From Nereocystis luetkeana (lineage: Eukaryota; Sar; Phaeophyceae; Laminariales; Laminariaceae): a stretch of DNA of 64,000 bases. Of this stretch, positions 1-64,000 are shown one piece after another. A program made the position numbers and the translations under genes. Below the pieces are notes generated by a model that ran no database searches, was not told where the DNA came from, and saw nothing but the letters and a program-made list of their open reading frames with translations. The stretch spans positions 4,623,330 to 4,687,329 of the forward strand of contig JARUPZ010000027.1 in the NCBI GenBank assembly GCA_031213475.1. Direction: 5' to 3'. Each line of letters begins with the position of its first letter. The stretch's first letter is position 1.

Positions 1-800
1 TGTTCACTTCTTGCGTTCGGCGTTCCTGATAGGATCCCGAGCCTCATCACGCTCGTTCATTTCGTCGATATGCCTGGCATGGTCTCGGCCCTGTTCCAGA
101 AAATCTTCAGCCAGTTCCTGTTTTTAGTCGATTTGCGTTCTCTTAGTCTTGTCTCGTCTTGCGTTCGACGTCCCCGATGGTACCCCGAGCTTAACCCCTG
201 TGCGTGGTCACAAACTACGACGGACATGAAACATCGCAATGCATCACACAACGCGATGCCATACCATCGTCCTGGGTGCGACAGGCAGGACATCAATAGG
301 CCATCAGCCTACAGTAAGTTCACAGAGAGATGAATACGAAAGAAACAGAAAAAGGAAAAAATTAAAACGAACAAAAAGAAACGAAAGCGAGGGGATAAGA
401 AAGGAAAGCCTATACCCGGAAGAAAAAAAAAGAGAAAAATACTCCGAGCCATATGCTATCGTTTCTTGTAGACGTGACAAGCTACTTGACTACGAGTTAG
501 TCTGTACATGATGCACTCACGTCTTCCTCTTTTTGTGGTAGTCGGCCTTCGTCTTCGATATCACCTCCTTCAAAGTGCTCCGGGAGAGGGTGTTCGTTTC
601 GTCTGGTGAGCCACCGTACGTCGTCCTCTCGTTCGGTGGGACTTACACGCCAGGTTTTGTTGGCCTCGTCAACCAACCAACGGCTTTTTCCCCTCGCGCT
701 TCCAGAACACAGGAGTACCCTTCGAAGCACCTTTGGCTACGCCCCTGACCTGTTGCATCTCGGCCAGGATTATCAGCAAAATGAGAGCCTTCAGCTTCAG
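1..800. other. Unassigned 5' end of window
   Basis: No gene recognised. Around 230-310 there is weak resemblance to the 3' tail of the LINE family seen at 7.9 kb and 43.85 kb (a short stretch ending in a GACAGGCA-type motif), and 320-440 is A-rich, so a decayed retroelement tail is possible. The minus-strand open stretch 497-730 is charged and acidic at its end, but I recognise no domain in it. Confidence 0.3.
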
Positions 801-897
801 TTAACCCTTTTAGGACCGCAGTCCCGTTTTGGGGACAAACTACTTTGAATTTGACTCGGTTGTTCCCAAAACGGGACAGCGGTCCTAAAAGGGGTAA
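801..897. mobile_element. MITE family A, copy 1
   Basis: Near-palindromic 90-bp element. Left end TTAACCCTTTTAGGACCGCA and right end the matching inverted repeat closing with AAAAGGGGTAA; the arms carry the family core GTCCCGTTTTGGGGACAA. The flanks TTAA/GTAA fit a TTAA target site with one change. Confidence 0.85.
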
Positions 898-899
898 GC

Positions 900-1600
900 G
901 CGTGCCGAGACCACTGCCACCACCCTCCCCCCCCTCATCCTCTCCCTCGTTACCATCGGTCTTCTCCTCGATCAAACTTCCCGTCCCACCCTCACCCACG
1001 GGGGCGGGATGAACGGGCCGGAAAGAAGAAGCGCTCGGCAGATCGAGCGGTGGCGAGGCGGTACTGGACGTCCCGTGGCCGCTGGCGCTGGCACGGATAT
1101 CCAGGGTTGGCCCGGGTTGCTGCCGCCGTCACGACCGGAACTCAACGTTGCAGCTGCTATCGGGTCGGCTGCCTGGGTGGTTGCCATCGACGCCGCCAGT
1201 CGGACTGCTGGTGCTGGTGCTGGTGCTGCTGCGGCCGCGGCTGTCGGTGCGGTAGCTGCCGCTAATTCGGCTGCCATTGGGCCACCGGTTGTCACCACCG
1301 CCGATCGGGCTGCCCCTGCTGATTTGGCGGTTGTAAGTGTTGACCGGACCGCCGGCTGGGCTGCTGTTGCTACTGCAGTGGTGGTAGCCGTTGGAGAGGT
1401 TGCCCGTGGGTAGAAGTTGTCCTCGGCATCGGCCCTGCCCCTCATGCTGGAGCTATGCTCGAGACGTCGTTCGCCGGCGTAGTCGTAACTGTGATCGCGT
1501 CCTGGGCTCGACCCCAAACGACTGAGATGGCGGAAGAAAACCCCTTTCGTCCGTGAACCTGAGGATGGTATCGGGATCCGTTGTGTTGGAGTTGGTGTAG
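900..1600 (-). pseudogene. Possible decayed or spliced coding stretch, Ser/Asn/Gly/Arg-rich
   Basis: On the minus strand this GC-rich segment can be read as a low-complexity protein. From about 1560 down to 1410 one frame reads charged sequence (a run like DHSYDYAGERRLEHSSS, then EDNFYP). From about 1410 to 1130 the neighbouring frame becomes Ser/Asn/Gly/Arg-rich (for example NTYNRQISRGSPIGGGDNRW), and below 1130 it ends in an acidic Gly/Glu tail before running into the MITE at 801-897. A frame change near 1412 and a stop near 1133 mean it is either spliced or broken. The alternative frame over the same DNA is a long Ala/Thr-rich open frame that looks like a shadow. No family recognised; RNA-seq would decide. 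Confidence 0.25.
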
Positions 1601-1659
1601 ATCGTACAACAGCCCGCAAACAAAAATACAGGCCCACCACCCCGTGTCGTTAATGTCAA

Positions 1660-3840
1660 GGTAGACAGCTACCTCTCGGAAACCAGTATGCCCACAAAGC
1701 GTTAGCTACGTGTTACCCCTACCACCCCTACGGCTCGCCAGTATATATTCTACCAAATACGCTGAGGCCTGTGCAAGCGCTACCAGCAAGCGCTATTAAT
1801 ACCAGCATCCGTCTTCTGTATAACGACAACAGGAACTTGCGAGGTGTCCACTGCTGCAGTACTCGTACAGCAGTGCATTACTTGTATCAGAGCACATCAT
1901 ACGAGTACCAGGGGAGCATGATACCGGCAGGTATCAAGCACCCCCCATGATACCAGCAGGTATCAAGCACCCCCCAAGAACAGCAGCGCGCTTTGCGAAG
2001 TTGGCGGCAATGCTTGTAACTGGTACCAGGTACGCATTACACGCAAGTGCATACCAGGTACCTGGCGGTGGGATCTACTGCTGCTGTACTGCTGCTGTAC
2101 GTAAATATATGCCTGTACCAGGTGTAACACGAACCAGCTACGTACTCGAATTATGCGACGAACACGATATCCATTTTTTTTTAAATAGGCTACTACTTGG
2201 AATTAGTTAACATACTTGTTTTAGTGCGAGAACGAGTACTCGTATCGATACGTCGAAAGCTCTCCAAACACCGCGCCAATCTTGTGCACTATTCAAATAC
2301 GGCAGGTATGTACAAAGTCGCCAACCTTGCGTACCCTACCAGTTCATCGTACCAGAGCCCGCCTGAGCAACGGAACATCGGCTTACCACTCGTAAACTTT
2401 CATATTTGCTCCTCGAACTTCGCGCCTTCGCTACGCCAGGTACGCCAAATCATTTCGACGCCATCGGTGAAGGCATGGGTTCATGTCTGAGTTCTCTGTA
2501 CTACAACGACAGTAGGTGTCCAAACTACTCACTACTTGTACAGAGGGCCGCTGCGCGCACAAAACTATGGCTGTTGTAGTAGGTAGAGCTCAGACCAAAC
2601 TCCATGCCTTCAGCGATGACACCGAAATGAAGTGGCTGCCAAGCGGTTCTTCCTCCTCTCCGAGAATCCCACCCGCTTATTTCCGGATAGGGTGAGTGGC
2701 GTACCTTGTTGGGGGTATGGATTTGGGGCGACTCCGATGCTCCGTTGTGGAGTACTGGAGTCTGGAGTCTGGAGTACTGCCCACAGGAACGAAAAAGTTT
2801 GTATAGATACTCGGTGGCTTTTGTTCCAGGGCTTTCTTCATCGCTACTTTATGTCCTCCTCGACGTTTGCACCACCTTTCAGCTGGCCGAGGGTGGAGAG
2901 AGCGGTGTGCCGGAGAAAGACAGGTACCAAACGTACGCTGGTGACTCTTAACTATTTTCTAGCTATATTCTCCTGGCCACGGTACTTGAGGACAACCGCA
3001 ACGGACGCCCACTGTCGGACGAAAGAGGCAGCGTACAAGTAGAGAGAACAAACACGCGTGCTGGACCGTGTGCTCGGGAGTGAATCGCGGTACATGCCCA
3101 AGGCAAAGCCGCTCCAGTCTCATCAGCATGACGGCGGCCACTAGCTATCACGAGGATTCGACGAGTCAGGTGAGTTTATCATCATTCCGCAGTACTGGGG
3201 TATTGTACGGTATCTGGTGCCTGGTATGCTGCATGCTGTGTAGAGGTGATTGCACTGATTCTCTTTGGGAGTAACTTCGGTGCGGTCGAAGGATGACGAA
3301 GGTGTAGCGCTGCTTTTCGTACCGGTGTGTAGGTTATACGGCTGCTGCATGACACCTGGTACCCGGTACTGGTACGTACGTTATACCAGGTATGAGACTA
3401 CGGGAAGGGAAAGAGGCAACAAGTTTCGAGCGCGTAGGGCCGGCTGAACGTGCACGGCAATGCATAGCGTATTGCTCGTTGGAAGGAAGGAGCCTTTGGA
3501 ACACTTGTAGAACACTACCTGGTACTTTAATAGGGTGTTTTTATAAGAAACTAAAAGAGTACGTCAGCTGTGAGTTCAACCGATCGGCAGATCGATCGAT
3601 ACTCAACTTTGCAAGCTGCGTGAACCGATCGCGCTTTTTCCATTATTTCCCTGGCGATTGACTACTGGCCGGTAACTCCCCTGGATGCTACCAGGGTCGA
3701 CGAGACGATAATACTTGTACCATCTCGTACACTGAAACAGCAGATCGACACGCGAAGGTCGAGGTACACAAGATAATCGAAAGTTGGTTGACAACACAGA
3801 CGGGCACACCGACACCATGAAAATTGTTCAATATAGATAG
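1660..3840. other. Gene-free stretch dense in TACC(A/T)GGTA micro-palindromes
   Basis: No coding region supported. It carries TACCAGGTA/TACCTGGTA at 2024, 2052, 3384 and 3516, a TATTAATA at 1794, a short tandem duplication at 1918-1975 (GATACCAGCAGGTATCAAGC-type unit, twice) and many GTAC-rich words. Confidence 0.6.
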
Positions 3841-3865
3841 AACTACATACTTAGATCACAACCCC

Positions 3866-4935
3866 TGAGCGTGCTCGGTTGGTGCATCCCTGGCCTCTCA
3901 GAGCTCCCACTTCCAAACCGCCTCCTTTCATTACTTGCCGGACCTTTCCAGCAGTTCTTTGTTTTCTCGGCCATTTCTTCCTTTTTCTTCTTTCGTTTCG
4001 TGTGCGTGCGTGTTCTCCGAGCACGGCATCGCGGGAGGACCCGGCACGTCGCGGGTGTCAGCGGGTGCTGGCGGGTAGAGGGGGGGTTGCAAGGAGCGCG
4101 GTCGCCGCTTTCGTGCCTAGGCGTCGCGTGTGCCTCGAGACACGAGGGACGCATGAACGGGCTTTGCCTGGCTTCGATTTATGATTGTTGATAGAGTATG
4201 TACGAGTTAATAAAGGTCGTTCAGAAGGGCAAGATACTATTCAAGCGGTGCTTATCTTTGCGACCACGCTGAAGTTGAAAGAGGGAGGTGTGCAGTTTGA
4301 ACACCAACGTTATCGAGCTGGCGAACGACGGCCACGGTGAGCACCGGGCTTCACGCGGGGCGGGCGACGGGGCTGATTGTGGCAGAGAGTGATATAAGCT
4401 TTACCCGGACCGAATCGGTAGCGAGGTGGTCGCGAGAGGGGCGGGCGGCGTACGAGGCTGAGAGAGAAGCTCTTCTGTGCGATTTGTTATTTTCTTTTTT
4501 TCGACCGGGTGTAAGGTGTTCCAATCAGGCAGAAAAATATTACACGAGAGGGGACGGGGATTTTTTTTCCTTTCTGAGTTTTCGGTTTCAATTTTATTGT
4601 TTTTGCTGCTGCGCCGTGCTGTGCTTTCGCTTTCTTCGTCGTACATAGAGTACAGACATAGAGCATATCGAAAGAAGAAAAAAGGTACAGACAGTAGTAC
4701 CCTACCTGGGGTGTATGTACGTATGTACGACACCCGCGACGCGAAGCGTATATGTGGCATCCAAGCTGACGTCGGAGCTGTTTTTCCCTGAAGCATGGCG
4801 GCGGGACTCTTGGCATTATCAAGTCGCCGGGTTGCAATTACGATCCTTGAAAACACTAAACTCAATCGTGGACCTCTGTTCGCTTCGCATAATTTGATGT
4901 ACTTTTTTCCTTCCTGAGCGAAGCGCCTTGTACTC
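3866..4935 (+). repeat. Dispersed repeat family G, copy 1
   Basis: About 1.07 kb, matched in inverted orientation by 8515-9655. Shared landmarks in order: GTTGGTGCATCCCTGG at the start, a T-rich tract, GGTGAGCACCGGGCTT, CCGAATCGGTAGCGAGGTGG, GAGAGAGAAGCTCTTCT, CGTACGTATGTACG-type words, CATGGCGGCGGGACTCTTGG, and the GC-rich end GAGCGAAGCGCCTTGTA. No intact protein is shared, so this is a non-coding repeat or a long inverted repeat of a larger element. Confidence 0.75.
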
Positions 4936-6125
4936 CCTGTAAATGTTTCAGCAGATCTTGACGAACCAGTTCACGAGTACGCACGTGTTTGTTGGTGAGT
5001 CTCACTATCGTACATGTTCTTGGCCTCTTCTGCTCTTGATATATGAAACACAAAGTATGCACACACCTGTGAGATTGCAGAGGGTGGTCCAACAGCGCAG
5101 GAGGTGATGTTCGTGATTTCTGTAGGTAGGCTAGCGAGTGGCGCATTCTGATCCTACAGCTCTTTGTTCCGTCTCAAGCGCCCTACCAGGCAATACGATC
5201 ACTAGAGCTGGATCCCAAAGCTCGCCCTGCACACGACGCCAAGAAGATGGAAACAAAAGCTAAAACTGAACATGAGCGCCACTCTCACAACCTCCTGTCG
5301 TATTATTATTTCGACTCTCAACGAAGTCCGGTCCTACTTGTCGAAATGACCCGGATCTTGATTGGGGGAGTTCGTAGATCCTTGCGTGAACGTACCTAGG
5401 TAAATAATGACCAAGGACCCAAGGACGTATGATCAGGATTATTTGGCATGTATGTGTGTCGTCATTTTCATGCTACAACAACAGCAGTACAAAGCTACGG
5501 ATCTTGCTACTCGTACATCATTCATACCTGGTATCAGCGTACGTACAATAGTAGTTGATCATAAAACACCAAATTCATTAAAACAGCCAGGAAGCCCGAT
5601 GCGTGCATCTGCTCAAGCAGGAACGATTATCCCTCGTGGTTCGTTTCCTTCCGGCGCTGGTGTTTTGCGAAAAAAACGATTATGGTTGGGTTGAGAACCA
5701 CAGGCTACTCACCAAACCAAAACATAATCGGGTTTGAAACTGCTTGCGAGAACCCAAAACAATCATTTCGTTTTCGAACTGGAACTAAAATTCTAGGAAC
5801 TTAGATTACAGCAACAAATGACAAATAAAGAAATAAAAGTACGAAATATGGAACACCAACGGCTTCGTACGAGATGCTACTCCCTGCTGCTGCTGCTGCT
5901 GCGTGGCTCGCTGCGTTTGTGTCTGCTCTATGTGCTCTATGGCAGTAATGCAAAGAGTGTCAATCGATGCGACCGGGGCCTGTTGTGCAGTGTGTGCGTA
6001 GGCGTGCTGTGGGTGTGCCTGTGGTGCGGTAACACGCGCCAGAGCCCAGAGTACCGCTACTTTGTTGCCGCAGCAACAACAAGCAGCACAGTAGAGCAAC
6101 AACTTCAGCAGCAGTCCACAACGCA
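4936..6125. other. No recognised gene
   Basis: Between repeat G and the LINE. Contains TACCTGGTA at 5525 and, from 5885, short GCT/CAG trinucleotide tracts that lead into the LINE. The CAG-rich stretch 6060-6125 may belong to the LINE 5' part or be an independent microsatellite. Confidence 0.5.
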
Positions 6126-6335
6126 CACGGCGCCGTCAACGATGTTGAAGCTGCACCCTACCAGCCTTCCGCCGCATATGGCCGTATGCCTTTGCCGGCC
6201 TTCACGAGACTGTCTTCGAAGCAGCAGGCCTCACGGTGTCGGAAAAGAAGACAGAGACAATGTTCCTACAAACACCAGACCAGACAGCCCTCGCACCACC
6301 GCTCGCCATCGAAGCGGCAGGCCAGAGGTATAAAC

Positions 6336-7199
6336 AGACGACCTATTATCCACGAAAACGCTGACCTCTCGCACAAAATCGACCGACGGATCCGCCTCAT
6401 GCGAGCATGCCTCAAACGGTTCGGCCCGGAGTTGTATGATAGGACGACCGCCCCCCTTAGCCTTAAAGTCCGAATGCTGAAGGCCGAGGTGATTGAGACC
6501 CTGCTGTACGGGTGTGTGACGTGGACCCTCAGAGCGGAACACTTTGCCAAGCTTCGAACGGCTCACCACCAAGTCCTGTTGCGAGTCATGGGCCTCCAGC
6601 GCCGACATCGTACTGATCATGCCACCCTCTCGTACGCGAAGGCCCTCAAGATGACACTTTGCGAGAGCATCGAAACGACCATTCGTAAACGGCGGCTCTT
6701 CTTTGCGGGGGGCGTGGCACGGCAAAGCAAGGAGCGATTACCCAGTCGGGTAATGTTCGGGACGATAGCTGGTGGGGAGAACCCGAGACCAGGCGGACAG
6801 TGTAAGACTTGGCATAGATGCATAGTCGAAGACCTTGGGGAGTTCCGAGCCACCGAAGGGTCAACGGAAGTTGCCCCCTTGGTGTTTGGAGTTGAGACCG
6901 CGTTGTGGTCCACTGCAGCCAAAAAGGCGGGGAAGTGGTACCGGGGGATCCTTGAAGCAGCCGAACGGTTCATGGTGAGGTGGCACGAGGCTGAGGCTGA
7001 GATGAATAGGCAGCGCCGCGCATCCGCCGTGGATGGTGTCCAAGGGAATGGGGGTGGAGGGGGCAACAGGAAGAGTGGCAGAAAACCCGACCAAGGGAAT
7101 GCGGAGAGGGGGGGGAACAGGAGGAGTAGAAGGGGAACTGCGGTAGACGAAAGTAGGAAGGAGATGGCAGACAGGGTAGCAAGGCACCAGGCCGACTAG
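6336..7199 (+). pseudogene. LINE polyprotein C-terminal remnant
   Basis: The conserved reading begins about residue 50 of the open frame (near 6336) and continues to the stop at 7199. It includes KVRMLKAEVIETLLYGCVTW, then AHHQVLLRVMGLQRRHRTDH, RKRRLFFAGGVARQ and a Lys/Trp-rich segment (AAKKAGKWYRGILEAAERF), ending in a basic Gly/Arg-rich tail. This is the post-polymerase region commonly seen at the end of LINE ORFs in brown algae; I recognise it from family knowledge only. Upstream (6210-6340) the continuation SEKKTETMFLQTP lies in another frame, so there is a frameshift as well as 5' truncation. The reverse-transcriptase catalytic domain and endonuclease are absent, so the copy is dead. Confidence 0.75.
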
Positions 7200-7629
7200 G
7201 AAGTAGAACATGACCATACTACTATTAATAGTGCCACCAACTGGTGCAGCTGGTTCGAACGTGGTCTTCCCTTGTCTTCTCTTTTTGTTTTGTTTTTTTC
7301 TTCCTTGCGCTGATTCTCCGTGATTTTCATTTTATTTATTTCTCTTCCTTTTCTGATTGATAAGCCGTACTGAAGGGGTCGTGTGGCGTGGTTGGATGAC
7401 AAACCTGCTCTGCTCGTTTCGTATTGTCTGACGCCAAGGGGCTGGGCATAGTTGACGAACGCAGGGAGGAGACGGCAGTCTGGGTAGCAAGGTACCAGGC
7501 GGATTAGCAGGGAGAACCTGGCTATACTACTCGTACCACAAACTGCTGCCGCCACCTGGAGGGTGCTTTGGGCTTTGGTCTACCTGTTTTTTTCCCTGTG
7601 TTATTTTTTCCTTGGTTCTTTGTCTTATA

Positions 7630-7638
7630 TACCTGGTA
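7630..7638. repeat. TACCTGGTA micro-insert in LINE 3' region
   Basis: In this copy the LINE tail reads GTCTTATATACCTGGTACTC, whereas the paralogous tail (reverse strand near 44113) reads GTCTTGCTCTG. About 11 bp ending TACCTGGTA are extra here, at a TA. Confidence 0.75.
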
Positions 7639-8514
7639 CTCTGTTTACAAGCAGCGGTGTTTTTGTAATTTTTTTATTTTTTTCCAGCTCGTTCTTTTTC
7701 AAGTGTTGGCCACCTCGCCTGCGGGGGGGGGCACGACAGATTGTTTCTTCTAGTCTTTGCTTTCATTTTTTTTTTTTCTCTTTCGATTTGTCTACTTTGT
7801 TTTTGTTTTCTCTTTGATTGTTTCCTTTCGTTTCTCTATCTCATAGAATGTGTATGTCGTGCCTGTCGTATCTAGTATGATGACATGGCATTGCATTGCC
7901 CACTGCAGTGCTTACTGCATACGTGGCAACGTAGTATCTCTGCGGCGTAGCTTTGTGACCACAGAACTTGTATCTCTTCTAGGATTGAAGAATCGGCACG
8001 GACACTGGTTGTGCTGGGTGTCGACGGGTAGAAAGAACGGTTTAATGTGAAGAACACACACACATGAGGGCTTCGCGTTGACACGGACTCGCCGAATGGG
8101 CCGTGCGCTTGGTTAGATAGCTTGGTGGTGAGAGGCAACCCATGTATCATGCATCCCTCCTTCTGGCTGCTGCTGTACGCTGTGCGATGAGTACCTGACG
8201 TAGACGATTATGATTTCTTGCCAAATGCGATGTTTTCATTCGTCCGGGGCGATTCCGTGTTGTCCTGGCCAATAGGGTGAAGATCGTAATCGAAACCCAA
8301 GAAGCCAAACCCAACCCGAAAAATTTGTGCAGATATGGGCCATATAAGCCGATTTTGAGCCCTGATTTTGGGAAGTTGATTTTTTTTTGAGGTCGGGAGA
8401 ATAGAAATAGGCCAAACCAAACCATAGTCTGAACTTCGCAAACACCCTACTATTGTTATGTTATCATTATTATCATCGTCAGCGCCGACAGCACCGAAAA
8501 TTAGGTATGTACGT

Positions 8515-9655
8515 ACAAGGCGCTTCGCTCCGCGGGCGGCCTACGCCGCCCGCTACGCTCGCTGAGGAAGGGGAAACACACCAAATTACTATACCAAGCG
8601 GACAGAGGTCCATGATTTGAATATAATGTTTTCATGATCGATAGTAGTTGCAAACTGGCGATTTGATAATGCCAAGAGTCCCGCCGCCATGCTTCAGGAG
8701 AAAACAGCTCGGACGCCACATACGCTTCGCGTCGCGGGCGGTTGCCGGACGTACGCCGCGCCGCCCTCTACGCTCGCTCACATGCCGTACATACGTACAT
8801 ACCCGAGGTAGGGTAATCATTTTCCTCTTTTGACATGCTTGCTGTATGTACTGCTGTACGAAAGAGAAAGCACAGCACGGCACGGCACAGCAGCACCGAA
8901 AAAACAATGAAAATGAAACCGAAAAAAATGGAAAGAAAAAAGAATCCCCGTCCCCTCGTCTTGTAATAATTTTCTGCCTGATTGGAACCCCTTGCACCGG
9001 TCAAAAAACAAAAAAAAATGGTGCAGCAGAGCTTCTCTCTCAGCCTCGTATGCCGCCCGCCCCTCTCCCGACCACCTCGCCACCGATTCGGTCCGGGTAA
9101 AGCTTTCCTTAGTCTCTGCCACAGTGAGCCCCGTCGACCGCCTCGCGTTAAGCCCGGTGCTCACCGTGGCCGTCGTTCGCCAACTCGACAGTGTTGTTGT
9201 TGGGTACCTCTCCCTCCTCTGTAATTTTTAGTACGGTCGCAAAAAAACACCGCTTGAATGCTATCTTGCAATCCCGAACGACCCTTAAATACTCGTACGT
9301 ACTCTATATCAAAAATCACAAATGGAGGCCAGACAGAGCCCATTCATGCATCCCTCGCCTCTCGAGGCACACTCGACGCCTAGGCACGAAAGCGGCGATC
9401 GCGCTCCTTGCAGCCTCCCCTCTTCCCGCCAGCACCCGCTGACACCCGCGACGGCGCCGGGGCTCGCCCGCGGTGACGTACTCGGAGTACACGCACGCAC
9501 ACGAAACGAAAAGAAGAAAAAAGGAAGAAAGGACCGAGAGTGCCAAGAGAAATGGAGAAAACAAAGAACCGCTGCAAAGGTCCGGCAAGTAGGAAATAGA
9601 GGCGGTTTCGAAGTGGGAGCTCTGAGAACCCAGGGATGTACCAACGGAGCACGCT
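8515..9655 (-). repeat. Dispersed repeat family G, copy 2 (inverted)
   Basis: Inverted partner of 3866-4935; both share the ordered landmarks given for copy 1. A third short fragment of the same family is at 39330-39480. The two arms enclose about 3.6 kb containing the LINE. Confidence 0.75.
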
Positions 9656-9659
9656 AAGT

Positions 9660-10040
9660 AAGTAGTTCTATGATATTTGTGTACGTACCGCGCTACGAGA
9701 ATGCACGTGCAGGCAGTAGAGTAAGTCTCCCAGGCAGATCAACCACGTAGTAGTTTCAAGCAGGTCGAGCATTAGTGGTGTGGCGTCAAGCAGGTCAACG
9801 GCCGCTGCGCCGCTGCACATCAAAGTGGTCATCAGGGTGTCTCGCGCATAATATAGTTTTTCTTGTCAAGGATTTCCGTCGGAAAAATACGTATTGATAG
9901 TCATGATTGAAAACCTTCCGGCGTGCGCACAATCGGAGACGAAAAAACGCTAAATACTGGATTCTTATGTTGGAAACAAAAACACTTGCAGCAACGGCAG
10001 CACTTCACTTGAAGGACGGAGAGAAGTGATGCAAGCAGCA
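9660..10040. other. No recognised gene
   Basis: Short direct repetition of CAAGCAGGTC-type words at 9755-9800; otherwise nothing recognised. Confidence 0.4.
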
Positions 10041-10660
10041 GCACCTACCTGACGCAGTCAGCAGCGGCAACAGCAGCAGCAGCAGCAGCAACAGCAGTAG
10101 CATGCAGCAGCAAGCAGCAGCAACAGCAGCAGCAGCAACAGCAGTAGCATGCAGCAGCAAGCAGCAGCAACAGCAGTAAGCAGCAACAAGCAGCAACAGG
10201 CAGAAGTGCGGTCTATCCTGCTCCCCTCAACACACGCTGTGCAAGCAATGCCGCCACTACGAGAAGGTCGCCCTCCTTTTTCGTTGTCCTCTCCGCCCGG
10301 GAAGGGGTCGTAGCGGCGAAGATCAGAAGCGCGGCGGCAAGGGTGCACGCGCTTGCAGCACCACAGCAGCGGCCACAAGCAGCTGCAGCGCTTGCAACAG
10401 CGCTTGCAACAGCGCTTGCAGCGGCTCTCTTGCTTGCGGCAGCGCTTGCTTGCGGCAGCGCTTGCTGGCAGCGGTGCTTGTTTGCAGCAGCGCTTGATTA
10501 CCGCAGTGCTTGCTTGCCGCAGCGCTTGCAGCAACGGTACTGCGGCAAGCAGCACACTTGCTTGCAGCAGCACAGCAGCAGCAGCACACTACATGCAGCA
10601 ACAGTAGTCCGTGACGTGTAGCAGCAGCAGCAGCTGCAGCAGGAGGCAGCAACGGCAGCC
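10040..10660. repeat. CAG/GCA trinucleotide-rich region
   Basis: Imperfect GCA repeats at 10058-10200 and again at 10360-10640, with interruptions such as AGCATGCAGCAGCAAGCAGC recurring. Open frames here (poly-Cys, poly-Leu, poly-Ala) are products of the repeat and are not annotated as genes. Confidence 0.85.
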
Positions 10661-11981
10661 TTTCTTCTCGCGAAACTTCGCCGGCCCGAGAGGCCACTCT
10701 CGGGGCAACTCTCGGGGCAAGCTTGGCCAATCTAAAACGTCCGGAGACTTTTCGGCGGACAGAATGCAGCGGTCGAATCTCAAATCGCTCATATATATGC
10801 CTCTAGAGTAGTATAATATGCTATCCAAAAATGCATAAGTTGGTCGTATTGCAAATTTGATTATACTTTTAAGGCCGATCGTCGGTAACGGGAGAATAGA
10901 TGAGAAAATTTCGTGATATTTTTTTCTTTTGGGCAGACACCGTATTGAAAGGATTTTAGCATAATGATAGCGTGGCCGCATCGGCGACCGTAGCGTCGGA
11001 GCATCTCGCTTATCTGACCATCGCCGCCACCACCGCCCGGCCTTTCTTGCGCGGCCAATCAGCATCTCCTGCGATAACATGTACCAGGTATACGTTATGA
11101 TACACTCCAGCGGCTTTGACATGTCGCACGTCGCTCTTACGCAATAATACTCGCAGACAGCAGCAATACGTGGAGCTTTTCTGACCGTCATCCCGCGCTT
11201 GTGTGTGTGTGTGTGTGTGTTTTTTTTGTCATCCTGATCGATGCAAAAACTTGGGGAGGGTGGGGGGAGGTCGGAGGTCGGAACCTGCGGGGACCGGGTT
11301 GCCCATTACACGCTCTACCTACCGTATATACCCATACCCGTACCACCTCTCGACTCGAACATTAGGACCCTTTAGACATTAACATGAAGACCAAACGGTC
11401 CTAATATTAAGGCCCAGTGCGGTATATATATATAGTGTCAAGGTGTCCCCTAACATATTTTCTCAAAACGGGGGGAGAGACGCTTCCCAGTGTGTTTCTG
11501 AACAATACTAAGGTAGTAATGACAGAAAGAAAGCCTACATATCTAACCGCGTGTTTTTCGCACTGACGGCTTTTTCGATTCACGCAGTAGTTGTTGACAC
11601 AAAGCGCACCAAAAGGGGGGTGCTTTTGGGCATATTTTTTTGCCTATTTGCTATGGGCCTCCGTGACAGTTGGATGCCGTTTTTTTTTTTTCTGCCCCGG
11701 AGAGCGAGAGACAGTTGGATGTATCGAAAGTTTCGATGTACCGCAGTGGGTACCCCGAGTTTAAAGCATTTTGGAGTTGAAAAAATGATACCCTTTTAGA
11801 GGCAAAAACTGCGGAGCCCCGTTTAGAGGACAAACGACTCAAATTCTAAGTAGTTTGTAAGAACGGTCGAAACGGCTTGCCTCACCTACAAGTAAAAGCT
11901 ACCAGGGATGTATTTCCCACTACAGATGACAGCAGTGCGTGGGTTAAGGGCGCGTGTTTTCCGCCTGTCACGAGGTGCTCT

Positions 11982-12300
11982 TCACTCGGGGGTACCCAAT
12001 GCTGTATCGGTATATCAAACATTTCGATGTATCGTACATATCGAAGGCGTTTTGCCCTCCGTACGTATCGAAGGCGTTTTTCCCTCCGTACGTGTCGAAG
12101 GCGTTTTGCCCTGCATTAGCCCGCAAGCGTATTCCTGTGTTTTTTGTGCGGATATATACCGAACGAAAGGCTCCATGCATCAAATATCGAGATCGTATCG
12201 ATTACGATAAATATTTTTTTCTTTATCGGTATCGTGTCGCACTCGATTCCGATATCGATATCCGATATCCAAAACTATCATACGATATACCTGGTACCTG
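11982..12300. repeat. ATCGATA-rich repeat family K, copy 1, with 27-bp tandem units
   Basis: Three tandem units (CGAAGGCGTTTTKCCCTSCGTACGT-like) at 12039-12115, then a stretch rich in ATCGATA/GATATC words. A related block is at 56440-56850, where TCGAACGCGTTTTGCCCTCC and the same ATCGATA-rich tail recur. Confidence 0.6.
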
Positions 12301-12495
12301 GTGTTGGTTTTATGGTGCTTTTGTCGTGCCGCTCTACCAACGATCGCGGTTGCTCCGCGTTCTGAATGATGCTCCAGGACCCAGGACCCCCAAGGACTAG
12401 ATTAGACGTACGCGAAGGGAAAAACGTGGTCGCAGTTCCGGCTTGGTCGTTTGTTTTCTTGTTTGTACTACGGCAGTTACTGTACCGTCCACCTA

Positions 12496-12600
12496 TTACG
12501 GGGGGCCATAGTTAACAGGACCAAATATTGTTAGTAAAAATGGTTCAACATATAGTTTTTTTTGTATACCATAGGTCCTGTTAACTATGGTCCCCCGTAA
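12496..12600. mobile_element. MITE family B, copy 1
   Basis: 105 bp, flanked by TA on both sides. Ends TTACGGGGGGCCATAGTTAA and the inverted match TTAACTATGGTCCCCCGTAA; the middle is AT-rich. A TA target duplication and TT...AA termini are the family pattern. Confidence 0.9.
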
Positions 12601-13000
12601 TAGTCAGAAACAGGAAAACTGTTCGAGGCTGGAGTTCTTATTTGAGAATGGGTGTGTACTACACTAACTTCAGTATAAATGCATGCCGAATTTTTTGTTT
12701 TGCTGTAAACCTTAAGCCTGCGTTCTGATGTGTCCCGGACTGCAATCTTCCGGTACGAGCGTTTCGACGTCATAGGGCCATCGTGGTAGATTGGCATGTA
12801 CGGCTGTGGCAGTAGAAGTTACGTGGGAGTTTAGAAGATTCTTATGCAGTTCGATTGATCAATCGACTTTTCCCCATTCGTCGGTTCTTTCATCGTCGCC
12901 ACATAGGCACAAATCATAGACAGACGCGCGGCCTCTGATCCCCGCCCTCCCTTCGCCTATCATTTGTGTTGTTGGGTTGTCGGTGACTGCGTGCGATCAG

Positions 13001-16000
13001 ATGAATGGAACGTCGCCTGGCGGGAGCGCCACGGAGACAGAGCTGACGGAGCGGGAGGCTGACGATGGGCGAGAGAAGGCGAAGAGGGGGGGCCTGGATC
13101 AGGAACAGGAGGCGTCGAGCCTTCGAGCGCGCCGCGCGGAGCTAGCAGAGCGCCTGGAAGCCGCCCGGACGGCCCTTGCTTCGGCCCGGGAACGCCGAGA
13201 GTTTATGGAAGAGGAGGCGGAACAGGTGTGTGTGGGGGGGGAAGATGCGCTTGCACTTCGGTGTAGGTTGACTTCCGCGTACGTTGGGTTGTCTGTCGTT
13301 TGCAACATCCATGGTGCGTACTTACCAGCGATACGATACCCGACACCTCGCATCGGGCACGTGCTGTTATACAGACGTTGCTGTTGTGAGAGAAGGTTTG
13401 TTTCCGGGTGACGTTTTTTCGTGAGGAAAAACGGTTGGTGCGTGACAGGTAACTCGTTCGAGAGTACTTCAGCCGTGTCGTCCAGTTTGCCCCCTGCTGG
13501 CAGCATGTCACCCGCGATGTCTTTCGCTGGCATTATCGATAGAGCTTATACCAGGTATGCACGAGCACGTATACACGTAGCTCGTACCGGCACGTATGTG
13601 TGTACGAGAGTGCGACTAGAGGTGATGGGGAGATACTGCTTGCTGAGAGTTTCTCTTTCGGCCTATACGCAGCGGTGTGCCTCTGGGATGATTTTGTTTC
13701 GTTTGTTTTTTTACCCCTGGCGAAGCGTTTGTTGTCACTTGGAAGAGAAAGCTCACGGTCGGAATGCGTGGTGCTGCACACGCGGTACCCGGACTGCCCA
13801 TCGCAGCTCATACCTGGTACCTGGTGTTGAATGGTACATGACACCCTTTCTACCCCTCCTTCAAGAATGCGCCTGTTCCTTAACAGAATGTCACCCTCTC
13901 GGACAGACAGATCATGATCTATCTATATATCTGTAGATGATCTAGTTCCTCACCTACCTGCCGTTGTGAGAGGTTGTGCAGGATCTGTATACAGTACAGA
14001 TCCAACCCAGGAGGCGTGTGCCAGATCGGGCAGATTTCGTCCGTCCCACCCGGCAACATGAGCCAGACCGTACAAGGTCGGGAATGTATGATCTGTCTGT
14101 CTTAGAAATATCTAGCCTAGCTCATGAGGTGGGAATGATCAACCTCTTTCAAGGATGTGCCGACCCTTTGTCGAAGACATTTAACCCCTTTAAAACCGCA
14201 GCCCCGTTTTGGGGACGAACCACTCAAATTCCAGCTGCAGCTTGTCCCCAAAACGGGACCGCCGTCCTACAAGGGTTCAATTAAAGTCCCCGCTCCAGTC
14301 GGTACTGGGCCGGCGTTTCCCCGCAATCTTCACTCTTCATTGTGGGCCTGATGTAGTTGGGCCCAAAATATTTTTCGAAACGATAGTGCTCAATAACCTA
14401 GAAACGTATCGTGCAGATGGTTAACAAACCGCGGCGATGATTAATCATCGATGGCGAACATGCCAAGGTCGTAGTGGAAAAAAAAAGCACGGTTTTGCGG
14501 GGTACCGTCCTTTTGTTCTTGCCTTGCTGCTTCCTCTCGAGCCCCTTCCCCCCCCCCCCCCCCGTCGCCGCCGCCTGCACGCTGCCAAACAAACCCTAGC
14601 GCTTGCTTTCCTCCTTTCCCCCCCCGCCCCCTATTTTATAAAGGTTGGGTTGGCGTCGGTTGGCAACGACACTGTAAAACATGCCTCTCACTACGTGAGC
14701 TAGACAACCAGGGTACCGTTTTTTTTTGTTTTTGTTTTTTTGGCGGTCGCCCACAGCTGGTTGTCGAGTTAGATCATTTGTGCGAGGTAAATAACCTTTA
14801 CTCCGCACAAGTGGGAATGATCGTATCACGTAGTGTTCAAGGTGAGGCACCCACGAGGCAGTTACATAGTACTCCCATGGCTGTCTCTGGAATTGCCTAC
14901 ACCGGAAAATAAATTAACTCATTGAAGCTGCAAGTCCGCCTCACAAGCGGTTCTTAGTAGGATGCAGCTCACCCTCCATGCGACTCGCCGGACACCTCAC
15001 GGCGCTTCGCGCTTGGTGCAAGCAATGTCGGCCTGGTCGGTGAAAACCCGACATGCTCCGTCCCGGCATTGTAGGGATGCGAGGGTCTATGGTCATACAT
15101 ACCACTACGGCCATGCATGAGATCGAGTACACCTCTCCTATCGAGTACACCCCCCCCCACCCCCATCGCCGCCGCCGCCTCCACGCTACTTAACAAACCC
15201 CTGACGCTTTCCTTTATTTTTCTTCCTTGCGCGTATCACCTTGTTTCGTCCTCTCTACCATATATGTAAATATATATAATATGTACTACCTGGTATGGCG
15301 GTAGGCGAGAGAGTACGGGAAGAAGCTTGCCCAGGAGATGTCGCGACTGGCACGCATAGACCAAGCGCTTCCCCCCGACCAAAACGCCGCCCTCGAAAAG
15401 CTTCGACGCCTCGTCGCCGCCCTCACGGAAATGGAGCTGCAAGAGCTAACCACGCTCGAGGAGGAGCGAGCCCAAGAGGCTGCGCTCCGAGCGGAAATTG
15501 CCGATTTCACCGGCGCTTGTAGCAGTACCAATAGTAGTAGTACCCAGCAGGCGGCGGCGCCCACAAGGGAGGGTGAGGAGGAGCAGGACGAGGAGGAGAA
15601 AGAGGAGGCGGGTTTGCAAGCGGGGGCAGGGGATGTCCAGGAGTCTGAGAGTGCTTCGAAGGCGGTCGCCGGGCGGGGGCGAGGACGGGGTGACGGAGCT
15701 GCCGTGCTGGCGGAGACCGCGGATGACCCGCTGGCTGCAGCGCCCAGCAGCCCGGAGGTGGAAGCGGATGAGCGGAGGAAGAAGCTGGGCGAGGTGGTGG
15801 GGGTAGGGTCCGTGGTCGGGGTGGGAGTGGGAGTGGGACGAGGGGGCGCCGGTTTGCCGGGGGTGTTGGTTTTTGCGGGCGCCTCCGCCGCCGGACGGGG
15901 GGGGGGGGTCGGGGGGGGCAGGCGAGGGCGACAACCCCGGACAAAAAGGGAAGGAGAAGAGGAAGACGGCGGCGGAGGGGAAGGCGCTCTTGGCCGAAGG

Positions 16001-17509
16001 CCTGCACCGGATCGAGGCGGCGTACGAAGCCGCGGAGGCGGAGCGAGAGGCGATAGCCCGGCGGCTGTCGCGGCTGAGGCTGACAGTGGCGAGACGACAG
16101 AGGGAGGAGGACGCCACCCCGGGCCACTCGGAACTCCTGCAGTACCTGCTGAGGTTCGAGGAGCTGGGCCGGCACTCGCTGGAGAGGCGGGAGCAGCTGA
16201 GGAGGTGCAAGGCGGAGCGGTCGACGATGGCGCTGACGACGGAGTTTTTGGCGAACGAGGCGCGGCTCCTGGAGACGATCGCGAGCGGGGTGGAGGAGGC
16301 GTCGAAAGGAAGCAAGGCGGCGAGGGAGGCATACTTGAGGCAGCTCACTGGGATTGTCCAGGTGGGTGGAAGTGGTGGTGGTCGTCGTCGAGTGGATTGA
16401 AGGGGGGCGCCATCGTGTACGGTGTAGTACACCACTGCACCACTCTGTACCGAAACAAAACTAAAGTTTCACACGTCGGGACAGATGATTCATCGATTCC
16501 CAGTTGATGATCTACAGTAGCTCTTTCAGGGAAGATGATCTGTATGGTGATCTGTATGATCTATTGATATCTAACGTTACCGGGTGGGAGCGGTGTAATC
16601 CGCATGGCCTATGTAAGTAGGACATGTTTCCTGGGTTGGATCTGTTGTACTACACATATCCTGCACAGCATCTCATAGCGGCAGGTTAGGGTCTAGACGA
16701 TCTATCAGATATATATATAGAGATAGATCGTGATCTGTCCTGGGTGTGGAAAGGTCGGATGATCACCCTTTTAGTACTGCTGTCCCGTTTGGGGGGCAAT
16801 TTACTCAGAATTAGAGTGGGTTTGTCCACAAAACGGGACTGCAGTCTTCTAAGGGTTGAAGTATTTACAAATAAGCGATCCTTATGCTTCTGTTCATGAG
16901 CGGTACGTACTATTTGCAGCCGTGCTGTAGCCGGGCGGGGACGCAACACGCCGCTAAGTGGATTGGTATTTTGATGACGCACCTCTGAGGACGAACACAC
17001 ATGGCCAACAAATATCGAATCGAAAAAACTATTTATTATCTTTCACGAATAACAGATAGATTCAAATCTGCGTGCGACATGCTCTACGCTCACTCAACAG
17101 CAGCGGCTGGTTTCTTATCGTACGACGAACACCAAAAACGAAAGCACGGAACCAATCACCCCTTTTGCCCAATCATCGACCGCATTTTTTGTCGGCTTTG
17201 GTACCCCCCCGCCGCCCCCTGGCATTATAGGGACGCGAGGGTCTACGATCATATGTCGACGGCCATGCACGACATGAGTACCCTCCCCTCCTCCCCCCTT
17301 TGCCCTTTTAACGACAGGGAGTGGAAGACTCGTTGACGAACCAGACGCGTCTGCTGGATGCCGCCCGCAGCCGGCGGCACGCGGCCGAAAAGACCCAAGA
17401 GGCTCTGGGCGAGAACAGGAAGCGTTTTCTAGCCGCATCGAGAGATCTGGCCGTGGAGTGCTACCGTTACGAGGCGCTCAACGCCCACCTGGCGCTCATG
17501 CGTCGATAG
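13001..17509 (+). CDS. CCDC93: CCDC93-like coiled-coil protein, C-terminal exons
   Basis: CCDC93 pairs with CCDC22 and COMMD proteins in the CCC/Commander complex, which with retriever and WASH recycles membrane cargo from endosomes. Exons seen: about 13001-13225 (ends EEEAEQ then GTGTGT donor), 15305 onward (AREYGKKLAQEMSRLARIDQ, after a TAG acceptor), a block ending 16361 (GIVQ, then GTGGGT), and 17318-17509 with the stop. All resolved junctions are phase 0. The call rests on the C-terminus: HSELLQYLLRFEEL, ARLLETIASGVEEASKGSKA and AYLRQLTGIVQGVEDSL align in order with the conserved SRAEL...RFIELY, LLNSIH...F and FLRQMEQIVEGI segments of animal CCDC93. Between about 15790 and 15960 the frame shifts by one across G-rich sequence, so either an intron or a homopolymer indel lies there. 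The N-terminal half was not found and may lie upstream of the window. The 13001 boundary is a guess (CAG|ATG). Confidence 0.7.
13549..13819. repeat. Facing TACCAGGTA and TACCTGGTA within CCDC93 intron
   Basis: TACCAGGTATG at 13549 and CATACCTGGTA at 13811 form an 11-bp inverted pair 270 bp apart in the intron after exon 13001-13225. I see no further terminal symmetry, so they are recorded as separate micro-palindromes. Confidence 0.5.
14181..14280. mobile_element. MITE family A, copy 2
   Basis: In the CCDC93 intron. Left end TTAACCCCTTTAAAACCGCA, right end ...GTCCTACAAGGGTTCAA. The core CCCGTTTTGGGGACGAACCA and its inverted match are intact. Confidence 0.85.
14930..15165 (-). repeat. Dispersed repeat family H, copy 1
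   Basis: On the minus strand it starts with a G-run and GTACTC, then CATGCATGGCCGTAGTGGTA, GACCCTCGCATCCCTACAAT, GGTTTTCACCGACCAGGC and a GC-rich end with GAGGCGG. The same order recurs at 24300-24530 (+). Lies just upstream of CCDC93 exon 15305. Confidence 0.75.
16765..16859. mobile_element. MITE family A, copy 3
   Basis: In the last CCDC93 intron; ACCCTTTTAGTACTGCTGTC at the left and the inverted match ending CTAAGGGTTGA at the right. Somewhat diverged. Confidence 0.8.
17215..17300 (-). repeat. Dispersed repeat family H, short fragment
   Basis: GGGACGCGAGGGTCTACGAT and GGCCATGCACGACATGAGTA followed by a C-rich run match the left part of family H. It sits directly upstream of the last CCDC93 exon. 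Confidence 0.6.
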
Positions 17510-17599
17510 CTCGCCCCGCGCGCGAAACACAGCAGCAGTCCTTGTACTCGCACACACGCAGTTAAATTCTCCATCCCGCCGACCGTCATCCACCTTTTA

Positions 17600-17720
17600 G
17601 TGAAGGGAGGGAAAGGGCTCCGGGGGTGGGGGGGGGGGCGGGGGGGGGGGGGGGTGAGGAGGGGAAGGGGAGAGGAGGGCGCGTGGGATGGGGGGGGGGG
17701 GCCGGGGGTGATCTGTTTTC
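17600..17720. repeat. G-rich low-complexity tract 3' of CCDC93
   Basis: Several G-runs up to about 14, starting 90 bp after the CCDC93 stop. Confidence 0.8.
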
Positions 17721-17919
17721 TCCACCCTACCCTTCGCTTTGGGGACTTTCCAACAAGGGGGAGAAGAGTGTCGAACGAAAGTGATGAGAAAAATCGACGA
17801 TGTTACATCATCGGCTCGATAGATGAGGGGGGGGGGTGTACCCTATGTGGCTGTATGAATATACACGATGCATGGAGACCTCCAACCTGCAGGCGGCATG
17901 GCACTGCGCAGTACTTGCT

Positions 17920-18140
17920 CCGACCTGCACGCAGCTGTATGCATTACAACGAGATCTCGCACTATATAGCACGCGACATGATACTACGGACCGGGTGCTG
18001 TAGTAGTCGCTCCGACCTGCACGCAGCTGTATGCATTGCTACAAGGAGATCTCGCGCAGCATGATGGTATGACGTGCACACGCAGCAGTCCCTCCGACTT
18101 TTGCAGGCAGCTTTATGTAATACCACAAGGAGATCTCCGA
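17920..18140 (+). repeat. Tandem repeat, about 80-92 bp, three units
   Basis: Units begin near 17921, 18013 and 18094, each carrying CGACCTGCACGCAGCTGTAT (the third diverged) followed by AAGGAGATCTC-type sequence. Confidence 0.7.
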
Positions 18141-18669
18141 CCGGCACACCCCCTCCGGCTGGATGCTACTTCTGGTTGCCATACCCGACGCGCGGAAAGA
18201 GTTAGCGGATACCTGGTGCCAGTCGCTTGGGGAATCCCCACGCCACATCGAGGTCGTTGCGATGAACCTGGTCGTCGTCCAGAGTTAGCGGGTACCAGGC
18301 AATATCAATAGCTACCTGGCGAATCCTCATGTCACACTGAGCTCGTCCCGTTGAGCGTGACCGTCGTCCAGCTCGGTGTACCACCGCCCTACCGCCACCA
18401 TCACCACCATTACCGCCTCAGTCCGACGTGCTCTCGTCGTCTGCGACTGACACCTCCCTCCTCTTTCGTAGATATGGAGGCATTCGTCTCTGCTGCGGTG
18501 TGCGCGGACTGCTCTTTCGATGCCCTTTGGCGAGGGCAGGCCTTTTTACCGTGTGGAGCAAGCACCCTTTCCATTAGTAGCATGTTCCTACGTACCACCG
18601 TTTCCTCCTCCAGGGAGGAAACATGTTGATTCTCCGTGTGAAATACGGTCTTGGAGGGCGCTCCAGCCT

Positions 18670-18835
18670 CTTGTGTGTGTGTGTGTGTTTTTTGGTGCTC
18701 GTGTCAGAGGCTCGGTCGTGTGCGGGGACCGAAGTATGGAGAGGGCTGTAGTTTTTTTGTGCGTGTGTGTGTGTGTTTTTTTTTAAGTGTGATTATTTTG
18801 GATTTTTGTTGTTGTTGTTGTTGTTGTTGTGTGAT
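18670..18835. repeat. TG and GTT microsatellites
   Basis: Two TG runs (18672-18688, 18760-18776) and a GTT run (18807-18830). The surrounding 17.5-19.7 kb interval has no recognisable gene. Confidence 0.85.
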
Positions 18836-19679
18836 TAATTTTATGGGTAATGCTATTTGGGACACCACGCGGACCAGTGTCGCAAACAGCATTACCGTTT
18901 ATTTGTAGTGGGGTTGTTTAAAATATACCAGGGTACTGGTATACATGGAAACGCACCTCGGGTAACGTAATTTTTTTCTTTATCGAGAAATACTCTCACG
19001 TATTTACACGAGCGCGGTTCCCTTCACTGGGTCGAGCGATGTGCCCGTCAGAGCGCACCCACCCACCCGTAGGGAGCGTATATTTTTTGCCAGACATACT
19101 GTTGAGCTGGCGAAAACAACGGTGTCATCGTACAACTGACCTTAAAGTTTCGCTCGCTGAAAAACCGACACGTTATAACCATTTTAGTGTTGCAGTGCAC
19201 AGCAGGCACCTCTTTAGCTTCAATCCCAAGTAAGTTGTGCCCAAGATGGGACTGATGTCGTAAAGGGGCGGTGAACATACGGCAAAAAAGGGGTCCGGAG
19301 GAGGGCCGGAGGGGACACGCGATGATGGCAGCGTTGCGTGAGCGGATCGCAAAACAATCTCACCCTGGATAAATACGCCCGACAGGAGAGTGTGCCAAGA
19401 GCACGGGTGCAGCGGGCAGGACGCTCGCAAAAGCCGCTCCCCGTTGTATGCGTAGAGTTCCAACTCACGGTAGTATAGTGCCGTAAGGATGCGAGACTCA
19501 TCGCACCCCACTATTCTTACAGACCGATTTTTTTAAAAAGCTCCCGAGTGCTCCAAAAAGCAACCACAAGAGAGAGGCTTTGCGAAAAACCGACCGACTC
19601 GTCGAATATTGTAGAAAAGCTCTCGAGACGAGATAATACATCTCTCCAAAAGCGCCCCGCCCCTACTGCAATGTCTCCT

Positions 19680-19770
19680 AAAGCGTCCCGGCGTTATAGG
19701 GATGGGGAAGGCTATGGTCATACGACTACAGCCATGCATGATAGTGAGTACCCCCCCCCCCCCCTCCCCC
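19680..19770 (-). repeat. Dispersed repeat family H, short fragment
   Basis: GTCCCGGCGTTATAGGGATG, GCCATGCATGATAGTGAGTA and a C-run, the left part of family H in reverse. Confidence 0.6.
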
Positions 19771-19849
19771 TTACGCCTTCCCGGGGTCGTGGAGCAATCG
19801 AGCTTTCAAAATCGGTCTCTTTAGGGGAGTGCGATGACTGAAGATGCCA

Positions 19850-19930
19850 GGAGACAGCGCTTCCATCCCTTGACAGACAGCAACCTTGGCTTGACATGCC
19901 TCGACTGACACCAAAGTACTACCAAGTAGG
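19850..19930 (-). repeat. Repeat family J, copy 1
   Basis: On the minus strand CTACTTGGTAGTACTTTGGTGTCAGTC then GGCATGTCAAGCCAAGGTTGCTGTC (split here to stay short). Homologous to 32690-32830 (+) and 63300-63470 (+). At the same TA the three copies carry TACTTGGTA, TACCAGGGTA and TATTAATA. Confidence 0.65.
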
Positions 19931-20074
19931 TTTGCGCGTGGAAACCCCTCGCGGCCCTACATTTTTTTACTTTTTTTGTCAACATCACTTTTATTTTCCA
20001 GCCTTTCTCGTGGGAGATTTTACCCTCAACGAGCTTCTGGACAAGCCGTGGTCACAGGTGTCCACCCTTCTCCC

Positions 20075-20290
20075 CCCCGGTACATGCCTTTTTTTTGTCG
20101 CGCATAGGGTTCAGCGTTCCCACTGCTCGACGATTTTCATCGAATGTAGCTATAACGCACGCTCTCGCGCTTTCCGCTAATCATTTTTTTTTGTTTGCAA
20201 GAAAAAGCCACGAGCATGCATTCGGTGAGACTTGAACGCACGAAATTGACCTCGATAGGCACGCGGACCACCTACCAAGCCACCGGGGAC
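20075..20290 (-). mobile_element. tRNA-derived SINE family S1, copy 1
   Basis: Minus strand reads CCCCGGTGGCTTGGTAGGTG (box A-like) and, 40 bp on, GCGTTCAAGTCTCACC (box B-like), then a tail with GATTAGCGGAAAGCGCGAGA and GTCGAGCAGTGGGAACGCTG. Matches 48140-48365 almost end to end, which is why it is called a SINE and not a tRNA gene. Confidence 0.75.
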
Positions 20291-20429
20291 GCCGGCCTTA
20301 CGTGCACCCTTGACAGCGCACGTTTTGCCTTGCCTGACGATGTCCCCTGACATAGTTGCCTTACGGTACTTGCGTCGCTCACCACCCGTCCGTGTACGTC
20401 CACTCTTCTTATTGAGTCGTGCGTGATAT

Positions 20430-20840
20430 GATGGATGCAGTATCGGGCTATAGAAGTGGTTATGAGATGGCCCGTAGCATCGAAGCCCTGAATACCATAA
20501 TAAGAGTGTGTATGATGTATGCAGCGTCGGGCTATAGAAGTGGCTATGAAATGGCCCGTAGCATCGAAGCCCTGAATACCATAATAAGAGTGTGTATGGT
20601 GTATGCAGCGTCGGGCTATAGAAGTGGCTATGAAATGGCCCGTAGCATCGAAGCCCTGAATACCATAATAAGAGTGTGTATGATGTATGTAGCATCGGGC
20701 TATAGAAGTGGTTACGAGATGGCCCGTAGCATCGAAAGCCCTGAATACCATAATAAGAGTGTGATATGATGCATGTAGCATCGGGCTATAGAAGTGGCTA
20801 TGAGATGGCCCGTAGCATCGAAGCCCTGAATACCTTAAGA
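20430..20840. repeat. 84-bp minisatellite, five units
   Basis: Units start near 20437, 20521, 20605, 20689 and 20774. Each contains TCGGGCTATAGAAGTGGYTA and GCATCGAAGCCCTGAATACC. Because 84 is a multiple of 3, both strands stay open over several units (a 28-residue repeat on the plus strand). No start context, splice site or family supports a protein. Single-unit relics continue to about 20940. Confidence 0.9.
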
Positions 20841-21142
20841 GTATTATCCCTGGGGTTCTGAAGTTTCCCTTCGGTAAGTAAGAATCAACGCCCTGAAAAC
20901 CCTGAGAGTATTATTCCTGGGGCTAAGAACTTTCCCTCGCAGTACAACGGTTGGGATAGCCAATAGGAGAGGAGCAGACAAGCGCCCGAAGAATGTTCCT
21001 CGGACAAGTGTCTCTACCCGTCTAGCGGGTTGTTATTAATAGTTTGCCTCGCGTGCATTCACCACATGGGACCCAAACATTGCAAGGACCGTTTTATGTA
21101 CTACTGCAGTAAAATCGATACCGAATGGTGCTTACACTTGAC

Positions 21143-21239
21143 TAACCCATCTAAAACTGCAGTCTCGTTTTGGGGACAAACCAGTCAAATTCAGAGTAAC
21201 TTGTCCCCAAAAACGGGACTGCGGTCCTAAAGGGATTGA
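21143..21239. mobile_element. MITE family A, copy 4
   Basis: TAACCCATCTAAAACTGCAG at the left, inverted match ending CCTAAAGGGATTGA at the right; core largely intact. Confidence 0.85.
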
Positions 21240-21834
21240 TAGGCATGACGAGCTCTACGTCTTACCACTCAGGACAGAAATGTAAGGACCGTTCCACGTA
21301 CTAAAATCGACACCTACTGGCGTTCCTAGTGCATCTCCGTTAAGAGAGTGGCACTTTTTTCAATCTCCCCCCGAGGGCTCCAGAAGATGATGAAAATTGA
21401 CCAATACACTTTGACAGTTACAACAACGGCCAAACCGCGTGATAGTTTGAGGGATGATGATACTTCAAATCCGTGGGTCCGAGCTACAACGCGAAATGAG
21501 TCGCGCACGGCACGGAGCGCAAAACGACCCAATGTTATACCTGGTATGCGCTTTTGCTGCTGGGCGCTCACGCACAAAGGTGATCACTGTGTTGGATCAC
21601 ATTATTCGCGTCACCACAAGGTGTTCTATGTGTTTCGTCCAAAATCATTTTTTTTTACAGAAAAAAAAAAACATACATACCATGGTGTACGCGAGCACCC
21701 CGATGACCTATCATTCCATGGGCTAACAAAACAGGAATTCATACGAATCGAACGCAATTAGTTGTAAAACGCAATAACATAAAAAACGACCGTGCAAATA
21801 TGCCAGGTATTGGGTAGGTCCTGAGTTGGGCACA

Positions 21835-22260
21835 GCCCCCCCCCCCCCAGACACGAAAAATCTGGCCCAAAAAGTACACCCCCCCCCTACCACCGTGGCA
21901 TGGCTTCGCCTGCCCCCCCCCCCCCCCCCCCCGATCCCGCCTCTCCGACGCCTTCCAATTGCGGTTGTTACAGCTAACCGATTTTTATATGTACGCATCC
22001 AATCAGCGAGACCTTGGTTCCCGGGGCCCCTACCTTTGCTCCGTCTCGAAAGGGATGCGTGGTCAGTGGTCAAGTGACTCAAGGCAAACAACAAACGAGT
22101 ACGCCCCCCGCCCCCGCCCCCCCCCCCCCGCGCCCCGCTTACGCAAAGCCTTCCAACTTGCGGTTACAGGTAGTTGCGGTTCACATGTTCGGTTCTGTAT
22201 GTACGTACGCATCCAATCGGCGGGACCTCGTGGGTCGCCGGCGAGGCTACTGCTGTTGAC
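21835..22260. repeat. C-run-bearing repeat family I, two tandem units
   Basis: Two diverged units (about 21905-22035 and 22110-22245) share GCCTTCCAA(C)TTGCGGTT and GTACGCATCCAATC. 22035-22135 (GTCTCGAAAGGGATGCGTGG ... ACGAGTACGCCCC) recurs reversed at 56868-56985 and in part at 51765-51850. Confidence 0.65.
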
Positions 22261-22799
22261 CACACCGCGCTCTCGCTACGGACGACTCTTGTGGAGCGGA
22301 ACGCCGGAGAACAAAAACAAAACCGCGTCTACTTTTGACTCGCCAGGAATAAATTTAAGCTGCAAGCATGCTATATTTATATAGCATTATTCCACACAGT
22401 CTTCTCTTGAGGCGTTCTACGATAGAGGTTCGCCCTACTTTTTCTGAGGCTTCTCACTTAAGGAGCTCCATACCTCACTCGAAAACTGACCTCAGCAAGA
22501 ATCAAATTGCACCCCGATGAGTAATCTTATGACCCAAGTATACGAAAACGCCATTTTTCGAAACAAGATTGCCATTCCGACGATTTTGTGATAAGGAGCC
22601 CCGGTTTTCAAAAAACAATTTAGCGGAAATGTGCTACCTCTATCGTAGAACGCGTCTCCTTTCAAGGCTTTTCTTGCGTTCCCGACATCATGGGGTGCAG
22701 CAGGCAGTTATGATTAACAGTTCCATGACACCGTAAGGTAAACCAACGCGTTGACTATTACCACTGCAAAAATTGTCCCACTCCAAAATCAACTGGTTT

Positions 22800-23220
22800 G
22801 ACCCCCCCTCCCTCCTCTCCCCCCGGCCGCCAAAACAAATGTGGGTGCAGGTCTAAGTGGTTATTACAACGCGCATCACCACGGCACACACACTCCCCCC
22901 CCCCCCCCCCCCTATCGATCGCAAGAAAATTCGGAGACGACGCATGGTATCAACTCCGATGGGACCCTCCCCCCGCAGCAGCTCCCATGGGACCCCCCCC
23001 TCCGCAGCAGCTCCCATGGGACCCCCCCCCCCCAACAGCAGCAGCTCCCGTGGGACGCCCCCCCCCCCCCCTCAGCAGCTCACATGCGACCCCCCCCCAA
23101 CAGCAGACTCCCATGGGACCCCCCCCCCCAACAGCAGCAGCTCCCGTGGGACGCCCCCCCCCCCCCGCCCCCCTCAGCACCTCACATGCGACCCCCCCCC
23201 CCCCCCCGCCCCTTCCCCTG
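22800..23220. repeat. C-rich tandem repeat just 3' of WDR82
   Basis: From about 22970 units such as GCAGCTCCCATGGGAC plus a C-run and CAACAGCA repeat seven or more times. This lies 50 bp downstream of the WDR82 stop, so it would fall in its 3' UTR. The proline-rich open frames here are repeat artefacts. Confidence 0.8.
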
Positions 23221-23265
23221 GACAACAAACAAACACCGCCGCCGCCGCCGCAACCGCTGCCGCCG

Positions 23266-26200
23266 TTATTGGCCGGGCTCCTCCTCCGGTTTAATCCACA
23301 GCGCGGTGTTCGTACAGGCGCTCGCGATGACCGCGTACTTCGGGCTGCACAGCACCCGTCCCACCGACGACCCGTGCCCCTTGAGTACCTTGGCCAGCTT
23401 GCCGTCCTCTGCGCTCCAGACGTAGATGCCGCGGTCTTCCGACCCGGAGAGGACGTACTGCGCGTTCGGGGTAAAACACGCGTCCAGCTCGGAGTGGTTG
23501 TCGTTCGAATGCCCGGTGAAAACCTTGAAGGAAAAAAAGAAAGAAAGCAAAGGCACGGCACGGCACAGCACAGCACGGCAAGGGGTTAACGAAGAAATGT
23601 GGTTTAGCTATACGGGACGACGCGAGCCTCTCCGTGGGGTCGGCGAAGGCGCGGCGCACGATTGGCCGTCAGGAAGTTTTCATTACCCGCCACATGGATC
23701 CAATGGTTGGAGGGAGCGTCATTGGCCGCTATTAATAGTCATCGATTTTACCCCCCAGGTTGGATGGTATATATGGTCGGGAGCGCCCGGCTGGCGATAC
23801 GTTTGGGTCTTCCACCGTCGAAGTTTAGCATGCGCCGGGGGGGGGGGGGGGGTACTCATGTCATGCATGGCCGCAGTCGTATGGCCACAGGGGGTGGCAG
23901 TACTATTTACGGGGGACCATACACAGTAAATAGGACCTACGTTACACACAAAAACCTACAAATTCTCCTATTTTTACTCACAATACTTGGTCCTATTTAG
24001 TATGGTCCCCCGTACTATTACGGGGGACCATAGTTACTAGGACCTACGGTACACACAAAAACCTATATATTTTCCTATTTTTACTATCAATATTTGGTCC
24101 TGTTTACTATGGCCCCCCGTAGTAGCGGGAAGGGACGCCCACGTTTGGCTCATCCCATACATCCAAGCGGTGTGCGATACTTATGAAAACTAAAGACCGA
24201 GTCAAACCGGTGGATACATGCAGATGTATCAAACGCTTTCGAAGCGGTGCGGTCTTCCAAAAGTGCAAGAAGGTGCTGGATGGGATGGGAGGCGTGTGTG
24301 TGTGTGTGGGGGGGGGGGTACTCGATATCATGCGTGGCCGTAGTCGTATGATTATAGACCTTCGCATCAATACAACGCCGGGACGGAGCACGCCGGGTTT
24401 TCACCGACCAGGAAGGCAGACACCGCTAGCACCGGAAGCGCGAAGCAAGCGCCGTGGGGTATTCAGCGAGTCGTAGGAAGCGTGAGAGGTGCTGCAACCT
24501 GCCAAGCACCGCTTGCGAGGCGGACTTTCTTGCGCATGTCTGACGGTGTCGATTGAATTGGTTGGTTTTCCGGTGTGGCCAACTGCAGAGACAGCGGTGG
24601 GGTTTACTGAGTAACTGCCTCTTGGGGTGCCTTACCATATACCAGGTACACAGTTACCTTGGTACGTGATGCGACCATACCCCTCGTGCGCAGTTAGGGC
24701 TCTCCACCCGGCACGAATTATCGCCAAAAAGGGGGGGGTCTCTGCCGCTACAATACAAACAGTTGTCCAAAAAAACACCCATGAATAGTCTTGCTTGCGC
24801 ATCATCTTCATGTAATCCGGCGTGACCCTGCGCGTACCGCTGTACATGCCGATACGACCATGACCACCGCTGCACCGCGTTTTTCGATTTGGTCGCTTCA
24901 GGGCACACGGCGACCAACACCGCTCAAGCCGCTCAAGCCACCGAGCGATGGGATGACAGCGGGGGGGGCTGAAAAGGTGTGATGGTTGCTGTGAAAAGTG
25001 GATGCCCTCACGGGAACACTGCGTAGACAAGAAAAACAAAAAAGCTTGAGATTCGCCCTCCCCAAGACTCCCTTCGTGGCCGATTCGCTCTTAAACCCTT
25101 ACAGCACATACAGCACATACAGCACATACAATTAATTCGGCGAGAAACTACTTGGAAATAGACTAGGAGCGTTTTTGCGATATTACCTACTGTTCCAAGT
25201 AAACTATACGTAAACTACTGTCGTGAGTAAAAGCGTCAAACATGTAAGTACATGTACTGTTGCTGTGTCACACCGTGTTGCAGCCGAACTACCCCGATTT
25301 TCGCAACAAGAAACGACAACAGCGACAACAAAAAATAAGGAAAAAAAAAACAGAGCCGAGAAACAAATAAACGAACAAACAAACCAACCAACAAACAAAC
25401 AAGCAAACAAACAAACACGAAAAAAAAACAAACAATAAAACAGAAAAACAGAAGAAACAAAAAAACAAAGAAACAAAAAAAACAAAAAAAAACGAAAAGC
25501 AAAAACAAAAAACAAAAAAACAGCAAAGCGACGCACGCACGCACCGCACCGCACCGCACCGCGCCGCACCGTACCTGCTTCACGTCGCCTTCGAAAGCGT
25601 GCAACGTCAGGACCAAGCTCGCGTCCGTCGCGATCAGGATGCTCTGCCCGTCCGCGCTGAACTTCATGCTCTTCCACCGCGCGAGCGACAACGCCTTCGC
25701 CTTCTTCGGTCGCGTGCCCGCCTTTACCATGAACTCCTCCACCTGCACCAACAACAAAAATGCCAAAATGCCCCCACACAAACGAAGCGAAGGTGTTGTA
25801 CGTACAGCGGAGGGTTTCCCGTTGCGCGCCACGAGACGCGCGGGAACAGGGGGTGTACTCGATAGGAGAGATGTGCTCGATCTCATGCATGGCCGTAGTC
25901 GTACGACCATAGACCCTCGCATCCCTACAATGCGGGGAACAGGGGGTGGGGGATACGTGATCGCCGTGAAAAAAGGAAAACAAAAACAGTATACGCGGGC
26001 GATATCAAAATCACACTTGTATACATACGTACTCCCGTTAGGTATACAGCATTCTGTACGAAAGAACGAGGCCGGCTAGTTTTCCCACCGGGTTTTTCGT
26101 AACATACAAAAAAAACTGCCTGACACGTTGGACGTCTTAAGGCGGGGGGAGTATATTAATAGCCAGTCTTATTTCTGACGATTCGCACATGAGGGGAGCT

Positions 26201-29200
26201 CCCAACTGTTTCCGACAATAAAAAATGGACCATTAAATCAAGAGAAAACAATCCCTCGAAACTACACTGTGTACACCTGGTATATCATGCCATGGTATTA
26301 CGGGGGACCATAGTAAATAGGACCTACGGCAACACGCAAAAACCTACCAGGTATATATTCACCTTTTTTTACTAACAAGATTTGGTTCTATTGACTATGG
26401 TCCCCCGTAATAGTTATTTCTCGGATGATAAATGTAAAAAACGAAAAATTGGGATCAACGAACGATTTCGGACAAACCAGGAAGAAAAAAAAAAACAAAA
26501 TGGGGAGCGATATCGGGACAACGAGATCGTGAAAACAAGCCAGCCTGCGGCTTCCTTGCCCACGACGCCGTCAGCAAACTCCGGCCAGAAAAAAACAAAC
26601 AAAAAAACATCGTGTTGCGATGCTCGCTGGAGGACACGCCGCGGAACCGAGGCTGTGGCGGGGGAGGGGGGGACGGGGGGGGGGTGTACTCGACATCATG
26701 CATGGCCGTAGTCGTATCACCATAGACCCTCGTACGTCCGGTTTTTGTCCACCAGGCAGGGGAGGGGGGGGGGTTGGGGGGGGGTGGGGGAGAGAGAGGG
26801 GGATAGCATGGAAGCGCAAAAGGCGCGAAACAGAGAAACAAATCTCTTAGCAAAACCTCCCAGCCGGGGGTCCGCCGCCCAATACTTCAGCAGCGCACCT
26901 TGGTGTGCTCCACGTTGAACGTATCGAACGGCCCCTTCTCGTACTGCCGCGTCCGTCGGTCAGCCGGTCGGTCCGTCGGTCAGTTGGTCGGTCGGTCGGT
27001 CGGTCGGTCGGTTGCGTACACAAAGCCCGAAAACGAGAAAAAAAAAGCGCGCGAAAAAAACACCAGTGACGTGGGCGTTGCGTACCCATTTACATGCACA
27101 TCCGAAAGGGCAGGTAAGAGACGGAACGAAAATGACACGGGGCGCACGGATTGCACACGGGGAAGGAGAGAAGGAGGATATCTCGATTATCAACGAAGAA
27201 AGCGATATGTATGTGAAATGTGTAGGACGGCGACGCGCGCCCGGTTTTGTTTTCCGTTCGCGAAGGCGGAGGGTGTACCTTGCAAGGCCAGCTGTAGCTC
27301 CCAAAGAAACAAAACCCGCGACAAAAACCGTGTGCCAGGTGTGTGCTCGTACCGGGTATGACCTGTTGTACTGCGCGGGGTGCTTCCACCATAACTATCC
27401 GACACTATGTGAAAGTAAAGAACTGGCCCGACGATACATCCGTTTTATTCAGGGATGGGATGAGAAAAGAAATACAACGATCCCCCCCTATCCCCGACCT
27501 CCCTCCCAAAAGGCGTTATGCACGGCAGGCAGCGCCACAGTCGTTCAGTTCTCTGCCCTGCAATGACCTTACAGCCACCACGCAACGGTACGACGAGTGA
27601 GTTGTGACGCAGGCGTTGTTAGGGGCGTGCGGAGCAAGACGCTTGGCAAACGATGTTGCTGTCTTCAAGAGGGAACACAGGCGACACGCGCGGCGCTACC
27701 TGCTTCATAAAAAAAGGCAATACAGTTCAGAAAAACAGGTGAAGCCATCCACCCAGTGCACAAACAACAAGTGATAGTCGTAGAACGAGTAGCCTTCCGA
27801 CGCAAAGACTACCTTCCGATACAAAGGTAATTCGTAGCGAGTAGCCTTCCAGCACGAAAGACTACTCGTAGCGAGTACAGTAGCCTTCCGACACAACAGA
27901 CTACTCGTAGCGAGTACAGTAGCCTTCCGACACAACAGACCACGGGAAACCCCCCCCCCAAAAAACAATCAAATAATCCGCTCTGCCGCCGCAATCGACC
28001 GATTTTCCTGAGGCCATCTTGAACCGACCGATACGACAAACAAAAAACAGAAAACCGATTGAAACTACAGTACTTCACACCTCTAGCAGATACATCACGA
28101 TCTATCTATCTATCTACAGTAAAACATCTAGTTCCTCACCTGCCACTGTGAGAGGTTGTGCAGGACCTGCATGTAGTATAGATCCTACCCCCGCAGGAAA
28201 CATATGCTGCTGCAGATGAAGCAGATCACACAGCTCCCACGTGGCAGGCAACGTGAGCTACAGTAGATCGTACCCCTCCGTCCGTGAATATAGGGACCAT
28301 TTACACACTAATAATCAACAAAAAAAATCCTTATATTCAGGGACAGAGAGGGGCAGATCAGGAATCCATCTATCTGATTTATCTGACCAGAGAGACTTAT
28401 ATCATCCAGAGGGAGTCGACAATGACCTCTGCATTTTCATTCCCCACATCTCCTCCCCCCCCCTTATCTCTCTCCGATCTCACTCACGTTTCGCGCGTCG
28501 TAGAGCTTGATAATGTTGGCCTTTCCGGTGAACGTCGCCGCCGCGAACACCAGCCCCTGCTGGTCATACGCCACGTACGGCGTCCCGTACCCCTTGGGAA
28601 ACTCCAACACGGCCAGGCATTGCGGCCGCGAGAGGTGCCACAACCGTACAGTCCTAAAATGGGACACACCCGGCGGTAACAGAGGGGACACAGAAAACGT
28701 GAAAAAAAAAGACACACACACATAAAAAGAAGCCGGGGTTTCAAAGGGGGGGGGGGGGGGGGGGGTAGTCATGTCATGCATGGCCGCAGTCGTGTTTACC
28801 ACAGACCCTCGCTCTGAAGGAGGTGTGCTTAGTAAGGTACTTTCGAGTATACACTCGGGGATACCCGGGTATCAAACCTGCTATTTGTTTGGTCATACTC
28901 GGGTAGGTACCCGGGTAATCCGCGAGTATTCACACTAAACCTATTTATTTATCTTTTGTCATACTCGGGTAGGTACCCGCGTACCCCGCGAGTATGGACA
29001 CTGAACCTACAGTAGTTATTTTCATAATACTCGGGTAGGTACCCGGGTACGGCGAGTGTACGCACTAAACCTACTGTAGTGTTTTCTGTCATACTCGGGT
29101 ATGTTCCCGGGATCCCCGCGAGTATACACATTAAACCTAGCTTTTTTTGTCATATTCGGGGATAAATAGATACCCGGGTACCTCACGAGAATATACTGAA

Positions 29201-32200
29201 GAACCCTACCAATACTGAACACACTCGATCGTGTTTTCCACTTGTACTCGGTATGAGACCTACAGTAATCCACAGGATGATTGATCGGGGGCTGTGCGCA
29301 AAATTCATCTCAAGAGTCCGTTCTACGGAGAGGTTTAGAGCTCCTCATTTAGAATAGCAGCAACAAAAACCTACGGTAGGCATTAATCACATGTACCCCT
29401 CCCCCGCCATTTTTTTCGTTGCCGGCACTCTTTCTTGACCCTTGACGGGCAGTCGTTTAAGTACAGCCGTCAAGGACAACCGTCGAGGACCTCCCCACCC
29501 TAAAAGTACTGTAGTCCCACACTAGCACTACAGTAGTACCCGACAAGGACATCCGTCAAGGACATCCGTCAAGGACATCCGTCAAGGACCTCCCCACACT
29601 AAACTATTGTAAGTAGTCCCACACTAAGACTACTGTAATATCGCTCTAAACGGAAACGTAAGGACGGTTTGGTCTTCACATGTATACGGCAACGGTCCTT
29701 GCATTTCCGTCCAGGCTGGTGATAGTAAATACCTTGTATTGGATAGCAGGGATTACCTCAAGACTACCAGCCTACCCGTCTAACCGGCTATCAAGTCTAA
29801 AAGGATTTGATGCCTTGACGGGTCAAGACCTGACCGAAACTCGACGCCTTGACAAGCCACGACCTGACCGAAATTCGACGCCTTGACAAGCCACGGCCTG
29901 ACCGAAATTCGACGCCTAGATGGGTCAAGATTAAGTTTTGACGGGTCAATAATAGGTCTTGACCCGTCAAGACCATTCTTTGATGGGTCAAGACTAATTC
30001 GCCAACCGACGCCTTGACGGGTCAAGACCAGGCTTTGACCGGTCGAAAATAGGCCTTGACGGGTTCAGACCAGACCCGCGAACCGATATATTCGTCTAGC
30101 GTGGCGTGACTCCTTACGCCACATACATACCACTCCGGACGGAGTCGAAAGGACCGTTGGAGTGCAAAAAAGAAGATCAAACGGCTCTTACAATTCCTCC
30201 CAGAGTGGTACACTAAAACAGCATCAATCGTAACTCTTGCCTGTCGAGGGAGCCGGTCATGAAGTGGTCGTCGGTGGGGCTCATGGCGATTGAGACGACC
30301 TTGTCGGTGTGTCCGTTGAAAAAACGCAGGAAGCGATTATCGTAAAGCGACAGGTATCGCACCGCGTGGTCTGCGCCGGGCGCATCCGAGCTGACCAGCA
30401 CGGTCTGTGTCGGGGGCGGCGGCGGAGGGCGACAGACAGAGGGGTGGAACGGGAACCAGTTGGTTGTTTTTTCGAACAGGACGTTTTCGGTTTGAGTGGC
30501 CACAGGCGATTTTTTTTTCTGGGAAATGAGCTATTACTGCTTGTTGTTGTTGCCTTTTTGGGCCGCAGTCTCGTTTGGGGGACCAAACTACTTAGAATTT
30601 GACTGGTTTGTCCCCAAAACGGGACTGACTCCAGTTTTGCCCTGAAAGGGTTGACTCATCGCCAAAAGAAAAGAAAATAAACTATTAATAGTTCGTGGTC
30701 TCGGTACAGGTTCCAACAACTCCGGAGTGGAAGCAGCATCTCAGAAGTAAATAGAAACATACCTGGTACAAAAAACAGTACAAATCGCAACTGAAACTGC
30801 GAGTATGATGTACATCGCACACCCACACTTCGTGCAACAACAAAAATGTGAAAATCAGCGCACGTATCATATGCACCAGAGTGTGACAGAACATCGTCAT
30901 CAGCGCCATCTTCATCATTCGAGAACGGCATGTAAAAGTGCGCACATATACAGGGCATGATTGTGTCCTCTACAGCGGGGGGGGGGGGCGTACGGTACGG
31001 ATGATAGCGGCAGACCACGCACACCACGCATCATACCGCGAGGCGGAAGAACGATTGCGCGCGACCTCATGGACGCGTGCTTACAGCGAACCACGTCGTG
31101 TGTACTGCTGTAGTAGTGTCGGGGGGATCGAACGAAGCGCAATGTGGCGCAACTAAAAAAACGAAAGAAGAATCATGTCGAATCATGATCATCGAACCCT
31201 ACAGCGGTACCATAGCTCTGCTCTCCCTGTTTTGGTGCAAAGGTCTCGCGTTCCCACGAGTTGCACGACGGCTCATCCACCCCACGCCGTGGCTGATGTT
31301 CATCACGGACAGCCGTGAGGTGTCGCGAAGGTCTCGACCCAAAACGACCCACGCCACGAAAAACACCTTTCTACGAGTATGAACACACACAACACACACA
31401 CCCCACGGCTACATAGAACAACGTACAGCAGTTCTGCCGGGCCGCCAACCGTAGTACCCGTAGTAGAAATACGGGACAAGGTGCGGAAACTTGGAGGCGT
31501 GTACTGACCCAGCTTCGACAGAAAATGGTCGAAAAATGCGTGGCTTCTAACCCTAACCCTAACCTCGACTGCCCTGGGAAATTCCACGGTCCTTCGCGGG
31601 TCAGGAGGTTTTCAAAAATTCATGGGTCTGGTCGGGGCAAGAGGTTTTCGAAATATCATAGGTAGGGTCGGCTCGAGCTAACTCGACCCAACCCGACCCG
31701 ACCCGACCCGATCCGACCTGGCTCGACTCGATCCGACCTGGCTCGAACCGATCCGACCTGGCTCGACCCGATCCGCGAGTTTGTGTCTGACCAGTGAACA
31801 GCCGTGCGAATTTCTCGGGATTAAGCTGTAACGAGCAGCTACCGCTATTAATAGTGTGCACTATCAAACCATTATATGTCGAAGCTAGGCCCAAATCGAA
31901 CATTGCATTCACACTACCGGAAAGTTGTGCAGTTTTTTTTTTTGTCATGACAGCCCGACCGACCTGATCGTGGTGCGTGTACCGAATCACCCCGCAGCCG
32001 TACTTCTGCGTGTGGATGGTTTTTCGCTTGCGGCCCTCCACGGCGTTAATCAGTGTCACGCTCCTGCCAAGCGCGTGCGCGCGCACAAAAAAAAAAAGCA
32101 ACAAGGGCGTGTGGGGCTGCTTGACACCAATCGCCATTGTCAGAAGTTGCATCTACAGGACGAGAAACATAAGGGGAATGTTTCACGTGGTTCAGATCTG

Positions 32201-34518
32201 GCGGGCTAAGTCGGAACACCTTCCGGTACGCCATCAGCAACGTGCACACACTTGGGTCTCTCGATCATCGACCGAATCTTGAGGTCGGGCAAGCTGGTTG
32301 CGTGCAGCCGGGAGGCCCACCCAGATAGTCGCGAGCTGCATGGGGTTACTACAACTTACATAGAGTGGATATTTCAGAGTGTTGCTTGCTCTCTCGGGCG
32401 TGCAGCATCTATCGACAAAACAAAAAACCGGTATCTATATGATATGCAGACGAGTGAATTTGTTGTACATCGACAGCATTGCGGGCTCAATGGTAGACGC
32501 TGTCCACGTGCCGTAATTCAACCCCTTTAGAACTGCAGTCCCGTTTGGGGGACAAACCACTCAAAATCTAAGTAGTTTGTCCCCAAAACGGGACTGCGGT
32601 TCTAAAAGGTCAACCTCCAGCAACCACGGGCATCGAGGAAACGAGGGGGAGGGGGGGGGGAAAGGTTCGCACCAATGCCAAGCAAAGGTGTCAGGAGACA
32701 TGTCAAGCAAGGCAACACGTGCGCCCTCCAGGGTGTAGGGCTTAGTGTTCCAGACAAAAAAACTACCAGGGTAGTGGTTTGATGTCAGTCAACGCATATC
32801 AAGGCAAAGTTGCTGTCTGGCAGGGGGCGAAAATTCTGCCTCCTGACATCTTTGATGCCAAGTGGCGGGTAAGGATGGGGTCTAACCTAGAGAAAGGTTG
32901 GGAGGGGGTGAGGCGGTCGTCGTTTCTCATGTCAGCCGGGCGCAGGCCGGCGTTCACAGTCAAGTCAGATTTGAGGGGGGAAAGAGTAGACCGAGAGGAC
33001 AACGGTGGCAGTTACGGCAATCCAAGAGAGGTGCGTAGGCTGACAAGACATCTGCGAGTTGTGGAGACGTACGTACTGCTGCACACAATGGGGACGGCGA
33101 CGCGTAAGGGATAAGATACGCGCGGTGCCATGGATGTGGCGGGCGCTCATCCTTGCGCAAGTGTGTGCTCATGTGCTCATGACACGTCCGCCGTGCTGCC
33201 GTCTTATACTGCTGGTGTTTTCGAACCTTGGGTGCCGGTGTGCGTTTACGGCAGTGCCTTACTGGAGTGTCACACCGTCTGAGCATCAAGTCGGCTTAGT
33301 CTGTACTGCACTGTATTGATAAAAAGGTTGTGGCGCGAGCGGAGATAAAAGCCAAAAAATGTGGAGGCAGAGCTCAGAGCTCGCGTACCCCTAAGATAGA
33401 TAGTACTTTGTACTACATGCTGGTACGTATACTAGACTACACGTGCTTGTACATACACCAGGTGTCATACCAGACTACCGCCATGGAGGAGCTTTGGTTG
33501 TGAGTAAGAAGCAGCTCGAGCTTCTGGTACCAGTTACCTGGTGTGCTGGGTGTATACCACTCGAAGGCGGGCAAGGGTGTCTGGTTGAACGAATATATAT
33601 GCCAAACACAGCCGCTTCGTACACGTCATTCGCTTGAAGTTATATTAATAGTGGTCGTAGTCAAGTGGTACTATTAATACTATTAATATTAGTATCAAAT
33701 ACTGCTGTACCAGGTACGTATCTTGGGAACAGGCAGGATACATAGTACCACGCAGAGTAGGTTTAGCAGGTTGGGAGAAGGGATTTTTAGGGATGTTTTT
33801 TACTTGAAAAATGTGTTGCGTGGTCTGCACTTCGGAATCGTCGTCCGCAACTGAGAAATTTCCTGGTTCGATGCAAACTCGGCGCAGCCGCGTTTATGGC
33901 GAGTTTTGGCCCGTTTTGGCTGCGGTTTGGGGTCAGGGTTAGGGTTAGGGTTAGGGTTAGAGTCAGGGGTGGGGTTGGGTCTTCGCCCGTATCCTGATCC
34001 CAACAGGAACCAAAACACCCGAACAGCCTACCAACCTAAAGATCCCTTCTCCCAGATTGTTAAAGGTCCTCACCACGCAAGTGCTGTACCAGGTACTTGG
34101 TGCGATTTAGTGTGGAGCACGAGAACAGACCCCTTGCGTCGAAAACTTCGTCTGTTCTACAGCAGTACGAGTGCAGCAGTAGTATGGACGCGCTGGTTGC
34201 CCAATGCTGCCACAACTCTCCGTGCCAAAAAGTACCCGCGGGTACGGAAAGTACCATCAGTAATTATGCGGTCTTGAAGCCCTCTCGCCACAAGGACATA
34301 CCGCTAAATGTACCATCCTCTCACTTGTCGCTGTTGGCCGCGACGAACAGCTCCCCGTCCTCGTGAAAATCCATAGAAGTCACGGTGCTTTCGCCCGTAA
34401 ACACCTGCCCGATCGCCATCGCCGGAACGTTGAAGTCACCCTTCGCCTCGTCACCACCGACCCCATCGTCACCCATTGCTGCCTCATCGATACAACCTTC
34501 TTCCCAGTCCTGAGACAT
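23266..34518 (-). CDS. WDR82: WDR82/Swd2-like WD40-repeat protein, seven exons
   Basis: WDR82 (yeast Swd2) is a nuclear beta-propeller subunit of Set1/COMPASS H3K4 methyltransferase and of PNUTS-PP1 and termination complexes. Exons on the minus strand: 34518-34325, 32063-31964, 30404-30241, 28653-28488, 26943-26899, 25742-25575, 23523-23266. Phases agree at every junction (2, 0, 2, 0, 0, 0), giving about 364 residues against about 313 in the human protein. Conserved segments in order: VTSMDFHEDGELFVAANSDK, VEGRKRKTIHTQKYGCGVIR, AVRYLSLYDNRFLRFFNGHT, MSPTDDHFMTGSLDRTVRLW, GLVFAAATFTG, KLYDARNYEKGPFDTF, MKFSADGQSILIAT, FTPNAQYVLSGSEDRGIYVW, and the near-terminal ASACTNTALW. All donors are GT except exon 3 (AG|GCAAGA). 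The start is chosen at MSQDWEE; a nearer Met (PAMAIGQVF) is possible, so the acidic N-terminal extension is uncertain. Introns of 1.2-2.3 kb hold MITEs and tandem repeats. Confidence 0.92.
23838..23885 (+). repeat. Dispersed repeat family H, 5' fragment in WDR82 intron 6
   Basis: G-run, then GTACTCATGTCATGCATGGC and CGCAGTCGTATGGCC. Confidence 0.65.
23907..24013. mobile_element. MITE family B, copy 2
   Basis: In WDR82 intron 6. TTACGGGGGACCATACACAG and inverted match TTTAGTATGGTCCCCCGTA; orientation of the AT-rich centre is reversed relative to copy 1. It abuts copy 3. Confidence 0.88.
24018..24122. mobile_element. MITE family B, copy 3
   Basis: Flanked by TA at 24016 and 24123. TTACGGGGGACCATAGTTAC ... 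TTTACTATGGCCCCCCGTAG. Contains AACCTATATATTTT where copy 4 carries an extra CCAGGTA. Confidence 0.9.
24300..24530 (+). repeat. Dispersed repeat family H, long copy
   Basis: TG/G-run, GTACTCGATATCATGCGTGG, GTTTTCACCGACCAGGAAGG and a GC-rich end with GCTTGCGAGGCGGAC. Matches 14930-15165 in reverse. Confidence 0.75.
25310..25575. repeat. A-rich tract next to WDR82 exon 6 donor
   Basis: AAAC/AAAAAC-rich tract of about 200 bp followed by CGCACCGCAC repeats up to the exon boundary; T-rich on the gene's own strand. Confidence 0.85.
25850..25945 (+). repeat. Dispersed repeat family H fragment
   Basis: GGTGTACTCGATAGGAGAG, CATGCATGGCCGTAGTCGTA, GACCCTCGCATCCCTACAAT; in WDR82 intron 5. Confidence 0.7.
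26298..26410. mobile_element. MITE family B, copy 4, carrying TACCAGGTA
   Basis: Flanked by TA at 26296 and 26411. Ends TTACGGGGGACCATAGTAAA and TATGGTCCCCCGTAA. The centre reads AACCTACCAGGTATATATTC; removing CCAGGTA restores the sequence of copy 3. Confidence 0.9.
26676..26820 (+). repeat. Dispersed repeat family H fragment plus G-rich tract
   Basis: G-run, GTACTCGACATCATGCATGG, CCGTAGTCGTATCACCATAG, then a long G-rich tract; in WDR82 intron 5, just upstream of exon 5 on the plus coordinate. Confidence 0.7.
26953..27013. repeat. GGTC/CGGT tetranucleotide repeat
   Basis: GTCGGTCGGTCGGT-type run starting 10 bp from the acceptor of WDR82 exon 5, so the intron's polypyrimidine region on the gene strand is a GACC repeat. 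Confidence 0.9.
27785..27945. repeat. Tandem repeat, about 38-40 bp, four units
   Basis: AGTAGCCTTCCGACACAACA and GACTACTCGTAGCGAGTACA alternate four times with decay; in WDR82 intron 4. Confidence 0.8.
28745..28812 (+). repeat. Family H fragment with a 20-G run
   Basis: 20 consecutive G at 28746-28765, then TAGTCATGTCATGCATGGCC and GCAGTCGTGTTTACC; in WDR82 intron 3. Confidence 0.75.
28830..29220. repeat. Tandem repeat, about 62-68 bp, five or more units
   Basis: Each unit has CATACTCGGGTAGGTACCCG, a GCGAGTATACACACTAAACC-like part and a CTACAGTAG-type palindrome. In WDR82 intron 3. The spacing and decay are unlike a CRISPR array. Confidence 0.85.
29530..29600. repeat. 15-bp tandem repeat
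   Basis: GGACATCCGTCAA repeated four times, ending in a CCTCCCCACAC motif that also ends the previous block at 29485. Confidence 0.85.
29805..30075. repeat. Tandem repeat based on GCCTTGACGGGTCAAGACC
   Basis: Units of about 30-34 bp, three of them with CCTGACCGAAATTCGACGCC; the core TTGACGGGTCAAGAC is itself near-palindromic. In WDR82 intron 3. Confidence 0.8.
30239..30242 (-). promoter_or_regulatory. Non-canonical GC 5' splice site, WDR82 exon 3
   Basis: The exon 3 / intron 3 boundary reads CTCGACAG|GCAAGA on the minus strand. Using it joins GAC-AG to G-ACT in exon 4 and restores GSLDRTVRLW in frame. It is a GC-AG intron with a strong remaining donor consensus. No GT donor near it keeps the WD40 motif. 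Confidence 0.85.
30553..30654. mobile_element. MITE family A, copy 5
   Basis: In WDR82 intron 2. Left half GGGCCGCAGTCTCGTTTGGG, right half CCCCAAAACGGGACTGACTC with a small insertion, ending GAAAGGGTTGA. Confidence 0.8.
31546..31565 (-). repeat. Short interstitial TTAGGG tract
   Basis: CTAACCCTAACCCTAACC, three units; internal to the scaffold, in WDR82 intron 2. Confidence 0.8.
31680..31785. repeat. Pentanucleotide-like ACCCG repeat
   Basis: GACCCGACCCGACCCGATCC followed by three GATCCGACCTGGCTCGA units; in WDR82 intron 2. A similar tract is at 62040-62170. Confidence 0.8.
32518..32613. mobile_element. MITE family A, copy 6
   Basis: In WDR82 intron 1. TCAACCCCTTTAGAACTGCA at the left and the inverted match GGTTCTAAAAGGTCAA at the right; one of the least decayed copies. 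Confidence 0.9.
32690..32830 (+). repeat. Repeat family J, copy 2
   Basis: GTCAGGAGACATGTCAAGCA, TTAGTGTTCCAGACAAAAAA, then ACTACCAGGGTAGTGGTTTG and CAAGGCAAAGTTGCTGTC. Homologous to 63300-63470 and, reversed, 19850-19930. Confidence 0.65.
33772..34054. mobile_element. TIR element family F, copy 1, with TTAGGG tract
   Basis: 283 bp with imperfect terminal inverted repeats TGGGAGAAGGGATTTTTAGG and CCTAAAGATCCCTTCTCCCA. The inside carries four GGGTTA units at 33936-33960. The same element is at 52015-52292, 18 kb away. In WDR82 intron 1. Confidence 0.8.
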
Positions 34519-36600
34519 CTTCTGTGCTGCGGTTGCGCTGCTACAAGAATGTGGCACTTCTGCTGCTAGCCTACGAGGCCCGTCTCGTAGCCGGGTGCAG
34601 CAATTTGTATACAACTAAAAGTACTTGAAAACTGGAAATCACTCCAAATTTCGATGGGTGTCTGTCTGCGTACTTCCGCGTGACAGAAACAAGAAGACGG
34701 TAAGAGTAGTTGCCAATGAAGAACGGCCTGATACAAGTCTTAGCAGGTGAGGCGGTGATATCTGAGGTTCAGCTCGTCTGAGTATCGAGTGCTCCCTTTC
34801 AACCTGCGCGCGTTCACATGTCTTGTCGGCTCAGATGGATTTCTCGGGTGTTCCAACTCGGTACACGTTTTTCCTGAACGGGAAGAATACTCAAAAATCC
34901 CCCCGCTTTTTTTGTTGGTGGTCAAGGCACGAAGGCGCCTACCTTGGTCAGTCACGCAAACACGACACGGACTGCTATCGGGCGGCACCCCCAATCACCC
35001 GGCGAGGGATTAGCCTACGGGCGTCCCGAACTTGGAGGGGGTGTGTCGAGCCTGGGGAAATTCCCCGGATACTTGGGCAGAGAGTGCCATCCGGAACCCG
35101 GAAAAACCCTCGAGCGTCTGGCAACTTGCGGCGAAGATGGGAGTTGGGTTTGCGCTTCGGCGCGCCCCGCTCTCGGAGTCCCAGCCGGACATTCGGGTCG
35201 TTTTCATCACAGCATAGTTATGCAGTCAGCGCCGGTGCCTTGTGCGCCGGTGCCAACTCAACGGGGATTACCTGCCGCGTTTCCGTGGCTCACAAAGGAA
35301 GAGAGAAAAGTGCTGTTTCTCAGACCCGGAGTCGCCAGTCGCCAGCTCTTCTCGTGTTTTTTGATGCGTGGAAATGGGCTGTGGTAGTTGCGTGGCTGCC
35401 GCGGCTCTGGCCGCCGTTCGGCCGGTGCTTTCTTTTCTGGTTCGTTTTCTCGTCCAGGGGGAGATTGCCGGAACTTTTGGTCGATGTCCTTGCAGCGTCA
35501 GATTGTGAGTCATGTTTCGTACGATAGCTGCCTTCTGTGCACGAGTGTCTTTTTTTATATCGTTTTTGATCGACAAAAGGGCAACCTGGCTGTCTTCCTC
35601 ATGCATGGAGCTCGTCGATTCTCGTAGGTTGGTCGGAGCCAAGTTGTGCTTGTTCGTACTAGTACGTACTCGTTGTGCTCCGCCCGCCCGCGCCCCCCAG
35701 TAGTTGAGTTCGCCCGTGCGCCTGCGGTCGGCCGCCTGCCGTTTTTAGTACGGATGTGATGGTTGGCGAGCTGGCCGTGCGTAGCCACCCACTCGTAGTG
35801 TCTTGCTATTTATAGCCATTGCTCTTCGCTGTTCCAGGTTTCAGGTCCCTGATTTGTTTTTTTCGTGGCTTCCCGGTCGCCACTCGAATTTGCCCTTTCG
35901 CTGTTCGAGTTTCAGGTCCCGTGTCTGCGGGCGGGAGTGCTTTTTTGTGCGTGGTTTTCCGCTGACCACTCAAATCTCGGTGTTGCTCATCGGTTCTTGT
36001 TGTCTTCAAGAGAGCGTGAAGTTTCGGTACGTACTCGTATATACGACGTGATGTGTCCGTTTCCGTGGATCCTGCGCCTGCTTCTTGTCCTCCGCTTAGC
36101 TCGCTTTTGCCCCCGCGTATACGAGAGCACGAACGAGTACCGGTATACCTGGGATACAATACGAGGCGAGGCTGAAACTGCTCGATGTTTTTGTCCAAAG
36201 GCTTGGGTGGTACTGGTCGTGGATGCACGTGTTCTGCATTTTGTTTGCACCGTTGCGTCTTGCGTCGCACTCCTTCCGTCTGCCCGTGCGTACGTACACC
36301 CTCTCGTCCGTCTGCAGCACTCCATCTCCTGCTTCTTGATCGATCAGGCGACGGCTGGCTAGAGTTGAATTTTGTCCCGAAGACTGCGAGAGGTGAGCTT
36401 GTGGAGTTTTCTACAGCAGTAGATACAGGGGGCTACGAGGTCAGCATGGCTTTTGACTTTTGACACAACACGTGTCTAGACTTCAGGGAGGGTGTCCCGA
36501 AAACCTCCCTTGAAATGACGTATCTTGGTCAGGTCAAGTAATCAACATGAGTAGCCGAATGAATGACGTCGGAATTGCAAACTTGCGCAGATGACTGGCT
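34519..36600. other. Region upstream of WDR82, no supported gene
   Basis: Should include the WDR82 promoter and 5' UTR, but no TATA box or other element stands out. A 234-residue plus frame (34823-35527) and an overlapping plus frame are both open and I recognise neither. A possible terminal exon begins at the acceptor GATCGATCAG near 36347 and ends at the stop at 36463 (tail VDTGGYEVSMAFDF). It is too weak to call without transcripts. Confidence 0.4.
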
Positions 36601-36629
36601 TCGCGTTCTGTTGGGGTCCGGCATCCCCT

Positions 36630-36910
36630 GGTGTGGCTTGGTACTCGTAGAAGGTTCGCGTTCCCACTCGAAGATCAATTTCGTCGGTTCGAGTCATACT
36701 GGGTGCATACTCGTACTCGTAGGACTTTTTCTTTCATGAAAATTGATGAGCGGAAAGCGCGAGAGCGTGAGTTCGAGCATTGGGAGTGCTTCATTCACCC
36801 TTTTAGAACCGCGGTCCCGTTTTGGGGACAAACTACCTAGAGTTAGGCTGCTTTGTCCCCAGAACGGGACTGCGGTCCTGCGCGATACAAATGAAGGCAC
36901 TTACCGCGGT
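36630..36910 (+). mobile_element. SINE family S1, copy 2, interrupted by a MITE
   Basis: GTGTGGCTTGGTACTCGTAG (box A-like), GTCGGTTCGAGTCATACTGG (box B), then GATGAGCGGAAAGCGCGAGA. The tail is interrupted by MITE A copy 7 and resumes with GCGATACAAATGAAGGCAC. Confidence 0.65.
36797..36880. mobile_element. MITE family A, copy 7 (inside a SINE)
   Basis: ACCCTTTTAGAACCGCGGTC at the left; the right arm CCCCAGAACGGGACTGCGGT breaks off at CCTG, so the last bases are missing. Confidence 0.85.
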
Positions 36911-36978
36911 GGGGAAGAGATGACACCTGTGATCACGGCTTCCATGTCCAGATCGACGTGGATGAAACCTTTTACGAG

Positions 36979-37075
36979 TTGACCCTTTTAGAACTGCAGT
37001 CTCATTTTGGGGACAATCCAATCAAATTTCAAGTAGGTTGTCCCCAAATCGGGACTGCGGTTCTGAATGGGTTAA
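36979..37075. mobile_element. MITE family A, copy 8
   Basis: TTGACCCTTTTAGAACTGCA ... ACTGCGGTTCTGAATGGGTTAA. Only 100 bp from copy 7. Confidence 0.88.
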
Positions 37076-37079
37076 GCTG

Positions 37080-40000
37080 GCAAGTGAGAGTGACAAGTAC
37101 CGCTTTACGGTCTGCTAGCGAGGCCTGACGGCCTGACACGACCCTCTCTGAAGTCCTAGCCCGCCCTCAACTACCTGGAAACGCGTACCTGGTACGGTAC
37201 AATACAGCAGCACACAGTCATTGCCGTCGCTTGTCATTTTATTTGGCTCTGGGACTACTACGCTACTTGTTTCGGGCCCTATCTACTTACAATTAGAGTC
37301 GGAAAACTGCTTCCATCTTCCATTAGACCAACTACTGAAAATTAGAGGAAAACTGCACCCACGTTTCGGGGACTCGAAGGGTCGTTATTATTGGAAGGAC
37401 CTTTTGTCCTGCATTTGCAGGGTTTTCACGTTTTTTTCCGAATACGAGTATGTGGATGCGAAGCATTCCTGAGACTATTTTTGCCCTCCGCTTAAAATTC
37501 ACAAATTGTGCCAGAACGCCTTCGTATCTTGATGAAAAATCACGTACCTGGAGAACTGGAGAACATTGTTTTTCGATACGTTTGGATGTAAAAGAGTTGG
37601 CCGACCACCGTGATTTCCTGCTGGAAGGGACCAAGAGCGCAGTCGGGACGAAGCAATGAAGTGTTGTTGTTTAAGACTTTGACGTGATTGGGGTTTGGGA
37701 AATTCCTTCGATTTTGAACTTGTGAATGGAGTCACGGGTTTCCACAGGAGATTTTTTTTCTACACAGAGACAGACCCGCACACACGGAAGTGAAACGGTG
37801 AAACGGGGAACATGAAGTGTAATATAGTAAATGGTTTTCAAACCATTTCAGAAGCGAAGTCACGTGGCATCGAGATAGACCTCGATATGTTTCCAAATGG
37901 TCCGATTGTAGTCCCTAGTCTGTTGCACCAGAACACCAGCCGACAAAAAAATATGTACCTGCTTGCCTCTAGAACCTGCAGGCAGACCTTTCGACCGGTG
38001 CGTTACAAACAACAGTTTTTATATCAGCTTTCCGACGAAAGATTAACTCCCAATCAACACACACCGAAACAGCGATTCGATTTTCGTTTCTGCCTACTCG
38101 TAGCGTCGAAGGACCAAGTCGCCGTAGCACTCCCGTCTCACAAAACGTAAATATGGCGGTGCTCCTAACCCCAACCCTGGTATGCTGTATCACACCAGCC
38201 GACAAGTGCCGGCACCTTCGTGTCACAACGTAAAAGCTGTCAGGTATGGCGATTGGTAATAGAAGCTGCAGGTCTTTCTACCGCGAAAAAATAGTTTTTG
38301 GATAGAAATACAGCACAGTTTTGATTTCACCTTTCTCAGAACATATGATGCCGCAATCACCTCACATCCAAGACAGCGACTCGATTACTTCTGCTTCCAG
38401 GGTCGACGGACCAAGTCAGCGTAGCTCTCCTCTCACACAACACATGAGAATATGGCGGTGCTACACCCCGCGGTCGGTCATAGTCGCCGTTGTACCCTGT
38501 GGGGCAAAAGCCATCCGGACCTTCCGGTCGTTCTCCAGCAGTCTTCTTTCTTGTGCTCAGTGTTTCTCCGTGCGTCCTTAAGCCAAGCACCGGCCTCGAG
38601 CCACACAGCTCTCTCATGTATGATAGTTCGCTGACATGTGGGTGCTCCCTCCCTCCCTCCCTTGCGTCGCACAGACTGCAAGATTAAGATTACGAACGCC
38701 GAACTGGTCCACGTCGACCCGCGTTTTTTGCTACGAACCGGAGACACCAAACTCCTTGTTGGCTTTCAAGCCAAGAACGAGCCTATTCTGAAACCCTGTT
38801 TAACAAGTACCAGGCACAGGGGATCATAGGGAAATAGCCCCCCACTCGAAAACTACCAGGTACCTGGTATATATATCTTGATAAAATATAAAAAAAGAGG
38901 GGGCGGGGAAAAAAAGTCGCCGCTTGACTCTTTCCCTCGCCCAGCTGACCATTCGAGTTGTTTGGGGGGGGTCTCGCGCTCGCCATTTTCCAGCGCGATT
39001 GTTTTTGTTCTCGCAAGAGCGATGAAATCAAGAATGGAACTCCCATCGTTGTTAGAGGCTCTAATTGATTTGTGTTTAAACGAACACCACAGCTCCAACA
39101 TTTTGTTTAGGCCAAAAATTCAAGCGAGTTTTTTCATGTTTTTTTTTCTGTCTACGTGTTGTTCTGTCCGATCGCACATGTACCTATGACCTTTTTTCTC
39201 CATTCGTTCAGTCCAATCTTGAAAAAAAATGTCAGGCGTGTGACCTCTCGCATTTTTTTTTCAAAACCAGAAAACGGTACATCAAGGGGTGTTTTGCGCC
39301 AGTAAGCGGCATAGATGTATACTTAGTATCATACAAGGCGCTCCGCTTCGCGGGCGGCGATCGGGCGGCTATTCGCCGGTTCAAGGAAGCAACATAGAAT
39401 AAAGTTTTAGGCTGGCAGGACGCTCGTGACTTGGTGCAATGAGCGACTTGCAAATGCCAAGAGTTTAGTTGCGCAGGAAAAACCACGCCAAGCGTTTATG
39501 CTCTTTGAATTTGCGCATGAGAATTCCCTTCGATGGAAGGCAGGCCTCGACAAACACGCTGTAAGTACGAACACATGACGCTAGCCCGACTCATTTTCGT
39601 GGAAACTGGCATCGTGCGTTTGGTTCTCTGTCACGGTATGTCCCGTGGGTGCTCTCCGTGTAACAGGCAGTGGCGTTCAAACGGCACGAATAGAGAGTGG
39701 CTTATCCCCCCCTCTGAGCTCCGATCCCCGGACTGGGTAACTCAGCCTCTCGCGTTGACCCGCGAGAAAACTAAAATGGCGCCGGGTAATCACGCGGTCT
39801 GTTGGGGGTAATGTTCTCTGGAAACAGTGCCAAAGCTGCAGTCATCACCGGGGTTTCCGACTTACGCTCTCCGGCCGTGCCACGGAATAAATTAAGTAAC
39901 GTTTTAGTAACGGTTTCGTGGCGTTACGGTTGTGTGCCTCTATCTACTTCACTTTCTGTCCTTTGTCCTTCATTTTCTTGCACCTCTACTTTCTACTCCT

Positions 40001-40250
40001 AAATCCCAGCGGCGTTCACGCTCTCCCTCTCCCGGCTCCTTCTTGCTTCCTGGCGATCCCTAAGCTGCGTGCGGAGCTTAAAGCGCGACGCAGCGTCTGC
40101 AGGTATTTCTATCAAAGTATATGGCCTTTTTGTAGTTGAAACCTTTTTGATTTTTTCATTGTTCACGCATTACCCTGCATGGGCGAACGGTCTGAAAAAG
40201 TTTTGACCGGCCCTAAATCGGCCGTATTCTGATGTTTTGCTCCGATTTGA
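37080..40250. other. No supported gene; small direct duplication and micro-palindromes
   Basis: Holds a diverged direct duplication (about 38070-38165 and 38380-38465, sharing GACCAAGTC and ATATGGCGGTGCT), a fragment of repeat G at 39330-39480, and nested TACCAGGTACCTGGTA at 38854. A plus-strand open piece at about 38676-38829 follows a CAG acceptor and reads NAELVHVDPRFLLRTGDTK. It could be an exon, but I recognise no family. Confidence 0.4.
38854..38869. repeat. Nested micro-palindromes TACCAGGTA+TACCTGGTA
   Basis: TACCAGGTACCTGGTA: the two 9-mers share the central TA, as expected if one insertion used the TA made by another. Confidence 0.8.
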
Positions 40251-40286
40251 AAATAAGGCCAAGTATTATGGGAAATTTTTGAGACG

Positions 40287-40632
40287 TTATTTCTGTCTTT
40301 TTATTTTGTGAGTTTTCGGGCTACAGAAAAGTGTGGGTGAAAATATATAACGTGTATTATGGGTTCTGATTTTTAAAAGTGGTTTTGTATAGTATTGGTT
40401 GATCGTGGCTTCGTCTGAGGTGGGGTCCAACAGCTTGGCTTCGGCCTGTAGCATCTTCATCCAAGTTGATTTTCTGGAGTCTGGGCGTGGCTTGGCACGT
40501 CGCGAGCGTTTTACGGCAGGCGTCTCAGCGTCCTCCTCGTCGTCTTCAAACGTTGCGAAGGCAGCGGCGGCCGCGAGCGTGGTTTCAGCATCCAAACACG
40601 GGAGGATTAGCGCCGGCGACATCGAGTCGCCA

Positions 40633-40674
<42 letters not shown>

Positions 40675-40796
40675 GTGCTGCTGTTGCTGCTGCTGCTGCT
40701 GGCGGTGCTGCTGCTGCTTCTGCTACTGCTGGTGCCGCTGTTGCAGCTGCTGCTGCTGCCACCGCTAATATTGCTTCCATGTGAAGGAGAAGCCAT
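40287..40796 (-). CDS. Truncated Harbinger-type transposase N-terminal region
   Basis: 169 residues. Residues 1-60 are a Ser-rich low-complexity tract from a CTG/CAG microsatellite (about 40625-40760). Then an acidic segment (FEDDEEDAETPAVKRSRRAK) with a basic cluster that could be a nuclear localisation signal. Then KSTWMKMLQAEAKLLDPTSD, which resembles the stretch preceding the DDE domain in PIF/Harbinger-like transposases of stramenopiles (family knowledge). After about residue 130 the sequence loses similarity and runs into the terminal inverted repeat. The DDE catalytic domain is missing, so the protein cannot transpose by itself. The start is the first Met (MASPSHGSN), 330 bp inside the right end of the element. 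Confidence 0.55.
40625..40765. repeat. CTG/CAG microsatellite inside the Harbinger ORF
   Basis: Interrupted CTG run coding poly-Ser on the minus strand. Confidence 0.9.
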
Positions 40797-40947
40797 CTCT
40801 CTTTACACAAGCGCCGTAGTTACCGCCCGCCGTCGGCTTGATGCTTTCGCGTGGTGGGTGACGGGTGGCAGGTGCGCAGGTAGATAGGTGGGCTGGCAGT
40901 AGTAGTGAGATGTAGCACCCAAAATACGAAAAATCTCAGTTCTCAGA

Positions 40948-40999
40948 AATCAGCAAAACCTCTCAGAACTGAGCTCAGTTCTGAGAGGTTTTGCTGATT
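40948..40999. repeat. 52-bp perfect palindrome
   Basis: Arms of 26 bp, AATCAGCAAAACCTCTCAGA... mirrored without spacer around GAACTGAGCTCAGTTC. Within the Harbinger element, between its right TIR and the ORF. Confidence 0.9.
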
Positions 41000-41416
41000 T
41001 TTGCCCCCTCCAGGAACTGAGATCAAAAATATCGATGATTTCCTGTCCCATAATAGATGGTTCTGATTTTTGGGCTTCGGAGATCGCTGAAAAAGCCAGA
41101 AATAACGTCTCAAAAATTTCCCATAATACTTGGCCTAACGTGAAAAAAAACGGGATGAACGAAATATCTCTTCTTGCATCGATTGCAGTTGCGACGTGTT
41201 GGAGACTGTTGTGCCATACGTATTATGGTGAACTGACCCTACGTTCACACGGCGAAAATCGGTCAAAAACATTAAAAAGAACGACCACACCAATCCAAAA
41301 TGGCTAACACTGGGTCAGTTTCGGCCCCAAATTTCTCACCAAGTATGACTCGCATTGTTTGTCTTTTTCGTTCAAAGGGCATCTTCTCCATAATTTCATA
41401 TTTACAATGTGGGCTG

Positions 41417-41995
41417 GAGGACTTCGGTGAGCTCCAAGCGGCGCACCACAAACTCCATCGCGGATCATTGGTTTCAAGCGCCCACAACGCACCGACCCCC
41501 TCATGTCGTACGCCAAGGCTCTTACGAAGGCACGATGCGAAAGCGTTGAGACCACCATCCGCACACGACGCTCTCCCTTTGCGGGGGCCGTAGAGCGGAC
41601 GACAAATGAGCGGCTGACCCGTCGGGTGATGTTTGAGACAATGGTTGGTGGGGAGAACCCGGAACTGGGCCGACCAGAAAAAACTGGGCCAGTGCCTAGC
41701 AGACGACCTCAGGATTCTTCAAGCCACCGAGGGGTCCACGGAAAGCTCCGGAGCAGAGATGGTGTTTTAACCGAGGGCGGCCAAGAAAGTAAAAAAAGTG
41801 GGAAGTGGAAACGGGGTGTCGTCGAAGAAGCGGACTGTTTCACAGCGAAGTGGCACAGGGACGAGGCGGAGAGGAGCTGGGTATGCCACGCAGCTGAGCT
41901 GACACTTGACACCGCGGTTGACGAGGGTAGGAAGGAGACGGCAGAGGGTGTGGCGAGGCTCCCGGATCGGTTTTGTAGCAGAGACGGGAGCCCAT
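41417..41995 (+). pseudogene. LINE polyprotein fragment, frameshifted
   Basis: Equivalent to the C-terminal region at 6540-7199 but older. One frame has DFGELQAAHHKL, the next MSYAKALTKARCESVETTIR, RRVMFETMVGGENPE and a Lys-rich end (KKSGKWKRGVVEEADCF). At least two frameshifts; no 3' tail of the 7.2-8.05 kb type is attached. Confidence 0.65.
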
Positions 41996-42644
41996 GTTAC
42001 TATAACCACCATGAGTACGATTTTCTCTTTCTTCTTTTCCCTTTTCTCTCGTCTCTCTAGCTTTTCGCTTTTGCTTCTTTTTGTTCCTTCCCCCCCCCCG
42101 CCTTCCTTATGCCGGTACCTTCCTCTCCTGTGAAAAGAGTTGCCTCGTAGGGGTGCAGGTTTGTAGGCGCTGACGTACTCGACTCGTTTTCACTCCATCA
42201 AGAGCAATAGCTACGTATTGTTGAAAAGTACAGGAACCAGGTAATGAATGGTACATGAAGCAGGAGGAGAAAGCCGAGATTTGCAGGGGGGAAAACCTAG
42301 ACCATTTAATTATTGTTGGATGCCCCTGATCTACAATCTATCATGTGCACCTCATTTGAACGGTGTGACATCCCCCAAGAATCACAAGCACGCATGCATA
42401 CGTTTCCATATATATGTATATATACATATCGTTTGGACTCCATCACTCCTTCGTGTTGCTTCGTCCGTGCAGCAGCTATCTGTTCTCTCGAACACGTACG
42501 CTTTTCTTCTATATTAACAGCAGCAGCCTTTCCAAGCTTTTCTGACCTCTTCGCGTCGTTAGTATCGTGTTTCATTTCGTTTTTTTTGGCTGTAGCCAAA
42601 ATCAGGTATACCTGATCCATTTGGGTCGAAATCAGATATGCACT

Positions 42645-42841
42645 TTTTTTTTTTTTTTTGCTCATCCCATTCACTATCTTCGCACATCTTCTTCTCTCTC
42701 TCCTCCCACTCGTAACTCAGATCCGGGGTCACATAGCAGGCTCTTCTCCCCCCTTCCCGCTACGGTACGTGCCTTCATTTTTATCACGAGAAGATTTCAG
42801 CCTTTTCTTCCCTCGTCGACTCGCATCGAATTGTGCACTAA
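42645..42841 (-). mobile_element. 5'-truncated SINE family S2 inserted in repeat C
   Basis: Minus strand runs GCGAGTCGACGAGGGAAGAA, GAAGGCACGTACCGTAGCGG, CCCCGGATCTGAGTTACGAG, AGAAGAAGATGTGCGAAGAT and a poly-A tail (the T-run at 42644). TGCAC lies on both sides, a likely target duplication. Comparison with copy 53400-54386 shows the empty site. Confidence 0.75.
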
Positions 42842-43631
42842 AACCAAGTAAAAGACGCGCCACGAGCGGTGGTTTGTCCATGAAAATCCATTGAATACCA
42901 AATCGGCCTAAAAACGTAGAGCGCGTGGCCTCCATAGATAGTCTGAATTGTTTGGTATAGATGTCACGGGCTCCACATAGACCTGCAGAGGGTCACCAGG
43001 CTTCGCTTGTTTCGCCATGGCGGGAGGGCCACCAGGCTTCGTTTGTTTCGCCATGGCGGGAGCGCCAAGAGAGAGTATAAATTCTAGCGCCCCCCCCCCG
43101 TTGCCAGCTTTGAAGCGTCTCGACCATCCTCCTCGCGGAACCGCCTGCTCGGCACGAAATTATCTTGCCGTACCTAACCTGTGAGGCCACCTTCGACGCG
43201 GGGCGGGGCAGACGAACTGCCGTGTGTGTCCACGTGGACACACACGATGCTGTTAAATAATATCACACACCTACCTACCTGTGAGAAACAACGGCAGTAC
43301 AAATCACAACCACTGAATGAAGCACAATCGAACTACTAACTGTACACCTCAAAGAAGAAAAAGTGAAATGGGCTTTTTTTACGGATGGATACATGAATAC
43401 GTGGTACCACAGGTATGTTCGTTTGGTACGAGTATCACAACAATTGCAAACCGGGGGACCTCAGACCTCAGACGCACCGTACGAAGAGAAAAAATGAAAA
43501 AACAGTGTACCTACAAGTATGGTCTCTCTGATTGGTTCCAATTTCGCCAAAATCGGTTGAAAGCTACGTATTAATCGACAGCAGAGTAGACAAAGCCAGG
43601 TATACCCTGGCTTTTTCGACCCAAAACTAGG

Positions 43632-43639
43632 TATTAATA
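43632..43639. repeat. TATTAATA micro-insert in repeat C
   Basis: Here AGGTATTAATAGTACGAGGTACGAT; the other copies (53283 and the reverse of 53515) read AGGTACGAY. Sixteen bp starting TTAATA are extra. Confidence 0.7.
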
Positions 43640-43681
43640 GTACGAGGTACGATGTCAGTCTGCAGGGAGGGGTGTGTGTGT

Positions 43682-44935
43682 TCACATTATTAAACCGTTC
43701 TTTCTACCCGTCGACATCCAGCACAACCAGTGTCCGTGCCGATTCTTCAATCCTATTAATAGAAGAGATACAAGTTCTGTGGTCACAAAGCTACGCCGCA
43801 GATATACCACGTTGCCACGTATGTATGCAGTAAGCACAGCAGTGGGCAATGCAATGCCATGTCATCATAGTAGGTACGACAGGCACGACATACACATTCT
43901 ATGAAATAGAGAAAGGAAAAGAAACAATCAAGGAGAAAACAAAAAACAAAGAAGACAAATCGAAAGAAAAAAGAAAAAAATGAAAGAAAAAAACTAGAAG
44001 AAACAATCTGTCGTGCCCTCCCCCCGCAGGCGAGGTGGGCAACACTTGAAAAAGAATGAGCTGGAAATAAAAATAAATAAATAACAAAAACACCGCTGCT
44101 TGTAAACAGAGCAAGACGAAGAACCAAAGAAAAAATAACACAGGGAAAAATAACTGGCAGGCCAAAGCCCAAAGCACCCTCCAGGTGTGGCGGCAGCAGT
44201 TTGTGGTACGAGTAATATAGCCAGGTTCTCCCTACTAATCCGCCTGGTACCTTGCTACCCAGACTGCCGTCTCCGCCCTGAGTTCGTCAACTATGCCCAG
44301 CCCCTTGGCGTCAGACAATACGAAACGAGCAGAGCAGGTTCGTCATCCAACCACGCCACACGACTCCTTCAATACGGCTTATCAATCAGAAAAGGAAGAG
44401 AAATAAATGAAATGAGAATCACGGGGAATCAGCGCGAGAAAGAAAAAAACTAAACCAAACTGAACCAAAGGGAAGACAAAAGGGAAGACCACGTTCGAAC
44501 CAGCTGCACCAGTTGGTGGCACTATTAATAGTACTATGGTCATGTTCTACTTCCTAGTCGGCCTGGTGCCTTGCCACCCTGTCTGCCATATACTTCCTAC
44601 TTTCGTCTACCGCAGCTTCCCTTCTACTCCTCCTGTCCCCCCCCCTCTCCGCATTTCCTTGGTCGGGTTTTCTGCCACTTCTCCTGTTGCCCCCCCCCCC
44701 CCCCGTTCCCTTGGTCACCATCCACGGCGGATGCACGGCGCTGCCTACTCATCTCAGCCTCAGCCTCGTGCCACCTCACCATGAACCGTTCGGCTGCTTC
44801 AAGGATCCCCCGGTACCACTTCCCCGCCTTTTTGGCTGCAGTGGACCACAACGCGGCCTCAACTCCGAACACCAAGGGGGCAACTTCCGTTGACCCTTTG
44901 GTGGCTCGGAACTCCCTACCTAAGTAAGGTCTTCG
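43682..44935 (-). mobile_element. LINE, copy 2 (5'-truncated)
   Basis: Contains the last part of the ORF (44930-44554: STEVAPLVFGVEAALWSTAA, KKAGKWYRGILEAAERFMVR, frameshift in a G-run near 44695, then RRSRREAAVDESRKYMADRV to a stop) and the T-rich 3' region that matches 7200-8050. It ends next to family C sequence on both sides. Confidence 0.8.
43754..43761. repeat. TATTAATA micro-insert, clean empty-site evidence
   Basis: LINE copy 2 (minus strand) reads TCTTCTATTAATAGGATTGA where copy 1 (7973-7990) reads TCTTCTAGGATTGA, and the 55.6 kb copy reads TCTCTAGGCATGA. Two of three copies have a bare TA, so TTAATA is an insertion in this one. Confidence 0.92.
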
Positions 44936-45035
44936 GTCCTGGCGTGTGATTGGTACTTGACTGTAGTATGTATATGTATGTATCTGATTTTGGCCCAAAA
45001 GTGGCCAGGTATACCTGATTTTGGCTAAAACATTA
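44936..45035. repeat. Terminal fragment of repeat family C
   Basis: TCCTGGCGTGTGATTGGTAC ... CTGATTTTGGCCCAAAAGTG, GCCAGGTATACCTGATTTTG, matching 53305-53380. Confidence 0.75.
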
Positions 45036-46550
45036 TTTTTTTCCGGTCCGGTGTTTCTCTTATTATTACCGGTACGTTGGCGTCTCACTATAGGTTTCCT
45101 AATTTTGCGATCATATTTGCTTGGCCCTTTTAGTTTTTTTCTTTTTTTTCTGTCTCACAGCAGTCTGTGACTACGGAGTAGGGAGCAGTATGTCTCCAGT
45201 ATAGGATACGGATAATAAGGGGATCAGGGCGGACACTGGATGTACTACATACAGTATATACTACTGATGAAAAGAGGTAGTGGGGTAGAAAGAACGAAGA
45301 CAACACAGCACAAACCATCACATACATACATGTGAAGCAAGTAGTTTATTATGAGGAACGACAGGACGTGAGTGAGTAGTATTAATATGTAGTGGTCAAC
45401 ACCTCTTTCTCTCTGGGGATGGATGGATATAGTGATATACCAGGTAGTAGACTTGGTGCATGGGTTTCGTTTTGTTTCCGAGGTTTTCTTCTTTCGGGAA
45501 AGTTATGAGTGATTCATGTTGAAGATCTGACATTTTTTTTTTGTTTTTCTCATCTCATTCATTATCTTCGCACATCTTCTTCTCTCTCTCCTTCCAACTC
45601 GTGACTCAGATCCGGGGTCACATAGCAGGCTCTTCTCCCCCCTTCCCACATGCTGCACATTGTCGGATGGCAAGAGAAATAGTAATAGCGAATCTTCCTA
45701 CGTACCAGGTACGGTATAGCCATTTATTTGCTCACTCTGGTTGGCTAAGGGTACTGATGATGCATTATAAGCGGGCCTAACGAAACCTTCAAGTATTAAA
45801 TTTTACGTACGAAACGTATAGCGCACAGCAGTCTATCCAAGCCACACAGCATCCCGGGCGGCCCGAATCACAACCTAAAAAAGTATTTCCAAGCACAGCC
45901 TCCAAGCCGCCGAATCAACCCAGAAGAGTCTTACCAAGCACCACAGCATCCTATCTATGTATTATAGGGGACTGATCACTGTGGCTTAGGGTTCCGAATA
46001 GGGGCTATCAAGGGGTGACCACGCCTCTGAATGTTCCAAGTATGTTACAAATATACGTACGAAGCATCATACAGCAGCAGCAGTAGCACGTGATATTAGC
46101 ACCTATCCGTTGGGCGGATACGATCTGCACCCCAAACCGACTTTCCTTTATTTATCGTTTACGTATGAGATAGAGGAAGTAACGTAGCAACGAGCCTTTT
46201 GGTTAAAAGATCTCCCCTGAAACCCTGATGCTGATTAGTTTATTTCAAATACTGCATGCTGTACTTTCGTGTGGTTTCTCTCGGCACACCTGTCTTACCA
46301 CCGCAGCTCTAATTAGTTCTTACCACTGCAGCTCTGATTATCGACTACATACATGTTGAACACTGCTGAGACACGAGATATGTGCGAGATTGCCGTTGCG
46401 TTTCCAGCTCGTTCAAGCAGTAAGTACAGTACATTGCGCCCCTATTCGAACATCCTTATTTTATTTTTGAAACCCAACCTCACCAACATGTTCTTGTTCT
46501 TGCGTGTTGCGCGATACTCGCGCACTCCACCCTCAACTACGTCTGCTGTG
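45036..46550. other. No recognised gene; one SINE S2 fragment
   Basis: 45540-45650 is a SINE S2 fragment in minus orientation (CATTATCTTCGCACATCTTC, ACTCAGATCCGGGGTCACAT). TACCAGGTA at 45438 and 45703, TATTAATA at 45380. The rest holds nothing recognisable. Confidence 0.6.
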
Positions 46551-46555
46551 CAGCG

Positions 46556-46562
46556 TATATAA
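46556..46562 (+). promoter_or_regulatory. Possible TATA box for the MULE-derived gene
   Basis: TATATAA in CAGCGTATATAATCAGACC, 92 bp upstream of the ATG at 46654. Position is plausible; no other core element seen. Confidence 0.35.
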
Positions 46563-46653
46563 TCAGACCACATCAGAGATAGTCTCCAGAAGGTAACACG
46601 CCGGACGAAGGCCTTCACACTGCAAACCAGCGAGAAGGCCCCCAGCGTGAAAC

Positions 46654-61560
<14,907 letters not shown>

Positions 61561-61564
61561 ACTG

Positions 61565-63290
61565 ATTGAGTGAGAAAATAGCAAATAGGGGACAGGCGGG
61601 CGGGCAGGATGCGGTGTTCTGTTTGGGCGAGAGAGGTTGGCGAAGAGGAAGGGGGCACAGACAGGCACGCAACGATGCATGCGTGTGATGTTGGATTGCC
61701 ATGAGGGGGAGGGGGCACGCTCGCACACACGCACGCACGCACGCACGCACGCACGCACGTAATGTAATGCGTGTTTTGTCTCCGGGTGACGGAAGTTTGC
61801 CGGGGGGGGGGGGGGGCAAGCGTAATATGCGGGGTTTTTTGTTCGGGTGGTGAAATTGCCGTGGTTCTTTGGCTAGAGGGAGCACGTATATGTATGTTGC
61901 GCGTGGTGCGGTTGGGTGAGAGGTTGCCAGGGGAGGAGCAAACGCATGATGCGTGTTGTTGATAGGTGTGGGCTTGGGGATAGACGCTTGTGGACAAACC
62001 GGGGGGGTGGCGAGTTGTTGTGGCGGGGGGGGTTCTCACAGGTCGGGTCGAAGCTCGCGGGTCAGGTCAGGTGAGGTCGGGTCGGGTGACGGTGACCGGG
62101 CCCGATCCGTGATATTCTGATAACCTCCGGATCCGGCCCGACCCGATCCGACCGAACCCAAACCAACCCGTGAGATTCCGTAAAACTTCCTCCTCACCCA
62201 ACCCGCAGAGCCATGACCCGTGAAGTTGTCTGTCTTGTCGTTTTGTCGTTTGTAGCTCCTCGCGTCATGTGCTCCTTCTCGTGCTCGTGCTCCTGGCGCT
62301 CCCCTTGTATCTATTAAAAAAAAATTATATATTGTGCATTGCTGCATCGCGTGTGGGATTGAGCCAGGCTCGGTCTAAGCACGCCATGCCTCGTAGCTAT
62401 ATAGCGAGCACTTGTACCTCGCCAGGCATCGGACCGCTTCATTTATAGTATCGTAGCGGCCATGCCTGCAGCAGCAGTGGTAGCAGCCCTTGTGCTTCAT
62501 CGGACTTAGCTTGTGTAACGTGGGGGTGGTGTGGGATCTGACGCGGTCTCACGAGCTTTCTGGATTATGTGTGGCGGGTGTTTGGTATGTTTCTGTGTAA
62601 CGATGGTCCACCACTACAAACACGGGTGGGCTTATGTGGTAAGCAGAACCCGCGATGGGCCCCAAAACCTAGGGCCGGGGCACTGAAACAGTATGTACTG
62701 GCGGTAGCAATCTACTGGTTGACCTGGTCAGTATATTCGCGAGTACTTTTTGTCGTACGTACGCCCAAGAAACACGCCATAGTATAGTACGGAAACCCAC
62801 CACTTGCGTTTCGGGAGGAGAGAGGAGAGACAATACACTGCGGCAATCCAGTGTACTGGTTGATTTTGACGGTAGTACAATCGGTATTGATGGAGTCAGC
62901 CAGTGCCCAGCCTTGCCGAAACCGTGTCTCCCTTCATGTTCAGACACCATGTTCAGTCCAAATCGCTATACCAGGTGTACGGTAACGGTCTTTTCCCGTG
63001 AGAGGCGTGTGTAGGCGTTTTTTTGTACGCCTCTGTATTTTATTTATTTATTCCATGTCTTTCGTGTTGGAACATACAGCAGACGCTGATTTCACGTCTC
63101 TGTGTGTATACTATTACTATGTATCCCATGCCGGCCGGTGCGCGATATACACACGGCCCTTGGCAGCCGAGGGGCGCAGGGTATGATAGCGTGGACACTT
63201 GAGGGCCACAGGAAATTTCCGGGAAAGAAGGGTAAAGGTTGACAAGAGGTCGTACATGCAACTATGCATACCAAGTATTATTATACGTGT
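61565..63290. other. No recognised gene
   Basis: Contains CGCA repeats (61715-61758), a G-run (61801-61815), an ACCCG/GGTCGGGT tract (62040-62170) and nothing coding that I recognise. Confidence 0.6.
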
Positions 63291-63299
63291 TTTAACGCC

Positions 63300-63470
63300 C
63301 TCGTATTGGAATATGTCAGGAAACATGTCAAGCAAGCACAGGGCAAAAACGTGCTCTGTCAAGCTGTCAACGGTGCAGGGCCGAGTGTTCCACACTAGAA
63401 GCTATTAATAGTAGTTTGGTGTCAGTCAAGGCATGCCAAGGCAAAAGTTGCTGTCAGTCAAGGAGGTAAA
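63300..63470 (+). repeat. Repeat family J, copy 3
   Basis: GTCAGGAAACATGTCAAGCA, CCGAGTGTTCCACACTAGAA, GCTATTAATAGTAGTTTGGT, CAAGGCAAAAGTTGCTGTC. Confidence 0.65.
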
Positions 63471-63546
63471 AACGCTGTTTTTTTGCCTCTTGTTTCGTAA
63501 ACGTTTTTCGGTGCACCCTGTGTGGCGGCCGGGTAAAAATGGTATT

Positions 63547-63649
63547 TTAACCCTTTCCGGACCGCAGCCCCGTTTTGGGGACAAACTGCTTGAAATTTGA
63601 CTGGTTTGTCCCCAAAACGGGGCTGCGGTTTTTTTTTTTAAGGGGTTAA
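63547..63649. mobile_element. MITE family A, copy 17
   Basis: TTAACCCTTTCCGGACCGCA ... GGGGCTGCGG, T-run, AAGGGGTTAA; TTAA on both sides. Confidence 0.9.
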
Positions 63650-63863
63650 GGCTGCACGTGCCTTCGACGAGCATTGTTATATTTTGTAACCCCACGTGTT
63701 CTCCGTTTTGTCTTCGCTTTTTTTTTCGTTTGACTGGTTTTGTCCCCAAAACGGGGCTGCGGTTTTTTTTTTAAGGGGTTAAGGCTGCACGTGCCTTCGA
63801 CGAGCATTGTTATATTTTGTAACCCCCACGTGTTCTCCGTTTTGTCTTCGCTTTTTTTTTTTT
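63599..63863. repeat. 132-bp tandem duplication containing half a MITE
   Basis: 63599-63730 is repeated nearly exactly at 63731-63863 (GACTGGTTTTGTCCCCAAAA through TTTTGTCTTCGC and a T-run). The second copy therefore has only the right arm of the MITE. Confidence 0.85.
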
Positions 63864-63936
63864 TGGCGAGGCGATTTCCGCGCTTGAGGTAGGGACGAGC
63901 TTCTTGCTTCTAGAGACTCGAGAAGTTGCGGTGCAG

Positions 63937-63977
63937 GAGGGGGGGGTGGGTGGGGGGGGGGGGGGGGTGGGGGGGGT
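63937..63977. repeat. G-run cluster at window end
   Basis: Several G-runs up to 13 interrupted by T. Confidence 0.9.
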
Positions 63978-64000
63978 CTCGACTCTGTGAAATAAAAAAA

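Follow-up and report, generated by a model that had tools for sequence, protein, structure and literature searches.

The question raised by this locus is why one short word, TACCWGGTA (W being A or T), should recur about once per 2 kb in the 64,000-nt stretch of Nereocystis luetkeana contig JARUPZ010000027.1 analysed here (the window). The 31 exact copies given by the original prediction were all confirmed (Table 1), against 0.32 expected from dinucleotide shuffles (sd 0.55, maximum 2; at least 31 in 0 of 100 shuffles); under an order-2 Markov model, 0.64 would be expected. The excess is thus 48- to 97-fold, in agreement with the roughly 60-fold first proposed. The central base is C or G in exactly two words (3360 and 27350), as had also been noticed, and one-base neighbours mostly number 0 to 3, the most frequent being TACCWGGTG with seven. 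TA is present on both sides of 31 of the 176 CCWGG in the window; any other palindromic pair of flanks occurs at most three times. The reported nesting through a common TA is real, since two words overlap in this way (38854/38861) and CCWGG lacking an outer TA is attached to three others (2052, 12288 and 13811). Two further claims fared less well. Avoidance of exons is not significant, with none of the 31 words in the four ORFs tested (3.5 kb together) and about 1.7 expected, and the balance of A and T at the centre is no evidence for a mismatch resolved either way: TACCAGGTA (13 words) and TACCTGGTA (18 words) are reverse complements, so that orientation alone suffices to make their numbers nearly equal.

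Table 1. Positions in the window of the TACCWGGTA words, of candidate further scar words and of two MITE B copies, with the observation on which each entry is based.
Feature	Position	Strand	Basis or observation
Word TACCAGGTA	2024..2032	.	word count, shuffles
Word TACCAGGTA	2052..2060	.	extra CCTGG joined via common TA (2059)
Word TACCAGGTA	3384..3392	.	word count, shuffles
Word TACCTGGTA	3516..3524	.	word count, shuffles
Word TACCTGGTA	5525..5533	.	word count, shuffles
Word TACCTGGTA, LINE tail	7630..7638	.	sister 44212-44009 (-) 11 nt shorter here; no clean 7-nt difference
Word TACCAGGTA	11082..11090	.	word count, shuffles
Word TACCTGGTA	12288..12296	.	extra CCTGG joined via common TA (12295)
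Word TACCAGGTA	13549..13557	.	word count, shuffles
Word TACCTGGTA	13811..13819	.	extra CCTGG via common TA (13818); 10 nt of right flank as at 12288
Word TACCTGGTA	15287..15295	.	word count, shuffles
Word TACCTGGTA	21538..21546	.	word count, shuffles
Word TACCAGGTA	24640..24648	.	match to 14921-14841 (-) covers left flank only; uninformative
Word in MITE B copy	26345..26353	.	CCAGG+TA absent in 6/8 MITE B copies
Word TACCTGGTA	30760..30768	.	word count, shuffles
Word TACCAGGTA	33708..33716	.	word count, shuffles
Word TACCAGGTA	34087..34095	.	repeat match stops short of word
Word TACCTGGTA	37186..37194	.	word count, shuffles
Word	38854..38862	.	right TA common with word at 38861
Word	38861..38869	.	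left TA common with word at 38854
Word TACCAGGTA	45438..45446	.	word count, shuffles
Word TACCAGGTA	45703..45711	.	word count, shuffles
Word TACCTGGTA	47341..47349	.	close to MITE A copy
Word TACCTGGTA	47875..47883	.	followed by CCGGTA
Word in second MITE B copy	50877..50885	.	TA and orientation identical to 26345
Word	51364..51372	.	directly outside MITE B copy
Word	53003..53011	.	both flanks match 49539-49279 (-); (TACA)n array between in sister, uninformative
Word	53431..53439	.	sister 48992-49118 (+) cleanly lacks it at the junction; 45023-44937 (-) compatible with absence
Word TACCTGGTA	54407..54415	.	word count, shuffles
Word TACCTGGTA	55516..55524	.	word count, shuffles
Word TACCTGGTA	55551..55559	.	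word count, shuffles
Candidate second scar word TATTAATA	43754..43761	.	sister 8061-7904 (-): CTAG in place of CTATTAATAG
Candidate nested TATTAATA scar (CTATTATTAATAATAG)	53564..53580	.	12 nt longer than sisters near 49130, 53250
Candidate third scar word TACTCGTA	36642..36649	.	CTCG+TA absent in sisters 20283 (-), 48155 (+)
MITE B copy	12494..12603	+	TA-TTACGGGGG...CCCCCGTAA-TA; candidate donor type of TATTAATA scar
MITE B copy	58144..58253	+	TA flanks intact

Alignments of repeat copies indicate that TACCWGGTA behaves as a 7-bp insertion at TA, composed of CCWGG plus one TA. Sister copies could be aligned across the site for four of the 31 words (7630, 26345, 50877 and 53431), and in three of these the insert is cleanly absent from sisters: 26345 and 50877, both in MITE B, and 53431, in a second, unrelated repeat family. 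The sisters have a single TA where the word has TA-CCWGG-TA; among the six MITE B copies without insert, four retain this TA intact and two have TG or CA. The two MITE B insertions lie at one TA of the element and in one orientation and, judging from the alignments, may go back to one inherited event, so that the clean independent cases are only two to three. The earlier statement that removal of CCWGG plus one TA restores the sister sequence holds for the MITE B copies, but not for the LINE tail (7630), whose sister is short by 11 bases and not 7. An indel scan with a low-complexity filter listed the CCWGG insert only at this unclean site; the three other sites appeared once the filter was removed, with variable placement of the BLAST gaps.

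A second line of evidence, absent from the original prediction, comes from the empty sites reconstructed by removing the insert, which exhibit a symmetric preference for YR-TA-YR with a T six bases out (+6). YR adjoins the TA on 41 of 62 sides, compared with 164 of 471 TACC sites used as control (p 7e-7), and T occupies +6 on 36 of 62 sides, compared with 107 of 471 (p 2e-9). In the 26 words unattached to another CCWGG, 37 of the 52 sides have YR and 56% have T at +6, and 13 of the 26 have the complete YRTAYR, versus 9% of 3011 TA sites. Both preferences are visible on the left and right sides separately. The pair of features is not shown by TACWGTA, TACTCGTA, TACSGTA or other TAN5TA words, although YR is found on 16/34 sides of TACSGTA and T at +6 on 17/48 sides of TACWGTA. 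In half-words (TACCWGG) outside one TE family, the intact side has T at +6 in 18 of 32 cases, a count including three attached to a full word, as decayed scars would show; they lack the YR preference (11/32). A symmetric preference of this kind, combining YR at +1/+2 with T at +6, is what a TA-specific transposase would leave and is expected around a Tc1/mariner-type footprint. Since the word can be read together with its outer T at +6 as a single long palindrome, the data could also evoke a protein-binding motif, i.e., a regulatory or chromatin site dispersed or held by selection. We regard this as highly improbable: the word is missing in some sisters of all four alignable words, three of the four being exact inserts at TA, no two of the 31 words have a 10-base flank in common, two pairs excepted, and another TA-bounded word, TATTAATA, is likewise present or absent between copies.

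TACCWGGTA is thus likely to be the excision scar of a TA-specific, Tc1/mariner-like cut-and-paste transposon with a paired 5-nt overhang, as originally proposed; presence/absence in two families, the target preference and the sister scar words described below all argue for this reading. The element would insert at TA and duplicate it, preferentially within YR-TA-YR with a T at +6 to either side. At excision, the transposase would cut one strand exactly at the tip of the element but the second one five bases further in, leaving each broken flank with a 3′ overhang CCWGG; the two overhangs would pair mutually (CC with GG, leaving one central mismatch) and be sealed into TA-CCWGG-TA. The closest parallels are Sleeping Beauty and Frog Prince, described as leaving C(A/T)GTA via 3-nt overhangs (PMC3878927; PMC7827188), with the same TA target, duplicated TA, odd-length self-pairing insert and A/T centre. 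These elements, however, leave three bases and have a known donor, whereas TACCWGGTA contains five and the window yielded no donor. Their scar TACWGTA is itself only 2.4-fold in excess in the window (23 sites with distinct flanks versus 9.7), without YR preference. A footprint of 5 bp also falls outside the range given for Tc1/mariner elements, with overhangs of 2 or 3 nt (PMC3878927) and excision footprints of 2–4 bp (PMC7913693), or 0–4 bp for a pogo element (PMC9976928). In grasses, Stowaway/Osmar5 excision likewise leaves TA and short pieces of the terminal repeats (PMC1925063; PMC4561436); the footprints reported are 1–4 bp fragments from either end, variable at one site (PMC1925063), and rice DNA-transposon excisions are heterogeneous (8/94 perfect, with deletions and fillers; PMC4423477), whereas the TACCWGGTA words are uniform. 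Among the footprints compared here, only those of Stowaway/Osmar5, as described in PMC1925063, could sum to at least 5 bp, by fragments of both ends.

The search for transposons whose termini after TA are CCWGG, suggested by the original prediction, yielded no such element in the window. TACCWGG/CCWGGTA pairs with matching inner sequence (609 pairs), relaxed TACC tips and the full set of TA-bounded inverted repeats of about 50–900 bp (12 candidates) led only to other families. The CCWGG pair that scored best (49122/53256) was rejected because it lies inside a longer conserved repeat and is thus no element tip. No match to a Tc1/mariner transposase was detected among the 120 of 275 window ORFs scanned; any autonomous copy would be predicted to lie elsewhere. 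The ratio of 31 scars to no CCWGG-tipped element found in the window is lopsided, and one may ask whether an enzyme inserts CCWGG plus TA as such, no larger element ever having been there. Such a micro-element would be consistent with the uniform insert and with the missing parent in the window, and presence/absence and target preference would fit insertion equally well. To our knowledge, however, five bases cannot hold the binding sites of a transposase. Moreover, the quasi-palindrome CC-W-GG with a duplicated TA is the expected product of overhang pairing, and the window contains another such word, TATTAATA, whose letters agree with the tips of an actual element. The micro-element explains less than an excision scar and appears very unlikely. 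A more specific form of the excision scenario, which we consider quite doubtful, is that a family mobilised by a TA-specific, 5-nt-stagger transposase has meanwhile vacated nearly all of its former sites, scars far outnumbering copies. This mass excision could be developmentally programmed, as for the internal eliminated sequences of ciliates, in which case a different cell lineage or life stage could still contain full elements; scars would be favoured as targets and nest because a scar supplies a TA with a T six bases away.

TACCWGGTA is probably not the only scar word, at least one further word, and probably a second, being present beside it. The TA-bounded TATTAATA, which serves as a positive control, occurs 18 times (0.5 expected), is cleanly present/absent at 43754 and is nested at 53564. 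Its letters (TA-TT-AA-TA) correspond to both 2-nt tips of MITE B (TA-TT...AA-TA), most copies of which read TA-TTACGGGGG...CCCCCGTAA-TA, with TA flanks, terminal inverted repeats and tips equal to the scar. G is found at the +1 flank in 8 of the 11 MITE B termini matching the tip pattern and on 64% of the 36 TATTAATA scar sides. On the basis of these letters, MITE B is a fitting candidate donor of the TATTAATA scars (8 copies versus 18 scars in the window); no autonomous partner of MITE B was found in the window. MITE A was rejected as donor of TATTAATA, TA flanks being absent from the copies inspected. Since the best reading of TATTAATA is that both 2-nt tips were retained, TACCWGGTA might have arisen by a different chemistry, with overhangs of 2 or 3 nt (CC or CCW) at each end and end joining retaining pieces of both. 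Fragments of both ends are considered possible in Stowaway footprints (PMC1925063), and the mariner element Mos1 of mauritiana, which also targets TA and whose 5′ terminal repeat also starts with CCAGG, is described as making 3-base overhangs (PMC3419177). We nevertheless find this explanation unlikely: 2 + 2 bases predict TACCGGTA and 3 + 3 bases TACCATGGTA, present only three times and once in the window, respectively, and an additional rule would be needed for the invariant odd base that separates CC from GG. With its 3-base overhang, Mos1 itself would leave TACCATA or TATGGTA, words present eight times in the window, four of them in one tandem array.

The TA-bounded TACTCGTA is also over-represented (19 in the window, two of them inside one tandem array), and makes a weaker case than TATTAATA as judged from its alignments. 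These cross the site for seven words and are clean only at 36642: both copies carry the word at 7528/44207, CTCG is also present in the sisters of 36708/36714, with one unit fewer, and the alignments at 9290 and 38095 are ambiguous. The scar of Minos is TACGAGTA/TACTCGTA, identical in its letters to this third scar word; it differs from CCWGG, and no Minos-like element was identified in the window. TACTGCTGTA and TACWGTA were rejected as further scars for weak excess or lack of a common target profile.

TA-targeting transposons usually leave short excision scars, which counting words would hardly reveal; within these 64 kb a single scar word is in 48- to 97-fold excess. If the same holds genome-wide, such words would constitute a fossil record of transposon departures, including those of elements no longer present; this record could be dated, set against the positions of genes and compared from strain to strain. 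An insert of 7 bp changes the reading frame, and such scars would hence steadily supply small insertions. A genome-wide pattern would also point to a transposase stagger longer than the 2–3 nt described in PMC3878927. A comparable setting is offered by another brown alga, Ectocarpus, a marine algal genome rich in Mariner-Tc1 elements (about 12,000 copies, mostly MITEs; PMC12477816), although the word "excision" is absent from the main text of that paper. Our literature search found no paper joining CCAGG/CCTGG with a target site duplication and a footprint.

In viral contigs, there were no matches to the LINE tail or to either MITE pattern, and TACCWGGTACCWGGTA was present at nine loci with two to three words each, taken for chance (locus L002 was read). 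MITE A matched two MAG contigs (L010 and L011), without the full word, which are probably algal contamination.

The over-representation of TACCWGGTA (W being A or T) is genuine and word-specific. All 31 copies listed in the original prediction were located exactly at their positions in the window, where dinucleotide shuffles yielded a mean of 0.32 and a maximum of 2, and an order-2 Markov model 0.64. TA is present on both flanks of 31 of the 176 CCWGG of the window, the next palindromic flank pair reaching 3, and near-miss words mostly stay at background (0-3 copies in the window), with TACCWGGTG (7 copies) as the main exception. The two forms, TACCAGGTA and TACCTGGTA, are mutual reverse complements, so that random orientation alone predicts their balance in the window (13 to 18), which is thus no demonstration of the mismatch resolved either way that had been proposed. 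The meaningful remainder is that TACCWGGTA is an odd-length near-palindrome with CC and GG arms.

From each word, we deleted CCWGG and one TA, joined its 100-base flanks and compared the product with all other parts of the window. An alignment with a sister copy spanning the junction was obtained for 4 of the 31 words, none of which is conserved in every sister within the window. The predicted presence/absence of CCWGG plus TA in repeat families was recovered in MITE B and at 53431. In MITE B, the insert is present in two copies (26345 and 50877) and missing from six, four of which have an intact TA and two TG or CA at this point. Both carriers have the insert at the identical TA and in identical orientation; they are 86% identical, not clearly sisters (low tree support), and have a GCGTG variant in common. 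Because of this shared site, orientation and variant, the two inserts may represent a single inherited event. The sister at 48992 cleanly lacks the insert of 53431 at the junction, with a 5-base difference a few bases further, and the sister at 45023 shows a compatible absence, apart from a small repeat. In the LINE tail (7630), the word is missing from the sister as previously claimed, but the difference is not a clean CCWGG plus TA, the sister lacking 11 bases. For the words at 24640, 34087 and 53003, comparison is limited to one flank or meets a microsatellite in the sister.

The reconstructed empty sites display a target preference. The two bases immediately outward of the TA are pyrimidine-purine (YR) on 41 of 62 sides, compared with 164 of 471 for control TACC sites; T occupies position +6 on 36 of 62 (control 107 of 471) and A or T position +7 on 48 of 62 (control 222 of 471). 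This pattern is present on left and right sides taken separately and persists in the 26 words unattached to another CCWGG. The combination of YR and T at +6 is missing from the other TA-bounded words compared in the window, although some YR excess occurs in TACSGTA (16 of 34 sides), and 17 of 48 TACWGTA sides have T at +6. A preference of this kind, symmetric about the reconstructed TA, would be expected from a dimeric transposase. Being in register with the word, it is by itself also compatible with a long palindromic motif comprising TACCWGGTA and its outer bases, an explanation excluded by the presence/absence cases. Among TACCWGG half-words, 8 of 40 are supplied by a repeat family of alternating inverted ATTTTGGCC...CCAGGTATACCTG units; the other 32 have T at +6 on the intact side in 18 cases (3 of them owing to an attached full word), as expected of decayed scars, but do not show the YR preference (11 of 32).

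A scan for indels between repeat copies, independent of TACCWGGTA, recovered 28 indels of 4-14 bases, including other TA-bounded inserts and no clean CCWGG insert, the low-complexity filter having removed the three clean sites; the unfiltered scan (71 indels, with variable BLAST gap placement) includes all three. A second word, TATTAATA, often found as CTATTAATAG, occurs 18 times in the window (1794 to 63403) versus 0.5 expected, with an alignment across the site for 4 of the 18. At 43754, CTATTAATAG stands where the sister has CTAG (92% identity over 158 bases), 53564 carries two nested inserts of this type, and the word is present at 7223 and 44523, which are copies of one sequence, but absent from more distant copies. 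Most MITE B copies start with TA|TTACGGGGG and end with CCCCCGTAA|TA, and judging from these termini TATTAATA fits a MITE B scar with both 2-nt tips kept (TA-TT-AA-TA). G is next to TA in 8 of the 11 MITE B termini matching the tip pattern and on 64% of 36 TATTAATA scar sides.

A third word, TACGAGTA/TACTCGTA, is present 19 times in the window versus 1.15 expected and has the same letters as the Minos footprint. TACTCGTA offers a single clean presence/absence (36642 versus two sisters); six other aligned copies are unclean or have CTCG in the sisters as well. Scars of at least two and perhaps three TA-targeting families therefore seem to be present in the window, and for one of these families a candidate donor is resident there. 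These sister scar words and this candidate donor give the strongest support for reading TACCWGGTA as a scar too. Together with the presence/absence cases and the target preference, they support the predicted excision-scar reading, with the corrections described.

During Sleeping Beauty and mariner excision, the cuts on the two strands are offset by three bases, and the resulting 3-nt overhangs become the footprint (PMC7827188; PMC3878927). By the same logic, we infer a 5-nt stagger: an element with CCWGG tips would leave overhangs pairing at four of five positions, and the uniformity of the words would be explained by the paired product being unique. The CCWGG insert has 5 bases, whereas footprints are given as 2-4 bp for Tc1/mariner (PMC7913693) and 0-4 bp for a pogo element (PMC9976928); those of Stowaway can exceed these lengths when they hold fragments of both ends (PMC1925063). 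The excerpts cited for these four groups describe no 5-nt overhang, and a full-text literature search found no paper linking CCAGG and CCTGG to target site duplication and a footprint. TACCWGGTA would be a new variant of a known footprint type, at unusual density in the window.

No CCWGG-tipped element was found within the window, and no Tc1/mariner transposase matched among the 120 of its 275 ORFs scanned. One of these 120 ORFs has a Pfam MULE match (E 2e-6), and a ParE-like Pfam domain is weakly matched by one (E 5e-5), likely by chance. Other features are listed in the table, among them a CCDC93 coiled coil and an RNase MRP RNA, which mark the host as a eukaryote.

Positions and characteristics of other features in the window
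Feature	Position	Remarks
CCDC93 coiled coil	15807-16397	eukaryotic marker
RNase MRP RNA	34957-35282	eukaryotic marker
Inverted arms, ~1 kb	3865-4845 / 8640-9658	72-89% complementary by segment; enclose ~4 kb including a LINE tail ORF
ATTTTGGCC...CCAGGTATACCTG repeat family	49122-53256	relatives near 42600, 43600, 45000, 53500 and 54350
ORF	46651-47409	MULE-transposase-like by eye; no Pfam match at E 0.001
Possible 822-bp TA-bounded element	49958-50779	tips matching 15/18 (TGCCAATGG...); overlaps a 258-aa ORF

Outside the window, MITE A, a further repeat of this window, matches contigs of two planctomycete MAGs, L010 (3583-3614, up to 94% identity, 32 bases) and L011 (4401-4496, 87% identity, 92 bases), which are probably algal contamination. 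A relative of the LINE tail (76% identical) is present in a Parasphingorhabdus MAG, and these matches together suggest contamination of the MAGs by a marine alga.
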